A DNA stretch of 64,000 nucleotides, taken from assembly GCF_964036645.1 (NCBI RefSeq), contig NZ_OZ038525.1, positions 868,001 through 932,000 of the forward strand, read 5' to 3'. Of the stretch, positions 1 to 64,000 are shown piece after piece (the stretch's first letter is position 1; each line of letters begins with the position of its first letter). The stretch is from Tenacibaculum sp. 190524A02b (GTDB lineage: Bacteria > Bacteroidota > Bacteroidia > Flavobacteriales > Flavobacteriaceae). The notes below the pieces were generated by a model. It was not told where the DNA came from. It made no database searches and saw nothing but the letters and a program-made list of their open reading frames with translations. A program made the position numbers and the translations under genes.

Positions 1-1
1 A

Positions 2-1894
2 AAACTAATTTCTTTAACTATTAGTAATAATCAAATTAATGAACTAGATATTAGTAGCAGTACTTTATTACAGTCTTTATCTGCCGATGAGAATGAGTTG
101 AAAAGTATCAGTTTTCCTGAGAAATCAAGTTTAAGATATTTACTTCTACAATCTAATGAATTAACTTCTTTAGACTTAAGTAAGAATACTATTTTGGTTA
201 GTGTTAACTTAGAATCTAACAATTTAACTAGTTTAAATATTAAGACCGGGAATATCATTAAGATTAATCCTAGAAATTTTAATATAACTAAGAACCCAAA
301 CTTACTTTGTGTTGAAGTAGATAATCCAGAATGGTTTACTGCTAATTTTACAAATAAAGATGCAATCACAGTTTATAATGAAGATTGTACTACAGTAGAA
401 AAAAAGACCTATGTGCCAGATGATAATTTTGAACAAGCTTTAATAGATTTAGGATATGACTCAGGAGCTTTAGATGATTATGTACCTACGGCCAATATTA
501 GTGCACTTACTAATTTAACACTAAGAACAAAGGAAATTAAAAACCTTACAGGAATAGAAGCTTTTACGGCTTTAGAGTACATAGATGTGGCTAATAACGA
601 GCTAACAAATTTAGATGTTAGTCAAAACTTAAATTTAATTTCAATAACAGCATACAATAATAAGATAACTAGTATTGATGTTTCAAAGAATCTAGCTTTA
701 ATTAATTTACATTTAGCAATCAATCAGTTAACAACAATAGATATTACTAAGAATATAAATATTAAAACATTATTCTTATTTGAAAATAAACTAACTAGTT
801 TAGATGTTAGTAAACAATTAGGCTTAACACAACTGTCTGCATATCAAAACCAATTAACAGCTATAGATTTAACTGTAAATACAGCATTAATATCAGTATA
901 TCTTCAATCAAATAAATTAGTTAGCTTAACTATAAAAAACGGAAACAATACTAAGATAGTTAAAGATAAATTCCATGTAAATGATAATCCAGAGTTGTCA
1001 TGTATTCAAGTAGATAATGCAGCTTGGTCTAAAAGTAATTGGACAAACAAAGATGGAAAAGCCGTTTTTAAAGAGGATTGTAGTCTTCCAATAGCTCAAA
1101 CCTATGTTCCAGATGATAATTTTGAGCAAGCCTTGATAGATTTAGGATATGATTCAGGAGTTTTAGATGACTATGTACCTACAGAGAATATTAGTGTTAT
1201 TGATGCTTTAAACGTTTCTGATAAAGGAATTACTGACTTAACAGGAATAGAAGATTTTGCAGCATTAATTCAATTAGAAGTAAGAAACAATAACTTAAAA
1301 ACAGTTGATATTTCAAAGAATACAACTATAAAACGAGTTTCTTTTGAAGGAAATAAATTAACAGAGGTAAATTTTAGTACTCTTACTGAATTACAGTATG
1401 TAAATTTGAAAAAGAATGAACTTAGTACCATTGATTTGTCAAATAATACAAAACTTCAAGATGTATTTGTTAGTAATAATCCACACCTTATGAGTGTAAA
1501 CTTAAAAAATGGCAATAATGAAGAGATTGCGGTTTTTCAAAGTAGAAACACACCTAAGTTAACTTGTGTACAAGTTAGTAATGTAGAGTGGAGTACTAAA
1601 GTTTGGGTAGACAAAGATGAAGCTATTACCTATAGTGAAAACTGTGCTTTATCTGTAAACGACTTAGAGTTAAATAATGAAATAAACCTATATCCTAACC
1701 CAGTAATAAACAAAATGTATATTACAAATTTAAGTGTAAACGCTAAGAGTATTCATGTTTATAATCTTTTAGGGGAATTAGTATTTAAAACTAGTGTCAA
1801 TCAAGGTAAAAATAAAGTTAATCTTGAAAGCCTTACTTCAGGTATTTATCTTGTAAAAGTGGGGAGCTATGTAAAAAGAATTGTAAAAAAGTAA
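2..1894 (+). CDS. Leucine-rich-repeat surface protein with T9SS type A sorting domain (5' truncated)
   Basis: The reading frame is open from the window edge, so the N-terminus and signal peptide lie outside; a TTG at 98 is only internal. The product has roughly 21-residue leucine-rich repeats of the form LTSLDLSKNxxL. They are grouped in modules that open with YVPDDNFEQALIDLGYD (near 412 and 1102) and close with a cap of the form NPxLxCIQVDN..W..KD...EDC, seen three times. The last ~75 residues, from NLYPNPV to the basic end IVKK, are a Por/T9SS type A C-terminal sorting domain, so the protein is exported across the outer membrane and probably attached to the surface. LRR proteins of this kind usually mediate protein-protein contact or adhesion; the ligand cannot be read from sequence. 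It converges on the LuxR pair and shares their terminator. Confidence 0.93.
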   Translation, partial: KLISLTISNNQINELDISSSTLLQSLSADENELKSISFPEKSSLRYLLLQSNELTSLDLSKNTILVSVNLESNNLTSLNIKTGNIIKINPRNFNITKNPNLLCVEVDNPEWFTANFTNKDAITVYNEDCTTVEKKTYVPDDNFEQALIDLGYDSGALDDYVPTANISALTNLTLRTKEIKNLTGIEAFTALEYIDVANNELTNLDVSQNLNLISITAYNNKITSIDVSKNLALINLHLAINQLTTIDITKNINIKTLFLFENKLTSLDVSKQLGLTQLSAYQNQLTAIDLTVNTALISVYLQSNKLVSLTIKNGNNTKIVKDKFHVNDNPELSCIQVDNAAWSKSNWTNKDGKAVFKEDCSLPIAQTYVPDDNFEQALIDLGYDSGVLDDYVPTENISVIDALNVSDKGITDLTGIEDFAALIQLEVRNNNLKTVDISKNTTIKRVSFEGNKLTEVNFSTLTELQYVNLKKNELSTIDLSNNTKLQDVFVSNNPHLMSVNLKNGNNEEIAVFQSRNTPKLTCVQVSNVEWSTKVWVDKDEAITYSENCALSVNDLELNNEINLYPNPVINKMYITNLSVNAKSIHVYNLLGELVFKTSVNQGKNKVNLESLTSGIYLVKVGSYVKRIVKK

Positions 1895-1915
1895 ATGATT
1901 AACTTTTTAAGATAT

Positions 1916-1950
1916 AAAAATACCGAAAGCTAAAAACTTTTGGTATTTTT
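1916..1950. terminator. Bidirectional intrinsic terminator
   Basis: The left arm AAAAATACCGAAAG (from 1916) pairs with CTTTTGGTATTTTT (to 1950), giving T-runs on both strands. It sits between the converging LRR gene and the LuxR-type operon and can end transcription from both sides. Confidence 0.8.
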
Positions 1951-1961
1951 ATTTAGAAGTA

Positions 1962-2636
1962 TTATATCAAATTTAAGCTTAAAGCAAATTTAATGAGTTC
2001 AGCATTGTTATTAAAACCTCCTTTTTTATAAATATTTTTTTTATGTTTTTCAATAGTGAAAGGAGATAAAAAAAGTTGCTCTCCAATTTCTTTAGCAGAA
2101 AAACCTTTACAAACAAGTACAATAACTTCTTTTTCACGCTTCGTAAATTTATTAAATAGAACAATACTTTCATTAATATAATCTGCTTCCTCTAATAAAT
2201 TAGTAACCTCTAATTCAAAATCTTCAATACCAGTTAAAGGTAAAGTCACGCAGCAAAAAACATGTTTTTCTAAATTTAACTTAACACAAGTAAAAAAAGG
2301 AACATAGTTATTAGAAGTACCTATTTTAACACGTTGAATATAGGTTAGTAATTTTTGTTCATTTTTTTGAGAAGCAAAATCAGTTAATAAACTTACACAA
2401 TAAGGTAAGTCAGTTGGATGGACACAATTTTGTATAAAACTTGCTCCAGATTTTTGTATTTCATTAAGAGAGGTGCCAAAAAGTTCACAACCTTTTTCTT
2501 CTAAAAAAGTAATGGCTAAAGTAGTAATGTCATTTTCATGATAAAACCCTAAAAAAGCATCCGTTTCTATAGGTGAATTTTCTGTTTTTTGAGTTAAATA
2601 CTCTTGTACACCTTTAGGTATATGTTTAGAAATCAT
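1962..2636 (-). CDS. LuxR-family HTH regulator with PAS-like N-terminus
   Basis: This 224-aa protein ends in a LuxR/GerE-type helix-turn-helix (about residues 155-220): FTKREKEVIVLVCKGFSAKE followed by LFLSPFTIEKHKKNIYKK. The first ~150 residues contain a segment (VHPTDLPY, then an alternating strand/helix pattern) that resembles a PAS sensor fold; that assignment is inference. No phospho-acceptor receiver domain is visible, so it is probably a one-component regulator. It is the second gene of a pair: its ATG overlaps the TGA of the upstream LuxR gene as ATGA, implying translational coupling. Target genes are unknown; the divergent SLC13 transporter is a candidate by position only. Confidence 0.85.
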   Translation of the reverse strand: MISKHIPKGVQEYLTQKTENSPIETDAFLGFYHENDITTLAITFLEEKGCELFGTSLNEIQKSGASFIQNCVHPTDLPYCVSLLTDFASQKNEQKLLTYIQRVKIGTSNNYVPFFTCVKLNLEKHVFCCVTLPLTGIEDFELEVTNLLEEADYINESIVLFNKFTKREKEVIVLVCKGFSAKEIGEQLFLSPFTIEKHKKNIYKKGGFNNNAELIKFALSLNLI

Positions 2637-3319
2637 ATAGAAGTAAGTTTAAACTTATGAGAAAAATTATAAAAGTCAAAAAAATTAGAAACCCCCATTT
2701 TTTTATAAATACTATTCTTATGATTTTTTATGGTATGTTCAGATTTATGTAAAAGTTTAGCAGTTTCTTTTATATCATTACCATTGCATAAACAACGACA
2801 TACTTCTATCTCAGTTTTTGTAATAGATTTATAGCGAGTTAAATTCTTTTTAATAAACATTGAGTTTTCCAAAAGTTTAAGACTGTCATGATTAAATAAA
2901 TTCATATTCTGTATAGGAACACTAATACTTAAAATTCTTTCTCGGTCTATTACTTTTCCTCTAATATAAAGAAGCTCAGGTTTTCCAGATTTTGAAGAGT
3001 TAACTTTTTGAATAAAAGCTAAAGGTTTGTCGTAAACAAAAGCATCTAAATACTCAAAATAAATTTCGGAAATCTGTTGTACACTTTCTTTATCTATAAA
3101 TTGATCTAATTTAAAAGTTGTTTTATGAGTTGTTTTTTTTAAACTGGACACATTGTTATGAAGCAGCTTATAATCTACTTCCAAAAAATCAAAATTAATA
3201 GCAGAATTAATGAATAAGTAACAAGGTAATTGCTCACATATTTGCTTAAATGAATGTTGATTATTCTGGATTAGAGAAGCTATTTGAAATAAGTTGATAG
3301 ATGAGTAAGTCATTTTCAA
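2633..3319 (-). CDS. LuxR-family HTH regulator (upstream gene of tandem pair)
   Basis: This 228-aa protein has a C-terminal LuxR-type HTH (ITKTEIEVCRCLCNGNDIKE, then LLHKSEHTIKNHKNSIYKKM). Its N-terminal ~155 residues have no motif I can name. The architecture and length match the downstream neighbour, suggesting an old duplication that has diverged strongly outside the HTH. An alternative start two codons downstream (MTYSS) is equally plausible. It is divergent from the SLC13 transporter with 159 bp between the starts, so the pair could regulate that transporter or itself. No receiver domain is seen. Confidence 0.83.
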   Translation of the reverse strand: MKMTYSSINLFQIASLIQNNQHSFKQICEQLPCYLFINSAINFDFLEVDYKLLHNNVSSLKKTTHKTTFKLDQFIDKESVQQISEIYFEYLDAFVYDKPLAFIQKVNSSKSGKPELLYIRGKVIDRERILSISVPIQNMNLFNHDSLKLLENSMFIKKNLTRYKSITKTEIEVCRCLCNGNDIKETAKLLHKSEHTIKNHKNSIYKKMGVSNFFDFYNFSHKFKLTSI

Positions 3320-3478
3320 GTAACTTTAGGAATGTTAATTAATATTATGAATAAGGGGTTGTTGCGGCAAAATTATCCATATTCATAAAGTGAAACTTCA
3401 TACGAAAAGGGTGAGATTTAAACGACTACTTAAGAATATATTTCTCATTTTTGCACACAACCAAATCAGTATTAGTAC

Positions 3479-4915
3479 ATGAAGTATCCTATCACTAAAA
3501 AAATAGGTTTAATAGTAGGCCCTTTAGTTTTTTTATTAATCAATAACTTACCTTTTGAATTAATAACTAAAAATGCAGATCATGTAATAAGTGTAGCTCT
3601 ATGGATGATTATTTGGTGGATAACAGAAGCTGTAGCTATTTCAGTAACCGCTTTGTTACCATTAGTATTGTTCCCTTTATTAAAAGTAATGCCTATTAAT
3701 GAAGTAGGAGCTAACTATGGAAGCCCAATTGTATTTTTATTTTTTGGCGGATTTGTACTGGCATTGGCCTTAGAAAAAGTAAACCTTCATAAACGTATTG
3801 CATTAAACATCGTAAAATTAACAGGAACAACACCTAATAAGGTTATTTTAGGTTTTATGATAGCTACAGGTTTATTAAGCATGTGGATTAGTAATACAGC
3901 AAGTACTGTAGTTATGTTACCAATAGCTTTATCAGTAATTCAGTTGCTAATTGATGATGAAGATGGTTTTACTAAAAAAGACCAAAATTTTGCTTTGGCT
4001 GTTATGCTAGGAATAGCCTTTGCAGCCAATGCAGGAGGTATTGCTACAGTAATAGGAACACCTCCAAACTCTGTTTTAATAGGATTGTTAGAGAATGAAT
4101 ATAATATAGAAATTTCTTTTTTAAAATGGATGACTGTTGGGTTACCGTTTTCTATGGTTATGATAGCTTTGGTGTACTTTGTTTTGGTAAAAATAATGTA
4201 TCCAAATAAAGGATTAACATTTACAACGTCTCATAACATTATTGATAAAGAAATAGAAAAGCTAGGTAAACTATCAAAGAAAGAAAAGCATGTATTAATA
4301 ATTTTTGCTATTACCGTATGCCTTTGGATTTTTAGAGCATTGATAAATAAGATGTTTCCAGGGTTAAAACTTTCGGATACCATTATAAGTATTGGAGCAG
4401 CACTAGCTATTTTTGCTGTACCTTATAATTTTAAAACAGGTGAATTTATTATACAATGGAAGGACACAGAAAAACTAGCTTGGGGAATTCTAATATTATT
4501 TGGAGGAGGTTTGGCTTTAGCTAAAGGGATGTCTACCAGTGGTATTGTAGATTTAGTATCTTCTACCATAGCATCAAGTAATTTAGGTGTTTTTATAACA
4601 GCTTCTATATTAATCATATTAATGCTGTTTATGACAGAGTTAATGAGTAATGTAGCTTTAGTAGCAGTTTTAGCACCTGTAGTAGCAGGAATAGCTATAG
4701 GACTTAAAATTCCAATTACACATATATTAATTCCAGTAACTATGGCTAGTAGTTGTGCATTTATGCTACCTATGGCAACACCGCCAAATGCTATTGTTTT
4801 TGCAAGCGGTTATATAAAAGTAAAAGATATGATGAAAGCTGGTTTTATCTTAAATTGTTTGGCTGTATTATTATTAATCATACTATTTAATTATATAATT
4901 CCAGTACTGTTTTAG
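3479..4915 (+). CDS. SLC13/DASS-family sodium:dicarboxylate-type symporter
   Basis: This 478-aa polytopic membrane protein has about 11-13 hydrophobic segments and the signature pieces of the divalent anion:Na+ symporter family. These are WISNTASTVVMLP (first SNT sodium/substrate motif, about residue 137), GGIATVIGTPPN, the pseudo-symmetric ELMSNVALVAVLAP (SNV in place of the second SNT) and SSCAFMLPMATPPNAIVFA near the C-terminus. Family members import succinate, fumarate, malate, citrate or sulfate; the ATPPN-type motif favours C4-dicarboxylates, but the substrate is inferred. Length fits the family (about 450-500 aa). A dicarboxylate importer would fit metabolically with the glyoxylate-shunt genes 42 kb away, though nothing links them here. 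Confidence 0.92.
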   Translation: MKYPITKKIGLIVGPLVFLLINNLPFELITKNADHVISVALWMIIWWITEAVAISVTALLPLVLFPLLKVMPINEVGANYGSPIVFLFFGGFVLALALEKVNLHKRIALNIVKLTGTTPNKVILGFMIATGLLSMWISNTASTVVMLPIALSVIQLLIDDEDGFTKKDQNFALAVMLGIAFAANAGGIATVIGTPPNSVLIGLLENEYNIEISFLKWMTVGLPFSMVMIALVYFVLVKIMYPNKGLTFTTSHNIIDKEIEKLGKLSKKEKHVLIIFAITVCLWIFRALINKMFPGLKLSDTIISIGAALAIFAVPYNFKTGEFIIQWKDTEKLAWGILILFGGGLALAKGMSTSGIVDLVSSTIASSNLGVFITASILIILMLFMTELMSNVALVAVLAPVVAGIAIGLKIPITHILIPVTMASSCAFMLPMATPPNAIVFASGYIKVKDMMKAGFILNCLAVLLLIILFNYIIPVLF

Positions 4916-4951
4916 AATACTTATTAAGTTAGTTTTTAAGAATAAAGCAGA

Positions 4952-5287
4952 TTAAAAAGAGTTATGTGTTTTAGTAGCTAACTTCTTTTGTCTAACATAA
5001 AGAAAAGCAGGGAGTGCTAAAGAAACTCCAACAATGAGATTAAAAAGAATATACAACCATAGGTTTTTCATACCAATTCGTTTCCCTTCAACAAGAACCA
5101 AGGTAAAAACTGCCAGAGTAGAAATAATAACATCCCAAGTAAAAAAAGAAGAAATTGACGTTCCTGTCATTTGATCGATAAAAAGTTTAAAATCAATTCC
5201 GTTTTGAAACAAAAATTCACCGAAATGATAATAAGGAATACAAGTACCTAGTATAGCAATAAGTAAATATAAATGTCTAACTCTCAT
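4952..5287 (-). CDS. DUF2834 small membrane protein
   Basis: This 111-aa protein has three hydrophobic segments. Its pattern (PYYHFGEFLFQNG, SSFFTWDVIIS, VEGKRIGMKNLW, VGVSLALPAFLYVRQ) matches the DUF2834 family. Function is unknown. It lies 37 bp downstream of the acetyltransferase on the same strand and is probably cotranscribed with it. It converges on the SLC13 transporter gene with 36 bp between the stops. Confidence 0.8.
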   Translation of the reverse strand: MRVRHLYLLIAILGTCIPYYHFGEFLFQNGIDFKLFIDQMTGTSISSFFTWDVIISTLAVFTLVLVEGKRIGMKNLWLYILFNLIVGVSLALPAFLYVRQKKLATKTHNSF

Positions 5288-5324
5288 GATGTAGTGAAAA
5301 GTTAAAAGTGAGTAAATTTTAAAA

Positions 5325-5861
5325 TTATAATTGATGATTTTTGTGTTCTAGTATGTAAACAATATTGTTTTTATTATGTGGATCTTTTTTTTGTATAATT
5401 AGTTTAAAATTATTTTTCTCTAATAATTTTTTAGAACTTAAGTTTAAATAATGAGTATATGCTTCAATATTTTTAAGTTTTAAGTCATGAAAACCAAAAG
5501 TTAAAACACTTTTTAAAGCTTCACTCATAATACCTTTACTTTGACAATCAGGAGTCAAATCAAAGCCAATTTCAGTAGTTACTTTATCTTCTGAAAAATT
5601 CCATAAACAAATACTTCCAATCATTCTATCTTGATCTTTTAGGGAAATAGACCAATAGAATAAAGATTCATCAGCAATTCCAGTACTTATTTTAGTAATA
5701 AATAGTAATGCTTCTTCTTTAGATGTAGCGATAGGTCTATCAACAAATTGATTAACAGAAGTATCTGAGCGCAAAAAAGAAACAGCTTTCCAGTCTTTTG
5801 GCTCTAGATTTCTTAACAGTAATCGATTAGTTTTTAACTTAGTAAAGCGTGCCTTTTTCAT
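5325..5861 (-). CDS. GNAT-family N-acetyltransferase (RimJ/RimL type)
   Basis: This 178-aa protein begins with the classic RimJ/RimL-type opening TNRLLLRNLEPKDWKAV. It has a central strand and acetyl-CoA loop region (EIGFDLTPDCQSKGIMSEAL, where QSKGIM is the degenerate Q/RxxGxG/A pyrophosphate loop) and the late motif KLLEKNNFKL. It should transfer an acetyl group from acetyl-CoA to an amine, often a protein N-terminus, antibiotic or polyamine; the substrate is unknown. It is probably first in a two-gene unit with the DUF2834 gene. Its upstream region holds the minisatellite. Confidence 0.87.
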   Translation of the reverse strand: MKKARFTKLKTNRLLLRNLEPKDWKAVSFLRSDTSVNQFVDRPIATSKEEALLFITKISTGIADESLFYWSISLKDQDRMIGSICLWNFSEDKVTTEIGFDLTPDCQSKGIMSEALKSVLTFGFHDLKLKNIEAYTHYLNLSSKKLLEKNNFKLIIQKKDPHNKNNIVYILEHKNHQL

Positions 5862-6058
5862 AGAAATAATAGTATAAGCTATAGGTGAATTAAATAATTA
5901 TAAAACTACATAAACTTTAGACCATAAAAAAGAAAAAGCTATCAGTTAAGAATAGAGTAGTGGTTTGTGTCATGATAATTATTACTGATGAATACATAAT
6001 AGTTAGCGGTATAGTAACTAATACTCATTATACCACATCATGTATAACACAGTAAAAT

Positions 6059-6240
6059 GAATGAATAACAAGCCATGAGGAACTAATCACACAGCAATAG
6101 GAGTGAGTAACAAGCCAAGAGGAGCTCATCACATAGTAATAGGAGTGAGTAACAAGCTAAGAGGAGTTCATCACATAGTAATAGGAGTGAGTAACAAGCT
6201 AACAGAAGTTTATAACAGAGTAAGAGTAGTTAATAACAAA
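6059..6240. repeat. 42-bp tandem repeat (minisatellite), four copies plus a remnant
   Basis: Four head-to-tail 42-bp units start at 6059, 6101, 6143 and 6185 and are followed by a decayed partial unit from 6227. The unit begins GAGTGAGTAACAAGC and ends CACATAGTAATAG. The two central units differ at two positions; the outer ones are more diverged. This occupies most of the 420-bp gap between the acetyltransferase and the end of the TonB receptor gene. The period is a multiple of three but stops break the translated frames, so it is not obviously coding. The role is unknown. Confidence 0.9.
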
Positions 6241-6281
6241 CAATATACGCCAAATAAAAAGTGAAATACTTTTATTTAAAC

Positions 6282-8960
6282 CTAAAAAGAAATCCTAAAA
6301 ACAGCATTAGGTGTAAACCCTAAAGAAAAACGCTGAATCACTTGCTCCAGAATAACCTCTCTTTCATCAATAGTAGCACCAGAAGTACCTGGTATGGCAA
6401 TACCACCATCATCTAAAGGTTTTCTTTCCGCTTTATAAATTAAATTTAAAGGCTTTACTCTGTTGTACATATTTAAAACAGAAAGACCAAGTTGTGCTTT
6501 TAACTTTTTCTTACCCACAGTAATAGGAAAATCATATAAAACAGAAGCGTCTAACCTGTGATAATCAGGCAATCTACCACCGTTAACGCTGCCAAATTTA
6601 ACCACACCCGCATTTTCACCATCAGCATCAATTTTAATATCATAACTATTCACAAGTGTAATAGGTTTACCTGTTCTATATTGCCAACCCAATGAAAACT
6701 GCCACCTATCAAGCTGTAACGTATTAGAAATTCTAAAATGATGTGTAATATCATTATTTCCTGGAAACTTAAAAGGCGTATCCTTTAAATTAGGAAACTG
6801 AAAAGTAATGTCATTATACGTATATCCAGCCCAAATTTTATAGTTATCAAACCTATACTTTACCAAAACATCCAGTCCTTTAATCACACTTTTACCCACT
6901 TCAAAATTCTCTAACGGATTACTAAAACCATTCGTAAAAGTAGTTAACCCATCCAACTCCTTATAGTAAGTATCCAAATCAATATTCAAATGTTTGTGGT
7001 GATATAATAAACCACTAGAAATCTGATTGCTACTCAACAATGGATATTGTGAAGAGTCCGATAAACGCCAAAGATTATTCTCCAAACGTAATTCTGTATG
7101 ATTAAACTCAACCAATTGTGAAATAGGTTGATTTCTTCTTTCAATAGCCGTTTTAAAACGTAAACGATTACTTAAAGGATACTCAAAGTTTACTCTTGGT
7201 TCCACCAAAAATTTATCCAAAGAACTATAATGAACAAAACGTACTCCAGCATTTACATACCCTTTATTTTTAAAATAATAAGTATATTCTCCAAACAAGG
7301 CATTTTTAAAGTTTTTAGCATCCTGCCCAGAGCTTTCTCTTTCCATGTCAATAGGATTTTCTTTATCAATAATAACATTCAAATCTGTATAAGAAAACTG
7401 ATAACCCAAACTAAGTTTTTGATTTTCTTTAAACTCAGTAACAGAAGTAAAATTCAGCCCTAAATCTAGAATATCATTACTACGAATATTAATTTCAGCC
7501 AAGTCTAAAACACCATCACCCGTTTCATCCTTAATTTCATTATTCTGATAAAAAGAAGAATACTCAGATAAATAAGCAGTAAGTTTCTCAGACTGCCTAT
7601 CATTAGAACGATGTTTCCAGTTAAAACTTAGCCCTTTATTTTGCGTGTTTAAAGAATCAATTAACAACTCATCACCACCTTTAAAATTAAAATCTAAACG
7701 ATTACTAGTGTACAAACCACTTAAAGAAATACTATTTTTAGCATTAGGTTTCCAAACAACTTTAGTAGTAACATCTGCAAAAGAAAAAGCATTAGTACTG
7801 GTTTCTCTACTATAATCATCATCTATTTCCAAGTCTAGCACCTTTCCATTAATATCTTTAGCCACGCCAAAGTTGGTAAATATTTTGTCAGCATAACTCG
7901 TATACGTAGGAGTTTTCCATACATCAGCATAAGAACGTCTGGCAAAAACATACACAGCAGTTTTATCAGATACAGGTGTTTTAACAAAACCATTTACTGA
8001 TAAACCATCAATTTCTATACCCGCATGCGTTTGTGTAGGAACTTCCTCTCCACTTGAAATATCAATAATCCCAGAAATACGATCTCCATAACTAGCACTT
8101 GTTCCTGATCTAAAAATAGTTGCTTTTTGAGTAGCAAAAGGATTGAATAAAGAAAACATTCCGTATAAATAACCAGTATTATACAGTTTAATATCATCAT
8201 ATAAAATCAAATTTTGATCAGGAGAACCACCTCGAACTTGAATTCCAGTAGCAGACTCATCTAAAGTCGATATTCCAGGGATTAACTGTATACTTTGCGA
8301 AATATCATTACTTACCAATCCCGGTAAAATTCCCAATCTGCTCGATTCAACAGAAATAGAACCATCTTTGTTCCTGTCAATTCCAGAGGTAACATAGCCT
8401 AAAACCACCACTTCATCTAATTCTCCAGCCTTCGGCTGTAATAAAAGAGTAGGGCAGGTAGTTTCAGAGTTTATACTAGTATGCATAGACTCATAACCAA
8501 TGATAGACAATTTAACCTGTGTTTCTTTACCAGAGTAGGTAATATTTTTAAAATTAAAATAACCATTCGTATCTGTAGTGGTATACGTAGTAGCATTTAA
8601 AACCACATCAGCAAAAGGTACAGGTTCCTTAGTTTTACTATCTTTTACATATCCACAAATGGTCATGTTTTTAGTAATGATAATTTGTTTGCCAGCTACT
8701 TTTTCAAAAGTTAAACCCGTTTGTTTGTTAAGTGCAACTAAAAGATTGGCTAATGAAGTGTTTTTTTCAGAGAGCGTAACCTGTTTATTAAGAATAATTT
8801 CAGGGGCATAAGAAAAAAATGTGCCTGACTTATCTGTAATATCTTTTAAAACAGTAGTTAAAGGAGTTTTTTCATAAGTTACACTTATAACAACTTCTTG
8901 AGCAAACGAAAAAGCACTCATAAAAAATATGAGTATAGATAACCTAAGGGACATTATCAT
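6282..8960 (-). CDS. TonB-dependent outer-membrane receptor with STN signalling domain (FecA-like)
   Basis: This 892-aa protein reads, in order: signal peptide (to about residue 20, ending SAFSFAQ); STN/secretin-TonB N-terminal domain (about 25-98); a carboxypeptidase-regulatory-like beta-sandwich (ICGYVKDSKTKEPVPFADV, about 103-175); a plug (QLIPGISTLDESATGIQVRG); and a long beta-barrel ending in aromatic F (AVFRISF). The STN domain is the part that contacts FecR-type anti-sigma factors in known cell-surface signalling systems. It lies 9 bp downstream of fecR in the order sigma, fecR, receptor. No SusD partner is present, so it is FecA-like rather than a SusC/SusD pair. The ligand is unknown. 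It is probably expressed from the ECF-type promoter in front of fecR. Confidence 0.95.
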   Translation of the reverse strand: MIMSLRLSILIFFMSAFSFAQEVVISVTYEKTPLTTVLKDITDKSGTFFSYAPEIILNKQVTLSEKNTSLANLLVALNKQTGLTFEKVAGKQIIITKNMTICGYVKDSKTKEPVPFADVVLNATTYTTTDTNGYFNFKNITYSGKETQVKLSIIGYESMHTSINSETTCPTLLLQPKAGELDEVVVLGYVTSGIDRNKDGSISVESSRLGILPGLVSNDISQSIQLIPGISTLDESATGIQVRGGSPDQNLILYDDIKLYNTGYLYGMFSLFNPFATQKATIFRSGTSASYGDRISGIIDISSGEEVPTQTHAGIEIDGLSVNGFVKTPVSDKTAVYVFARRSYADVWKTPTYTSYADKIFTNFGVAKDINGKVLDLEIDDDYSRETSTNAFSFADVTTKVVWKPNAKNSISLSGLYTSNRLDFNFKGGDELLIDSLNTQNKGLSFNWKHRSNDRQSEKLTAYLSEYSSFYQNNEIKDETGDGVLDLAEINIRSNDILDLGLNFTSVTEFKENQKLSLGYQFSYTDLNVIIDKENPIDMERESSGQDAKNFKNALFGEYTYYFKNKGYVNAGVRFVHYSSLDKFLVEPRVNFEYPLSNRLRFKTAIERRNQPISQLVEFNHTELRLENNLWRLSDSSQYPLLSSNQISSGLLYHHKHLNIDLDTYYKELDGLTTFTNGFSNPLENFEVGKSVIKGLDVLVKYRFDNYKIWAGYTYNDITFQFPNLKDTPFKFPGNNDITHHFRISNTLQLDRWQFSLGWQYRTGKPITLVNSYDIKIDADGENAGVVKFGSVNGGRLPDYHRLDASVLYDFPITVGKKKLKAQLGLSVLNMYNRVKPLNLIYKAERKPLDDGGIAIPGTSGATIDEREVILEQVIQRFSLGFTPNAVFRISF

Positions 8961-8969
8961 TTATTATAT

Positions 8970-9896
8970 TTATTTTAGAACAATCAAAATTCCATCTTTT
9001 TCTTGTTTTGTAATACTATAGGTAATTCCCATAGGTACTAACGTAGTTTTCAAAGCAACCTCTAAATTATCATGTATAAAACTACCCGAAAATAACCTAG
9101 TAACATCAACAGACCTTGTATCAAAAGTAACAGCATATTGAATACTTAACTCCTCAATAATTTCAGACAATGGTCTATTGTTAAAAACACTTACCTTTTG
9201 CAACCATCTTGGCGCATTTTCAGAAGTAGTAGTTTCCTTTATAATATTGTTTGATACTGTAATACCATTACCTTTTCTTAAAATTTTAGCCTCAGTATTT
9301 TGTGGTGTTATTACACTTACAGCACCTTCAAAACAATGCACTGCAAATACTTTATCACGAGACTTAACATTAAACTCTGTACCTAATACTGAAACAGTTC
9401 CGTAAGAAGTATTTACCGAGAATTTTTCACCTTTCTGCACTTTAAAATAGCCTTCACCTTTAAGTGTTAATTCCCGTTTTTGAGTCCATAAAAACCTACG
9501 ATGCGTTAAGCTAGAACTTGCATTTAACTGCACCCTTGAACCATCAGGTAAGCTAACCGCTAATTGTTCACCAGTTCCAGTAGTATACGTAATAGAAGCA
9601 GTTAAAAAAGTATACACACCAAAAAGTAAAACTACTGATGCAGCGACTGCATACCATAAAGGTTTCACTTTTTTAGTTTTCTTACCAAAACTAATACGTT
9701 CTTTAGTTGTATGTAAAGCAGCACTCACATCAACCTCAGGTGCTTTAAATTGTTGTGCTACCTCGTTAATAAGATGAAAATCTTTATAAGCATCAGAAGC
9801 TTTAAAAGCTGCTAGTTCTTCTTGAGTAAGCTCATTAGCTGCCCAACGCGCCAAGAAAGACGGGTCAGATATATATTTGTTGTTAGAATCGTTCAT
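8970..9896 (-). CDS. FecR-family anti-sigma factor / signal transducer
   Basis: This 308-aa protein has a cytoplasmic N-terminus (about 1-80, ending in basic KKTKKVKP), one membrane helix (LWYAVAASVVLLFGVYTFLT, about 82-101), and the periplasmic FecR domain with LPDGSRVQLNASSSLTH and GEGYFKV. It ends in the DUF4974/STN-like tail (LSEIIEELSIQYAVTFD) typical of Bacteroidota FecR proteins. It should hold the ECF sigma factor inactive until the receptor's STN domain signals. It lies between the sigma gene and the receptor. The conserved promoter motif at 9946-9971 is directly upstream, so fecR and the receptor are predicted to be autoregulated separately from the sigma gene. Confidence 0.95.
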   Translation of the reverse strand: MNDSNNKYISDPSFLARWAANELTQEELAAFKASDAYKDFHLINEVAQQFKAPEVDVSAALHTTKERISFGKKTKKVKPLWYAVAASVVLLFGVYTFLTASITYTTGTGEQLAVSLPDGSRVQLNASSSLTHRRFLWTQKRELTLKGEGYFKVQKGEKFSVNTSYGTVSVLGTEFNVKSRDKVFAVHCFEGAVSVITPQNTEAKILRKGNGITVSNNIIKETTTSENAPRWLQKVSVFNNRPLSEIIEELSIQYAVTFDTRSVDVTRLFSGSFIHDNLEVALKTTLVPMGITYSITKQEKDGILIVLK

Positions 9897-9945
9897 TAGT
9901 ACAATTTTAGAAATAAAATATTACAAAATAATGCTTTTATAATAT

Positions 9946-9971
9946 GTACAGGTAACTTTCAAACTACCCTA
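9946..9971 (-). promoter_or_regulatory. Predicted ECF-sigma promoter, site A (fecR-receptor)
   Basis: Read on the minus strand: TAGGGTA (9971-9965), 12 bp (GTTTGAAAGTTA), CCTGTAC (9952-9946). It lies between the sigma stop and the fecR ATG, 49 bp before the latter. The same two boxes with the same 12-bp spacing occur upstream of four other genes in this window, plus one weak match. Assigning the boxes as -35 and -10 elements of the neighbouring ECF sigma factor is inference. Confidence 0.75.
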
Positions 9972-9972
9972 T

Positions 9973-10494
9973 TTAAAATTTTAAATGCATTCCTAAAGTC
10001 TTACGTAAATTAATAAAAGCATTGCTCATTCTACGTTCAACACCTTTTACTGAGATACCTGTAATTTCGGCAATTTCTTTATAACTCTTTTTATCAATTC
10101 TACTTAATAAAAATACCTCACGCTCTTTGTCAGATAAATTAGCAATAGCACTTTCTAACTTATTTTTAAATTCTTCAGTTTCCAATATAAAATCAGGTGA
10201 TTCATGGTTTCGATCACTTTTTGGAATAGCTTCATGTTTTAATACCACTTTTTGATGTTCAAATTCATTACGTAAAGCATTATTACAAATAGTATATAAA
10301 AACGCACGTGCAGTATCATAAATAACCTCTGCACAACGCTTCCAAATTTTTACAAAGGCATCCTGTACAATATCTTCTGCCTGTTGCAAATTACCACACT
10401 TGTAGTAAATATAATTTGTAGCCGTTTTATAATACGACTGAAATAAGGCATCAAAATTTTTCTCTTCACAAACAGATTTACTTGACTTATGCAT
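9973..10494 (-). CDS. ECF-family RNA polymerase sigma factor (FecI-like)
   Basis: This 173-aa protein has the two regions of group IV sigma factors. Sigma-2 includes NLQQAEDIVQDAFVKIWKRC (about residues 35-54) and the following promoter-melting segment. Sigma-4 is LSDKEREVFLLSRIDKKSYK plus the HTH EIAEITGISVKGVERRMSNA (about 120-162). Length fits Bacteroidota FecI-like factors (about 170-195). It heads the sigma-fecR-receptor cassette. Its own upstream region has an ordinary TAGCTTTG -7 element (10514-10521) and not the TAGGGTA-N12-CCTGTAC motif, so it is probably made by the housekeeping sigma and released by signalling. Confidence 0.95.
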   Translation of the reverse strand: MHKSSKSVCEEKNFDALFQSYYKTATNYIYYKCGNLQQAEDIVQDAFVKIWKRCAEVIYDTARAFLYTICNNALRNEFEHQKVVLKHEAIPKSDRNHESPDFILETEEFKNKLESAIANLSDKEREVFLLSRIDKKSYKEIAEITGISVKGVERRMSNAFINLRKTLGMHLKF

Positions 10495-10513
10495 ATAGAA
10501 AATATTTCGAAAA

Positions 10514-10521
10514 CAAAGCTA
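10514..10521 (-). promoter_or_regulatory. Housekeeping -7 element (TAnnTTTG) for the sigma gene
   Basis: TAGCTTTG on the minus strand, 19 bp upstream of the sigma factor ATG, matches the Bacteroidota -7 consensus TAnnTTTG. No clear TTG -33 box is seen at the usual distance. The rest of the 344-bp divergent gap 10495-10838 is A/T-rich and holds no other feature apart from the element at 10799. Confidence 0.5.
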
Positions 10522-10798
10522 TTAAAAATTAAGAGATAAAATTAACAGATTTAAATACTAGCTATTCTAAAATACAAAATAAAATAATAACTATTACAAT
10601 AAAAAATGAGCTATTAAAAATGAGGAATTGTATCAAAACAATAATCAACTGTCTATACAATTAAGGGGTTATGATTAAACTCTAGATAGAATAATAGTTA
10701 TTCTTAATAATAAGATATACAAAAGAGTAGGGGATTGCTTAACTTTATTGTATAGTATAATGTATAGATTGTTAATCACCATAAAACCATTAATAATC

Positions 10799-10806
10799 TA
10801 ACTTTG
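10799..10806 (+). promoter_or_regulatory. Housekeeping -7 element for the TPR-HTH regulator
   Basis: TAACTTTG fits TAnnTTTG and lies 32 bp upstream of the ATG at 10839. The -33 TTG is not at an optimal distance. Confidence 0.45.
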
Positions 10807-10838
10807 TTATAAAATTAATCATTTAGTATCACCATAAA

Positions 10839-12467
10839 ATGCACTCAAAAAAGAACTATTTATACCTATTACTTTTTTATGTAATTACTAGTTTTAGTCA
10901 AGAAAATAAAAAAGACTCAGTAGTAATTCGATTAAAACATAATATAGAAACAGCAGTTTCAAATGCTGTAAAAGTGAATGCATACATTGAGTTAGGAAAT
11001 GCTTATTTAACAAATGATATTTTTCAAGCAGAAGAAGCTTACCAAAAAGCAATAAACATATTAAAAACAAACCCTAACATATTAAAAAAACAAAGAGCAA
11101 ATGTTTATGGACAATTAGGTGTTTTGTATAAACGTAAAGGAGAGTATCCTTTAGCTATGGAATACTATTTAAAATCGAAAGAATTTTTTGAAGAAATAAA
11201 AGATACAACCAATATAGCTAACTTGATACATAATATAGCTATGGTATACAGAGATCAAAGAGAACATAAAAGAGCTATTAAAAGTTTTCAAAAAGTAATT
11301 GCTATAAAACATAAATTAAAAGAAAGTGTAGGAGAAGGAATAGCTTATAATATGATGGGAGTATCTTACCGAAAATTAAAACAATTAGATTCCGCTATCA
11401 TATGCTATGAAAAAGCTAAAAACATTTTTAATAAAGCAAATGATTTAGAAAACCTCCAAAGAGTAAATTCCAACTTAGCAGCATTGTATCATTATCAAAA
11501 AAAATACAATCAATCCATACAATTACATCAAACCAATATCAAGTATTATAAAGAAAAGAAAAAATTAAATTCATTATTTAATAGCCACTTTAACATTGCT
11601 AAAACATTTGCAGTACAAAAACAATATAATCAAGCAATAGAGCATGTAAATCAAGCTTTAAATATAGCAGAAAAACTAAAATTAAAAGACAAATTATCAA
11701 GAGCCTATTTAAGAAGAAGTTGGATTCATTCAAAAAGAAATAAATACAAAGAAGCCCTAGAAGACCATAGAAAACATAAAAAATACTCAGATTCTATTTA
11801 TAATAGATCTAACGTTAAAAAAATACAAGAGTTAGAATTAACACATAAATTTAAAAAGCAAAAATTAACAGACAGTCTTCAATACGAAGCAGAAAAGAAA
11901 AATTTAGAGTTAATAAAAGATAAAGAACAAACAAAAAGAAAGCTCTATTTTTCTCTATTTATTAGTGCAATGTTATTAGGAATTTTAGTAAATATTTGGA
12001 TTAAAAGTAAGTATAAGAAAAAGAATAAAATTATAGTTGAAGACTTTAAAAAGAAAGAAGAAGAGCTAAAAGCATTTACGAATGAATTATTGAATAAAAT
12101 AAACAAGCAAGAAAAACAATTAAAGAAAAGAAAAGAAGAGAAAGAAGAAACTAGTAAAACAAAGAAATTACATATAAAGGTAGCAGAGAAGATATTGACA
12201 AAAGAAGATTGGTACAACTTTAAAGAAAAGTTTAATCAAGTATATCCCATGTTTTTTAAAAGTATAAAAGAAAAAGGAATTCATTTAACAAGTTCAGAAG
12301 AGCGCTTGGTGACACTTGAAAAACTTGGTTTAGATAATAACCAAATAGCAAAGGTGTTGGGGATTTCAGTAGACAGTGTTTTTGTGAATCGTTATAGATT
12401 AAGAAAAAAAATCAACGCCCCTAAATCCATCTCAATATTACAGTTCTTAGAAGAACTAAAATCCTAA
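10839..12467 (+). CDS. Membrane-anchored TPR protein with C-terminal LuxR-like HTH
   Basis: This 542-aa protein has a signal peptide (ending TSFSQ, about residue 20). About seven tetratricopeptide repeats follow (for example AYQKAINILK, SFQKVIAIKHK, AIEHVNQALNIAEKLKLKDK) over residues 40-310. Next come one transmembrane helix (LFISAMLLGILVNIWI, about 371-387), a charged coiled coil (390-450), and a C-terminal HTH (LGLDNNQIAKVLGISVDSVF, about 498-525). The TPR part should be periplasmic and the HTH cytoplasmic, a one-component membrane regulator layout common in Bacteroidota. It is divergent from the ECF sigma gene and immediately precedes the 2271-aa T9SS protein, so it may tune the same surface genes; that is inference from position. 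No kinase or receiver domain is present. Confidence 0.85.
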   Translation: MHSKKNYLYLLLFYVITSFSQENKKDSVVIRLKHNIETAVSNAVKVNAYIELGNAYLTNDIFQAEEAYQKAINILKTNPNILKKQRANVYGQLGVLYKRKGEYPLAMEYYLKSKEFFEEIKDTTNIANLIHNIAMVYRDQREHKRAIKSFQKVIAIKHKLKESVGEGIAYNMMGVSYRKLKQLDSAIICYEKAKNIFNKANDLENLQRVNSNLAALYHYQKKYNQSIQLHQTNIKYYKEKKKLNSLFNSHFNIAKTFAVQKQYNQAIEHVNQALNIAEKLKLKDKLSRAYLRRSWIHSKRNKYKEALEDHRKHKKYSDSIYNRSNVKKIQELELTHKFKKQKLTDSLQYEAEKKNLELIKDKEQTKRKLYFSLFISAMLLGILVNIWIKSKYKKKNKIIVEDFKKKEEELKAFTNELLNKINKQEKQLKKRKEEKEETSKTKKLHIKVAEKILTKEDWYNFKEKFNQVYPMFFKSIKEKGIHLTSSEERLVTLEKLGLDNNQIAKVLGISVDSVFVNRYRLRKKINAPKSISILQFLEELKS

Positions 12468-12567
12468 TCTCTTTATTTATAGTTGTTTTTTGCACTTGTA
12501 TAACGTTTTCTATAGGTGTAAAATAAAAGGGTAAAGTTATCTATAGATAGTTTTGTGAAAATAAAAA

Positions 12568-12593
12568 TAGGGTAATTAAAAGTGAACCTGTAC
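12568..12593 (+). promoter_or_regulatory. Predicted ECF-sigma promoter, site B (2271-aa T9SS protein)
   Basis: TAGGGTA (12568-12574), 12-bp spacer ATTAAAAGTGAA, CCTGTAC (12587-12593), 76 bp before the ATG at 12670. Both boxes are identical to site A and the spacing is the same. It lies in the 202-bp gap after the TPR regulator, which holds nothing else recognisable. Confidence 0.75.
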
Positions 12594-12669
12594 CCTATAA
12601 GAAGAGCATAATTAAAAGCTCTAAAACAAGATAAAGCAAAATTATGATAGTTAACTTAAAGAACCTCTT

Positions 12670-15600
12670 ATGAAAAAAAATACTATAATTTATTTTATGA
12701 TATTATTGTGTTTGTTAACAACACAATCATTTGCACAAACCTTTACAGAAGTAGAGAATAATAACAATGTAACAAATACATTAGGATCTTCTCAAAGTAG
12801 AATTTATAGTGCAGCCAACTTTACAGGAACAGTTACTTCATCAGATTCTGATTTTTGGATCATTTCAAGAAAATCTATTCAATCAACCGATCTAATTCTT
12901 TATTTCGATCGACTATGGGTAAATAGCAACCCTGATTTTGATTTTAGAGTTTGGGAATATCGCGGAGGAAACTGGGGAGTTACACCAGTTAACATTGGTA
13001 CGCTTAGAACTTTAATGCAATCATCAGGTATTTACGATTACAGTTTAACTTTACCTTACAGTAATAATGTAAGTGGAGGAAATAGTAATAATTATTATGC
13101 TATTGAAGTAATCACAGGAGCGGCTAGTTACAATTATAATTTTCAATTAAAAGCGAATTCATTTAACTCAGTTTATTATTGTTATGAGTTTAATTTAAGT
13201 GAACCAACAGTATTGCAAGTAAATGATACTGATGTGGCATTAGCCGATATTGGAGTTAGTACATTCGAAGATCGCTATTATATTGTTAAGTTTTCAGCAA
13301 CAGATTCATTTACTGATTTTACAGATGGCTATATTCAAAATCAAGCTTTACCAACAGCAGCAGGAAGTAATACTTATAGTGGATCCGGTGAGCACATTGC
13401 TTATGTGGGTACTGACAATGGAGCTGTGCAATCAGCAATGACAATGACGAACTTACTTCGCAATTCAACATATTATTATAAAGTTTATTCCTATAGTGAT
13501 TGTCAAGGTTATATTAACTATAATAATACAATTGCTTCAGTCCCTATTACAACGTGTTCTGGAACTGCTCCTAATGTAGGTTCTGTAAATTCGGTTACGC
13601 CAACATCAACAACTAGTACTACAATTAATACTTTAGGTAGACCATCGGGAGCTGATGAGTATACAGGGTATTTAGTGAAGTTTAGTGATACAAATAGTTT
13701 TACGGCACCAGTTTCAGGTACTACAGTCCCAACAGCTTCTACTGATTATTCAAGTAGTACAGGAGAACAAGTAATATATACAGGAGCGGTAGGAAATGAT
13801 GCAGGAACAACAGATGATATAAATCAGGAGATAACTGGTTTACAAATTAATAAAGAATATTATGTAAAGGTGTATACCTATAATTTTTGTGGAGGAAAGT
13901 ATAATTTTGAAACAACAGGTTCGTCTGTTGTAATTTCAAACTATATATGTGAAGCACCATCAGCAGCTACTAATATTCAGGCAGCAGTAGGGGGAACAGA
14001 TAGGTTAACAATAAATTCTTTTACTGAACCTTTAAATAATTCACAAGGGAGTTTAGGATATGTAATAAAAATTAGTGATACAAATACATTTACTGCACCT
14101 ACAGTTGTACCAACTTCTTCAAGTACAGTTTATAATTCTGCAACAGGTGGTGATCAAGTAGTTTATGTAGGAAATTCAATTACACCTAACTTAACAATTA
14201 CAGGTTTAACTCAAAATACAACCTATTCAATAAAAGTATATTCTTATAGCACTTGTGCTGGATCAGAATATTTTGAAACTACGGGAAGTGCATTAGCCGA
14301 GGTTATCACTTGTGGTACTCCTCCAGGGAATTCTCAATTAGGAGCATTCAGAGAAGATTTAAATTGGGAAAATAGAGTTTCACCAATTATTACTAATGTT
14401 CCTAGTGGAATTACTGGACATGTTGTTAAAATGAATATCCAAAATTCATTTACTGATATTACAGGAACATTAAGCACGTTACCAACTGCAAATACCAATT
14501 ATTCAGGTTCAGGAGAACAGGTGATTTTAGCAGGGAATACAGGAGAAGGGCATGCTTTTACAGGTCATAATTTATTACCAAATACAGAGTATTTCTTTAA
14601 AATATATTCTTACCAAGAGTGTAATGGACAATTTTATTTTTCTGATACAAGTGCTTCAACATCTAGATTTACATCAGGAGTTACAAATAATTTGGCATCA
14701 AATGCAGTAATTAATAATTTAACAGGAACAACTTTTACTTTAGATTCTTTTACAGCTGCAGCAACAGCTAGTAATGGGCAAGGAACTCCAACAGGGTATA
14801 TTGTGAAAATGAATACTGTAAATAGTTTCTCTTCATATTCGTTTAGAGCAAATATTGCAAACCAATCTGGAAATCCTAATTACTTAGGAGGAGAGCAAGT
14901 TATGTATATTGGAACTTCTGTAAATCCGAATCTTGAAATAACTGGATTAACCCCTGGAACAACCTATTACTTTACTATTATTGGATATCGCGATCATGGA
15001 TCTCCGTATCATTTTTTAAGTTACCAACCAACAGGATATGAGTTTTCTATTGTAAATAATGCATCTTTGGTTAATCCTACAATTACTTTTAACGATATAA
15101 TGGTAAATGCAGGTGATGCAAACTTTAATTTAAATGCTACTTCAAATTCTAGTGGAGCCATAACTTATAGAATTATTGATGACGGTGGTTCTGGAACAAC
15201 TTTAAGTGGTACAAATAACGAAACTGTTACTATTGGTTCTGCTGGTATGGTAGTAATTGAAGCAACTCAAGCGTCTACAGCAACATATCAAAGTGCTACT
15301 AAAACAATGACCTTAACAGTAGAGGCTCCATTAGCAACCCTAGGTGGTGGAATTTTCTATCAAGTTAATTCAGGAGTAACAACTGTGGATATGACTCAAA
15401 ACATCAATTCAAATTCTACAGGTGCGTATACTTTTGAAATTATTGGTGATGATTTAGGGTATTCAGTAAGTGGAAACCTACTTAACGTAAATGATGTTAT
15501 AGGTTCTATTGTAGTAAAAGTTACGCAAGCTGCAGATGCCAATTACAGTGAAACAGTTGCATACTATTCTACTTTATTTTTTAACGTAGGATTTAGCCCA

Positions 15601-18600
15601 AAATCGGATTTAGCCCATAATTTATTTGACTTTTCATTAAACCCTGGAGAATCGTATACAATAATTACGACCATAAACTTTTCAGGCGTTCCAACAACAT
15701 ATAGTATAGTTGATAATGGAGGTACTGGCTCAACGTTAAATGGGAATGTATTTACTGCAGGAGGCGCAGGTACAGTAACGTTACGTGCTTCTTCAGCAGA
15801 CAACTCTTTATATAATGCTACAAATAAAGACGTAACAGTAACCATAAATGGTACTCCTCAAACGATTACATTTAACCCTTTAAGCGATGTTTCGTATGGT
15901 GATGCTAACTTTAATTTAACCGCTACTGCTTCTTCAGGGTTGGCGGTTTCATATGTAAGTTCAGATCCAACTGTAGCTTCTATTTCAGGAAGTACAGTAA
16001 CAATTCATAAAGAAGGAACAATCAATATTACGGCTTCTCAAGCTGGTGGTGGTTTATACAATCCTGCGGCAGATGTGATTCAGTCATTAACTGTGAATCC
16101 AATTACAATTGCAAATCAGAATGTAACGTTAGACACTACCGGTTCTGTTTTGTGTAATACTAGTGCAGTGGTTTCTATAGATGGTTCACAAACAAACATT
16201 AATTACTTCTTAAGAGACAATAGTGATAATTCAATTATTGAAGGACCATTGGCAGGAACTGGAAATGGTATTACGTTTGCTACTGAACAATTATCAAGTA
16301 ACAAAACATATAATGTAATAGCAGTACAGGACAATCAAACATTACCATCTGCTACAAATACATTACAAATGACAACTACACCTTCAGCTAGTGTACAGAC
16401 TTTAGATGTAAAGACTGTTGGTTTATCTCAACCAAACGGTCAATCCGCTGTAGTATCAGTTGAGAATTCTCAAACCGGTGTGGTTTATTATTTACAAGAT
16501 AATATAACTAATGAAGTTTTACAAGGCCCATTAATGGGAACTGGAGCAGATATGTCATTTGTAAGTGATGCTATAACAGCAGATAAAACGTATAAAGTAA
16601 TTGGTACAGATGCAAATGTAAACAATGGTGTAAGAAATGGAATTAGTTTAGATAATGTGGATGATTATATTAGTATTCCTGCAATTAATTCTCATTTAAC
16701 AAATGTAGGACAGGCAACCATTGAAACTTGGGTGAAAATTCCAGCTGTAGATGCTACTGATGTAAATGCCTCAATCATTACATCTGAAGGGTATGCAGGT
16801 GTTTTCGGAGCTACAATTGTACCTTTTTATATCAATATTTCTGGAGGGCAAATTTTTGCAGGAAATCATAACGCGGATCCTGATGATGGAGGTACGTTGA
16901 ACACACCAGGTTATACGTATCCTGTAGATACATGGTTTCATGTAGCTGCTACAATGAATGGAGCAAAAATTAATTTTTATGTAAATGGAAACTTAATTGG
17001 AGAAAACGGTCTTAATTTTTCATTTGACTCATATGTACTTACTTCTAATTTACGTATAGGAAGAAATCATGAAGCCACATCTAATAGTTCAAAGTTATTT
17101 GGAGGACAATTAGCTCAAACTAGAATTTGGAATGGAATTCGTACACAAAGTGAAATTTCATCTAATATGAATACTGAGTTTACTACTCCACAAACAAGTT
17201 TAGTTTTAAATTATAATTACAACCAAACTTCTGGAGCAAGTGTTACAGATGAGTCTGGTAACTCAAATACAGGAACTTTACAAAATGCAGCAGGAGATGC
17301 TACAAATTGGGTAAAAGATTTATTTACGGATAGTCTTTGTGGTTTTGTAAATATGAACAATACAGTTACAGCTACTTATGTGTCATTACAAGATCAAATA
17401 ATTACATTTAATAGTTTAAGTGATGTAACTTATGGAGATGCAGATTTAGATTTAACAGCAACATCTGATTCAGGTTTAGCTGTTACCTATGTCAGTTCAG
17501 ATACTAATGTAGCTATTATTTCAGGTAATACAGTTACTATAGTTGGAGCAGGTACTACAACTATTACAGCCAGCCAAGCAGGAGATGCAACCTATGATGC
17601 AGCTTCAGATGTACAACAAGAATTAACGGTAACTACAAGAGCTATTGAAGTAACTGCAAATGCAAAGAATAAGGTTGAAGGAGGAACAGATCCAACATTA
17701 ACCTACCAAATTACTTCAGGAAGTTTAGTCAATGGAGATACGTTTACAGGAACTTTATCTAGAACTTCAGGAGAAACTTTTGGAGATTACCCTATTTCTC
17801 AAGGAACATTGGCATTAACGGCTAATTATGCCATTACTTTTGTTGGAAACACATTTACGATTAACAGAGATGTATTAGCAAGATGGGATGGTAGTACAAG
17901 TTCTGCTTGGAATGTAGTAACAAACTTTGAAGGCGATGTTTCACCATTAGCTACAGATAATTATGTAATTCCTAATGTAGCAACAACCCCAAATATAACT
18001 TCAGGAATAGTTGCACAAATGAATAGTTTAACGGTAGAAGCATCGTCTACACTAACAATTTCAGGAGACGGAGCAGCAGTTATTGAGACTAACTTTGACA
18101 ATAGTGGTTCGGTGCTGATTACTTCAAACGCTAGTTCAAGTGGAGCAATGGTTGTAAAAGGAACAGCCAACGGAATTGTTACTTATGAACGCGGTGGTTT
18201 ATTAGCCAATAAATGGAGTATAGTTACTGCACCAGTTGTAGGTCAGAGTATTAAGGGGTTTGCTGAAAATGCAGCTAATGATATTCGAAGAAATACAAGT
18301 GTTACACCCAATAGAATAGCTATTGGATACTATGATGATAGTAAGCCAGCAGGTTCAAAATGGACGTACTATACTACAGATGATATTGTAACAGATGCGT
18401 TAACTTTTGAGAAAGGTCAAAGTTATATTATATCACGAGCTACAGACGGAGCAGTAACCTTTACAGGAACATTAGAAACAGCTAATGTAGCAAAAGCAGT
18501 TGCAGCCTCACAGTGGAATGCAGTAGGAAACCCTTACACAGCTTATTTTCCAGCTAATGGTAACGCAGGAGATAACTTTATTCAAGATAATTTATCAAAG

Positions 18601-19485
18601 TTTGATCCAGTAAATGTGGGCGTTTACATTTGGGATAATTCACAAAATAAATATGTAGCAAATTCATTGGTAAGTTCAGTAAAATCGATAGCACCAGGAC
18701 AAGGGTTCTTTGTTCGTACAACTACAGAGGTAAGAGATGTTTTATTTAAAGAATCATTACGATCTACTGCAAATATATCAGGAGTATTCAATAGAGTATC
18801 AGTATCAAATCCAAGTGTTGAATTATCAGTAGCATCAAATGGAATAGCGGTAACTACTAAAGTTGAGTATAGATCAGGTGCTACATTAGGTTTAGACCCA
18901 GGGTATGATATAGGAAACTTTGATGGAGCTAGTTTAGACGTATATACACGTTTAGTAGATGGATTCGAAGGACAAAATTTTACGTACCAATCATTGCCAA
19001 AAGAAGACTTGACTAGTTATATCGTTCCAGTAGGGTTAACAGCCGCTTCAGGAACAGTAGTAGAGTTTAGTACAAAAACAATGAATCTACCAAAAGGAGT
19101 AATTATGTATCTAGAAGACAAGCTAACTAATGAGATGATAAAATTAGATGATGTATCTACTTATAAAGTGAGTTTAGCTAAAAAAGAAGATGGAATAGGA
19201 CGTTTTTACTTACATGCAAGAACAAATACGTTAAATGATGGAGGTTTTACAACAGAAGCTATTAAGATTTACAACACAAAAAGAACGTTAGTAATTGAGG
19301 GCATCGAAGGAAAAGAATTCGGTATGACTATGTTTAATACATTAGGTTCAAGAGTTTTTGAGGGTAATTATAAAGGAACAGGTAACAATCGTATAACTTT
19401 ACCAAGAGTAGAGGAAGGCGTATACCTTGTAAAGGTAGCTACAGAGGCTGGTGTAAAGGACAAGAAAATAATCATAACTAAATAA
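12670..19485 (+). CDS. Giant multidomain surface protein, T9SS type A sorting domain, LamG and MBG/Ig-like repeats
   Basis: This 2271-aa protein starts with a signal peptide (ending TTQSFAQ, about residue 23) and a PPC-like beta domain (about 25-160). About five FN3-like repeats of ~110 residues follow, each with a motif like YYVKVYTYNFCGGKYNFETT (160-790). Next are MBG/Ig-like segments (TITFN...VNAGDANFNL and the like, about 800-1160), a LamG-type jelly roll (ISLDNVDDYISIPAINSHL, about 1320-1500) and a further MBG/YDG pair (about 1575-1735). A ~450-residue module shared with the 612- and 706-aa proteins follows (from RWDGSTSSAWN), then a T9SS sorting domain over the last ~75 residues. This architecture indicates a secreted, surface-attached adhesin or glycan-binding protein. 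It is preceded by ECF site B, and a frameshifted small-peptide gene follows 9 bp after its stop. Confidence 0.93.
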   Translation: MKKNTIIYFMILLCLLTTQSFAQTFTEVENNNNVTNTLGSSQSRIYSAANFTGTVTSSDSDFWIISRKSIQSTDLILYFDRLWVNSNPDFDFRVWEYRGGNWGVTPVNIGTLRTLMQSSGIYDYSLTLPYSNNVSGGNSNNYYAIEVITGAASYNYNFQLKANSFNSVYYCYEFNLSEPTVLQVNDTDVALADIGVSTFEDRYYIVKFSATDSFTDFTDGYIQNQALPTAAGSNTYSGSGEHIAYVGTDNGAVQSAMTMTNLLRNSTYYYKVYSYSDCQGYINYNNTIASVPITTCSGTAPNVGSVNSVTPTSTTSTTINTLGRPSGADEYTGYLVKFSDTNSFTAPVSGTTVPTASTDYSSSTGEQVIYTGAVGNDAGTTDDINQEITGLQINKEYYVKVYTYNFCGGKYNFETTGSSVVISNYICEAPSAATNIQAAVGGTDRLTINSFTEPLNNSQGSLGYVIKISDTNTFTAPTVVPTSSSTVYNSATGGDQVVYVGNSITPNLTITGLTQNTTYSIKVYSYSTCAGSEYFETTGSALAEVITCGTPPGNSQLGAFREDLNWENRVSPIITNVPSGITGHVVKMNIQNSFTDITGTLSTLPTANTNYSGSGEQVILAGNTGEGHAFTGHNLLPNTEYFFKIYSYQECNGQFYFSDTSASTSRFTSGVTNNLASNAVINNLTGTTFTLDSFTAAATASNGQGTPTGYIVKMNTVNSFSSYSFRANIANQSGNPNYLGGEQVMYIGTSVNPNLEITGLTPGTTYYFTIIGYRDHGSPYHFLSYQPTGYEFSIVNNASLVNPTITFNDIMVNAGDANFNLNATSNSSGAITYRIIDDGGSGTTLSGTNNETVTIGSAGMVVIEATQASTATYQSATKTMTLTVEAPLATLGGGIFYQVNSGVTTVDMTQNINSNSTGAYTFEIIGDDLGYSVSGNLLNVNDVIGSIVVKVTQAADANYSETVAYYSTLFFNVGFSPKSDLAHNLFDFSLNPGESYTIITTINFSGVPTTYSIVDNGGTGSTLNGNVFTAGGAGTVTLRASSADNSLYNATNKDVTVTINGTPQTITFNPLSDVSYGDANFNLTATASSGLAVSYVSSDPTVASISGSTVTIHKEGTINITASQAGGGLYNPAADVIQSLTVNPITIANQNVTLDTTGSVLCNTSAVVSIDGSQTNINYFLRDNSDNSIIEGPLAGTGNGITFATEQLSSNKTYNVIAVQDNQTLPSATNTLQMTTTPSASVQTLDVKTVGLSQPNGQSAVVSVENSQTGVVYYLQDNITNEVLQGPLMGTGADMSFVSDAITADKTYKVIGTDANVNNGVRNGISLDNVDDYISIPAINSHLTNVGQATIETWVKIPAVDATDVNASIITSEGYAGVFGATIVPFYINISGGQIFAGNHNADPDDGGTLNTPGYTYPVDTWFHVAATMNGAKINFYVNGNLIGENGLNFSFDSYVLTSNLRIGRNHEATSNSSKLFGGQLAQTRIWNGIRTQSEISSNMNTEFTTPQTSLVLNYNYNQTSGASVTDESGNSNTGTLQNAAGDATNWVKDLFTDSLCGFVNMNNTVTATYVSLQDQIITFNSLSDVTYGDADLDLTATSDSGLAVTYVSSDTNVAIISGNTVTIVGAGTTTITASQAGDATYDAASDVQQELTVTTRAIEVTANAKNKVEGGTDPTLTYQITSGSLVNGDTFTGTLSRTSGETFGDYPISQGTLALTANYAITFVGNTFTINRDVLARWDGSTSSAWNVVTNFEGDVSPLATDNYVIPNVATTPNITSGIVAQMNSLTVEASSTLTISGDGAAVIETNFDNSGSVLITSNASSSGAMVVKGTANGIVTYERGGLLANKWSIVTAPVVGQSIKGFAENAANDIRRNTSVTPNRIAIGYYDDSKPAGSKWTYYTTDDIVTDALTFEKGQSYIISRATDGAVTFTGTLETANVAKAVAASQWNAVGNPYTAYFPANGNAGDNFIQDNLSKFDPVNVGVYIWDNSQNKYVANSLVSSVKSIAPGQGFFVRTTTEVRDVLFKESLRSTANISGVFNRVSVSNPSVELSVASNGIAVTTKVEYRSGATLGLDPGYDIGNFDGASLDVYTRLVDGFEGQNFTYQSLPKEDLTSYIVPVGLTAASGTVVEFSTKTMNLPKGVIMYLEDKLTNEMIKLDDVSTYKVSLAKKEDGIGRFYLHARTNTLNDGGFTTEAIKIYNTKRTLVIEGIEGKEFGMTMFNTLGSRVFEGNYKGTGNNRITLPRVEEGVYLVKVATEAGVKDKKIIITK

Positions 19486-19494
19486 TAAAGAAAC

Positions 19495-19654
19495 ATGAAT
19501 AACAAGCAGCGAAATAGTCAAACGGAGATGACAAGAAAAGAGGCTTTGAAAAAAATAGGAAACTATGGTAAATATACTGCGTTAACTGCTTTAGAAATGT
19601 ATGTGTTATAAAGCACAAGCACAAAGCCCCGAAGCTCCGGGAGAAGGATTTTAA
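19495..19654 (+). pseudogene. Frameshifted copy of the 58-aa exported-peptide gene
   Basis: From ATG 19495 the frame reads RKEALKKIGNYGKYTALTAL exactly as in the gene at 24172, then diverges and stops at 19609-19611 after 38 codons. The conserved end KAQAQSPEAPGEGF is present but in the +1 frame (19610-19654, ending TAA). The alignment is explained by an 11-bp loss in the middle relative to the intact gene. The copy starts 9 bp after the stop of the 2271-aa T9SS protein and so would be cotranscribed with it. It is either a pseudogene or a truncated 38-aa variant; a sequencing error is possible but would have to be an indel. Confidence 0.75.
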
Positions 19655-19675
19655 ATAAAAGGATTTTTTTAATGT

Positions 19676-19710
19676 TGAGCCAAGATGTATTTATTCTTGG
19701 CTCATTTTTT
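19676..19710 (+). terminator. Intrinsic terminator after the 2271-aa gene and peptide remnant
   Basis: TGAGCCAAGA (19676-19685) pairs perfectly with TCTTGGCTCA (19695-19704) around a 9-nt loop and is followed by TTTTTT. It ends directly before promoter site C, cleanly separating two ECF-driven units. Confidence 0.9.
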
Positions 19711-19711
19711 A

Positions 19712-19737
19712 TAGGGTATTTCAAAAGTAACCTGTAC
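19712..19737 (+). promoter_or_regulatory. Predicted ECF-sigma promoter, site C (tail-fibre-like protein)
   Basis: TAGGGTA (19712-19718), 12-bp spacer TTTCAAAAGTAA, CCTGTAC (19731-19737), 23 bp before the ATG at 19761. It is an exact match to sites A and B in both boxes and shares the AAAGT core in the spacer. Confidence 0.75.
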
Positions 19738-19760
19738 AACAATTAGAAAAGATAATCATC

Positions 19761-21911
19761 ATGAATAAAATAAAAACATTAAGCTTTTTTATACTACTAT
19801 TGGTAACCATTCAAATTTTTGGACAATCGTTCAATTATCAAGGAGTTTTAAGAGATGCTAATGGTCAGGTTTTAAAAAATAAATTTGTAGGTATACAATT
19901 TAGAATATTACAAGGTAGTGCAACTGGAAGTAATGTATTTCAAGAAACCCATTCAGTAACTACTAACGAATATGGAGTAATTAATATTTCAGTAGGAACA
20001 GGAACCGTATTATCTGGTAACTTTTCAGTAATCAATTGGTCTACTCAAAATCATTGGTTAGAAGTAGCAGTAGATATTTCTGGAGGAACAACCTATACTG
20101 TTTTAGGAAGTTCAAAACTACAAGGAGTTCCGTATGCAAGTTATGCGGAAACTAGCGGAGATAAAGTATTTTCTACAACAAATAATATTACAAGTAATGC
20201 TAATGGCAGTATAGCTACAGATGATTTTGTATTTGGAAGTATGCAATTAGCAAGTAATAATAGTACAAATGATGATGATAGAAGGTTCTTTTTTGATAAA
20301 AGTAAAGGAGCTTTTAGAGCAGGAACATCTAATGATTCTTCATGGGATGAAGCAAATTTAGGAATAGGGTCTGCTGCTTTTGGATATCAAAATATAGTTA
20401 CTGATGGGTTCAATGGGTTTGCCGCAGGATCATCTTTAACAGTTAGAGCCTCAAATGGAGTTGCTTTTGGCGATCAGAATTTGGTAACAGGTAATTATGC
20501 CTTTGCACATGGAGAACATTTAACTTCAGAGACTAGAAGTCAAATTACATTAGGACATAATAATACTCCAGATTCTGGATCACAAGCAAATAGTAATACT
20601 TTAAGATATCCTGAAGATAGACTATTTGTGATAGGGAACGGAACATTCGATAATAAAAGTGATGCTTTGGTAATTCGTAAGAATGGAAATACAGCTATAA
20701 ATGGACAATTAACCATTGATGGAGATAATCAAGGAGCAGGAACTTCTTATACTTTACCAGCACAAGATGGAAGTGCGAGTCAAATCATGACCACAGACGG
20801 AGCAGGAAATGTTAGTTGGACAGATGTAGGTTCAAATGGAGCTTTTTCTACAACTACTAATGTAACAAGTAATAATTCTGGAAATATAGGAGCTGATGAC
20901 TTTGTATTTGGTAGTAATCAGTTAGCAAACAATGGAACAACTAATGATGATGACAATCGTATGTTTTTCGATAAAAGTAAAGCGGCTTTTCGTGTTGGGG
21001 TAACTCCTGATGATTTAGAAGAAGGAGAAACAGCAAACCAATGGAATGATACTAATGTTGGATTTGCATCTTTTGCTGCAGGTGTAGGGAGTATTGCCAG
21101 TGGAGATGAATCTATAGCGTTAGGACGATATCATACTGCTTCTGGAGATAATTCTGTTACAATTGGTTCAAGCAATAAAGCAACAGCATTAGGAACAATA
21201 GCAATTGGAGGGTCAAATGTAGCATCTGGAGTAGCTTCAATTGCAATTGGAGATAATGTTTCAACAAGTTCACGCTCTCAGATAACATTAGGTATTAATA
21301 ATGTACCAATTGCAGCTAGTAATCATATGTTTATAAGTACAGATCCTCTTTTAGTTATTGGTAATGGAACCTTGTCAACTCCAAGTAATGCTTTAGTAAT
21401 GTTAAAAAACGGAAACACTACTTTAAAGGGTTCATTAACTATTGATGGAGATAATCAAGGTTCAGGAGCTTCATATACCTTACCAATCCAAGATGGAGCT
21501 GCAAATCAAGTAATGATTACAGATGGTTCTGGAAATGCTAGTTGGACAAATATTCCTGCTCCTGTGGTAGAGGCATATACTGCAGTAACATTAAATACTG
21601 GTGGTGGATGGGAAAATTATAATACAGCTTTTAGTATAACTAGTTTTCAAGATCCTAGATATAGATTAAATGATAATGTTGTGTATTTAGAAGGAATGGT
21701 AAGAAAGAATGTTGCTATAAATAATGCAGATGTAATTATGACTTTGCCAGTAGGATTCAGACCGCAAAAAACTAGAGTTTTTTCTGTTCAAACTGAAAAT
21801 GGATCAATTCGAGTAGATGTTAATCCATCGGGAACAGTTGTAGTTGCTTCAGGCTTTAATGTGAGTCAAAATTGGGTTTCATTAGACGGTATTACGTTTA
21901 GTATTGATTAG
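19761..21911 (+). CDS. Secreted tail-fibre / YadA-head-like surface protein
   Basis: This 716-aa protein has a signal peptide (ending IQIFGQ, about residue 22) and a conserved N-terminal domain (SFNYQGVLRDANGQVLKNKF). Two ~215-residue tandem copies follow, starting near TTNNITSNANGSIATDDFVF and TTNVTSNNSGNIGADDFVFG. They contain YadA/Hep_Hag-like head repeats (SxAxGxxxxxS, for example GSNVASGVASIAIGDN) and end in ITIDGDNQG-type strands. A C-terminal knob (GGGWENYN, LEGMVRKN, LPVGFRPQ, WVSLDGITF) looks like a phage tail-fibre receptor-binding domain. No T9SS sorting domain is visible, so the export route beyond Sec is unclear. A trimeric fibre is inferred. It is driven by ECF site C. Confidence 0.85.
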   Translation: MNKIKTLSFFILLLVTIQIFGQSFNYQGVLRDANGQVLKNKFVGIQFRILQGSATGSNVFQETHSVTTNEYGVINISVGTGTVLSGNFSVINWSTQNHWLEVAVDISGGTTYTVLGSSKLQGVPYASYAETSGDKVFSTTNNITSNANGSIATDDFVFGSMQLASNNSTNDDDRRFFFDKSKGAFRAGTSNDSSWDEANLGIGSAAFGYQNIVTDGFNGFAAGSSLTVRASNGVAFGDQNLVTGNYAFAHGEHLTSETRSQITLGHNNTPDSGSQANSNTLRYPEDRLFVIGNGTFDNKSDALVIRKNGNTAINGQLTIDGDNQGAGTSYTLPAQDGSASQIMTTDGAGNVSWTDVGSNGAFSTTTNVTSNNSGNIGADDFVFGSNQLANNGTTNDDDNRMFFDKSKAAFRVGVTPDDLEEGETANQWNDTNVGFASFAAGVGSIASGDESIALGRYHTASGDNSVTIGSSNKATALGTIAIGGSNVASGVASIAIGDNVSTSSRSQITLGINNVPIAASNHMFISTDPLLVIGNGTLSTPSNALVMLKNGNTTLKGSLTIDGDNQGSGASYTLPIQDGAANQVMITDGSGNASWTNIPAPVVEAYTAVTLNTGGGWENYNTAFSITSFQDPRYRLNDNVVYLEGMVRKNVAINNADVIMTLPVGFRPQKTRVFSVQTENGSIRVDVNPSGTVVVASGFNVSQNWVSLDGITFSID

Positions 21912-22110
21912 TCTATAGTTGTAAGCATTAACAACTTTGTTAAAAAGATGTAGTATTCCAAGATACATAAAGCTTTTTTACTAAATGTTTATTATAGGGT
22001 ATTGAGAAGTTTTTTAAAGTGAAGCGTATGGTGTAGGGATGTTTTCGGAGTCGCTCTATGTTAAATATGATAGATGTTTTAAATGAGATATATACGAAAT
22101 AAATATTGTA

Positions 22111-22136
22111 CTGGGTAATCTATAAGTTACTTATAC
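22111..22136 (+). promoter_or_regulatory. Weak ECF-sigma promoter candidate, site F (612-aa T9SS protein)
   Basis: CTGGGTA (22111-22117), 12-bp spacer ATCTATAAGTTA, CTTATAC (22130-22136), 18 bp before the ATG at 22155. The spacing matches sites A-E but each box has two mismatches. It is accepted mainly because of the spacing, the position and the shared protein family. Confidence 0.4.
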
Positions 22137-22154
22137 TAAATTTTAAATAAAAAA

Positions 22155-23993
22155 ATGAAGATAAAACTAATTTATATAGCAGTTCTTTTGGGGTTTAATT
22201 GGTCATTAATTTCTCAAACAATAAGCAGCAGTGTAGTAGCTAGTGGTGGAAATACCATTACAAACGGAACTACGACTATGGATGTTACCATTGGAGAATT
22301 AGTAATTACTGATATTAATAATAGTGAAACTACCTTAAATCAAGGCTTTCAACAAACTACTGTTTATGATGTAAATACAGTTTCTTGGGATGGTAGCACC
22401 AATTCATTTTGGACAGAGATTACCAATTGGAGTACTAATTCAGTACCAGAAACACCCAATGATGTAGTAATACCCAATACACCAAATTCACCAATAATAA
22501 GTTCAGGGGTAACTGCTGAAATGAATGATTTGACAGTAGGAACTTCAGCTTCTTTTGATATTTCAGATAATGGAGCTGTACTAGTTAATGGAAATTTGGA
22601 AACTAATGAAACGATTAACATAGGGTCATCTACCAATACAAGCGGGACTTTAATAGTTAAAGGAAGAGCTAATGGAATGATTAGTTATGAACGAACTGGC
22701 TTATTAGCAAATAAATGGAGTATTATTACGGCACCAGTTTCAGGACAAAGTATTAAAGAGTTTATAGAGAATCCAGCCAACGGAATTCGAGTAAATCCAA
22801 CGGTAACCCCTAATCGTTATGCGGTAGCATATTATGATGATGCAAAAGCTACAGGTTCTAAATGGACGTATTACACAGCAGATGATATTCAAACTAATAC
22901 ATTAACCTTTGAAAAAGGGAAAGGGTATATTATATCAAGAGCAACGGATGGCAGTGTATATTTTACAGGAACTATTGAAACTACTGATGTATCCGTTGCA
23001 GTACAAGCGGGACAGTGGAATTCTTTAGGGAACCCCTATACCGCTTACATGCCAGTAAATAACAATGCAGGGGTAAACTTTATCCAAGAAAACATAAATA
23101 AGTTCAATCCAGCTAATGTAGGTGTATATATTTGGGATGTAAATCAAAATAAATACATACCACAAACCTTAGTAGGGAATCCAATTTCTCTAGCAGTAGG
23201 GCAAGGCTTTTTTATAAGAACAACAGAGGGAGTTTCAACTGTTAATTTTAAAGAAGCACAGCGTTTATCAGACGCTAGCAATGCAGGTGTATTTTCAAGG
23301 AAAAAAGTAACGGCAGGTATTCAAATAACAGCAAGTCAAGATGGTATTTCTGTTAATACACACATAAAATATCTACCAAAAGCCACAAATGGCTTAGACT
23401 CTGGTTATGATCTAGGTAACTTTGAAGGTGCTGAATTTGATATTTATACTCAATTAGTTTCTGGTGATTCTGAGGAACAGTTTACAATACAATCATTACC
23501 TAATACAAAAGAAGCAATGGTAATTCCGTTAGGAATTACTTCTAAAGCTAAAAAAGAAGTAACCATTACTGTGAGTACAGAAAACTTAGGAGATGGAATG
23601 GAAGTGTTTTTAGAAGACAATGTATTGCAAACAAAAACTAAATTAACAAACAATACTAAACACTCAATAGTATTTAATGAAGATGTAAAGGGAACCGGAC
23701 GTTTTTATTTACATGTTAAAGGAACAACACTAACAACTGATAATACTATAATTGCAAATAATACAGAAATGAAAGTATATACCGTTTCAAATAAAAATTT
23801 GATGGTAGAGGGAATACATGATGAAACATTTACACTAAGCATATACAATTCACTTGGAGGAAAAGTAGTTGATAAAAGTTTGGTAGGAAAAGGTAAGAAT
23901 TCAATTTTATTAAATGAATTAAGTACTGGAGTTTATGTTGTAAAAGTAACTTCTAAACAAAGAAGTCATAGTAAAAAAGTAATTATTAAATAA
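22155..23993 (+). CDS. T9SS type A sorting-domain surface protein (612 aa)
   Basis: After a signal peptide (ending SLISQ, about residue 21) there is a short region common in flavobacterial T9SS proteins (VVASGGNTIT ... TIGELVI ... LNQGFQQ). The ~450-residue module shared with the 2271- and 706-aa proteins follows: SWDGSTNSFWTEITNWS, ANKWSIITAPVSGQSIKEFI, GSKWTYYTADDIQ, WNSLGNPYTAY, VGVYIWD, GQGFFIRT, then a beta-sandwich with GYDLGNFEGAEFDIYTQL and GTGRFYLHV. The last ~75 residues are the T9SS sorting domain ending in a basic VIIK. Secretion and surface display are predicted; binding function is unknown. A weak ECF site lies directly upstream. Confidence 0.9.
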   Translation: MKIKLIYIAVLLGFNWSLISQTISSSVVASGGNTITNGTTTMDVTIGELVITDINNSETTLNQGFQQTTVYDVNTVSWDGSTNSFWTEITNWSTNSVPETPNDVVIPNTPNSPIISSGVTAEMNDLTVGTSASFDISDNGAVLVNGNLETNETINIGSSTNTSGTLIVKGRANGMISYERTGLLANKWSIITAPVSGQSIKEFIENPANGIRVNPTVTPNRYAVAYYDDAKATGSKWTYYTADDIQTNTLTFEKGKGYIISRATDGSVYFTGTIETTDVSVAVQAGQWNSLGNPYTAYMPVNNNAGVNFIQENINKFNPANVGVYIWDVNQNKYIPQTLVGNPISLAVGQGFFIRTTEGVSTVNFKEAQRLSDASNAGVFSRKKVTAGIQITASQDGISVNTHIKYLPKATNGLDSGYDLGNFEGAEFDIYTQLVSGDSEEQFTIQSLPNTKEAMVIPLGITSKAKKEVTITVSTENLGDGMEVFLEDNVLQTKTKLTNNTKHSIVFNEDVKGTGRFYLHVKGTTLTTDNTIIANNTEMKVYTVSNKNLMVEGIHDETFTLSIYNSLGGKVVDKSLVGKGKNSILLNELSTGVYVVKVTSKQRSHSKKVIIK

Positions 23994-24114
23994 ATTACCT
24001 AAAACTAATCTTACTGAGTATTACATTCTTTGAAGTAATGCTAAAAAATAAATTATTTATAAGGTTGATTATCATTGTGTTTATGGGCTGTTGTGATTTT
24101 TTTATAAAAAAAAA

Positions 24115-24140
24115 TAGGGTAATCAAATAGTTTCCTGTAC
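24115..24140 (+). promoter_or_regulatory. Predicted ECF-sigma promoter, site D (58-aa peptide)
   Basis: TAGGGTA (24115-24121), 12-bp spacer ATCAAATAGTTT, CCTGTAC (24134-24140), 31 bp before ATG 24172. It is an exact match in both boxes. The presence of this site argues that the short downstream gene is real. Confidence 0.75.
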
Positions 24141-24171
24141 TAACAGTATAAAGCCTAAATAAAAACTACAA

Positions 24172-24348
24172 ATGAATACAATAAAAGGTAACAACGTAAA
24201 TAAGAAAGAAATCTCAAGAAAAGAAGCGTTAAAAAAAATAGGAAACTATGGTAAATACACAGCATTAACAGCCTTAGGAACTTATTTATTATTAAACCCT
24301 AAAAAAGCGCAGGCACAAAGCCCTGAAGCACCAGGAGAAGGATTTTAG
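24172..24348 (+). CDS. Short exported-peptide precursor (58 aa), C-terminus SPEAPGEGF
   Basis: The 58-codon gene encodes a charged N-terminus with SRKEALKKIGNYGKY (from about residue 15), a hydrophobic stretch (TALTALGTYLLL, 30-41), then NPKKAQAQ and the tail SPEAPGEGF. The layout resembles a signal peptide with an AxA-like cleavage point (AQA, about residue 48) that would release a roughly 10-residue Pro/Gly/Glu-rich peptide; that is inference, and membrane retention with a short periplasmic tail is the alternative. It has its own ECF site D and its own terminator, so it is a monocistronic unit. A frameshifted homologue at 19495 preserves both the N-terminal core and the tail, which supports selection on both parts. 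I do not recognise a described family. Confidence 0.8.
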   Translation: MNTIKGNNVNKKEISRKEALKKIGNYGKYTALTALGTYLLLNPKKAQAQSPEAPGEGF

Positions 24349-24376
24349 AGCATATTTATAACCTATGCTATATAGT

Positions 24377-24418
24377 AGCACAAGTTGAACAAAAAGGGGG
24401 GATACTTGTGCTCTTTTT
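24377..24418 (+). terminator. Intrinsic terminator of the 58-aa peptide gene
   Basis: AGCACAAGT (24377-24385) pairs with ACTTGTGCT (24404-24412) across an 18-nt loop and is followed by CTTTTT, 28 bp after the peptide stop codon. Confidence 0.85.
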
Positions 24419-24484
24419 ACTAACGCTAATCCTTAAAAATAGAACGTGTATATAGAAAAGATAAGAGTATAAAATTTAGAAATT

Positions 24485-24492
24485 TAATTTTG
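24485..24492 (+). promoter_or_regulatory. Housekeeping -7 element for the 57-aa basic protein
   Basis: TAATTTTG fits TAnnTTTG and lies 41 bp upstream of ATG 24534. No -33 TTG is evident at the expected distance. Confidence 0.4.
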
Positions 24493-24533
24493 TTAGTAAG
24501 GAAAAAATGATATAATATTTAAATTTAAAGAGT

Positions 24534-24707
24534 ATGACGAAACTAAAGCTTCAAGGAAGAAAAAAATTCAGTGTAAGAAGAAAGAAGAAAAAGTTTTTAT
24601 TACTACCAATTATACATAAAGGAGAGTTTTATTGGTTAAAAAAAGTAAAATTAGAAAAAGCCTTTAATGGATACAAAATGATGATTATTGGAATAGAAAA
24701 CGCATAA
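24534..24707 (+). CDS. Small basic hypothetical protein (57 aa)
   Basis: The 57-codon gene is strongly basic in its first third (LKLQGRKKFSVRRKKKKFLL) and continues LPIIHKGEFYWLKKVKLEKA to GIENA. No signal peptide is seen. It has a -7 element upstream and a terminator hairpin 53 bp downstream, so it forms a complete transcription unit. No family is recognised; the charge suggests nucleic-acid or ribosome binding, but that is speculation. Confidence 0.55.
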   Translation: MTKLKLQGRKKFSVRRKKKKFLLLPIIHKGEFYWLKKVKLEKAFNGYKMMIIGIENA

Positions 24708-24760
24708 TAATTTAAAGTAATAAACTAAGAAAACTTATTGAAGGGATTTTTTAGTAAACA

Positions 24761-24794
24761 AAAAGAGAGTTCTATGGTGGTAGGCTCTCTTTTT
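24761..24794 (+). terminator. Terminator hairpin after the small basic protein
   Basis: AAAAGAGAG (24761-24769) pairs with CTCTCTTTT (24785-24793) and gives U-rich ends on both strands, so it may also serve the converging Roadblock-like operon. A second hairpin AGCCATG/CATGGCT follows at 24805-24826 without a long T-run. Confidence 0.75.
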
Positions 24795-24857
24795 ACTTTT
24801 CTATAGCCATGTATATTTTCATGGCTTTTAATATGAAGGTGAAATTTATTTTTCGAG

Positions 24858-25115
24858 TTAAAATACGTGGTCACCTTTAGCTTTAAACCTAAAAACATCT
24901 AAGGCATTATCGTATTTTTCTGAAAATAAAAAATCAGATACTGTATTTTTTAGGCTTTCTAAGATCGAATGTTCTTTATTACTAATATCATTGGTTACAG
25001 TAAATTCAACATTTCTAGAAACAAACACTTTAGTATATATATTCTGATAATCACTAATAAACTGTGTAAAGTCTTTGTCTAGTTTTCTATTATGAAAGGA
25101 TATTTTATAATACAC
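24858..25115 (-). CDS. Hypothetical protein (85 aa), last gene of the Roadblock-like operon
   Basis: The 85-aa product is soluble and mixed alpha/beta, with no signal peptide and no motif I can assign (segments ISFHNRKLDKDFTQFISDY and LFSEKYDNALDVFRF). Its start overlaps the end of the 124-aa Roadblock-like gene by 11 bp, so the two are translationally linked. Its constant association with Roadblock-like proteins cannot be judged from one genome. It could be a partner subunit. Confidence 0.75.
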   Translation of the reverse strand: MYYKISFHNRKLDKDFTQFISDYQNIYTKVFVSRNVEFTVTNDISNKEHSILESLKNTVSDFLFSEKYDNALDVFRFKAKGDHVF

Positions 25116-25479
25116 TGTTTAACTCTACTTTATATTTATTTAAAAGTGTTCGGGCAAGTGCTAGATTAGCATTTTCTCCATCAAGTGCCAGATAAACAAA
25201 ATACTCACCATTAGGTGCTATGTTTATAATATGCACTTGTGATTCCAATTTAAAATGGATGTCTATAAGGTTGTCATTTAAGCCCAAAGCAGCTATAGCT
25301 CTACGCTTGGCATTTATTATTTCTACATTATAAGCAGAAGCCAAAGCAGGATCAAAACTTTCACTTACTGAATGAGAAATTAATGCCTCACCAGTGCTCA
25401 TATCAGTAACACTAATACCAATGTATGCAGGAATATTCTCTTTTACATTTTTTACTAAATCGTCTAAAACTTGTTTCAT
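25105..25479 (-). CDS. Roadblock/LC7-like protein (124 aa)
   Basis: The length, the opening helix followed by YIGISVTDMSTGEALISHSV, the central helix NAKRRAIAALGL and the paired strands HIINIAPNGEYFVYLALDG before a final helix (ANLALARTLLNKYKVEL) match the Roadblock/LC7 fold. Bacterial members (MglB-like) form dimers that regulate small Ras-like GTPases or act as scaffolds. No GTPase gene lies in this window. It is the middle gene of three; the upstream gene ends 6 bp before it. The fold call is from pattern only. Confidence 0.65.
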   Translation of the reverse strand: MKQVLDDLVKNVKENIPAYIGISVTDMSTGEALISHSVSESFDPALASAYNVEIINAKRRAIAALGLNDNLIDIHFKLESQVHIINIAPNGEYFVYLALDGENANLALARTLLNKYKVELNSVL

Positions 25480-25485
25480 GTATAT

Positions 25486-25827
25486 TTAATTTGTGGTTAG
25501 TTCAGATTTCTTTTGTAACACCAGCTCTAAAAGTCGAACATTAATGTTTTTATCTGATACAAAACATAAAACACTACCCATATGTTTAATTAATAAGAAA
25601 AACATATCGGTACTTTTTAAAATAATTTCTTTTAGTTCAGAATTAATATAATTTTCAAAAAAATGATCGGACATATTAAAAATAGTACTTCCAAAAACAA
25701 TGGTTTCATTTTCAATATCTTTTAAAATTCCTGATTTAACAAAGGAGTCTATGATTTCACCTTTTTTATTAATAAGGTAAACAGCCTTCGAATTAGTTTC
25801 GTTAAGTAATTCTTGTAGTTCCAACAT
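25486..25827 (-). CDS. Roadblock/LC7-like protein (113 aa), first gene of the operon
   Basis: The 113-aa product begins with a helix (LELQELLNETN) and a strand pair typical of Roadblock proteins (KAVYLINKKGEIIDSFVKSG). A central helix (FGSTIFNMSDHFFENYI), a strand pair (STDMFFLLIKHMGSVLCFVS) and a last helix (NVRLLELVLQKKSEL) follow. It is therefore a second, diverged Roadblock/LC7-like protein directly upstream of the 124-aa one, suggesting a heterodimer. No signal peptide is present, so it is cytoplasmic. A TAACTTTG -7 element lies 19 bp upstream. Confidence 0.65.
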   Translation of the reverse strand: MLELQELLNETNSKAVYLINKKGEIIDSFVKSGILKDIENETIVFGSTIFNMSDHFFENYINSELKEIILKSTDMFFLLIKHMGSVLCFVSDKNINVRLLELVLQKKSELTTN

Positions 25828-25846
25828 TTTAGATTTCGGGGTTACT

Positions 25847-25854
25847 CAAAGTTA
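25847..25854 (-). promoter_or_regulatory. Housekeeping -7 element for the Roadblock-like operon
   Basis: TAACTTTG on the minus strand, 19 bp before the ATG at 25827, fits TAnnTTTG. There is no convincing -33 box. Confidence 0.45.
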
Positions 25855-25991
25855 ATAAATTCTATTCTAAAAAAAAATAATGAGGATAAATAAAATTTAA
25901 TAAAAACTGAAAGGATGTAGTTGCCTATTTAATAAAAAAAACTAGTTTTTGTTATGTAATATGTATATCTTGAGTATAGTTTCCATTCTAA

Positions 25992-26020
25992 TTGTTTTTA
26001 ATAATAACTATTTATATTTG
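25992..26020 (+). promoter_or_regulatory. Housekeeping promoter of the metallophosphoesterase gene
   Basis: TTG (25992-25994), 18-bp gap, TATATTTG (26013-26020), 25 bp before the ATG at 26046. Both elements and the spacing fit the Bacteroidota TTG-N17-23-TAnnTTTG consensus. This gene therefore appears not to belong to the ECF group although it lies inside the island. Confidence 0.6.
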
Positions 26021-26045
26021 AAACCTAACCAACCAAGCCCAACAT

Positions 26046-27173
26046 ATGAAAATCAATATTTTAATCCTAATGTTAGCGTTGAGTACTATAAGTTGTAGTA
26101 CAAGCAAAAAGAAAAAACCTAAAAAACTAAATAAGAAAGAGAAAATACTTAAAAAACAGGATTCTATTTTGTATAGCTTTGTTTTTTTAGGATGTAATAG
26201 GGTAGATAGACATCAAGTAGGCGATACTACAGCAACAAACGCTTCCACAGCTAATTTATCTGCAATGAAACGAATTTGGACTGAAGTATCTTCTTTAGAA
26301 AGAAAGCCTGATTTATTTTTCTTTTTAGGTGATATGGTATTAGCTGAATCAACTACAGAGAATTTAGAAAATCAATTAATAGCATGGAATGAGCTCTATA
26401 ATAATACAAAGTTTAGCCCAATAAGTAAGGCAGGAATAGAAATGGTGGCAATACCAGGTAACCATGAGATGTTATATTGGCATGATTATAATATACCTAA
26501 GCATGATGAATGGCCTTTAAAAGGAGCTACTCAAATTTGGATGAAGCATATGGCAAAGTATATGCCTCAAGATAGAGATTATATTAAAGGAAATGATAGT
26601 ATTAACAATCAAATGACATTTGCTTTTAAGCGTAAAAACATTGGTTTTGTATTGATGAACACAGATACGTATAATGCGCCTACTAAAGAGAACCCATACG
26701 GTTTAGAAGGACAAATACCTACGCAATGGATTATTGATAAAGTAACAGCTTATAAAAATAACCCAGCAATAGACCATGTTTTTGTTTTAGGCCATAAACC
26801 ATATTATGTAAGTGGTAAACCAGAAACAGGACATAAAGGTATTCCAGAAGGGCCAGTTTTATGGCCTAAGTTAAAAGAGAATAAAGTAGTTGCTATGTTA
26901 TCTGCTCATGTGCATGATTATCAACGCATGCAACCAGATAATAAAGGAACTTACCAAATTATTGCAGGGAATAGTGGAAGCCCTGGCGAAGCAACTTTTT
27001 TTGGGTATTCTAAAATTGATATTTTAGTATCTGGCAACGTAAAGTTAACAGCTATGGGCTATGATGTAGGAAATCCATATTACAAAGCAGTACCTAATAA
27101 TCCTTCAACTGTGAGAGATGAAACAATTTTATCATGGTCAGCGAATGCAAATCCTTATCAAAATAAAAAATAG
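26046..27173 (+). CDS. Lipoprotein calcineurin-like metallophosphoesterase
   Basis: This 375-aa protein has a lipoprotein signal (LALSTISC, Cys about residue 17) followed by a lysine-rich linker, so it is membrane anchored. Metallophosphoesterase motifs are FFLGDMVLAE (about 98-107, GD present but the second Asp of GDxxD absent), PGNHEM (about 138), VLGHKPYY (about 247) and SAHVHDYQR (about 287, AHxH for GHxH). At the place of the first DxH box the protein reads FVFLGCNRVDRHQ. The metal site may therefore differ from the canonical one; phosphatase activity is likely but unproven. Its TAG stop is part of the TAGGGTG box of site E. Confidence 0.88.
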   Translation: MKINILILMLALSTISCSTSKKKKPKKLNKKEKILKKQDSILYSFVFLGCNRVDRHQVGDTTATNASTANLSAMKRIWTEVSSLERKPDLFFFLGDMVLAESTTENLENQLIAWNELYNNTKFSPISKAGIEMVAIPGNHEMLYWHDYNIPKHDEWPLKGATQIWMKHMAKYMPQDRDYIKGNDSINNQMTFAFKRKNIGFVLMNTDTYNAPTKENPYGLEGQIPTQWIIDKVTAYKNNPAIDHVFVLGHKPYYVSGKPETGHKGIPEGPVLWPKLKENKVVAMLSAHVHDYQRMQPDNKGTYQIIAGNSGSPGEATFFGYSKIDILVSGNVKLTAMGYDVGNPYYKAVPNNPSTVRDETILSWSANANPYQNKK

Positions 27174-27196
27174 GGTGATTGTAATGATAACTGTAC
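27171..27196 (+). promoter_or_regulatory. Predicted ECF-sigma promoter, site E (706-aa T9SS protein)
   Basis: TAGGGTG (27171-27177), 12-bp spacer ATTGTAATGATA, ACTGTAC (27190-27196), 33 bp before ATG 27230. There is one mismatch in each box relative to TAGGGTA-N12-CCTGTAC and the spacing is identical. The box overlaps the stop codon of the upstream metallophosphoesterase gene. Confidence 0.65.
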
Positions 27197-27229
27197 AGAT
27201 AATATAAACTATAATACAAACTCAAAAAT

Positions 27230-29350
27230 ATGCACAAAAAAAATACACTATTTATTGTAAAGTTATTTTTCACAACTTTATTAATAGCTTTTACTTCTCA
27301 AAAAATGCATGCCAATCCTAGCATAGATATTAATGCTAGTTCGGATGGGATAACAGTAGTTACTCAAATTAAATACTTCAATAACGTAACTTTAGGCTTA
27401 GACCCTGGGTTTGATGTAGGGAATTTTGGAGGAGCTGCTTTTGATATTTATACACATTTATTAGAAGGGTCAACAGGAGATGACTATACAATCCAATCAT
27501 TACCAACCAATAACTATGAGAGTATGGTAATACCGTTAGGTTTAACAGCAGCTTCAGGTAAAACAGTAACTTTTTCAGCAACATTTAGTAACTTACCTAC
27601 AGGAATAGAGGTGTATTTAGAAGATAAAACTGCAGGGACGTACGTTAAAATTGATGCTATAAATACGTATGAAATTACTTTAACTGCAAGTGCTAACGGA
27701 ATAGGTAGATTTTACATTCATACTAAACCTGCCTCAATAACGCCAACTACATTAATATGGCAAGACAATGGAAGTACAGATTGGTCTTTAGCGAGTAATT
27801 GGAATAACAATCAAGTACCTACTAGCTCAGATGATGTATACATACCTAATGTTACTAATATTCCAGCAATAGCAAGTGGTACTAATGTTGAGGTACAAAA
27901 TTTAATAATAGCAGCTTCTAGTGCGTATACAATTCCTGCTGATGGAGGTGTCATCGTTAATGGAAATTTGGAAGTAGAAAACGGAATAACCATTAGTTCA
28001 ACTACTACTAATAGTGGAGTTTTAGTAGTAAAAGGAACATCTAATGCTCAAATAACTTATGAAAGAGGAGGTTTAAAAGCGAATCAATGGAGTATTGTAT
28101 CGTCTCCAGTAGTAGGACAAAGTATTAAAGACTTCGTAGAAGATACCAATAATAACATCCGTATAAACAATACAGTTACGCCTAATAGATATGCTGTAGG
28201 ATATTATAATGATACGAATACAGAAGGTTCTAAATGGACATATTATACAGTAGATGATTTAGCTTCGAATACTATAACATTTGAAGCAGGAAAAAGTTAC
28301 GCAATTTCTAGAGCTACAGATGGAAGTGTTACATTTACAGGAACGCTTAATACTACAAGCGTAAATGCAGGTGTAGCGGAATCAGAATGGAATGCAGTAG
28401 GAAACCCATACACAGCATTTTTACCTGTAAATCAAAACGCAGATTCAAATTTTATAAATGATAATATTAATAACTTTGATCCTGCTAATGCAGGAGTGTA
28501 CATCTGGGATAATGCACAAAGTAAGTACGTAGCACATTCTTTAGTAAGCTCAGAAAAAGGAATTCCACCAGGACAAGGATTTTTTGTGAAAGTAAAAACA
28601 GGAATTACTCAAATGATTTTTAATGAAGCACAGAGAAGTACTCAAGGTGCAACTGGCACTGTTTTTCAAAGACAAAAAACATTAGATGTTGCTCAAATTC
28701 AACTTTTTTTAAGTAATAAAAAGCAGAAAGTGAATACCCAAATCAATTATCTTGAAAGTGGTACCAAAGGAATTGATAAAGGATATGATTTGGAAAATTA
28801 CCCAGCAATTGAATTAGATGTTTATACACAACCACTAAAAAACGGTAATAATAAAGATCTTACAATACAATCGTTACCAACTTCCGAAATAGGAAGTACT
28901 ATATTACCAATAGGATTACAAGCTAAAAAGGGAGAAAAAGTAACATTTTCAGTAAAATTGAAAAACATACCTGAGTATGTAGCAATATTTCTTGAAGATA
29001 AAGAAACAAATACATTTACAAAGTTTGATAAAGGAAATACGTATACAGTGAACTTTGGAGAGGCAGTTAACGGTTATGGGCGTTTTTATTTACATACAAA
29101 GTCAAGTATTTTAAATATTGATGATATAAATAATGAGGACATAAAAGTTTATCAATCGGAAGCTAATCTAGTAGTAAAAGGTATAAGTGAAGAAACATTT
29201 AAAATAAGTGTATTTAATTTAGTAGGGCAAGAAGTAGCAACGGCTGAAAATGAAAATACATTAAAAGCTACAGGATTAACAGCTGGTGTATATATGGTAA
29301 AAGTTAAAACAGCTTTAAAGGAACAAACAATAAAAATACTGGTTGACTAG
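27230..29350 (+). CDS. T9SS type A sorting-domain surface protein (706 aa) with duplicated beta-sandwich
   Basis: After a signal peptide (ending KMHA, about residue 28) the protein starts directly with the beta-sandwich part of the shared module (GFDVGNFGGAAFDIYTHL, NGIGRFYIHT). It then has the TLIWQDNGSTDWSLASNW segment and middle part (ANQWSIVSSPVVGQSIKDF, GSKWTYYTVDDL, WNAVGNPYTAF, GQGFFVKV). A second beta-sandwich (GYDLENYPAIELDVYTQ, GYGRFYLHT) and the T9SS sorting domain follow. The extra N-terminal sandwich distinguishes it from its two paralogues. It is predicted to be secreted and displayed on the surface under ECF site E. The ligand is unknown. Confidence 0.9.
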   Translation: MHKKNTLFIVKLFFTTLLIAFTSQKMHANPSIDINASSDGITVVTQIKYFNNVTLGLDPGFDVGNFGGAAFDIYTHLLEGSTGDDYTIQSLPTNNYESMVIPLGLTAASGKTVTFSATFSNLPTGIEVYLEDKTAGTYVKIDAINTYEITLTASANGIGRFYIHTKPASITPTTLIWQDNGSTDWSLASNWNNNQVPTSSDDVYIPNVTNIPAIASGTNVEVQNLIIAASSAYTIPADGGVIVNGNLEVENGITISSTTTNSGVLVVKGTSNAQITYERGGLKANQWSIVSSPVVGQSIKDFVEDTNNNIRINNTVTPNRYAVGYYNDTNTEGSKWTYYTVDDLASNTITFEAGKSYAISRATDGSVTFTGTLNTTSVNAGVAESEWNAVGNPYTAFLPVNQNADSNFINDNINNFDPANAGVYIWDNAQSKYVAHSLVSSEKGIPPGQGFFVKVKTGITQMIFNEAQRSTQGATGTVFQRQKTLDVAQIQLFLSNKKQKVNTQINYLESGTKGIDKGYDLENYPAIELDVYTQPLKNGNNKDLTIQSLPTSEIGSTILPIGLQAKKGEKVTFSVKLKNIPEYVAIFLEDKETNTFTKFDKGNTYTVNFGEAVNGYGRFYLHTKSSILNIDDINNEDIKVYQSEANLVVKGISEETFKISVFNLVGQEVATAENENTLKATGLTAGVYMVKVKTALKEQTIKILVD

Positions 29351-29385
29351 TATAATGGTTTAAAAAAACTATAAATTTTTTGAGT

Positions 29386-29418
29386 AAAAGTGTTATCTGT
29401 TTTGATAGCACTTTTTTT
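29386..29418 (+). terminator. Intrinsic terminator of the 706-aa T9SS gene
   Basis: AGTGTTATC (29389-29397) pairs with GATAGCACT (29404-29412, one G-U pair) and is followed by a run of seven Ts. Confidence 0.85.
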
Positions 29419-29425
29419 ATATTTG
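29418..29425 (+). promoter_or_regulatory. Housekeeping -7 element for the lipoprotein-pbpC unit
   Basis: TATATTTG fits TAnnTTTG, 34 bp upstream of ATG 29460 and directly after the terminator T-run. The nearest TTG is only 13 bp upstream, which is short. Confidence 0.45.
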
Positions 29426-29459
29426 CCAACTAATTTGTTGAAACAGAAAAGATTTAATT

Positions 29460-30140
29460 ATGAAAAAACTACTTTCCCTTTTATTATTAGTAATTGTAAG
29501 CACTCAATTATTCACCTCTTGTATAGCAACAAGAAGTTATATTAGTGAAACAAGCATATTACAAAAGATAGATAAACCTAAAGAAAAACATGTTATTATA
29601 TCTGTAGAAGATGATATAAGGGTTAACAATTTCAATAAAACATTCAAAAAAAATTATACAAAGAAATCAGATTTTGCAAGTACTTTCACGTTAGACTTTC
29701 TAAATATAGCGAATAAAAAAAGAACTTTTGCTTCTGTGACAACTAATGAAGTAAACAAATGGAAAGTTTTAGATGAAAGTAAACTTGAAGAGAATCAACA
29801 AAAAATAGATTCATTATTTAATAAAGTAAAAGGAGATTATTTAATCAACTTTTCAGATTTTGAAATTACAAATAGAATAGAAACCTTTCATCATGCTCCT
29901 GCTATGGGACCTAATGGTACTTTTGCGGGAGGTAGACAAACTACAACAGAGTATTGTATTGTGAATGCTAAAGTAGCTGTGTATGATTTAATCACAAGAA
30001 AAAAGATAATAGAGTTTGTTTCTGTTGGAGAAAAGTCGGTATTCTTGTTTAACTTTAAAGATACTTTAAATAAAGCTAAAATGAGGGCAATTGAGCATGC
30101 TATAGATTATATAATAGTGGGAAAACTACTTATACAGTGA
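29460..30140 (+). CDS. Hypothetical lipoprotein (226 aa)
   Basis: The N-terminus MKKLLSLLLLVIV ... LFTSC is a lipoprotein signal with Cys at about residue 21. The mature part is mixed alpha/beta and lysine-rich, with no motif I recognise (segments LINFSDFEITNRIETFHHAP and VNAKVAVYDLITRKKIIEFV). It is probably periplasmic-facing and membrane anchored. It is followed 19 bp later by a small membrane protein and then pbpC, so the three may form an operon; a link to cell-wall work is inferred from that only. Confidence 0.8.
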   Translation: MKKLLSLLLLVIVSTQLFTSCIATRSYISETSILQKIDKPKEKHVIISVEDDIRVNNFNKTFKKNYTKKSDFASTFTLDFLNIANKKRTFASVTTNEVNKWKVLDESKLEENQQKIDSLFNKVKGDYLINFSDFEITNRIETFHHAPAMGPNGTFAGGRQTTTEYCIVNAKVAVYDLITRKKIIEFVSVGEKSVFLFNFKDTLNKAKMRAIEHAIDYIIVGKLLIQ

Positions 30141-30159
30141 TGTAATTTACAAAATAGAT

Positions 30160-30579
30160 ATGAATAGAAAAGAGTTTTTAATAGCATTTTGGGGTAGAAT
30201 AATAAGGCCTTTATTGTTACTTATTGTAGTTTTTTATATAGCTAAATTTCTTTTTTTTGTATTAAAAAATGATGGATTTGAAAGGTCTTTCGTTTATTTT
30301 GTAGTTGACATTTTCATTCTGATACATCTTTTTCGTTTTATTTTTAAATCACTATTATTATTGCTTTTTAAGATTGAAATAAGAATTCCTAGTAAACTAA
30401 AGTTCTATTTAAGAATCGTTGGAAAATTTATAACTCCAGTGATATCAATGTTTGTTGGAGTTTTACTATATAAAATGTGGTTAAAAGATAAAATGGAAAC
30501 GGTAATGATGTTGGTAATAATGGGAATAATGAATTTGAGAGAAATTTATAAAGAAGAAAAGAAAAAAACTAGAGAATAA
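30160..30579 (+). CDS. Hypothetical membrane protein (139 aa)
   Basis: This 139-aa protein has about four hydrophobic segments (LLLLIVVFYIAKFLFFVL, FVVDIFILIHLFRFIF, ITPVISMFVGVLLYKMW, VMMLVIMGIM) and a basic C-terminus (EEKKKTRE). No family is recognised. Its TAA stop shares one base with the ATG of pbpC, pointing to translational coupling with the penicillin-binding protein. Confidence 0.75.
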   Translation: MNRKEFLIAFWGRIIRPLLLLIVVFYIAKFLFFVLKNDGFERSFVYFVVDIFILIHLFRFIFKSLLLLLFKIEIRIPSKLKFYLRIVGKFITPVISMFVGVLLYKMWLKDKMETVMMLVIMGIMNLREIYKEEKKKTRE

Positions 30580-32942
30580 TGCTAATGAAATTAAAAAAAC
30601 AGCTACAAAAAAAAACTAACAAGAAGAAAATTAAGCTTATTGTAATAAGCATACTCATAGTTACTTATTACTTTTCATTACCTAAAAAACTTTTTATAGA
30701 CCCAACGTCCACAGTGGTTACAGCTAGTAATAATGAATTGTTAGGAGCTGCAATAGCAGAAGATGGTCAATGGCGGTTTCCTGAGTTAGATTCAGTTCCA
30801 ACTAAATTTGAACACTGTATTTTACAATTTGAAGATGCTCATTTTTATAAACATTTCGGATTCAATCCAATTTCTATAGCCAAAGCATTAAAAGAAAATA
30901 TAAAAGCAAAAAAAGTAGTAAGAGGAGGAAGTACTTTAACTCAGCAAGTAATTCGATTAGCTAGAAAAAACAGAAAAAGATCATATGGTGAAAAGTTAGT
31001 AGAATTAGTATTAGCTACGCGTTTAGAGTTTAGATATTCAAAAAAACAGATATTAAAACTATATGCATCTCATGCTCCTTTTGGAGGCAATGTAGTAGGT
31101 TTAGAAATGGCTTCATGGCGTTATTTTGGTTTGCAGCCACATCAGTTATCTTGGGCAGAAAGCGCTACGTTGGCTGTTTTACCCAATGCACCTTCTTTAA
31201 TTTATCCAGGGAAGAATCAAGTAAAATTAAAAAACAAAAGAAACAGATTATTAAAAAAGCTTTATAAAGAAAACATAATAGATAAAATTACCTACGAATT
31301 AGCTATTGAAGAAGACCTACCACAAAAGCCGTATCCATTGCCAACTATTGCGCCACATTTTGTACAAGAAGTGACGCTAAATAATAAGGGACAAAGAATT
31401 CAAAGTTCCATTGATATTCATATACAAAAACAAGTAAATTCAGTAGTAAAACAATATTATGAGCATCAAAAACAAAATGAAGTGTATAACATGGCTGTGT
31501 TAGTTTTGGATGTAAATACTAGAAAAGTGATGAGTTATGTAGGAAATACACCTACTAATAAACAACACCAAAAAGACGTAAATAATATAGTTTCACCAAG
31601 AAGTACTGGAAGTACTTTAAAACCGTTGTTATATGCGCATATGCTACAATCAGGCGAATTATTACCTACTGAACTAGTAGCAGATACACCAACAGAAATT
31701 GCTGGTTACCGTCCTAAAAACTTCGATTTATCTTTTGATGGAGCAGTAGCGGCTAATGAAGCCTTAACAAGGTCTCTAAACATTCCAGCAGTTAGAGCTT
31801 TACAAAGTTACGGTTTGGAACGTTTTAGAACAGACTTAGAAGAGTATAAAATAAAGCATATAAACAAATCGGCAGGACATTATGGTTTATCCCTAATATT
31901 AGGAGGTGCTGAAGCTAGTTTGTGGGATTTATGTAAAACCTTTGCAGGATATGCAGGTTTGGTAAATCATTATGAAATTCTGAAACATAAATATTATTCC
32001 AAAGAATTTATAGAACCAAGTTATAAAAAAAGCGAGAAAACTGATTTTGGAAAAATAAAAAAGGAGCATTTTGTTATAGATGCAGGTTCCGTATATACCA
32101 CATTAAATACTTTAACAGAAGTAAACAGACCTTTTTCAGATCAAGCATGGAAATATTTTGATTCTTCGCAGAAAATAGCTTGGAAAACAGGAACCAGTTT
32201 TGGAAATAAAGATGCTTGGGCTATTGGAGTTACTCCAAAATATGTAGTAGGTGTTTGGGTTGGAAATTCTGATGGAGAGGGAAGGCCAGATGTTACTGGT
32301 GTAGGAAGTGCCGCTCCAGTAATGTTTGATGTGTTTAGTTTGTTACCTAAGTCTAACTGGTTTTTAGAACCTTATGAGGATATGATAGAGGAAAATATTT
32401 GCAAAGAAAGCGGATGTTTAGCATTACCAATATGTAGTAGTGAGTTAAAAAGAATTCCTAAAAATGGCGTTAGAGGAAAATCGTGCAGTTATCATCAACA
32501 AATAACAGTAGATACTTCTGAAAAGTATAGAGTAAACACTAATTGTGAGTCAATTAATAATATAAAAAAACAAACATGGTTTGTATTGCCTCCATTAATG
32601 GCGTATTATTATAAACAAAAGAATGCTGTTTATAAAGATCTTCCTAATTTTAAAAATGGGTGTGGAAAAATGGATGCAAATGTTATGGATTTTGTATTTC
32701 CAACAAAATACCGATCTACATTATCGTTAACCAAAGATAACACAGGTCAAGTTAATACTGTACTGTTAAAAATAACACATACCAATCCTGAAGCTAAAAT
32801 ATATTGGTATTTAAACAATGAATTTATAGGGATTACTGAACAATACCATGAACAAGAAATAGCTCCTGCTACTGGTATTTATAAAATTACAGCTATAGAT
32901 GGTTTTGGTAATGAAAAAGTTAGAGTAATAGAGTTTAAATAA
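30579..32942 (+). CDS. pbpC: Penicillin-binding protein 1C (bifunctional transglycosylase/transpeptidase)
   Basis: This 787-aa protein has an N-terminal membrane anchor (KLIVISILIVTYYFS) and a GT51 transglycosylase domain with the catalytic FEDAHFYKHFGF (about residue 86) and RGGSTLTQQVIRLARKNRKR. The transpeptidase domain carries SxxK in STGSTLKPLLYA (about 345), SxN in TRSLNIPA (about 398) and KTG in WKTGTSFGNKDAW (about 535). A C-terminal BiPBP_C beta domain completes it. It polymerises and crosslinks peptidoglycan at the periplasmic face. pbpC is often paired with an alpha-2-macroglobulin gene; none is adjacent here. The start is chosen at the ATG overlapping the upstream stop; an ATG two codons on is an alternative. 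Confidence 0.95.
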   Translation: MLMKLKKQLQKKTNKKKIKLIVISILIVTYYFSLPKKLFIDPTSTVVTASNNELLGAAIAEDGQWRFPELDSVPTKFEHCILQFEDAHFYKHFGFNPISIAKALKENIKAKKVVRGGSTLTQQVIRLARKNRKRSYGEKLVELVLATRLEFRYSKKQILKLYASHAPFGGNVVGLEMASWRYFGLQPHQLSWAESATLAVLPNAPSLIYPGKNQVKLKNKRNRLLKKLYKENIIDKITYELAIEEDLPQKPYPLPTIAPHFVQEVTLNNKGQRIQSSIDIHIQKQVNSVVKQYYEHQKQNEVYNMAVLVLDVNTRKVMSYVGNTPTNKQHQKDVNNIVSPRSTGSTLKPLLYAHMLQSGELLPTELVADTPTEIAGYRPKNFDLSFDGAVAANEALTRSLNIPAVRALQSYGLERFRTDLEEYKIKHINKSAGHYGLSLILGGAEASLWDLCKTFAGYAGLVNHYEILKHKYYSKEFIEPSYKKSEKTDFGKIKKEHFVIDAGSVYTTLNTLTEVNRPFSDQAWKYFDSSQKIAWKTGTSFGNKDAWAIGVTPKYVVGVWVGNSDGEGRPDVTGVGSAAPVMFDVFSLLPKSNWFLEPYEDMIEENICKESGCLALPICSSELKRIPKNGVRGKSCSYHQQITVDTSEKYRVNTNCESINNIKKQTWFVLPPLMAYYYKQKNAVYKDLPNFKNGCGKMDANVMDFVFPTKYRSTLSLTKDNTGQVNTVLLKITHTNPEAKIYWYLNNEFIGITEQYHEQEIAPATGIYKITAIDGFGNEKVRVIEFK

Positions 32943-33220
32943 TAATAAGTACTTCAAGCTGTATAGTAAACCTATAATTTTTAAGATTTTATTAGTAATA
33001 TAGATTAAAATTTAGAATTGTTTTTGGCTGTAAAAGGAAGTATAACAATAGTTATGATTGCTTTTTTAAAACGAGAAACAAACTAAAAAGAAAGAATTTA
33101 TATGAGACATTTTAATGTTTAATTGGTATATCTTTGCTGTTAAGATTAATATTACAATAAAATGTTATTTTTCTTACACAAAAAATAAAAAACTGTAGGC
33201 ATTTTTGTGAATCAAAATGC

Positions 33221-33228
33221 TAAATTTG
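33221..33228 (+). promoter_or_regulatory. Housekeeping -7 element that decides the antiporter start
   Basis: TAAATTTG fits TAnnTTTG and places a transcript start near 33236, so the more upstream in-frame ATG at 33217 would not be transcribed and the ATG at 33298 is favoured. The rest of the 355-bp gap 32943-33297 is A/T-rich and holds nothing else I recognise. Confidence 0.45.
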
Positions 33229-33297
33229 GAGTTTTTAATAGTAATACTTTTAAAAAGTAGGACTATAACCAAACTAATAGATTTAAAAAATACATAT

Positions 33298-35115
33298 ATG
33301 GTTGAATTAGCAGGTATTATAATTTTAGGAATTTTAGCGCAGTGGGTTGCATGGAAGTTTAAAATCCCAGCTATTTTACCTTTAATTCTAATTGGTTTAT
33401 TTGTAGGACCTGTAGCTGCGGAGTTTTTTAGTGCAGATGGGAGCAAATGGATTGAACCTATATGGAACGGTAAAAAAGGATTGTTCCCAGGTGATGGTCT
33501 TTTTTACTTTGTATCCTTAGCCATTAGTATTATTCTTTTTGAAGGAGGATTAACCTTACGAAAAAGTGAAATAGCAAATGTAGGTCCAGTGATTACTAAA
33601 CTAATAACTTTAGGGTCAGCAGTTACCTTTTTTATATCTGCAATAGTAGCAAGATATGCTTTTGATTTAGGGTGGGAAATATCAATGCTTTTTTCAGCTT
33701 TAATTATTGTAACTGGACCAACGGTAATATCACCTATTCTAAGAAATATTCCTTTAAAGAAAGATGTAGCAGCCGTATTAAAATGGGAGGGAATTTTAAT
33801 AGATCCAATTGGAGCACTTGCCGCTGTATTAGTATTTGAGTTTATAAGCGTTGGAGGTGGAAGCGGCTTTACAATTACTGCTTTAATGGAATTTGGTAAA
33901 ATCGTATTATTCGGATTAACATTCGGGTTTACCTTTGCACATGCTTTAATAGCTATTATAAACAAAAAGCTAGTACCACATTATTTATTAAACGTAGTAT
34001 CATTATCTTTTGTACTGTTTGTATTTGTATTGTCAGATTTATTTGCACATGAATCGGGATTATTATCGGTGGTAGTAATGGGAATGGTAATAGCAAATAG
34101 TAAACTTAAAAGTTTTGATGAATTATTATACTTCAAAGAATCACTATCCGTATTATTAATATCTATTCTGTTTATTTTATTAGCAGCTAATATGAATATG
34201 GATCAATTACAATTGGTATTCAATTGGAACGCTGTTTATGTATTCTTAGCCGTAGTATTTATAGTTAGACCATTAGCTGTGTATTTAAGTACTTATAATT
34301 CAACATTAAAATTAAATGAGAAACTATTTATAAGTTGGGTTGGCCCAAGAGGTATTGTTGCGGCAGGTATTGCTTCTCTTTTTGGAACAAAACTAATGAA
34401 ACAAGGCGTTGTAGGAGCAGAATACATTACACCATTAGTGTTTATGATTGTACTAGGTACGGTACTATTAAATGCTACAACAGCTAGAATGTTTGCAAAA
34501 CTGATAGGCGTATTTTTAAAGAGCTCAGAAGCGATAGTAATTATTGGTGCTGCAGATGCGGCTAGAGTAATTGCTAAATATTTAAAAGATAATGGAAGAA
34601 GAGTTGTACTATTGGATCAAAACAAAAGTTATATTGAAGAAGCTAGAGGCTTAGGAATTGAGGCTTTTGATATTGATATTTATAATGATAGTTTGGATGA
34701 ACGAGTAGAGCTAAATGATGTTGGTTATTTAATAGCGATGACAGGTAGTGATGAAGTAAATAAATATGCCATTAACCAATTTTCTGGTATTTATGGAGAA
34801 AGAGGGAATTATAGGTTAGCTACGTTAAATGAAGTGAAAGATAACGAATCAGAGAATGAGGATATGCTTTTTACATTAAAAGACGATTATATAAGTATTA
34901 ATGAAAGCGCTAGAGATTATCCTTTAATACATGAAGTAAAAGTTAATTCTACAGAAGAATATACAGAAAAACTAGCCGTAATTAATGAAGAAGAGAAAGC
35001 AATTCCTCTTTTTATCAAAACTAAAGAAACAATTGATGTAATTCCTGAGGTAGATGCCGCCCAAATTAATGGCACAAGTAGTATTGTTTACTTGGGGAAA
35101 AAATTAGAGGTCTAA
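33298..35115 (+). CDS. CPA1-type cation:proton antiporter with C-terminal TrkA-N domain
   Basis: From MVELAGIII the 605-aa product has about 12 membrane segments with family signatures. These are PLILIGLFVGPVA, ILFEGGLTL, SALIIVTGPTVISPILR (TGPT in the place of the ion-binding TDPV/ND motif region), EGILIDPIGALAAVLVFE and SWVGPRGIVAAGIASLF. From about residue 410 comes a cytoplasmic Rossmann TrkA-N domain (EAIVIIGAADAARVIAKYL ... VVLLDQN), which usually senses NAD(H) or other nucleotides. The role is Na+ or K+/H+ exchange for pH and salt homeostasis, fitting a marine bacterium. The start at 33298 is chosen over 33217 because of the -7 element at 33221. The stop overlaps the converging dnaX by 12 bp. 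Confidence 0.92.
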   Translation: MVELAGIIILGILAQWVAWKFKIPAILPLILIGLFVGPVAAEFFSADGSKWIEPIWNGKKGLFPGDGLFYFVSLAISIILFEGGLTLRKSEIANVGPVITKLITLGSAVTFFISAIVARYAFDLGWEISMLFSALIIVTGPTVISPILRNIPLKKDVAAVLKWEGILIDPIGALAAVLVFEFISVGGGSGFTITALMEFGKIVLFGLTFGFTFAHALIAIINKKLVPHYLLNVVSLSFVLFVFVLSDLFAHESGLLSVVVMGMVIANSKLKSFDELLYFKESLSVLLISILFILLAANMNMDQLQLVFNWNAVYVFLAVVFIVRPLAVYLSTYNSTLKLNEKLFISWVGPRGIVAAGIASLFGTKLMKQGVVGAEYITPLVFMIVLGTVLLNATTARMFAKLIGVFLKSSEAIVIIGAADAARVIAKYLKDNGRRVVLLDQNKSYIEEARGLGIEAFDIDIYNDSLDERVELNDVGYLIAMTGSDEVNKYAINQFSGIYGERGNYRLATLNEVKDNESENEDMLFTLKDDYISINESARDYPLIHEVKVNSTEEYTEKLAVINEEEKAIPLFIKTKETIDVIPEVDAAQINGTSSIVYLGKKLEV

Positions 35116-36822
35116 ACCAAAGGTAGTTTTAAGTTTTTCTAATAAAGGGTTTTTTTCCTTTAATTTTTGATATTTTTCTTGAGGAGTATAAGCAAACTTC
35201 TTTTCAACAGTAGCATTAACGGTTATTACAATTTGAACACCGTAATTGTTTAGTTTTTCACGGATAAAACGCAGTAATTTAGGCTTGCCTTTATCTAATT
35301 GCGTTTTCATTAAATCATTAGGTAAAGAAAAAGCAACCTGAAAGTTTTCACGCAATTGAGGCTCTCCAGATGCTATAATAGCTGCAATACTTCGTTCTCC
35401 CATATCTTGCAATTTAAAATAATACTTTTTCCAAGCATCTTTTAAATCCTCTTGAGTAAAAGGAGTTCTTGGGTGGTTGTCATAGTTTTCCTCTTCAGTA
35501 CTACCTTTAAATTCTTTTTTCTGATGAATGCTTTTTAAAGATAAAGCAGAAGTTCTTCGTTTAATGTTTTTTAATAGAGGTTTTTCACTCTTTTCTGGTT
35601 CTTTGCCAGTTTCTTGAGAAGCTACATTTATGTTTTTAGAAACAGCAGCAGCAGCTTGTTGTACAACTTCATTAACTTGTTTTGAAGATGTTTTTGGTTT
35701 AGCAGGTGATAAAGTCGTAAAAAAAGTAGCAGGGATTATGTAGTTGCTAGATTTTTTTTTTGCTCCATCAAAAGTGATAGAGGCAATTTGCATTAAAGTA
35801 AGTTCTACCAGCAATCGTTGGTTTTTACTTCCCCTATATTTTAAATCACACTCGTTCGCCTTATCAATAGCAGGAATTAAAAACTGCATGCTAGCTTTAG
35901 TAGCCTGTTCTAAATATTTCTTTTTAGTTGTATCTCCAACTTCTAAAAGAGCAACAGTAGCCCCATCTTTGGCAACTAATAAATCTCTAAAATGACTTGC
36001 TAAACCATTAATGAAATGATGCCCCTCAAAACCTTTAGATAGTACGTTATTATAAGCCATTAAAACTTCAGGAATCTTATTTTCTAATAACAAATCTGTC
36101 ATTTGAAAATAAACATCGTAGTCTAACACATTTAAGTTTTGTGTTACAGCCTCTCGAGTTAAATTATTACCAGAAAAACTAACTACACGGTCAAAAATAG
36201 AAAGTGCATCACGCATGGCACCATCTGCTTTTTGAGCTATAATATGTAGCGCATCATCATCAGCAGTAATATTTTCCTTAGCACATATAGTTTTTAAATA
36301 CTCTTTAGCATCAATAACACCAATTCTTTTAAAGTCAAAAATTTGACAACGAGATAAAATAGTTGGTATAATTTTATGCTTTTCAGTAGTTGCTAAAATA
36401 AAAATAGCATGAGCTGGCGGTTCCTCTAATGTTTTTAAGAAAGCATTAAAAGCTGCTTGAGATAACATATGCACCTCATCAATAATATATACTTTATATT
36501 TTCCCGTTTGCGGAGGTATTCTAACCTGATCTGTTAAATTACGAATGTCATCAACGGAATTGTTAGAGGCAGCATCCAATTCAAAAATATTGAAAGCAAA
36601 ATCTTCATCGTCTGTCGTAGCATCTTCTTGATTAATACGCTTAGCTAAAATACGAGCACAAGAAGTTTTACCAACACCACGAGGACCTGTAAATAATAGA
36701 GCTTGAGCTAAGTGATTGTTTTTTATAGCATTTTCTAACGTATTGGTAATGGCTTGTTGCCCCACCACATCTTCAAAATTTTGAGGACGGTATTTACGTG
36801 CTGATACTATAAAATGCTCCAT
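35104..36822 (-). CDS. dnaX: DNA polymerase III subunit gamma/tau
   Basis: This 572-aa clamp-loader ATPase opens with ARKYRPQNFEDVVGQ. Walker A is GPRGVGKTS (about residues 44-52), Walker B is IIDEVHMLS, and sensor 1 and arginine-finger regions are FILATTEKHKIIPTILSRC. Domain III and a tau-like C-terminal tail follow. The zinc-binding cysteines that usually lie between Walker A and ELDAASN are absent (INQEDATTDDEDFAFNIF instead), so the zinc module is lost. It loads the sliding clamp and couples the replicase. It has a good housekeeping promoter at 36845-36875 and converges with a 12-bp overlap on the antiporter gene. Confidence 0.96.
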   Translation of the reverse strand: MEHFIVSARKYRPQNFEDVVGQQAITNTLENAIKNNHLAQALLFTGPRGVGKTSCARILAKRINQEDATTDDEDFAFNIFELDAASNNSVDDIRNLTDQVRIPPQTGKYKVYIIDEVHMLSQAAFNAFLKTLEEPPAHAIFILATTEKHKIIPTILSRCQIFDFKRIGVIDAKEYLKTICAKENITADDDALHIIAQKADGAMRDALSIFDRVVSFSGNNLTREAVTQNLNVLDYDVYFQMTDLLLENKIPEVLMAYNNVLSKGFEGHHFINGLASHFRDLLVAKDGATVALLEVGDTTKKKYLEQATKASMQFLIPAIDKANECDLKYRGSKNQRLLVELTLMQIASITFDGAKKKSSNYIIPATFFTTLSPAKPKTSSKQVNEVVQQAAAAVSKNINVASQETGKEPEKSEKPLLKNIKRRTSALSLKSIHQKKEFKGSTEEENYDNHPRTPFTQEDLKDAWKKYYFKLQDMGERSIAAIIASGEPQLRENFQVAFSLPNDLMKTQLDKGKPKLLRFIREKLNNYGVQIVITVNATVEKKFAYTPQEKYQKLKEKNPLLEKLKTTFGLDL

Positions 36823-36844
36823 GAATTTCTATTATTTATGTCAA

Positions 36845-36875
36845 CAAAAATAGAAAACCCTAAAAAAACAAACAA
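36845..36875 (-). promoter_or_regulatory. Housekeeping promoter of dnaX
   Basis: On the minus strand TTG (36875-36873), 20-bp gap, TATTTTTG (36852-36845), 22 bp upstream of the dnaX ATG; this fits the Bacteroidota consensus well. Confidence 0.6.
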
Positions 36876-37002
36876 ACAAAATTAAATCCATAATGATAAA
36901 GTTGTAAACAAGTGTGAGAAGTAACACCAATTGAATATTGTCTATGAAAGTTATCATGATTTGGTATCAGTCAATTTATCAACTATAATTTAGAAAAACA
37001 AA

Positions 37003-37034
37003 AGCCACACCTAAAACATGGCAGTGGTGTGGCT
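37003..37034 (-). terminator. Orphan terminator-like hairpin in the dnaX-alkB gap
   Basis: AGCCACACC (37003-37011) and GGTGTGGCT (37026-37034) form a perfect 9-bp stem with a 14-nt loop. On the minus strand it is followed by TTTTGTTTTTCTA, so it has the form of an intrinsic terminator for that strand, yet no minus-strand gene is visible between here and 37375. The rest of the 553-bp gap 36823-37375 shows no coding sequence; an untranslated small RNA ending here is possible. Confidence 0.55.
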
Positions 37035-37375
37035 AAAATAGTTAACTAATTCAATTTTATTAACGAAATTAAACTCAGGAGAAAGCTACATATTAATTGT
37101 AATAAATGGGTAAATGGTAAGTTATAAAAAGGTAAAGTTCAAAAAAGCTAGATCAAGGGGATATAGCAAAATTTTAAGGGAAATGTTGCCTATTTAATTA
37201 CGACGTAAAATTAGGTAAGTTCATGTTTTTAATAAATAAATTTTATGCTGTAAAAGTATAAAGTAAATATTTTGAAAATTAAGATTTTTTAGATTTTAGA
37301 GGTAATTTGTATAAGAAGATAAAGTAGTAATTTAGCAATATACAAAACGATATATTTAAAATTAAAAAGTTAGTC

Positions 37376-37993
37376 ATGGACTTATTTTCTCAATTTGAAG
37401 CATCACCTAAAAATTTATTGCCTAAAAATGGAACCGTAGTTTATTATGGATTGGTGTTGAATTCAGAAAAAGCAAATTGGTTTTATGAGCATTTATTAGA
37501 AAATATTGAATGGCGTAATGATGAGGCTATTATTTTTGGAAAACGAATGGTAACTAAACGCAAAGTAGCTTGGTATGCTACACACCCTTTTGAATATTCT
37601 TATTCCAATACCACCAAAGTAGCATTGCCTTTTACTGAGCAATTGTTAGAATTAAAAAAATTAGTAGAAAAACAAACAGAAGAAACCTATAATTCTTGTT
37701 TGTTGAATTTATACCATGACGGTTCAGAAGGAATGGCTTGGCATGCTGATGGAGAGAAAGACTTAAAAAAACACGGAGCTATAGCTTCCTTAACTTTGGG
37801 GGCAGAAAGAAAATTTGCATTTAAACATAAAGAAACAAAAGAAGTGGTTTCATTAGTATTACAGCATGGCTCTTTATTGGTAATGAAAGATGAAACCCAG
37901 GACTTCTGGTTACATAGATTACCACCGACAAAGAAAATTCATAGAGCAAGAGTAAATTTAACATTTAGAACTATAGAGAAGGGGGTAAGTTGA
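37376..37993 (+). CDS. AlkB-like 2-oxoglutarate/Fe(II) dioxygenase
   Basis: This 205-aa protein has the AlkB-family core. The strand NLYHDGSEGMAWHADGEKDL contains the HxD iron ligands (His about residue 122). Then come ASLTLGAERKFAFKHK, a distal His in FWLHRLP (about 181) and RARVNLTFR, whose arginines bind 2-oxoglutarate. N-terminal KRMVTKRKVAWY corresponds to the nucleotide-recognition lid. It is closest in layout to AlkB2/3-like enzymes that oxidatively demethylate alkylated DNA or RNA bases. It stands alone between dnaX and the S41 peptidase. Confidence 0.93.
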   Translation: MDLFSQFEASPKNLLPKNGTVVYYGLVLNSEKANWFYEHLLENIEWRNDEAIIFGKRMVTKRKVAWYATHPFEYSYSNTTKVALPFTEQLLELKKLVEKQTEETYNSCLLNLYHDGSEGMAWHADGEKDLKKHGAIASLTLGAERKFAFKHKETKEVVSLVLQHGSLLVMKDETQDFWLHRLPPTKKIHRARVNLTFRTIEKGVS

Positions 37994-38085
37994 AGATATA
38001 CCTAATTAATTATAGTTGTTGAGTTTTTTTATAGAATTTTCAGCTAGTTATAAAAACATAAGGGGATTTAAAGTATGTCTTATAG

Positions 38086-38114
38086 AAAAAATCCCTTTAC
38101 CTGTAGTAAAGGGA
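38086..38114 (-). terminator. Intrinsic terminator of the S41 peptidase gene
   Basis: TCCCTTTAC (38092-38100) and GTAAAGGGA (38106-38114) form a perfect 9-bp stem with a 5-nt loop; on the minus strand it is followed by a run of six Ts. It lies 12 bp after the peptidase stop. Confidence 0.85.
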
Positions 38115-38125
38115 ATAAAAATTGC

Positions 38126-39532
38126 TTATAACTTGTTTTCGTTTAAATGTTTAATAGCTTCTAGTAAAACAGAATCTTTATTTTCTATGTAGTCTTTGTA
38201 AGTTGTTTTTACTTTTATGTTGGGTTGAATTCCATATCCTACAAACTCTCTTCCATCTGAATAGATTTCTTTTTTAATACAGATTTTAGCAGAACCATTA
38301 CCAGGTAGTATAAAAGACATTGGCATTCCAGTAGTTCCAGCTGAGGCTTCCCCAACTCTTATCATATGCTTTTGATTGTCTGTAGCTACCAAAAAATCTT
38401 CAGCAGAGGATGCAGTTAAATTACTTGTTAATATGGCAGTTGGAATAACAATACGATCTTGTTTTGGAATAGAATTTTCTATTGTGTGAAAAGGAATTTT
38501 ATAAAAGTAACTGTCTTTAGCGGTTAAATAAGCTCTACTTAGCATTTTTCTATTTTCAGCACTTCCTTGCAAAGTATCTTTAGCTTTAATGCTATAGTAT
38601 TCTCCGTAATGTTCAAAAAGAGGGTTGTAATCTAATATTAATGATTTAGCGGTGTTTATTTCATTGTCATAAGTTAAATGTTTTAAAATAGCATGAGCAT
38701 AGGTAGAGTTTCCTCCTAAATTCTTTCTTAAATCAATAATTAATTGTTTAGCTTTTTTAATCTCTGGTAACTTTTCTAAAAATAAAGAATAGATTTTTCC
38801 ATCACCAAAACTATTTAATGAAACATAAGCAGTTTGATTTTTAAGCCATTTAAAACTAAAAACACCTTCATCATTACTACGTTTATGCATTGCTTTTTCA
38901 GTAGCGGGCATAAGTGTTAGTTTTTGGAAAAATGTTTTTCCTTTAGGTGTTTTAAACCTTACATTAAATGTGGTTCCCTTAGGTTTATGAAAAAGAAAAG
39001 AAACAGCTAAAGCATCTAATAGGTTTTCAGTATTAGAAGAAATATAAGGTTTTATAAATTGATTAAGGTATTGATTTGTTGGTATTCCGTTAACTTCAAT
39101 AATTTCAGTTCCAAGAGGAAGTTTTTTTCTCTTACTTTGGTTTATCTGAGTTATAATAGCTTTTCCTTCAATGTTTTTTAGAACAAATTTAGTAGCTCCA
39201 AATTCAGCATTTATTAAAAAAGTACTGATAGTACTTGGAAATTCAATACTAGTATGCCCATCTTTTAAACTTGCAGCAAACTTTTGTAATAGGAGGTAAT
39301 ACTCGTAGTCATTTTTTGTATTCTGTACTTCTTCAATCAATTTTTTATAATCAGAATCCCATTTTTGTTTGTCTATTTTATTGAGATAAGCAAAATTAAA
39401 ATTTACCTCATTCCAAAATTTTGACAATCCATAAATTTTTTCGGTTCTAGATATTGAGTTCGGGAGTTTTGTTTGAGCATATAGGTTTGATAGCAACAAT
39501 AAACCTACTAAAAAAGAGAACTTTTTCTTCAT
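38126..39532 (-). CDS. S41-family (tail-specific/C-terminal processing) peptidase
   Basis: This 468-aa protein has a signal peptide (ending LLSNLYAQ, about residue 20) and a helical N-terminal domain (KIYGLSKFWNEVNFNF). A PDZ-like middle follows (LPLGTEIIEVNGIPTNQYL), then the S41 catalytic domain with LIIDLRKNLGGNS (about 265) and the nucleophile region LTASSAEDFLVA (about 376), then GTTGMP and GYGIQPNIKV. It should cleave periplasmic or outer-membrane-associated proteins; the substrate is unknown. It is monocistronic with its own terminator. Confidence 0.9.
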   Translation of the reverse strand: MKKKFSFLVGLLLLSNLYAQTKLPNSISRTEKIYGLSKFWNEVNFNFAYLNKIDKQKWDSDYKKLIEEVQNTKNDYEYYLLLQKFAASLKDGHTSIEFPSTISTFLINAEFGATKFVLKNIEGKAIITQINQSKRKKLPLGTEIIEVNGIPTNQYLNQFIKPYISSNTENLLDALAVSFLFHKPKGTTFNVRFKTPKGKTFFQKLTLMPATEKAMHKRSNDEGVFSFKWLKNQTAYVSLNSFGDGKIYSLFLEKLPEIKKAKQLIIDLRKNLGGNSTYAHAILKHLTYDNEINTAKSLILDYNPLFEHYGEYYSIKAKDTLQGSAENRKMLSRAYLTAKDSYFYKIPFHTIENSIPKQDRIVIPTAILTSNLTASSAEDFLVATDNQKHMIRVGEASAGTTGMPMSFILPGNGSAKICIKKEIYSDGREFVGYGIQPNIKVKTTYKDYIENKDSVLLEAIKHLNENKL

Positions 39533-39600
39533 AATATTTGAATTATATAGTTTTAATTATTGTACGTAACAAAAGCAATTAATTGATGGCTAAAGTAACT

Positions 39601-39645
39601 AAAAAAAGCAAACCCATTATCTAAAAAATAATGGGTTTGCTTTTT
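39601..39645. terminator. Bidirectional terminator between yebC and the S41 gene
   Basis: AAGCAAACCCATTAT (39606-39620) pairs perfectly with ATAATGGGTTTGCTT (39628-39642); A-run before and T-run after. It is 20 bp downstream of the yebC stop on the minus strand and is the terminator for that gene. Confidence 0.9.
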
Positions 39646-39662
39646 GGGAAAATGTACATTGT

Positions 39663-40379
39663 TTACATTTCCATTGAGTGATAAACTTGATTCACATCAT
39701 CATCTTCTTCTAAACGTTCTAATAGTTTTTCAACTTCTTCTTGTTGTTCAGTAGATAACTTAGTAGTAGTAGTAGGAATTCTTTCAAATTCAGAGGAAAC
39801 AATTTCAATTTTGTTGTCTTCTAAATATTTTTGAATAGAACCAAATTGTTCAAACGGAGCGTATAATAAAATACCATCTTCATCTTTAAAAATTTCCTCA
39901 ACTTCAAACTCAATCACTTCTAATTCAAATTCTTCTAAATCCATGTTTAAACTTTCTTCGTTAATTTTAAAGTTTACTACATGGTCAAACATAAACGCTA
40001 CAGAACCTGAAGTTCCTAAGTTACCGTTACATTTATTAAAAGCAGCTCTAACATTGGCTACCGTTCTATTATTGTTATTAGTAGCTGTTTCAACTAAAAC
40101 CGCTACACCGTGTGGTGCATATCCTTCAAATAATACTTCTTTATAGTTTTCAGTATTTTTATCAGATGCTTTTTTAATAGCACGTGCAATATTGTCTTTA
40201 GGCATGTTAGCTGCCTTTGCATTTTGAATTACTACACGTAAACGAGAATTACTTTCAGGGTTAGGTCCACCTTCTTTAACAGCCATTACAATGTCTTTAC
40301 CAATACGAGTAAAGGTTTTGGCCATTGCTGCCCAACGCTTCATTTTTCTTGCCTTTCTAAATTCAAATGCTCTTCCCAT
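39663..40379 (-). CDS. yebC: YebC/PmpR-family protein
   Basis: The 238-aa product from MGRAFEFRKARKMKRWAAMA matches the family throughout: TRIGKDIVMAVKEGGPNPESN, AKAANMPKDNIARAIKKA, LFEGYAPHGVAVLVE, NNNRTVANVRAAF and LGTSGSVAFMF. YebC proteins were long called transcriptional regulators; recent work on the family links them to easing ribosome stalls at proline-rich stretches. The start at 40379 is chosen because family members begin there and because a TTG-N20-TACATTTG promoter (40407-40437) puts the transcript start downstream of the in-frame ATG at 40409. Confidence 0.95.
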   Translation of the reverse strand: MGRAFEFRKARKMKRWAAMAKTFTRIGKDIVMAVKEGGPNPESNSRLRVVIQNAKAANMPKDNIARAIKKASDKNTENYKEVLFEGYAPHGVAVLVETATNNNNRTVANVRAAFNKCNGNLGTSGSVAFMFDHVVNFKINEESLNMDLEEFELEVIEFEVEEIFKDEDGILLYAPFEQFGSIQKYLEDNKIEIVSSEFERIPTTTTKLSTEQQEEVEKLLERLEEDDDVNQVYHSMEM

Positions 40380-40406
40380 TTCTAAATTATTATGTTTTAG
40401 TGCCTG

Positions 40407-40437
40407 CAAATGTAACTATTGCAGGAAAGTTTTACAA
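40407..40437 (-). promoter_or_regulatory. Housekeeping promoter of yebC
   Basis: On the minus strand TTG (40437-40435), 20-bp gap, TACATTTG (40414-40407), 27 bp upstream of the chosen start. It directly abuts the stop of the upstream gene. Confidence 0.6.
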
Positions 40438-42435
40438 TTAAAATCGTTTTTTGAATAAGAGTTCACCATCTTCTTCTTTGTAAGCTTTCCATGTGCCTAC
40501 TTGAACTCCTTTTTTAAATTTACCAGTTATTTTGGTTTGTCCGTTTTTATAATACTCAGTGTAATCACCATGTTTCAATCCGTTTTTTAGTTCAACCTCA
40601 AACTTAACCTTACCATCTTCGTATTTTTTTATAAACTCAGAAGCGCTTAAATCTGTAGGAAATATTTCGGGTAGTATAAAAACATTCTCTTCAGTCATTA
40701 CCAAAGTGGTATCTTTTTTCTTTTTTAATTCTTTTAGCAATTTATTTTTTAGGTTTTTATCAGCAGTTAATTCTTTTCTAAGGTTAATAGGGTTTTCATA
40801 GGTTAGTGCTAAGTAGTTTTCAAAATGTGTGCCTTCAGAAACTAATTGCAAACCTACTTGAGAAAAAGAAATAATGTAGTCTTTATTTTTATGGATTTGA
40901 GTACGCGTTTTTCGATCGGTAAAGCTTAGTAAATCTTCATATACATAAGGCGTATTTATGTAAGCAAATAAGCTGGTTTTGTCATCAAACTGGTCATTGA
41001 ACTCTAAAAATTTCTGACTAGAAGCTAAGGTATAACCAATTAATTGTGTATTAATAATTTCTTTTAATGTGTTTGGACTATTGCTAAATATTACATATTC
41101 ATCTATAATTGTAAAGTATGGTTTTTCCATTTTTTCAAATAAATTACCAGCTAATATTTTAAAGAAACCTTTAAGATCTAAAAAATTAATCTCATGATTT
41201 TTGTAATTAATCTGTTTGAACTTTAAAGGTGTTTTCTCTTTTATTTGGTTTAATAGAAATTGTAGGTTTTTCTTAGCGTTATCAATATCGTTGGCTTTTA
41301 AAACAACAGCAACATCTTTTTGTTTTTTAGAGATAGCATCATTAATATGTAGTAGGGCAATTTCAGTACCAATCCAACTAAAAACATGTTCTTTTAAATT
41401 AATGTCTAAACGATTTTCAATGGCCTCAACTTGCTGTGTATAGGTTTCAAAATTTTTAAAGTTTTCTTCTTTAATTTCTTCAAAATTTTCATGAAACTCT
41501 TCAAAGCTATCAAAAGCAAAACTTAAATACAATGCCGTATTTTTAGGTGCAATTTTGGCAATACTTCGTTTACCTTTACCAGATTTTTGTAAAGCACGTA
41601 GGTAGCTTTCTGAAGATAAATCAAAATTGGTAAATCCTTCTGCCTGAACTATGGTGCTTTCTTTTAAACCGATATCAAAGCCAGAATATAACCAAGTTTT
41701 TTCTATAGTATTTAATGCATTTGAATTTACTTTATTTGAAAAACAAGATAAATATTTTTTTAAGTATTTGTATTGCACAAAAAGTTTGAAAAAACCATCT
41801 TCAGGAGTTTCTTTGTTAATTTCAACAAAATTTACATCCCTTCCAATTACAGGGTTTGTATATTGCTCAATAGATTTTTCTACTAATACATGTGTATAAG
41901 AAGCTATCAACTGATTTTTTATAAAGGCAAGGTATAAGGTTTCACGTTTTTTTTTATCGTATAACTCTGTTATTTCATGCTCTTTGTATTGTCTTTTGGT
42001 AACTTTAAAGTTATCACCAGCTAATTTAGCAATAGAATTTTTTAAAAAACGAAGTTTAGATAGTTTTTGAAGATCTAATACATAAAATAGACCATAGCTT
42101 TTAGGCTTATATACATGAATTGAGATTAGTAAATCACGCTCACCAACTAAATCAACCAAGTCTTTTTCCTCTTTAAATGTTTTATCTAAGTTGTTTAAGT
42201 TTTCTGTTACTTTACTAAAATAATTGTTTTTTTGAAGATGCTTCCAAATATTACTATTACTAACTTCATCCCAAGTATCAATAGGTCTTTCCGTATCAAC
42301 AATAAAAACTGCATCATCAGGAATTAAGTAAATAGGATTAATGTTGTCTTCACTAGCTGTAGTAAAAAGATATACCTGATAAGCTAAAAAAGCCAGTATT
42401 AAAATACTAACTCCAGTAATAAGTTTTTTTCTCAT
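40438..42435 (-). CDS. DUF3352-like membrane-anchored protein with MORN/YwqK-like C-terminus
   Basis: This 665-aa protein has one N-terminal membrane helix (LITGVSILILAFLAYQVYLF). A long extracytoplasmic part follows, with IYLIPDDAVFIVDTERPIDT, repeated LYLAF-type strands and the helix-rich pattern of DUF3352 proteins. The end resembles MORN/YwqK repeats (GLKHGDYTEYYKNGQTKITG, KKGVQVGTWKAY). Function is unknown. It starts 28 bp after the carboxylase beta-subunit gene on the same strand and may be cotranscribed. The C-terminal repeat could bind membranes or partner proteins, which is inference. Confidence 0.8.
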   Translation of the reverse strand: MRKKLITGVSILILAFLAYQVYLFTTASEDNINPIYLIPDDAVFIVDTERPIDTWDEVSNSNIWKHLQKNNYFSKVTENLNNLDKTFKEEKDLVDLVGERDLLISIHVYKPKSYGLFYVLDLQKLSKLRFLKNSIAKLAGDNFKVTKRQYKEHEITELYDKKKRETLYLAFIKNQLIASYTHVLVEKSIEQYTNPVIGRDVNFVEINKETPEDGFFKLFVQYKYLKKYLSCFSNKVNSNALNTIEKTWLYSGFDIGLKESTIVQAEGFTNFDLSSESYLRALQKSGKGKRSIAKIAPKNTALYLSFAFDSFEEFHENFEEIKEENFKNFETYTQQVEAIENRLDINLKEHVFSWIGTEIALLHINDAISKKQKDVAVVLKANDIDNAKKNLQFLLNQIKEKTPLKFKQINYKNHEINFLDLKGFFKILAGNLFEKMEKPYFTIIDEYVIFSNSPNTLKEIINTQLIGYTLASSQKFLEFNDQFDDKTSLFAYINTPYVYEDLLSFTDRKTRTQIHKNKDYIISFSQVGLQLVSEGTHFENYLALTYENPINLRKELTADKNLKNKLLKELKKKKDTTLVMTEENVFILPEIFPTDLSASEFIKKYEDGKVKFEVELKNGLKHGDYTEYYKNGQTKITGKFKKGVQVGTWKAYKEEDGELLFKKRF

Positions 42436-42463
42436 TCCTGATGATGTGTTTTATGGTTAGTTG

Positions 42464-44092
42464 TTAAACTTGTATAACGCCTAAGTTAAAAGGTTTTTCA
42501 ATAGGAGCGTGGTCAGCAGCTTCTATTCCCATAGAAATCCATTTTCTAGTGTCTAAAGGATTTATTACAGCATCCGTCCATATTCTAGCCGCTGCATAAT
42601 ATGGAGAAATTTGTTTGTCGTATCTAGATTTTATTTTGTCAAACAGTTCCTTCTCTTTTTCAGGAGTAATTTCTTCTCCTTTTTTCTTTAAAGAAGCAGT
42701 TTCTATTTGAAGTAATACTTTAGCAGCAGATGCGCCACTCATAACTGCTAATTCAGCACTAGGCCAAGCAGCAATAAGTCTAGGATCGTAAGCTTTTCCA
42801 CACATAGCGTAATTTCCTGCACCGTATGAGTTTCCTATAACAATAGTAAATTTTGGAACCACAGAGTTACTTACAGCATTTACCATTTTAGCGCCATCTT
42901 TAATAATGCCACCATGTTCAGATTTACTTCCTACCATAAATCCAGTTACATCTTGTAAAAATACTAAAGGAATTTTCTTTTGATTACAGTTGGCTATAAA
43001 TCGAGTAGCTTTATCGGCAGAGTCATTGTAAATAACACCACCAAATTGCATTTCTCCTTTTTTAGTTTTTACCAGTTTTCGTTGATTAGCAACAATTCCT
43101 ACAGCCCAACCATCAATACGAGCATAACCCGTTATAATAGTTTGTCCGTAACCTTCTTTATATTGTTCAAATTCAGAATTATCTACCAATCTTTTTATAA
43201 TTTCAAGCATGTCATATTGTTCATGACGTGCTTTTGGAAGGATGCCAAAAATATCATCTTCTTTTTCTTTTGGAGGAAAAGCGTCCTTTCTGTTAAAACC
43301 AGCTTTGTCATAATCTCCAATTTTATCTACTATATTTTTAATAGTATCTAAAGCATCTCTATCATCTTTGGCTTTGTAGTCAGTTACACCAGATATTTCA
43401 CAATGTGTAGTTGCGCCACCTAAAGTTTCATTATCAATAGTTTCTCCAATAGCAGCCTTAACTAAGTAGCTTCCTGCTAAAAATATACTTCCCGTTTTAT
43501 CAACAATTAAAGCTTCATCACTCATAATTGGAAGGTACGCACCACCAGCAACACAACTTCCCATAACAGCAGCTATCTGGGTAATTCCCATACTACTCAT
43601 TACAGCATTGTTTCTAAAAATTCTTCCAAAATGTTCTTTATCAGGGAATATTTCATCTTGCATAGGTAAGTAAACACCTGCGGAATCTACTAAATAGATA
43701 ATTGGCAATCTATTTTCTATAGCAATTTCTTGAGCACGTAAATTCTTTTTTCCAGTAATAGGAAACCAAGCTCCAGCTTTAACAGTAGCATCATTTGCTA
43801 CAACAATACATTGTTTTCCTTGAACATATCCCATTTTAACAACTACACCACCAGATGGACAGCCACCATGTTCTTGGTACATATCTTCTCCAGCAAAAGC
43901 GCCAATTTCAATAGAATCTTTAGTATCATCTAATAAATAATCAATACGCTCACGAGCAGTCATTTTTCCTTTTTCATGTAATTTGTCAATGCGTTTTTGT
44001 CCACCACCCAATTTTACTTTGGCTAATTTTCTTTTTAAATCGGATGCTAAAAGTTTATTATGATCTTCGTTTTTATTAAAGGTAAGGTCCAT
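42464..44092 (-). CDS. Acyl-CoA carboxylase carboxyltransferase (beta) subunit, methylcrotonyl-CoA type
   Basis: The 542-aa length and sequence are those of biotin-dependent acyl-CoA carboxylase beta subunits. Examples are KMTARERIDYLLDD, GGVVVKMGYVQGKQC, VDSAGVYLPMQDEIFPDKEH, GSCVAGGAYLPIMSDE, LQDVTGFMVGSKSEHGG and GNSYGAGNYAMCGKAYDPR. The YLPMQ and AGNYAMCG motifs favour the methylcrotonyl-CoA (leucine degradation) branch over propionyl-CoA. It transfers carboxyl from carboxybiotin to the acyl-CoA and needs an alpha (biotin carboxylase/carrier) subunit, which is not in this window. It lies next to the fatty-acid-type regulator at 44169, on the same strand, 76 bp downstream. Confidence 0.92.
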   Translation of the reverse strand: MDLTFNKNEDHNKLLASDLKRKLAKVKLGGGQKRIDKLHEKGKMTARERIDYLLDDTKDSIEIGAFAGEDMYQEHGGCPSGGVVVKMGYVQGKQCIVVANDATVKAGAWFPITGKKNLRAQEIAIENRLPIIYLVDSAGVYLPMQDEIFPDKEHFGRIFRNNAVMSSMGITQIAAVMGSCVAGGAYLPIMSDEALIVDKTGSIFLAGSYLVKAAIGETIDNETLGGATTHCEISGVTDYKAKDDRDALDTIKNIVDKIGDYDKAGFNRKDAFPPKEKEDDIFGILPKARHEQYDMLEIIKRLVDNSEFEQYKEGYGQTIITGYARIDGWAVGIVANQRKLVKTKKGEMQFGGVIYNDSADKATRFIANCNQKKIPLVFLQDVTGFMVGSKSEHGGIIKDGAKMVNAVSNSVVPKFTIVIGNSYGAGNYAMCGKAYDPRLIAAWPSAELAVMSGASAAKVLLQIETASLKKKGEEITPEKEKELFDKIKSRYDKQISPYYAAARIWTDAVINPLDTRKWISMGIEAADHAPIEKPFNLGVIQV

Positions 44093-44168
44093 ATAAAGTT
44101 ATCGTTGTTTGTAAGCGATTGCTAAAATAATAAATTAGGCTATAATGTTCAATGGTTGTGTTAATGAG

Positions 44169-45671
44169 TTATGAAGAATAAGTGTTTAATATTTCTTCTA
44201 CCGCATTGGCAATAGCATCATGTTGTTTTTGCCTTTCAATTTTCCATGGTTCAGCAACTCTTTCTTCGCAATTGTTAATTGTACAGGTTTCACAGGTAAT
44301 GCCTACTTTTTGGTTTGTAAGATTAAGGTCGTTACTAAACTTTAAGTTCTTTTTTAAATGAGGAGATAAAAGCATACCAATAGAAATACTCCTGTTTAAT
44401 TCTTTTTTAAAAGGATCAGGAGTTGCAGAGGATAATACTAAATATTCATTGGCAGAATTATCATAAGAAGATATTTGAATACCAAATGAAGAATTACTTT
44501 TGTGCTGTTCTAGCTCTTTTATTGAGTTTATAGATACCCATCTTCTACAATAATGCTCATTGTTTCTGTTTGCATGTGGTGTTTGCTGTTGAGTAATGTG
44601 TAGCTCTTTAGTGAGTTTGTATTTTGGCGAGTTAACCTTATGCGTAAATCGTAAAAAAAATAAGTTTTTAATATGAAAAAACTTAGGAAGTATATTCGTC
44701 AAACGTTGGTAAAATGATTCAGCAGAACAATTATAACGTTGCATTATTTGGTGAAAAACTTCAGTATTCCATGTTTCATTCTTAAAAAATATTTTTAACT
44801 CGTTAACTAAATCTTTTTTAGGAATAATAAGTGCCCCAGCAAAATAAGAAGCTATAAAATTATTTAAAACCTGCTCAAAACTGTCAAACTTCACCCAAGG
44901 GAAAGTATACAGTCGATGTTCTATTTTTAGAAAATTATAAGCAATTTCTTTAGCGTAAATAAATGTTTTTTGTGCTTCAGAAATATCCTTCCCAATTAGT
45001 AAAATGTTTTTATTAGGAATGTAAATATTTCTTATCTCTACTAGGTTTGTATGTTTAGAAAGTTCTTCTGTATTGATGATATAATTAAATTCTTCAATTA
45101 AAATTTCTTCTAAATCATTAGCACTGACTTTATTTTCAAGATTAATATGATACGCCTTAGCAAATTCTTCAACCTGAGCTTCAATCTCATCAAAATAGTT
45201 GTTATGTGCTTCTTGATAAGAACGTAAGGACGCTAAAAAAAAGCTTTCTCTAGTTAGATTATAATTTTGAGCTATTTTAATGATGGTACTTATAAAAGCA
45301 TTGACCTTGGCAGGAGCGTTTGCAATTATATCTATCAAGTTTTTTTCCTGTATACCAAATAAATCTAAAGGAATTTCTTTTAAAATTTTAGATTTTAAGA
45401 TCTCTCCAATAGGGGCTAGGTTTTTATCTAGTTTTAAAGAAACCATATGATCATAAGGAACATCTAAGCAATCAGATAATATAGCTATTTTATCAGTTTT
45501 AGGATACTTTTTTCCTTTTTCTATTTCATTTAAATAAGATTTTGACAATCCTGTTAGTTTGGCTAAACCAAATAATGAAAGTTTCTTGTCTGTACGTATT
45601 TGCTTGAGTTTCAGTCCAAAAATTAAACGAATGTATTCATCTTCTATATGCATAAAATCAAAGATAAACAT
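44169..45671 (-). CDS. XRE-family regulator of the RamB/ScfR type (HTH, IrrE-like, DUF2083)
   Basis: This 500-aa protein has an N-terminal HTH_3 (KLSLFGLAKLTGLSKSYLNE, then IEKGKKYPKTDKIAIL, residues ~30-75) and a middle helical region. Next is a degenerate ImmA/IrrE-like segment (NFIASYFAGALIIPKKDL, without the HExxH zinc motif). The cysteine-bearing tail GITCETCTINNCEERVAEPW is characteristic of DUF2083 short-chain fatty-acid/acetate regulators. Known relatives (RamB, ScfR/PrpC-type) control glyoxylate-cycle or methylcitrate genes in response to acyl-CoA metabolism. Here it is divergent from malate synthase, with a 14-bp palindrome between them. An alternative start is MHIEDEY at 45653. Confidence 0.88.
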   Translation of the reverse strand: MFIFDFMHIEDEYIRLIFGLKLKQIRTDKKLSLFGLAKLTGLSKSYLNEIEKGKKYPKTDKIAILSDCLDVPYDHMVSLKLDKNLAPIGEILKSKILKEIPLDLFGIQEKNLIDIIANAPAKVNAFISTIIKIAQNYNLTRESFFLASLRSYQEAHNNYFDEIEAQVEEFAKAYHINLENKVSANDLEEILIEEFNYIINTEELSKHTNLVEIRNIYIPNKNILLIGKDISEAQKTFIYAKEIAYNFLKIEHRLYTFPWVKFDSFEQVLNNFIASYFAGALIIPKKDLVNELKIFFKNETWNTEVFHQIMQRYNCSAESFYQRLTNILPKFFHIKNLFFLRFTHKVNSPKYKLTKELHITQQQTPHANRNNEHYCRRWVSINSIKELEQHKSNSSFGIQISSYDNSANEYLVLSSATPDPFKKELNRSISIGMLLSPHLKKNLKFSNDLNLTNQKVGITCETCTINNCEERVAEPWKIERQKQHDAIANAVEEILNTYSS

Positions 45672-45710
45672 GTTTAGCGAATTATTAAAATTTAAAAACT
45701 TTTAAAAAAT

Positions 45711-45724
45711 AGCGAACGTTCGCT
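45711..45724. promoter_or_regulatory. Perfect palindromic operator candidate between the regulator and aceB
   Basis: AGCGAACGTTCGCT is a perfect 14-bp palindrome, GC-rich in an A/T-rich gap, 39 bp upstream of the regulator start and 56 bp upstream of aceB. A half site AGCGAA also occurs at 45675-45680. A dimeric HTH regulator such as the divergent RamB/ScfR-like protein is the obvious binder; that is inference. Confidence 0.65.
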
Positions 45725-45780
45725 TGTGGAGTTCAAAAATATTTTATAACATTGTAGTGTCAAACTTTAATACGATAATC

Positions 45781-47376
45781 ATGGATGCAATAACACTATC
45801 TACAGAAATTAATTTAAAAGGTTTTGAATCAGAAAACTATTCTGGTATTTTAACAGAAGAAGCGTTACGTTTTTTAGTAGCCTTACATAATGAGTTTAAT
45901 AAAAAAAGGATCGCTTTATTAGAGGATAGAAAGATCTATCAAGCATATTTTGACGCTGGAAATTTTCCAAACTTTCCAGAAGAAACAGGAGATGTTAGAA
46001 ATGGAGATTGGGTTTGTGAACCTTTACCTGAAGATTTATTAGACAGAAGAGTAGAAATTACTGGACCTGTAGATAGAAAAATGATTATTAATGCTCTGAA
46101 CTCGGGAGCAAAAACATTTATGGCTGACTTTGAAGATAGTAGTTCCCCATCTATCCAAAATATGTTAAACGGACAGATTAATTTAAAAGATGCTGTAAAT
46201 AAAACGATTTCTTTTTATGATCATAAAAAGAATAAAGAGTATAAACTGCATGGAGATACGGCGGTTTTATTAGTACGCCCAAGAGGTTTGCATTTAGAGG
46301 AGAAGCATATAGAAGTTAACGGGACATTAATGAGTGCTTCTTTAGTAGACTTTGGGTTGTACTTTTTCCATAACATTAAAAGATTACTAGAACAAAACTC
46401 AGCTACATATTTCTATTTACCAAAATTAGAGCATTATTTAGAAGCACGTTGGTGGAATGAAGTATTTGTATTTGCTCAAGAATATTTAAGCATTCCACAA
46501 AAAACAATTAAAGCAACAGTTTTAATTGAAACCATTACAGCTAGTTTTCAGTTGGACGAAATCATTTTTGAACTCAAAGATCATATGGCTGGTTTAAACT
46601 GCGGACGTTGGGATTATATTTTTTCCTATATCAAAAAGTTTAGAAATCATAAAGACTTTTTAGTTCCAAACAGAAGTCAAGTAACCATGCAAACACCATT
46701 TATGAAAGCGTATTCTTTAAAGGTTATTCAACATTGCCATAAAAGGGGTGTGCATGCAATGGGAGGAATGGCGGCTCAAATTCCTATTAAAAATAATGAA
46801 GAAGCTAACTATTTAGCTTTTGAGAAAGTTAAAAAAGACAAAGAAAACGAGGTGAAGAATGGGCATGATGGTACTTGGGTAGCGCATCCGGCATTGGTAT
46901 CAGTGGCAATGGATATTTTTAATACTTATATGCCAAAAGCAAATCAATTAGATAGAAAGTTGGAAGCATTACATATTACGGAAGAACATTTAGTAGAACA
47001 ACCTAAAGGAACTATTACAGAAGAAGGAATTCGTCAAAATATTAATGTTGGAATTTTATACATCGAAAGTTGGTTAATGGGGAATGGAGCTGCTGCATTG
47101 TACAATTTAATGGAAGATGCCGCTACGGCTGAAATTTCTAGAACACAAGTATGGCAATGGTTGCATAAATGTGCAAGTTTAGAAGATGGACGAGTTTTAA
47201 CAAAAGAACTATACAATACCTTAAAAGAGGAAGAAATTTATAAAATAAAAGGATTGATAGGTAAAGAACGTTTTGAACAAGGTAAATTTAAACTGGCTAT
47301 TGAATTGTTTGATAGCTTAGTGTTAACGGAAGAGTTTGTTGAGTTCTTAACTTTACCAGCATATTCACATTTATAA
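45781..47376 (+). CDS. aceB: Malate synthase A
   Basis: From MDAITLSTE the 531-aa protein matches the malate synthase A family in length and motifs: WVCEPLPEDLLDRRVEITGP, GAKTFMADFEDSSSP, LLVRPRGLHLEEKH, YFYLPKLEHYLEARWWNEVF, LNCGRWDYIFSYIKKF and GTWVAHPALVSVAMDIF. It condenses glyoxylate with acetyl-CoA to malate. The start at 45781 is preferred over the in-frame TTG at 45724 because 531 aa is the usual size and the TTG lies in the operator. It is followed 87 bp later by isocitrate lyase, so the two enzymes of the glyoxylate shunt are adjacent and probably cotranscribed. Confidence 0.96.
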   Translation: MDAITLSTEINLKGFESENYSGILTEEALRFLVALHNEFNKKRIALLEDRKIYQAYFDAGNFPNFPEETGDVRNGDWVCEPLPEDLLDRRVEITGPVDRKMIINALNSGAKTFMADFEDSSSPSIQNMLNGQINLKDAVNKTISFYDHKKNKEYKLHGDTAVLLVRPRGLHLEEKHIEVNGTLMSASLVDFGLYFFHNIKRLLEQNSATYFYLPKLEHYLEARWWNEVFVFAQEYLSIPQKTIKATVLIETITASFQLDEIIFELKDHMAGLNCGRWDYIFSYIKKFRNHKDFLVPNRSQVTMQTPFMKAYSLKVIQHCHKRGVHAMGGMAAQIPIKNNEEANYLAFEKVKKDKENEVKNGHDGTWVAHPALVSVAMDIFNTYMPKANQLDRKLEALHITEEHLVEQPKGTITEEGIRQNINVGILYIESWLMGNGAAALYNLMEDAATAEISRTQVWQWLHKCASLEDGRVLTKELYNTLKEEEIYKIKGLIGKERFEQGKFKLAIELFDSLVLTEEFVEFLTLPAYSHL

Positions 47377-47385
47377 AAAAACAAA

Positions 47386-47416
47386 AGCCCTCAAATGCGG
47401 CAACATTTACAGGGCT
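47386..47416. other. Stable hairpin between aceB and aceA
   Basis: AGCCCT (47386-47391) and AGGGCT (47411-47416) flank AAATG (47393-47397) and CATTT (47404-47408), giving a two-part stem. On the plus strand there is no T-run after it, so it may stabilise or partly attenuate the aceB-aceA message. On the minus strand it is followed by TTTTGTTTTTTT and has terminator form. Confidence 0.6.
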
Positions 47417-47463
47417 ATTACAATTATCAATTAAATTAATAATGTATAATCATTTGCAAAATT

Positions 47464-49098
47464 ATGAAAAATATAGCACAAACTAGTTATAGTTCTGCAC
47501 TAGAAACTGTAAGAAACCTTAAAGAAAAGTACGGAAGTACTTGGAATGCAATTGCTCCAGAAAATGCAGCTAGAATGATGGCTCAAAACCGTTTTAAAAC
47601 AGGATTGGATATAGCCAAATATACTGCAGGTATTATGAGAAAGGATATGGCAGATTATGATAAGAACCCTTCTAACTATACGCAATCATTAGGCTGTTGG
47701 CACGGTTTTGTAGCGCAACAGAAAATGATTGCGGTAAAAAAACATTACAAGACAACTGACAAAAAATACTTGTACTTGTCTGGATGGATGGTTGCTGCTT
47801 TGCGTTCTGAGTTTGGACCACTTCCTGATCAATCTATGCATGAAAAAGTGGCTGTTCCAGCACTTATTGAAGAGATATACAGTTTTTTACGACAGGCGGA
47901 TGCAATTGAATTGAATGATTTATTTAGAAGACTTGAAAATGGAGAAAATGTACAAGATGAAATAGCTAATTTTGAAACGCATGTTGTACCTATTATTGCA
48001 GATATTGATGCTGGTTTTGGAAATGAAGAGGCGACTTATTTACTAGCTAAAAAAATGATTGAAGCTGGAGCTTGTGCTATTCAGATAGAAAATCAGGTAT
48101 CTGATGCTAAACAATGTGGACATCAAGATGGTAAGGTAACGGTACCGCATGAAGATTTTATAGCTAAACTAAACGCAATTAGATATGCTTTTTTAGAACT
48201 GGGAGTGGACAATGGAATTATTGTGGCTAGAACCGATTCTGAAGGTGCAGGATTGACTCAAAAATTACCAGTAAGTAAAGAACCTGGAGATTTAGCTTCA
48301 AAATATTTGGATTTTGTGGCTTGTGAGGAAGTTAACATAGAGGAAGTGAATAATAATGAAGTGCTATTAAAAAGAGAAGGAAAACTAGTGCGTCCTATAC
48401 GATTGGCTAACGGATTGTATAAATTTAAAGAAGGTTCTAATATTGATAGGGTAGTGTTGGATTGTATTACAAGTTTGCAAAATGGTGCAGATTTACTATG
48501 GATTGAAACACCAACACCACATGTAGGGCAAATAGCACATATGGTTAATAGGGTTAGAGAAGTAGTTCCAAATGCAAAATTAGTTTATAATAATTCACCA
48601 TCTTTTAATTGGACATTGAATTTTAGAAGTCAGGTATATGATACCATGTTAAAAGAAGGGCAAGATATGGCTTTCTATGATAGAAATAATTTAATGGATG
48701 CTAAATATGATGGTTCTGAGTTATGTAGAAGAGCAGATGAAAAAATTAGAACTTTTCAAGTTGATGGAGCGAGAGATGCAGGGATTTTTCATCATTTAAT
48801 TACCTTACCAACGTATCATACTACAGCACTTCATATGAATGATTTAACAGAAGGATATTTTGGAGAAAATGGAATGTTAGCTTATGTTCAAGGTGTTCAA
48901 CGTCAAGAAATTCGTAAAGGAGTATCTTGTGTAAAACATCAGCGAATGGCAGGTTCTGATTTAGGTGACGACCATAAAACGTTTTTTGCAGGTGATAATG
49001 CATTGAAAGCAGGAGGAGCAAAAAACACGTCAAATCAGTTTGAAACTTCTGAAAAGAAAATTAAAAAAACTCCAAATGGAAAACCAGTAATGGCATAA
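47464..49098 (+). CDS. aceA: Isocitrate lyase (long, Pseudomonas-type)
   Basis: The 544-aa protein carries the isocitrate lyase signatures PIIADIDAGFGNEEATYLLA and the catalytic-loop variant KQCGHQDGKVTVPHEDF, in place of the KKCGHLGGK of the E. coli type. GIIVARTDSEGAG, LLWIETPTPHVGQIAHM and NNSPSFNWTLNF follow. The long form (~530-545 aa) is the type seen in Pseudomonas. It splits isocitrate into glyoxylate and succinate, allowing growth on acetate, fatty acids or leucine-derived acetyl-CoA. It is second in the aceB-aceA unit, closed by the terminator at 49228. Confidence 0.96.
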   Translation: MKNIAQTSYSSALETVRNLKEKYGSTWNAIAPENAARMMAQNRFKTGLDIAKYTAGIMRKDMADYDKNPSNYTQSLGCWHGFVAQQKMIAVKKHYKTTDKKYLYLSGWMVAALRSEFGPLPDQSMHEKVAVPALIEEIYSFLRQADAIELNDLFRRLENGENVQDEIANFETHVVPIIADIDAGFGNEEATYLLAKKMIEAGACAIQIENQVSDAKQCGHQDGKVTVPHEDFIAKLNAIRYAFLELGVDNGIIVARTDSEGAGLTQKLPVSKEPGDLASKYLDFVACEEVNIEEVNNNEVLLKREGKLVRPIRLANGLYKFKEGSNIDRVVLDCITSLQNGADLLWIETPTPHVGQIAHMVNRVREVVPNAKLVYNNSPSFNWTLNFRSQVYDTMLKEGQDMAFYDRNNLMDAKYDGSELCRRADEKIRTFQVDGARDAGIFHHLITLPTYHTTALHMNDLTEGYFGENGMLAYVQGVQRQEIRKGVSCVKHQRMAGSDLGDDHKTFFAGDNALKAGGAKNTSNQFETSEKKIKKTPNGKPVMA

Positions 49099-49227
49099 TT
49101 TTTAAGATAAAATGCTCTAATATATTGTAGGAAGAATTTCTTTTTACCATAGGCTAAGTAGTTAAATAGTATCAAAGAAAGAATATAGTATTTATTGTAA
49201 GTAATAAATGTATATTATTTTGAAGTT

Positions 49228-49266
49228 GAACTCCATTCAAATTATAAGAATGGAGTTCGTTTTTTA
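49228..49266 (+). terminator. Intrinsic terminator of aceBA
   Basis: GAACTCCATTC (49228-49238) and GAATGGAGTTC (49248-49258) form a perfect 11-bp stem with a 9-nt loop, followed by TTTTTT. It lies 130 bp after the aceA stop. Confidence 0.9.
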
Positions 49267-49286
49267 GAGTGTTTGAATAGCGGGTA

Positions 49287-50243
49287 TTATGTATTTAGAT
49301 TTAATTTCATTTTAATATCACATCTGATATATGGACAGTTAGGCTCAACTGGAACTTCAATAAAACCATATTTTCGATATATATAAATGGCATTTTCTAA
49401 TTTTTTACTAGAGTATAATATTAAACTTGGAAAATCATTTTCTCTTGCAAAATTAATACAGTGCTGCATTAGTTGTTGTCCAATTTTGTGTCCTCTATAT
49501 TTTGGAGAAACAGCCATTTTTGTGAGCTCAAAAGTATCATCTTTAGGCATCAAGGCTACAGTACCAACAATATGGTTATCTCTTTTAGCAAAGAATATAA
49601 AGCCTCCTTTATTTATAATATATTCCTTAGGCTTGCTCAAAACTTCTTCGTCATATGGTTCAACATAAAAAAATGTTTTCAGCCACTCTATATTCAAATT
49701 ATAAAAATGCTGTGCGTGTGTATTTTCATAGCTTATTATTTCAATGGTATTAGTTCCCTTTGTCATTTGTATATGTTCTAGTATTGCAGTGCTAAAATTT
49801 TTAGTATTAAATTTCTCTTCGAGTATATTTAAGTGCTCTATTAGAGAATTTGAAGATATAGCGGTATAATTTTTAACCACTGTTTCTATACTTTTCCAAA
49901 TAGGAGTAACTTTTTCAACTAGTAGTTTTCCTTCTTCGGAAAGAAAAATTATTTTTTTTCTTTTATCCTCTTTGTCTTCTTTTAAAAAGATTAGTTTTCG
50001 TTTTAATAACTTATTTAATGTTTGAGTTACTGCAGGTTGGGAAGTTTTTAAACTATGTTTAATTTCACTGTTGGTAACCCCTTTTTTATTCATTATAATT
50101 TTAAAAGTAGGGAATAGGTATGGATCAAAGTCTATATTATAAGCATTGTAAACTATCTGTGTTTCACGCATCATATATTCACTAACTCTTTTTAATCTAG
50201 AGCCCATTCCCAGCTCGCCAATTCCTGTTAATACATCTATCAT
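49287..50243 (-). CDS. MarR-type HTH / GNAT acetyltransferase fusion
   Basis: In this 318-aa protein residues ~1-155 form a MarR winged-helix domain. It begins LGMGSRLKRVSEYMMRE and includes HSLKTSQPAVTQTLNKLLKR and the wing with DKRKKIIFLSEEG. Residues ~165-315 form a GNAT domain with MAVSPKYRGHKIGQQLMQHC (acetyl-CoA pyrophosphate loop) and NAIYIYRKYGFIEVPV. Such fusions are common in Bacteroidota; they probably couple gene regulation to acetylation of a small ligand or protein. The substrate and targets are unknown. A TATATTTG -7 element lies only 5 bp before the ATG, suggesting a nearly leaderless message. Confidence 0.93.
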   Translation of the reverse strand: MIDVLTGIGELGMGSRLKRVSEYMMRETQIVYNAYNIDFDPYLFPTFKIIMNKKGVTNSEIKHSLKTSQPAVTQTLNKLLKRKLIFLKEDKEDKRKKIIFLSEEGKLLVEKVTPIWKSIETVVKNYTAISSNSLIEHLNILEEKFNTKNFSTAILEHIQMTKGTNTIEIISYENTHAQHFYNLNIEWLKTFFYVEPYDEEVLSKPKEYIINKGGFIFFAKRDNHIVGTVALMPKDDTFELTKMAVSPKYRGHKIGQQLMQHCINFARENDFPSLILYSSKKLENAIYIYRKYGFIEVPVEPNCPYIRCDIKMKLNLNT

Positions 50244-50248
50244 AATTG

Positions 50249-50256
50249 CAAATATA
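50249..50256 (-). promoter_or_regulatory. Housekeeping -7 element immediately before the MarR-GNAT ATG
   Basis: TATATTTG on the minus strand fits TAnnTTTG and ends 5 bp before the start codon, so transcription would begin at or next to the ATG. No -33 TTG is clear. Confidence 0.45.
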
Positions 50257-50408
50257 ATAATTTATATAAGTGATTATGTATTTTGTTTCGATTTTTACTA
50301 ACTCAATAAAAAAATAACAATAATGTTGTTTGGTAGTACTATTTAAAACAAGAATCCCAAATTATTACCTAGATTTAACAAAAGCATTTATTAATTCATT
50401 TTTTATTG

Positions 50409-50416
50409 TAAATTTG
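50409..50416 (+). promoter_or_regulatory. Housekeeping -7 element before the 50423 gene
   Basis: TAAATTTG fits TAnnTTTG. It lies 6 bp before ATG 50423 and 30 bp before ATG 50447, so it rules out the longer in-frame extension from 50330 and favours one of these two starts. Confidence 0.4.
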
Positions 50417-50422
50417 AGTTTT

Positions 50423-50968
50423 ATGTCTAACCCAAACCAAAAAAATATGGCAGAATCAACTACGTTAAACGAAACTGTAAGTGTTAATGGAATTACATTA
50501 ACATTGAAAGATTTTAAGCAATTTCAGCAAGCGAACATTCCAAAAGAAAACAAACCAACTGGCCCTTTAGTAAATGTGTCTGATTTAGAAGGAACAACAG
50601 ATACGCCTTATACGGTAACCGTATTAGCTTATGTACCATCAAATCCAGAAGGAGGCTTCGGATCTGTAAAAAACAGATCAGGATTACAACTACCTGCCAA
50701 TTTTGAGTTGTTTTTAAATTACGATGGTGTAGAAGTGGTAACTACTACCGATAGAAATAAAAACCGACAATTGGTAGATTGTAGAAACTTTTTAGTAGAG
50801 TATAGTTGTAATGAAACGCAATTTGATGCTTACGATTTGTATTATATTCAATTTGAGTATTTATTAGATGACAAAACACTTCCAGTAGATGCAATTTTAG
50901 TACGTGACAAAGACGATGATCCTGAAACGGATAGAGGAACAGTAACTTCTCCTGTGGATGGTGATTAG
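50423..50968 (+). CDS. Hypothetical cytoplasmic protein (181 aa)
   Basis: From MSNPNQKN the product is 181 aa; a start at MAESTT (50447) giving 173 aa is also possible and leaves a normal leader after the -7 element. It has no signal peptide and looks beta-rich (YTVTVLAYVPSNPEGGFGSV, NFELFLNYDGVEVVTTT, DAYDLYYIQFEYLL), with two cysteines and an acidic end (DKDDDPETDRG). I recognise no family. It overlaps the TPR histidine kinase gene by 11 bp, implying linked expression. Confidence 0.75.
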   Translation: MSNPNQKNMAESTTLNETVSVNGITLTLKDFKQFQQANIPKENKPTGPLVNVSDLEGTTDTPYTVTVLAYVPSNPEGGFGSVKNRSGLQLPANFELFLNYDGVEVVTTTDRNKNRQLVDCRNFLVEYSCNETQFDAYDLYYIQFEYLLDDKTLPVDAILVRDKDDDPETDRGTVTSPVDGD

Positions 50969-52700
50969 TATAAATAACTTTTCTATATCTAAATTAACTT
51001 TTTTGTTATTATTTATGTTTTTCAAAGGACATGGGCAAAATGAAAAAGTTAATTTAGATTTAGAATTACTCTTAAATAAAGCAGATAGACTATGTTTAAA
51101 GAATAAAAAAAAATCATTCTGTAAGTCTATTAACTTTTACAAAAATGAAGAGTATGATTCATGCTATGCATATAGTAATAGATCACTTTTAGAAAGTTTT
51201 AACGAAGAAGAAAATGATATATTGAATTATATTCAAGGTACTTCCGCTGTTAGAAAAAAGCTCTATAAAAAAGCTTTAAGTAGTTTTTTGGCAATTTCTG
51301 AAAATGAGGAGATGAGTAGTTTAAAGCTACATAAATTAGGAAGAGTTTATTTGAGTCTTAAAAAATATGATGAATCAATTTTTTATTATGAAAAGTGGAA
51401 TAAAAACAGCTCAAGTACAACCTTAAAATTAAGAAAAGCGTCATATCATAATTTAGCACTTTGCTATATTCATAAAAAACAATATGGTAGAGCTAAAAAA
51501 TACTTTAAAAAAGAGTTAAATTTAATTCAAAAAAAAGATACTGCTTCTTTGATTAGAGCAAAAATGGAATTGGCCAATGTATACTATAACCAGTATCTAG
51601 ACGATGAAGCTATTCCATTATTTGAGGAAGCTTATGAGTTAGCTAAATCTTTTTCAAATCTTCAACTGAAAGAAGATACTTCGAAAAACATGGCAGTGGT
51701 GGAGCGCAATAGAAAGCGTTATAAAGAAAGTGTAGCTTATTATAGAGAGTATAACAAATGGAAAGATTCTATTTGGAATAGAGATCGTATTTGGGAGTTA
51801 ACTGAGCGTGACAAAAAATTAGCTTTAGCACAAAAACAACAAGAAATAGCGTTACAAGAAGAAAAGTTGAAGCGTCAAAAAGTTGTACAGAATAGTTTGT
51901 TAGCTGGAGCTTCTGGGTTATTATTATTTATAGGAGGATTAGGTTTCTTTTATAGAAAGCTTAAAAAGAAAAATAAACTGATAACAAAACAAAAGGAGGA
52001 TTTGGATGTGGCTAATAAAACCAAAAACTATCTTTTCTCTGTGGTTTCACATGATTTACGTTCTCCAATTAATACAATAAAATATCAGCATGAAACTTTA
52101 AGAAAGCATGTACAAAATGAGGATTTATCTGCCATAAGAGAAGTTTCTGAGACGGCAATTGCTGTTACTGAAAGTACCAGTCATTTATTAAATAATGTGT
52201 TGCATTGGTCCTTAGAACAAAGTAACCAATTATTATTTGAGACCAAAGAGTATGCTTTACGTCCTTTAGTGGAGCATGTTTTACACGATTATGTTTCTCT
52301 ATTAGAAGCAAAGGGTATTGAGTTAACTTCTAGTTTAGAAAATAATTTGGTAAAGGTAGATAAGGAGTCTATAAAAATTGTAATCCGTAACCTTATAGAT
52401 AATGCCGTAAAATATATGGGAGAATCTGGAAACATTGCAGTAAATACTGGAATACATTCTGATAGCATAGCTTTTATAAGCATTGAAGATACTGGAATGG
52501 GAATTTCTCCAAAACGATTGGAAAAAATTAATGCTTTACAAAATTTAAGTATTGATAAAATAGATCGCTCAAAAGGTGTTGGATTAGGATTGTTACTTTG
52601 CCAAACCTTGATTAAAAAGAATCAAGGTTCTCTTGTTTTTGAAAGTGAAGTAGGTAAGGGGACGAAAATAACAATTCTTCTGCCTAGTATTCCAATATAA
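50958..52700 (+). CDS. TPR-containing sensor histidine kinase
   Basis: This 580-aa protein has an N-terminal signal sequence (LTFLLLFMFFKGHGQ, to about residue 27) and TPR-like helices over ~30-290 (FLAISENEEMSSLKLHKLGR, AKKYFKKELNLIQKK). One membrane helix follows (LLAGASGLLLFIGGLGFFY, about 314-332), then a coiled coil. The HisKA box is VVSHDLRSPIN (His about residue 366), and the HATPase domain has IVIRNLIDNAVKYM (N box), EDTGMGIS (G1) and KGVGLGLLLCQ (G2). It is a membrane sensor kinase with an extracytoplasmic TPR input. No response regulator is adjacent, so it is an orphan kinase here. It starts inside the end of the unknown gene at 50423. Confidence 0.92.
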   Translation: MVISINNFSISKLTFLLLFMFFKGHGQNEKVNLDLELLLNKADRLCLKNKKKSFCKSINFYKNEEYDSCYAYSNRSLLESFNEEENDILNYIQGTSAVRKKLYKKALSSFLAISENEEMSSLKLHKLGRVYLSLKKYDESIFYYEKWNKNSSSTTLKLRKASYHNLALCYIHKKQYGRAKKYFKKELNLIQKKDTASLIRAKMELANVYYNQYLDDEAIPLFEEAYELAKSFSNLQLKEDTSKNMAVVERNRKRYKESVAYYREYNKWKDSIWNRDRIWELTERDKKLALAQKQQEIALQEEKLKRQKVVQNSLLAGASGLLLFIGGLGFFYRKLKKKNKLITKQKEDLDVANKTKNYLFSVVSHDLRSPINTIKYQHETLRKHVQNEDLSAIREVSETAIAVTESTSHLLNNVLHWSLEQSNQLLFETKEYALRPLVEHVLHDYVSLLEAKGIELTSSLENNLVKVDKESIKIVIRNLIDNAVKYMGESGNIAVNTGIHSDSIAFISIEDTGMGISPKRLEKINALQNLSIDKIDRSKGVGLGLLLCQTLIKKNQGSLVFESEVGKGTKITILLPSIPI

Positions 52701-52730
52701 AAACGATGAATTTTTTTTAATTCATCGTTT
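52701..52730. terminator. Bidirectional terminator between the histidine kinase and T9SS type B gene
   Basis: AAACGATGAATT (52701-52712) pairs perfectly with AATTCATCGTTT (52719-52730) around a T6 loop, directly after the kinase stop and 22 bp after the stop of the converging gene. Confidence 0.8.
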
Positions 52731-52752
52731 AATAATATTTATATTTTTGAAA

Positions 52753-53916
52753 TTATCGTTGAATGTACACCCAACCTTTTTGAGTTTTACTTAAAGAATC
52801 GTTTCCAAGTTTTAACACATAGAAATAGGTACCTACAGGTAAGTTATTATCTCCATCTACAGTAACTCTTCCGTTAGATTTTCCTTCCCAATTGTTTTTG
52901 TAATTATCAGTTTCATATACAATGTTTCCCCATCTATTAAATATCTCAAGGTTATTGTTTTTGTATTGTTCCAATCCTTCAAATACTAATGTTTGATTTA
53001 CATTATCCCCATTAGGTGTAAATATTAAGTTCATGTCAGCTAGTTCTCCATCAGGGAATTCAGAGCCAAAAGTTATGATTGTATAATCATCAGGAACAAA
53101 TTCATTAGATGTAAGTTTACCAGTTGTATTTGTACCCTCTACGGAACTTCTTCCAAGATCAATCCATCTACCTTCAATTTTACTCCATCCTACAACTCTT
53201 AAAAATTGAATACTTTCACTAATTGTGTTAATTTGACTTTTATCATCCCATGTAAGTGTAATTTTAGTAGGCTTTGCTCCATCTAAATCCCAAAATTCAT
53301 GATTACTTATATTATTTAAAAAAACTTGTTTTTCTGTAGTTGTAAATTGCTCTGTAAAGTGAGTTGGAGGTGTATTAGGGTTATTAAAATAATAAGCGCC
53401 TTTATATGAGTTGTTTGTGTTTTCAGAAGGAAGAATCATTGGCCTTAATCTATTATCATCACCAATAGGAAAAATAAATTCTCCTTGATTTAGAACTGAA
53501 GCATATCCATCAACATACCTTAAATTATCTTCTCCAACATATAACTGATGATTAATATAATCTAAAGAAACATCAATTAGGTTTCTTGGGGTGTATATTC
53601 TACCATTTACAAAACTCATTTCGTTAGTAACACCTATAGAAGTGTGTAGCTCTACGTCATTTAAAGCATCTATTTCTAAGTTATGGAAAACAGCTCTATT
53701 ATCACCTGAAATAGCTCTTAATTCGCTATCACTGTAAAAGCCAGCTAAGCCTAGATTGTCATTGTCTAATGATCCATCATTAATAAAATCTGTGTGAAAT
53801 CCAATATTTGCATTTTCATGTAACTTAACGTTACCAAAATTATGAAATGCTGTTTGTGCATTGTTTGAAAATGGCATAAGGGTTACCATTATCAATATAG
53901 ATAAAAAATTTTTCAT
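52753..53916 (-). CDS. Secreted protein with T9SS type B (gliding-motility-associated, CHU_C-type) sorting domain
   Basis: This 387-aa protein has a signal peptide (ending PFSNNAQ, about residue 21). A beta-rich body follows (FHNFGNVKLHENANIGFHTD, SVLNQGEFIFPIGDDNRLRP). The ~95-residue end contains FTPNGDNVNQTLVFEG, LEIFNRWGNIVYE and PVGTYFYVLKLG, the CHU_C / type B sorting signal. Such proteins are carried by the T9SS and often bound by SprF-like partners. It is the last gene of the minus-strand surface-fibre locus; the 339-bp gap 53917-54255 upstream of it is A/T-rich and shows no feature. It may help display or anchor the neighbouring fibre proteins. Confidence 0.9.
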   Translation of the reverse strand: MKNFLSILIMVTLMPFSNNAQTAFHNFGNVKLHENANIGFHTDFINDGSLDNDNLGLAGFYSDSELRAISGDNRAVFHNLEIDALNDVELHTSIGVTNEMSFVNGRIYTPRNLIDVSLDYINHQLYVGEDNLRYVDGYASVLNQGEFIFPIGDDNRLRPMILPSENTNNSYKGAYYFNNPNTPPTHFTEQFTTTEKQVFLNNISNHEFWDLDGAKPTKITLTWDDKSQINTISESIQFLRVVGWSKIEGRWIDLGRSSVEGTNTTGKLTSNEFVPDDYTIITFGSEFPDGELADMNLIFTPNGDNVNQTLVFEGLEQYKNNNLEIFNRWGNIVYETDNYKNNWEGKSNGRVTVDGDNNLPVGTYFYVLKLGNDSLSKTQKGWVYIQR

Positions 53917-54255
53917 AATACCCCCGTATTTGTTTATAATTCTTTATTATTTAATATTACATTCAAAAATCAAAATGTTGTTTTACGTCAACAATATTTT
54001 AAATTATTTATTAGTTTCATTGTTTTATCATTATTTGGTTACAGTTCAAAAGTATTTAAACTTTTGAGTTTTTTTGATTATGTTTCGATAAATAGCAAAT
54101 AACTACCGTTAAGCTGTCGTTAAATAGCGTTATTTACATGTTTTTTTATTTTTTGCTTTAAATTATAGGTCACTATTAATAATAATTATACAAGTTTAAA
54201 GTTTGCAAAAATAGATTAAAAAATAATAATGTGATGATTTTTAGTGTATTAATGT

Positions 54256-54972
54256 TTACTTGTAGGCTGTGTAGAGAACTACTAAGCTTTCATTTAATAT
54301 ATCATTATCTCTATTGGTATTTCCAGAAGAACCAAGCCCATAACTTACATTTAAAGTAAATCCATTACTATCAAAAGTAGATAGAGAGGCTGTTATGGTA
54401 CCTAAATTTTGTGCATTTTGGTTACCATATCTTAATCCAATACATTGTGTATTGGAAGAATATCTTGAAATAGAATTGATAGAGCTTCCGCTTCCTCCAA
54501 TATATATGGTGGCTTGGGTTATAGAACTAGTATCTTGTCTTGCAAAACCATGTGTTGTACCAAATGCATTTTGCAATGTAGCGGTATTTAACCCTGCTGA
54601 ACCTGCTGAATTGATATTAAAAGCTTCAATATTTGCATGAGCTTTAAATGTAATTTGAGAAGGTTGGAAGGGGAGCATATTTTCTATATGATTAAAAGAG
54701 GTAGCTGTAGTGCCACCAGGAGCATTAATAATGAAAAAGCTAACATACACATTTTGATCAGTTAACATTTCTCTCCAACCAGAAGATGTGTATTCGACTA
54801 ATCTATCTTTAACAGTGTCAAAAGCTAAACTTCCTATTTCAGGAGAACTTATATTATTTAGTTCTGTAGTTGTTGCCTTAGCTACTCCCATTAAAGACAT
54901 TTCATCAACTTGAGCTTTAGCTATTAAGTTAAAAAATAAAATAATAATAATTGTTAGGGGAAATTTTCTCAT
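54256..54972 (-). CDS. Secreted tail-fibre-like hypothetical protein (238 aa)
   Basis: From MRKFPLTIIIILFF the product has a signal peptide (ending IAKAQ). It then carries MSLMGVAKATTTELNNISS and EIGSLAFDTVKDRLVEYTSS, the GxLxYDT...W pattern typical of flavobacterial tail-fibre-like proteins, followed by a glycine/serine-rich beta region. The start at 54972 is preferred over 55011 because it begins a signal peptide and lies 4 bp after the upstream gene's stop. It is the third gene of the apparent operon with the giant repeat protein. Function is unknown; a fibre tip or accessory is possible. Confidence 0.78.
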   Translation of the reverse strand: MRKFPLTIIIILFFNLIAKAQVDEMSLMGVAKATTTELNNISSPEIGSLAFDTVKDRLVEYTSSGWREMLTDQNVYVSFFIINAPGGTTATSFNHIENMLPFQPSQITFKAHANIEAFNINSAGSAGLNTATLQNAFGTTHGFARQDTSSITQATIYIGGSGSSINSISRYSSNTQCIGLRYGNQNAQNLGTITASLSTFDSNGFTLNVSYGLGSSGNTNRDNDILNESLVVLYTAYK

Positions 54973-54976
54973 TGAT

Positions 54977-56056
54977 TTAAAATCTAAATATTTGTTGCCA
55001 TACAACACCATCGCTTTGAACCCATAATGTTCTATTGCTATTTATTCTAGTAGCATTAGCATTATTTTGGTTTACATAGGTTGATATTGTTCTATTAGCA
55101 CCAGATATGTTTTTTATAACATAAATTCTACCAGTACAGGTATTAGCTGTAGGTAATACAATAGTTTGATTACTTAATAATATTATAGTGAAATGATCTT
55201 CTGTTAGTGTAAAGTTACCAGTTCCATTAAGTCTTAAAATAGATTTAGAAATAGAACCTTCTACTTGAAGTGTTGAATTGGCAATATTAAAGCTAGCCTG
55301 AGAATCGTCATAATCACTGTCTACTGGTACTTCTGAGGTGTTTATATTAATACCAAATCTTGTTTTAGCTGAAGCTGTATTATTGCTTCCTTGAACTCTG
55401 AAAAGCTCTTTATGAAATTGTCCATTTCTATAATCGTATCTTTTAAAAATGATAGGTTCGGCTCCATCATCTCCAATAATAAATTCTAAACGACCATCAT
55501 TAGCTGGACCACCAGAGCCAATTTCAAATAGATCGGTTCCTCCAGTACTTCCTTTTAGTCTAAAGCTACCATTAGTAGTAGTAAAAAACATAGGTTTATA
55601 AAAGGAAGCTCCCGAAGCGGCAAATTGTAAGGCCGCTACATTTCCATTACCATTTAAATGAACTAAAGGTTGATCATTATCTGTATAGTCAGGGAAATTT
55701 TGATACAAGCCTAGTGTTTCTCTTCTACCAAATTCAAGAATAGGTAAGTTGTTAGATCTTATTTCCATTTTTATGTCATCAATAGTACCAAGGAAGTTAG
55801 TACTAGTTAGGCCAGAGTTACCTGTTGTTAACCAATTAGTTCCGCTAGTGGAAATCCATGTTGTACCATTGAAAATAAATAAACCTTTTTGTTCAGTATT
55901 ATAAAGTAAAGATCCTTCTTGAGCACCGGTTATAGAAAACATGTTTATATTGGTTGTTACTGACGGTATTCCCATAACAGAGCCAGCGTCTAATTGACTT
56001 TGTACTGAATAGTTTGTACAAATAAATGTTAAAATTGAAAGTAATATTTTCTTCAT
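54977..56056 (-). CDS. Secreted tail-fibre-like hypothetical protein (359 aa)
   Basis: The signal peptide ends near NYSVQSQ (about residue 20). The opening SVMGIPSVTTNINMFSI and GSLLYNTEQKGLFIFNGTTW parallels the downstream 238-aa protein. The body is beta-rich (GRLEFIIGDDGAEPIIFKRY), and the end IRTxxV-type strands (NRTLWVQSDGVVWQQIFRF) look like a fibre-tip or collar domain. No T9SS sorting domain is visible. It starts 11 bp after the giant repeat gene stop, so it is almost certainly cotranscribed with it. Confidence 0.8.
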   Translation of the reverse strand: MKKILLSILTFICTNYSVQSQLDAGSVMGIPSVTTNINMFSITGAQEGSLLYNTEQKGLFIFNGTTWISTSGTNWLTTGNSGLTSTNFLGTIDDIKMEIRSNNLPILEFGRRETLGLYQNFPDYTDNDQPLVHLNGNGNVAALQFAASGASFYKPMFFTTTNGSFRLKGSTGGTDLFEIGSGGPANDGRLEFIIGDDGAEPIIFKRYDYRNGQFHKELFRVQGSNNTASAKTRFGININTSEVPVDSDYDDSQASFNIANSTLQVEGSISKSILRLNGTGNFTLTEDHFTIILLSNQTIVLPTANTCTGRIYVIKNISGANRTISTYVNQNNANATRINSNRTLWVQSDGVVWQQIFRF

Positions 56057-56067
56057 ATACTGTAGTT

Positions 56068-59000
56068 TTATGGTAATCTAATAACTGTAAACATAAATCC
56101 TAAATCAGCTAAATCTAAATTTGTAGTACCATTATCGTTATCACCAGCTCTTACTCTAAAACCAGTTGAAGTTATATTAGTATAGCCAACGGTTGGATCG
56201 TCATAACCACCTCCACCATTATCTGGGCAATTACCTCCACAATCTTCAGGTGTAATTTGGATAATGTAGTTAGTAGTTCCAATATCTGTAAATGTAACAT
56301 CAAATAGCCCTTGACTTACCCTAGTAATGGTTGCATTATAAACAGATTTTGAACCTGTTCCTGATAATTCATTAGCATTATGTCTACCCGCTGCATATAT
56401 TATTGGTCCATTGAAATATGCTCCTCCATTTGCTCCAACAGTAATAGCATTATCTGTTTCAGCTGCAACTACATTTGCTGTTTGTGCTGTAGCGTTTTCA
56501 TTAGTATAAGTAATTACACCAGTAGTTGTATTTTGAGTCATTGTTGTTACTGTTTCATTTACATCTACAGCAGTAGCAGTAGCTGAGCTTTGATATTCAC
56601 CTATCTTGTGAGTTGTCCCTGTTGTTGTGTCTGTATATGATCCAAGCTCGTTTGTTATTGAACCATCTATTGTAATGGTGTTTCCGTCTGCGATAGATAA
56701 GTCATTACCAGAAATCGATAAAGTTTGATCATCAGTATCAGTACTATTAATAACATATGGAGTAGCGGAAGATCCATCCCCCGTAACGGTTACATTAGTT
56801 CCAGCATTTACTACAGTTTCAGTACCATCTGCTGAAGGTAATGTAATGGTGTTTCCGTCTGCAATAGATAAGTCATTACCAGAAATTGATAAAGTTTGAT
56901 CATCAGTGTCTGTATCAGTACTATTAATAACATATGGAGTAGCGGAAGATCCATCCCCTGTAACGGTTACATTAGTTCCAGCATTTACAACAGTTTCAGT
57001 ACCATCTGCCGAAGGTAATGTAATGGTGTTTCCGTCTGCAATAGATAAATCATTACCAGATATCGATAGAGTTTGATCATCAGTGTCAGTACTATTAATA
57101 ACATATGGAGTAGCGGAAGATCCATCCCCCGTAACGGTTACATTAGTTCCAGCATTTACTACAGTTTCAGTACCATCTGCTGAAGGTAATGTAATGGTGT
57201 TTCCGTCAGCAATAGATAAGTCATTACCAGAAATCGATAAGGTTTGATCATCAGTGTCAGTACTATTAATAACATATGGAGTAGCGGAAGATCCATCCCC
57301 CGTAACAGTAACGTTAGTTCCAGCATTTACTACAGTTTCAGTACCATCAGCCGAAGGTAATGTAATGGTGTTTCCGTCTGCAATAGATAAATCATTACCA
57401 GAAATCGATAGAGTTTGATCATCAGTGTCAGTACTATTAATAACATATGGAGTAGCGGAAGATCCATCCCCCGTAACAGTAACATTAGTTCCAGCATTTA
57501 CTACAGTTTCAGTACCATCTGCTGAAGGTAATGTAATGGTGTTTCCATCTGCGATAGATAAATCGTTACCAGAAATCGATAGAGTTTGGTCATCAGTGTC
57601 TGTATCAGTACTATTAATAACATATGGAGTAGCGGAAGATCCATCCCCCGTAACGGTTACATTAGTTCCAGCATTTACTACAGTTTCAGTACCATCTGCT
57701 GAAGGTAATGTAATGGTGTTTCCGTCTGCAATAGATAAGTCATTACCAGAAATTGATAAAGTTTGATCATCAGTGTCTGTATCAGTACTATTAATAACAT
57801 ATGGAGTAGCGGAAGATCCATCCCCTGTAACGGTTACATTAGTTCCAGCATTTACAACAGTTTCAGTACCATCTGCTGAAGGCAATGTAATGGTGTTTCC
57901 GTCTGCAATAGATAAATCATTACCAGAAATCGATAAAGTTTGATCATCAGTGTCAGTACTATTAATAACATATGGAGTAGCGGAAGATCCATCCCCTGTA
58001 ACGGTTACATTAGTTCCAGCATTTACAACAGTTTCAGTACCATCTGCTGAAGGTAATGTAATGGTGTTTCCGTCTGCAATAGATAAGTCATTACCAGAAA
58101 TCGATAAAGTTTGATCATCAGTGTCAGTACTATTAATAACATATGGAGTAGCGGAAGATCCATCCCCCGTAACAGTAACGTTAGTTCCAGCATTTACTAC
58201 AGTTTCAGTACCATCTGCTGAAGGTAATGTAATTGTATTTCCGTCTGCGATAGATAAATCGTTACCAGAGATCGATAAGGTTTGGTCATCTGTATCTGCG
58301 GGCAGAGTAATTGTATTTCCATCAGCAATAGATAAATCATTACCAGAAATCGATAGAGTTTGATCATCAGTGTCAGTACTATTAATAACATATGGAGTAG
58401 CGGAAGATCCATCCCCCGTAACAGTAACGTTAGTTCCAGCATTTACTACAGTTTCAGTACCATCTGCAGAAGGTAATGTAATGGTGTTTCCGTCTGCGAT
58501 AGATAAATCGTTACCAGATATCGATAGAGTTTGATCATCAGTGTCAGTACTATTAATAACATATGGAGTAGCGGAAGATCCATCCCCTGTAACGGTTACA
58601 TTAGTTCCAGCATTTACTACAGTTTCAGTACCATCTGCCGAAGGTAATGTAATGGTGTTTCCGTCTGCGATAGATAAATCGTTACCAGAAATCGATAAGG
58701 TTTGGTCATCTGTATCTGCGGGCAGAGTAATTGTATTTCCATCAGCAATAGATAAATCATTACCAGAAATCGATAGAGTTTGATCATCAGTGTCAGTACT
58801 ATTAATAACATATGGAGTAGCGGAAGATCCATCCCCCGTAACAGTAACGTTAGTTCCAGCATTTACTACAGTTTCAGTACCATCTGCTGAAGGTAATGTA
58901 ATGGTGTTTCCGTCTGCGATAGATAAATCGTTACCAGAAATCGATAGAGTTTGATCATCAGTGTCAGTACTATTAATAACATATGGAGTAGCGGAAGATC

Positions 59001-62000
59001 CATCCCCTGTAACGGTTACATTAGTTCCAGCATTTACTACAGTTTCAGTACCATCTGCTAAAGGTAATGTAATGGTGTTTCCGTCTGCAATAGATAAATC
59101 ATTACCAGAAATCGATAGAGTTTGATCATCAGTGTCAGTACTATTAATAACATATGGAGTAGCGGAAGATCCATCCCCCGTAACGGTTACATTAGTTCCA
59201 GCATTTACAACAGTTTCAGTACCATCTGCCGAAGGTAATGTAATGGTGTTTCCGTCAGCAATAGATAAATCGTTACCAGATATCGATAGAGTTTGATCAT
59301 CAGTGTCAGTACTATTAATAACATATGGAGTAGCGGAAGATCCATCCCCCGTAACGGTTACATTAGTTCCAGCATTTACTACAGTTTCAGTACCATCTGC
59401 TGAAGGTAATGTAATGGTGTTTCCGTCTGCGATAGATAAATCATTACCAGAAATTGATAAAGTTTGATCATCAGTGTCTGTATCAGTACTATTAATAACA
59501 TATGGAGTAGCGGAAGATCCATCCCCCGTAACGGTTACATTAGTTCCAGCATTTACTACAGTTTCAGTACCATCTGCTGAAGGTAATGTAATGGTGTTTC
59601 CGTCTGCAATAGATAAGTCATTACCAGAAATTGATAAAGTTTGATCATCAGTGTCAGTACTATTAATAACATATGGAGTAGCAGAAGATCCATCCCCTGT
59701 AACGGTTACATTAGTTCCAGCATTTACAACAGTTTCAGTACCGTCTGCCGAAGGTAATGTAATGGTGTTTCCGTCTGCAATAGATAAATCATTACCAGAT
59801 ATCGATAGAGTTTGATCATCAGTGTCTGTATCAGTACTATTAATAACATATGGAGTAGCAGAAGATCCATCCCCTGTAACGGTTACATTAGTTCCAGCAT
59901 TTACAACAGTTTCAGTACCATCTGCTGAAGGTAATGTAATGGTGTTTCCGTCTGCGATAGATAAATCGTTACCAGAAATCGATAAGGTTTGGTCATCTGT
60001 ATCTGCGGGCAGTGTAATTGTATTTCCATCAGCAATAGATAAATCATTACCAGATATCGATAGAGTTTGATCATCAGTGTCAGTACTATTAATAACATAT
60101 GGAGTAGCGGAAGATCCATCCCCCGTAACAGTAACGTTAGTTCCAGCATTTACTACAGTTTCAGTACCATCTGCTGAAGGTAATGTAATGGTGTTTCCAT
60201 CTGCAATAGATAAGTCATTACCAGAAATCGATAAAGTTTGATCATCAGTGTCTGTATCAGTACTATTAATAACATATGGAGTAGCGGAAGATCCATCCCC
60301 TGTAACGGTTACATTAGTTCCAGCATTTACTACAGTTTCAGTACCATCTGCCGAAGGTAATGTAATGGTGTTTCCGTCTGCAATAGATAAGTCATTACCA
60401 GAAATCGATAAGGTTTGGTCATCTGTATCTGCGGGCAGAGTAATTGTATTTCCATCAGCAATAGATAAATCATTACCAGAAATCGATAGAGTTTGATCAT
60501 CAGTGTCAGTACTATTAATAACATATGGAGTTGCGGAAGATCCATTCCCCGTAACAGTTACATTAGTTCCAGCATTTACAACAGTTTCAGTACCATCAGC
60601 CGAAGGTAATGTAATGGTGTTTCCGTCAGCAATAGATAAATCATTACCAGAGATCGATAAAGTTTGATCATCAGTGTCAGTACTATTAATAACATATGGA
60701 GTAGCGGAAGATCCATCCCCTGTAACGGTTACATTAGTTCCAGCATTTACTACAGTTTCAGTACCATCTGCCGAAGGTAATGTAATGGTGTTTCCGTCTG
60801 CGATAGATAAATCGTTACCAGAAATCGATAAGGTTTGGTCATCTGTATCTGCGGGCAGAGTAATTGTATTTCCATCCGCGATAGATAAATCGTTACCAGA
60901 AATCGATAGAGTTTGGTCATCAGTGTCAGTACTATTAATAACATATGGAGTAGCGGAAGATCCATCCCCTGTAACGGTTACATTAGTTCCAGCATTTACA
61001 ACAGTTTCAGTACCATCTGCTGAAGGCAATGTAATTGTATTTCCATCCGCGATAGATAAATCGTTACCAGAAATCGATAGAGTTTGATCATCAGTGTCAG
61101 TACTATTAATAACATATGGAGTAGCGGAAGATCCATCCCCTGTAACGGTTACATTAGTTCCAGCATTTACTACAGTTTCAGTACCATCTGCCGAAGGTAA
61201 TGTAATGGTGTTTCCATCCGCGATAGATAAATCGTTACCAGAAATCGATAAGGTTTGATCATCAGTGTCTGTATCAGTACTATTAATAACATATGGAGTA
61301 GCGGAAGATCCATCCCCTGTAACGGTTACATTAGTTCCAGCATTTACAACAGTTTCAGTACCATCTGCTGAAGGTAATGTAATGGTGTTTCCATCTGCGA
61401 TAGATAAATCGTTACCAGAAATCGATAAAGTTTGATCATCAGTGTCAGTACTATTAATAACATATGGAGTAGCGGAAGATCCATCCCCTGTAACGGTTAC
61501 ATTAGTTCCAGCATTTACTACAGTTTCAGTACCATCTGCTGAAGGTAATGTAATTGTATTTCCGTCTGCGATAGATAAATCGTTACCAGAGATCGATAAG
61601 GTTTGGTCATCTGTATCTGCGGGCAGAGTAATTGTATTTCCATCAGCAATAGATAAATCATTACCAGAAATCGATAGAGTTTGATCATCAGTGTCAGTAC
61701 TATTAATAACATATGGAGTAGCGGAAGATCCATCCCCCGTAACAGTAACGTTAGTTCCAGCATTTACTACAGTTTCAGTACCATCTGCTGAAGGTAATGT
61801 AATGGTGTTTCCGTCTGCGATAGATAAATCGTTACCAGATATCGATAGAGTTTGATCATCAGTGTCAGTACTATTAATAACATATGGAGTAGCGGAAGAT
61901 CCATCCCCTGTAACGGTTACATTAGTTCCAGCATTTACAACAGTTTCAGTACCATCTGCCGAAGGTAATGTAATGGTGTTTCCGTCAGCAATAGATAAAT

Positions 62001-63999
62001 CGTTACCAGAAATCGATAGAGTTTGATCATCAGTGTCAGTACTATTAATAACATATGGAGTAGCGGAAGATCCATCCCCCGTAACAGTAACGTTAGTTCC
62101 AGCATTTACAACAGTTTCAGTACCATCAGCCGAAGGTAATGTAATGGTGTTTCCGTCAGCAATAGATAAATCGTTACCAGATATCGATAGAGTTTGATCA
62201 TCAGTGTCTGTATCAGTACTATTAATAACATATGGAGTAGCGGAAGATCCATCCCCTGTAACGGTTACATTAGTTCCAGCATTTACGACAGTTTCAGTAC
62301 CATCAGCCGAAGGTAATGTAATGGTGTTTCCATCTGCGATAGATAAATCGTTACCAGAAATCGATAAAGTTTGATCATCAGTGTCAGTACTATTAATAAC
62401 ATATGGAGTAGCGGAAGATCCATCCCCTGTAACGGTTACATTAGTTCCAGCATTTACAACAGTTTCAGTACCATCTGCCGAAGGTAATGTAATGGTGTTT
62501 CCGTCTGCGATAGATAAATCGTTACCAGAGATCGATAAGGTTTGATCATCTGTATCTGCGGGCAGAGTAATTGTATTTCCATCAGCAATAGATAAATCAT
62601 TACCAGAAATCGATAGAGTTTGATCATCAGTGTCAGTACTATTAATAACATATGGAGTAGCGGAAGATCCATCCCCTGTAACGGTTACATTAGTTCCAGC
62701 ATTTACTACAGTTTCAGTACCATCTGCCGAAGGTAATGTAATGGTGTTTCCGTCTGCGATAGATAAATCGTTACCAGAAATCGATAAGGTTTGGTCATCT
62801 GTATCTGCGGGCAGAGTAATTGTATTTCCATCAGCAATAGATAAATCATTACCAGAAATCGATAGAGTTTGATCATCAGTGTCAGTACTATTAATAACAT
62901 ATGGAGTAGCGGAAGATCCATCCCCCGTAACAGTAACATTAGTTCCAGCATTTACTACAGTTTCAGTACCATCTGCCGAAGGTAATGTAATGGTGTTTCC
63001 GTCTGCGATAGATAAATCGTTACCAGAAATCGATAGAGTTTGGTCATCAGTGTCTGTATCAGTACTATTAATAACATATGGAGTAGCGGAAGATCCATCC
63101 CCCGTAACAGTAACATTAGTTCCAGCATTTACTACAGTTTCAGTACCATCAGCCGAAGGTAATGTAATGGTGTTTCCGTCTGCGATAGATAAATCGTTAC
63201 CAGAAATCGATAAGGTTTGGTCATCTGTATCTGCGGGCAGTGTAATTGTATTTCCATCAGCAATAGATAAATCATTACCAGAAATTGATAAGGTTTGATC
63301 ATCAGTGTCAGTACTATTAATAACATATGGAGTAGCGGAAGATCCATCCCCTGTAACGGTTACATTAGTTCCAGCATTTACAACAGTTTCAGTACCATCT
63401 GCCGAAGGTAATGTAATGGTGTTTCCGTCTGCGATAGATAAATCGTTACCAGATATCGATAAGGTTTGATCATCAGTGTCAGTACTATTAATAACATATG
63501 GAGTAGCGGAAGACCCATCCCCCGTAACAGTAACATTAGTTCCAGCATTTACTATAGTTTCAGTACCATCTGCTGAAGGTAATGTAATGGTGTTTCCGTC
63601 TGCGATAGATAAGTCATTACCAGAAATCGATAAGGTTTGGTCATCTGTATCTGCGGGCAGAGTAATTGTATTTCCGTCAGCAATAGATAAATCATTACCA
63701 GATATCGATAAAGTTTGATCATCAGTGTCAGTACTATTAATAACATATGGAGTAGCGGAAGATCCATCCCCCGTAACGGTTACATTAGTTCCAGCATTTA
63801 CTACAGTTTCAGTACCATCTGCCGAAGGTAATGTAATGGTGTTTCCGTCTGCGATAGATAAATCATTACCTGTGATTGATAGAGTTTGATCATCAGTGTC
63901 AGTACTATTAATAACATATGGAGTAGCGGAAGATCCATCCCCTGTAACGGTTACATTAGTTCCAGCATTTACAACAGTTTCAGTACCATCAGCCGAAGG
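56068..63999 (-). CDS. Giant repeat fibre/adhesin-like protein (at least 2643 aa, N-terminus beyond window)
   Basis: The frame is open from the right window edge down to the stop at 56068; a TTG at 61029 is only an internal Leu variant, not a start. Almost all of the protein is a ~57-residue repeat: DDQTLSISGNDLSIADGNTI followed by TLP, then SADGTETVVNAGTNVTVTG and DGSSATPYVINSTDT. By count 38 copies are visible. Variants add two residues (an extra DT) or a 26-residue half unit (ADTDDQTLSISGNDLSIADG and so on). The unique ~200-residue C-terminus (GSYTDTTTGTTHKIGEY to MFTVIRLP) has a cysteine pair in PEDCGGNCPDNGGGG and tail-fibre-like beta strands. A long, stiff beta-repeat stalk with a terminal knob is inferred. 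The signal sequence would be outside the window. Confidence 0.92.
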   Translation of the reverse strand, partial: PSADGTETVVNAGTNVTVTGDGSSATPYVINSTDTDDQTLSITGNDLSIADGNTITLPSADGTETVVNAGTNVTVTGDGSSATPYVINSTDTDDQTLSISGNDLSIADGNTITLPADTDDQTLSISGNDLSIADGNTITLPSADGTETIVNAGTNVTVTGDGSSATPYVINSTDTDDQTLSISGNDLSIADGNTITLPSADGTETVVNAGTNVTVTGDGSSATPYVINSTDTDDQTLSISGNDLSIADGNTITLPADTDDQTLSISGNDLSIADGNTITLPSADGTETVVNAGTNVTVTGDGSSATPYVINSTDTDTDDQTLSISGNDLSIADGNTITLPSADGTETVVNAGTNVTVTGDGSSATPYVINSTDTDDQTLSISGNDLSIADGNTITLPADTDDQTLSISGNDLSIADGNTITLPSADGTETVVNAGTNVTVTGDGSSATPYVINSTDTDDQTLSISGNDLSIADGNTITLPADTDDQTLSISGNDLSIADGNTITLPSADGTETVVNAGTNVTVTGDGSSATPYVINSTDTDDQTLSISGNDLSIADGNTITLPSADGTETVVNAGTNVTVTGDGSSATPYVINSTDTDTDDQTLSISGNDLSIADGNTITLPSADGTETVVNAGTNVTVTGDGSSATPYVINSTDTDDQTLSISGNDLSIADGNTITLPSADGTETVVNAGTNVTVTGDGSSATPYVINSTDTDDQTLSISGNDLSIADGNTITLPSADGTETVVNAGTNVTVTGDGSSATPYVINSTDTDDQTLSISGNDLSIADGNTITLPADTDDQTLSISGNDLSIADGNTITLPSADGTETVVNAGTNVTVTGDGSSATPYVINSTDTDDQTLSISGNDLSIADGNTITLPSADGTETVVNAGTNVTVTGDGSSATPYVINSTDTDTDDQTLSISGNDLSIADGNTITLPSADGTETVVNAGTNVTVTGDGSSATPYVINSTDTDDQTLSISGNDLSIADGNTITLPSADGTETVVNAGTNVTVTGDGSSATPYVINSTDTDDQTLSISGNDLSIADGNTITLPADTDDQTLSISGNDLSIADGNTITLPSADGTETVVNAGTNVTVTGDGSSATPYVINSTDTDDQTLSISGNDLSIADGNTITLPSADGTETVVNAGTNVTVTGNGSSATPYVINSTDTDDQTLSISGNDLSIADGNTITLPADTDDQTLSISGNDLSIADGNTITLPSADGTETVVNAGTNVTVTGDGSSATPYVINSTDTDTDDQTLSISGNDLSIADGNTITLPSADGTETVVNAGTNVTVTGDGSSATPYVINSTDTDDQTLSISGNDLSIADGNTITLPADTDDQTLSISGNDLSIADGNTITLPSADGTETVVNAGTNVTVTGDGSSATPYVINSTDTDTDDQTLSISGNDLSIADGNTITLPSADGTETVVNAGTNVTVTGDGSSATPYVINSTDTDDQTLSISGNDLSIADGNTITLPSADGTETVVNAGTNVTVTGDGSSATPYVINSTDTDTDDQTLSISGNDLSIADGNTITLPSADGTETVVNAGTNVTVTGDGSSATPYVINSTDTDDQTLSISGNDLSIADGNTITLPSADGTETVVNAGTNVTVTGDGSSATPYVINSTDTDDQTLSISGNDLSIADGNTITLPLADGTETVVNAGTNVTVTGDGSSATPYVINSTDTDDQTLSISGNDLSIADGNTITLPSADGTETVVNAGTNVTVTGDGSSATPYVINSTDTDDQTLSISGNDLSIADGNTITLPADTDDQTLSISGNDLSIADGNTITLPSADGTETVVNAGTNVTVTGDGSSATPYVINSTDTDDQTLSISGNDLSIADGNTITLPSADGTETVVNAGTNVTVTGDGSSATPYVINSTDTDDQTLSISGNDLSIADGNTITLPADTDDQTLSISGNDLSIADGNTITLPSADGTETVVNAGTNVTVTGDGSSATPYVINSTDTDDQTLSISGNDLSIADGNTITLPSADGTETVVNAGTNVTVTGDGSSATPYVINSTDTDDQTLSISGNDLSIADGNTITLPSADGTETVVNAGTNVTVTGDGSSATPYVINSTDTDTDDQTLSISGNDLSIADGNTITLPSADGTETVVNAGTNVTVTGDGSSATPYVINSTDTDTDDQTLSISGNDLSIADGNTITLPSADGTETVVNAGTNVTVTGDGSSATPYVINSTDTDDQTLSISGNDLSIADGNTITLPSADGTETVVNAGTNVTVTGDGSSATPYVINSTDTDDQTLSISGNDLSIADGNTITLPSADGTETVVNAGTNVTVTGDGSSATPYVINSTDTDDQTLSISGNDLSIADGNTITLPSADGTETVVNAGTNVTVTGDGSSATPYVINSTDTDTDDQTLSISGNDLSIADGNTITLPSADGTETVVNAGTNVTVTGDGSSATPYVINSTDTDDQTLSISGNDLSIADGNTITIDGSITNELGSYTDTTTGTTHKIGEYQSSATATAVDVNETVTTMTQNTTTGVITYTNENATAQTANVVAAETDNAITVGANGGAYFNGPIIYAAGRHNANELSGTGSKSVYNATITRVSQGLFDVTFTDIGTTNYIIQITPEDCGGNCPDNGGGGYDDPTVGYTNITSTGFRVRAGDNDNGTTNLDLADLGFMFTVIRLP

Positions 64000-64000
64000 T
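56671..64000. repeat. 171-bp near-identical tandem repeat array within the giant gene
   Basis: The landmark CATATGGAGTAGC... recurs every 171 bp (for example 57102, 57273, 57444), or at 177 bp where a 6-bp TGTATC insertion adds two codons, or at about 249 bp where a 78-bp half unit (with GCGGGCAG) is inserted. Copies differ almost only at scattered silent positions (for example CCCCCGTAACAGT versus CCCCTGTAACGGT), and the same variants reappear in distant copies. The array continues past the window edge. Confidence 0.95.

Follow-up and report, generated by a model that had tools for sequence, protein, structure and literature searches.

A TAGGGTA-N12-CCTGTAC motif, predicted promoter of a FecI-type ECF sigma factor, stands before surface adhesin and fibre genes in Tenacibaculum

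FecIRA-type signalling combines an ECF sigma factor, a FecR anti-sigma factor and a TonB-dependent transducer, and this type of system is known for nutrient uptake. Few target promoters are known for FecR-linked ECF sigmas of the Bacteroidota. In its accessible text, a comparative study from 2013 describes their prediction as challenging without start-site data (PMC3878776), and the accessible part of a 2020 study states that no motif was known for any ECF sigma of Bacteroides thetaiotaomicron (PMC7366714). The window analysed here, a 64,000-nucleotide stretch of a Tenacibaculum genome, resembles FecIRA systems in carrying sigma, FecR and receptor genes side by side, in that order, all on the minus strand. 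The sigma factor (9973-10494; 173 aa), the proposed reader of the motif described below, is a short protein with regions 2 and 4 (Sigma70_r2, 41.3 bits; Sigma70_r4_2, 56.3 bits) above the Pfam cutoffs of 24 and 25.7. Its best-scoring NCBIfam model is TIGR02985 (Sig70_bacteroi1), at 122.7 bits against a curated cutoff of 126.4. The FecR-type anti-sigma factor (8970-9896) scores 78 bits with PF04773 (cutoff 24) and 27 bits with FecR_C. The TonB-dependent receptor (6282-8960), a candidate transducer, matches CarbopepD_reg_2 (51.7 bits) and Plug (33.9 bits; cutoff 23.9), while its N-terminal residues 49-97 reach only 16.4 bits with the STN model, below the cutoff of 28.4. Unlike in FecIRA, the predicted targets in the window encode adhesins and fibres of the cell surface and not an uptake system, and we class the locus as a FecIRA-like cell-surface signalling variant.

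Three further groups of described systems invite comparison, each known to us from part of the source text. The ECF sigma/anti-sigma pairs linked to polysaccharide utilization loci (PULs) in Bacteroides also combine an anti-sigma factor with an outer-membrane receptor (PMC3878776), and the window sigma scores just under the TIGR02985 cutoff. However, the window receptor matches no NCBIfam family at E 0.01, and hence is not of SusC type; the two genes that follow encode a GNAT acetyltransferase and a DUF2834 protein, with no adjacent SusD, so the locus is not a PUL of the SusC/SusD kind. The non-canonical -30/-10 promoters of B. thetaiotaomicron, for which SigW-1 and SigH-1 have been proposed, share a TGTT near the -10 position in two cases, but that motif was not significant in the study's own search and the sigmas belong to other ECF groups (PMC12596196); the accessible part of that paper makes no mention of a TAGGGTA -35 box. 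Porphyromonas gingivalis SigP and the Flavobacterium psychrophilum SM6 promoters likewise link ECF control to type IX secretion (PMC4800418, PMC7712824, PMC9723704), although the control described there is that of the secretion machinery itself, with input from PorXY or with a CGT box, whereas the window combines cargo and fibre genes with FecR and a receptor. Among the matches listed in literature searches that covered few subscription journals, no paper was recognized as describing this motif; the only two papers listed that contain both TAGGGTA and 'sigma factor' concern Clostridioides difficile.

The motif TAGGGTA-N12-CCTGTAC occurs exactly four times in the whole genome of 5,036,910 bases, and all four copies lie inside 14.2 kb around the ECF sigma/FecR/TonB-receptor cluster. 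From base composition 0.0136 exact copies are expected (Poisson P(≥4) 1.4e-9). The genome holds no copies with one mismatch and 24 with two, giving 28 matches at up to two mismatches against 12 for the reversed pattern; 19 of the 24 fall inside reading frames, the other five being site E (below) and those at 363904, 610664, 611280 and 1512225. Within the window alone, eight matches at up to three mismatches compare with 3.27 expected, which is not a small chance, so the signal resides in the exact copies. Rescanning returned the originally predicted coordinates of these copies, with both boxes exact and 12 bp between them: site A (9946-9971, minus strand), two bases past the sigma stop codon and 49 bp before fecR, and, on the plus strand, site B (12568-12593), site C (19712-19737) and site D (24115-24140), which lie 76, 23 and 31 bp before the genes for a 2271-aa adhesin, a fibre protein and a 58-aa protein. 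Two features that had been missed are an A-tract directly 5' of TAGGGTA and a preference for TTA as the last three bases of the spacer; AAAGT or AAAAGT, claimed for four spacers, is present in only three (A, B and C).

Site E (27171-27196, plus strand; TAGGGTG-N12-ACTGTAC), 33 bp before the gene for a 706-aa protein, has a single mismatch in each box as claimed, keeps the TGTAC core and fits the wider consensus. Site F (22111-22136, plus strand; CTGGGTA-N12-CTTATAC), 18 bp before the gene for a 612-aa protein, does have two mismatches per box, but it lacks the TGT core, and we reject it as a promoter of this kind. All six sites thus keep the predicted distance of 18-76 bp from a start codon. 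A weak candidate site absent from the original prediction (10728-10753, plus strand; TAGGGGA-N12-ATTGTAT) lies 85 bp before the gene for a TPR protein with a LuxR-type C-terminus (10839-12467, plus strand; TPR_12, 106 bits; GerE, 21.8 bits against a cutoff of 23.5), which is a possible further target of the sigma factor.

The genes behind the sites, all on the plus strand except fecR, mainly encode predicted surface proteins. The giant protein behind site B (12670-19485; 2271 aa), with Laminin_G_3, MBG_2 and fn3 domains, and the products of 22155-23993 (612 aa) and 27230-29350 (706 aa) are predicted type IX cargo, with type A sorting domains at 24.2, 35.5 and 31.7 bits, all above the TIGR04183 cutoff of 23; the corresponding Pfam model (cutoff 27) is passed only by the 612-aa protein. 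The gene for the 612-aa protein, a candidate regulon member, has neither TAnnTTTG nor TAGGG-N16-TGT in the preceding 120 bp. The fibre gene (19761-21911; 716 aa) encodes a trimeric-fibre-like protein with a YadA_head match below cutoff (21.4 bits). It shares with the Bdellovibrio mosaic adhesive trimers, as described in the accessible text (PMC10769870), a similar domain directly following the signal peptide and a repeat-built fibre, and a related fibre from another genome (L054) carries an S74 domain at its C-terminus, as in the mosaic adhesive trimer plan. Unlike in the Bdellovibrio proteins, the N-terminal domain (Bdello_MAT_N, NF053851) reaches only 35.6 bits in the window and 24.3-35.4 bits in eight related fibres against a cutoff of 60, and the fibres would belong with the mosaic adhesive trimers by plan only.

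A second promoter element, TAnnTTTG, provides a contrast. Originally noted before nearby genes with other roles, it starts 27-49 bp before the genes for the sigma factor, the metallophosphoesterase, the basic 57-aa protein and the TPR-LuxR protein and before the minus-strand gene at 25827; none of the six genes behind sites A-F has it in the preceding 120 bp. Among the window genes compared, this element and an ECF site are therefore mutually exclusive, the TPR-LuxR gene excepted. The sigma gene itself has TAnnTTTG 27 bp before its start and no ECF site; under such a housekeeping-type promoter, feedback would run through the inhibitor and the sensor.

The motif follows the sigma factor across genomes. 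Sixteen genomes with this sigma (the count leaves out L048 and L049) hold 58 exact matches, against two for the reversed control, while 95 genomes of the same genus that lack a close orthologue hold three, against a control of two. In two genomes with the sigma (G748 and G751), exact copies are absent genome-wide and only variants occur, in their loci. Scatter of the motif away from promoters, which would have spoken against the original prediction, was not what we found: 31 of the 35 sites examined precede a gene, and 43 of the 58 matches lie on the sigma's own contig. The gene types that follow these boxes also recur from genome to genome, namely fecR, type IX-secreted giant adhesins, mosaic-adhesive-trimer-like fibres, the 58-residue exported protein and DsbH-like thioredoxins. 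The description of the regulon as local holds for the window genome, with its exact copies inside 14.2 kb, but not for all relatives; in G750, nine of ten sites are on contigs other than that of the sigma gene.

Among related sigma genes, TAGGGTA-N14-(T/G)GT stands at fixed spacing behind the stop codon in 133 of 175 loci and is missing by the same criterion in 42 (15 of 190 sigmas, with less than 36% identity, were left out; a first count had left out those below 38%). TGT lies at offset 14 in 104 of 113 exact TAGGGTA copies, and each of the remaining offsets between 4 and 25 accounts for four copies at most. Similarly, in the window and 21 loci of its sigma clade, TAGGGTA with up to one mismatch is followed by TGTA at offset 14 in 71 cases and in 5 to 14 at each of the other offsets between 8 and 20. 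The base after TGT varies with the clade of the sigma. The counts that follow demand exact TGT (which sets aside four fecR sites with GGT), with duplicates removed by flanking sequence. At fecR sites the base is A in 18 of 18 cases in the window clade and T in 16 of 16 in a paralogue clade. Distal sites in promoter position are split 40 A and 3 T in the window clade against 2 A, 11 T and 1 C in the paralogue clade. In the window clade, all 29 exact distal sites have A, while the one-mismatch distal sites include nine T and two C. The base changes only seven times on the tree, too few for a paired test, and the clade effect is uncorrected for descent.

These observations bring comparative support to the original suggestion that the adjacent ECF sigma reads the motif: the box behind its stop codon, the clade-linked base and the co-occurrence of motif and sigma. 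We predict, with a probability of roughly 0.86, that the adjacent FecI-type ECF sigma uses the motif as its promoter. TAGGGTA would be the -35 box and (C)CTGTA(C/T) the -10 box, at fixed spacing. By analogy with FecIRA systems, FecR in the inner membrane would control the sigma at rest; a receptor meeting its ligand would signal through FecR and render the sigma active. Polymerase with this sigma would then transcribe fecR-receptor, the giant type IX adhesins, the trimeric fibres and the small exported protein.

The strongest competing explanation, which we nevertheless consider improbable, is that these are real ECF promoters shared with paralogous sigmas, leaving no private regulon. TAGGGTA is common to related sigmas, and a paralogue in the same genome (610770-611279) has TAGGGTA-N12-CCTGTTA before its fecR, with two bases of the second box different. 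A minority of distal sites carry the other clade's base, and overlap between ECF regulons is discussed as possible in the accessible text on F. psychrophilum (PMC9723704). On the other hand, the base after TGT separates by clade, and in same-genus genomes with only more distant sigmas the TGTA motif is mostly absent. Under the predicted assignment to the adjacent sigma, related sigmas would retain the -35 box, and the clade-specific base would help to separate paralogous systems.

It is less probable still that the motif is a binding site for the TPR-LuxR protein or another activator, rather than a sigma promoter. The TPR-LuxR gene adjoins the cluster, and a relative is present in 18 of 21 window-clade loci; however, none was found in 19 loci (L058-L076; tblastn, E 1e-4; in 18 of them the box follows the sigma stop codon, with up to one mismatch in TAGGGTA), nor in another locus (L042) whose genome holds four exact copies. 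Moreover, the base after TGT tracks the sigma clade, and the boxes lack dyad symmetry and take the place of the TAnnTTTG element. As a reader of the motif, the neighbouring regulator is thus unlikely. It is hardly credible that the copies arose as a by-product when surface-protein genes were duplicated together with their upstream DNA: the C-terminal parts of the 12670, 22155 and 27230 products look related by eye and fibre genes stand in rows in L361, but the exact copies precede unrelated genes (fecR, adhesin, fibre and 58-aa) with differing spacers, and other genomes repeat the same boxes before the same gene kinds.

The sigma residue that carries most information on the base after TGT is 69 in window numbering (0.773 of 1.183 bits, 133 loci), followed by residues 22 (0.763) and 53 (0.732). 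Both I85 and N88 of Mycobacterium tuberculosis SigH contact the -10 element, according to the accessible text (PMC6411747). In our reading of the alignment, in which Asn 72 of the window sigma meets an Asn of SigE, residue 69, three before the conserved Asn, would correspond to SigH I85 before N88. Independent-pair tests of residue against base had too few changes for significance. A two-residue recognition rule, fixed ahead of testing, was applied to 30 held-out rows, of which five were already-known sigmas and four of the 25 new ones had no box; it was right for 15 of the 21 scored and wrong for six, against 13 of 21 for a constant guess of T, and we do not claim such a code.

Relatives that possess this switch have its promoter word in front of genes of the same types, so the genes under its predicted control can be read from sequence. 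With a promoter footprint that holds at many loci, such regulons can be tested individually, and in this case the footprint suggests surface adhesion rather than feeding; the role in adhesion, like the signal, is one that we infer. More tentatively, and with somewhat less than even odds, the TonB-receptor/FecR/ECF module may sense contact or a ligand and bring out a variable set of giant type IX adhesins and mosaic trimeric fibres along with a small exported protein. The sigma family would keep its -35 word and vary single -10 bases, so that several modules could coexist in one cell with targets readable from genome sequence alone.

Some of the smaller genes merit a brief description. The label 'Roadblock' for the gene at 25105-25479 finds no Pfam support at E 0.01. 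The 58-aa protein (24172-24348, plus strand) is predicted to be exported: judged by eye, it resembles a signal peptide in which AQA is followed by a tail of some 10 residues; we considered that this tail might be a ligand of the receptor. It has 2012 relatives at E 1e-3, and the family is no regulon marker, as only the window's own copy has a site among the 25 copies listed; homologues in L361 and L369 do stand behind exact sites. In relatives, the gene for the basic 57-aa protein also stands behind a site.

The motif TAGGGTA-N12-CCTGTAC occurs exactly four times in the single-contig genome of Tenacibaculum sp. 190524A02b (5,036,910 bases), against 0.0136 copies expected from base composition (P(≥4) = 1.4e-9). 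The four copies, all intergenic, are sites A, B, C and D of the original prediction, which the window search also returned as exact. No one-mismatch copy exists on either strand of the whole genome. Of 24 two-mismatch copies, 19 lie inside reading frames; the other five are site E, 363904, 1512225, and 610664 and 611280, which flank a paralogous sigma gene before and behind. Allowing up to two mismatches gives 28 copies, versus 12 for the pattern read backwards.

Site A lies between an ECF sigma gene (9973-10494, minus) and fecR (8970-9896, minus), so fecR and the TonB-dependent receptor gene (6282-8960, minus) have their own ECF-type promoter. A row of plus-strand genes opens with a TPR-LuxR gene (10839-12467) and includes a 2271-aa adhesin behind site B, a 716-aa fibre-like protein behind C, a 58-aa protein (24172-24348) behind D and a 706-aa cargo protein behind E. 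The sixth proposed site, F, ahead of a gene for a 612-aa type IX cargo protein, is present with the sequence described; it was dropped as an ECF site because CTTATAC replaces CCTGTAC. The housekeeping element TAnnTTTG was found where predicted, 27 bp upstream of the sigma start and at a gene for a 57-aa basic protein (24534-24707); it is the sigma-A box of flavobacteria in the accessible part of PMC9723704.

The nearest named relatives of the sigma are from Tenacibaculum (T. aiptasiae, 85%). Using tblastn on the fetched loci, we collected 190 non-redundant relatives, 175 of them at ≥36% identity. Behind the stop codon, 133 of the 175 carry TAGGGTA (6 or 7 of 7 letters) with (T/G)GT at fixed spacing, and the box is exact in 111 of these. 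Of 113 exact TAGGGTA copies, 104 have TGT at offset 14, and each other offset from 4 to 25 accounts for at most four. In several of the 42 loci lacking the box fecR begins at once; several, judged by eye, show variants (GGGTAGGAAA...TGTT, TTGGGTA...CGTT) that were not counted as support.

Which base follows TGT tracks the clade of the sigma, at fecR sites and at others. Near sigmas of the window clade (≥67% identity; Tenacibaculum, Aquimarina) it is A at 18/18 fecR sites, and near those of the paralogue clade (53-59%; mostly Aquimarina, two Flavicella) it is T at 16/16. Elsewhere, window-clade sites have A in 29/29 cases with an exact box, A 40 and T 3 at up to one mismatch with a gene behind, and A 24, T 9 and C 2 in the whole one-mismatch class. 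The corresponding paralogue-clade sites, all one-mismatch, have T 11, A 2 and C 1 with a gene behind and G 2 and T 1 without. For sites with a gene behind, clade and A/T are associated with a Fisher value of 1.7e-7, uncorrected for descent; a tree of the 133 sigmas requires at least seven changes of this base. The specificity loop of region 2 reads a base here in the -10 box in ECF structures, according to the portions available of PMC6372665 and PMC6411747. A residue code for this base was attempted, with an unconvincing result.

The 16 searchable among 18 genomes carrying a window-clade sigma gave 58 exact matches to TAGGGTA-N13-CTGTAY (backwards control, 2). Fourteen had at least one match; G748 and G751 had none. 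Comparison with the locus sites showed that fecR sites themselves make up 12 of the 58. On the sigma gene's own contig lie, by our count, 43, the closed window genome being credited only with its four sites at the locus; in genome G759 all seven fall within 32 kb, and in G750 nine of ten are elsewhere than the sigma's contig. The same pattern was also sought, as a negative control, in 97 genomes from the genus. Only G000 and G088 encode a sigma at ≥85% identity (next best 57-58%), and they have five matches and one, respectively; the other 95 hold three in all (control 2).

The TPR-LuxR protein, encoded beside the sigma, could instead read the motif, but this is unlikely because no relative of it was found in 19 loci (L058-L076), 18 of which nonetheless carry the box behind the sigma. 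Taken together, the sequence comparisons support the original proposal that the motif would be a promoter used by the adjacent sigma. By analogy with FecIRA systems, the receptor and FecR would control the sigma. This three-protein switch is already known, as is regulation of the type IX machinery by ECF sigmas (PMC4800418, PMC7712824, in the parts accessible), and the available text of PMC12596196 links TGTT near -10 to ECF sigmas in B. thetaiotaomicron. Among the literature matches listed, none described the motif, or fibres and type IX adhesins under the control of a sigma linked to FecR.

The promoter can be extended from a profile of exact sites followed by a gene (69 after redundancy was removed): an A-tract (80-94% A at positions -5 to -1) leads into TAGGGTA, TTA is the favoured end of the spacer (84, 81, 70%), 97% have C directly before TGT, and the -10 box is commonly followed by TA (68, 77%).

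In the stretches examined, an ATG frame of ≥45 aa begins within 170 bp behind 31 of 35 sites; the exceptions are L367, L377, L378 and L379, the last inside a reading frame of the window's own genome. Putative targets comprise fecR, giant surface proteins, fibres, a small exported protein (three lineages: window, L369, L361) and DsbH-like thioredoxins scoring below the curated cutoff (L365, L376). All five giant proteins scanned have a type IX sorting domain, with Ig-like, FG-GAP, HYR, MBG or laminin-G domains. TPR proteins start 38-43 bp (L037, L039, L041) or 154-164 bp (L053, L055, L057) behind sites. By our count, ten fibre proteins share one kind of N-terminus; nine that were scanned resemble, with scores of 24.3-35.6 bits against a cutoff of 60, the N-terminal domain of the mosaic adhesive trimers known from Bdellovibrio. 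All 21 such Bdellovibrio proteins carry a conserved domain directly after the signal peptide (PMC10769870, accessible part). One fibre (L054) ends in Peptidase_S74. In L361 (6007-19049), four consecutive fibre genes, weakly matching trimeric autotransporter adhesins, each follow an exact site, in what looks from its sequence like an expanding fibre cassette.

The 58-aa protein has no Pfam or NCBIfam match; its family numbers 2012 relatives at E 1e-3 and occurs in 84 of 97 genus genomes, with 15 copies in the window's own. Eight of nine copies seen there with neighbours lie 3-33 bp behind a large gene on the same strand whose product, by eye, ends like type IX cargo; the neighbour of the ninth (L290) is masked. 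With a nearly constant signal-like part and a tail resembling (Q/A)SPEAPGEGF, the family is a putative conserved partner of type IX cargo. The 57-aa basic protein also lacks a Pfam or NCBIfam match, and homologues stand behind one-mismatch ECF sites (L040:9661-9828, L042:9679-9846).

In the window's own genome, TAGGGT-N14-CTGTT occurs nine times (L381-L389; reversed control, 0). Seven of these sites have a gene behind them; the genes include the paralogue's fecR and some for proteins with lipoprotein-like or signal-peptide-like starts. These sites are a candidate genome-dispersed regulon of the paralogous sigma (610770-611279). A third sigma relative (C1:4539405-4539830), with an internal TAG, adjoins a FecR gene (4538737-4539009) and is probably part of a decayed system. 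At 56068-64000 of the window, G+C rises to 0.38-0.39 and frames of 54-56 aa and 80-82 aa form a ladder on both strands, which may represent one long repeat-built gene.
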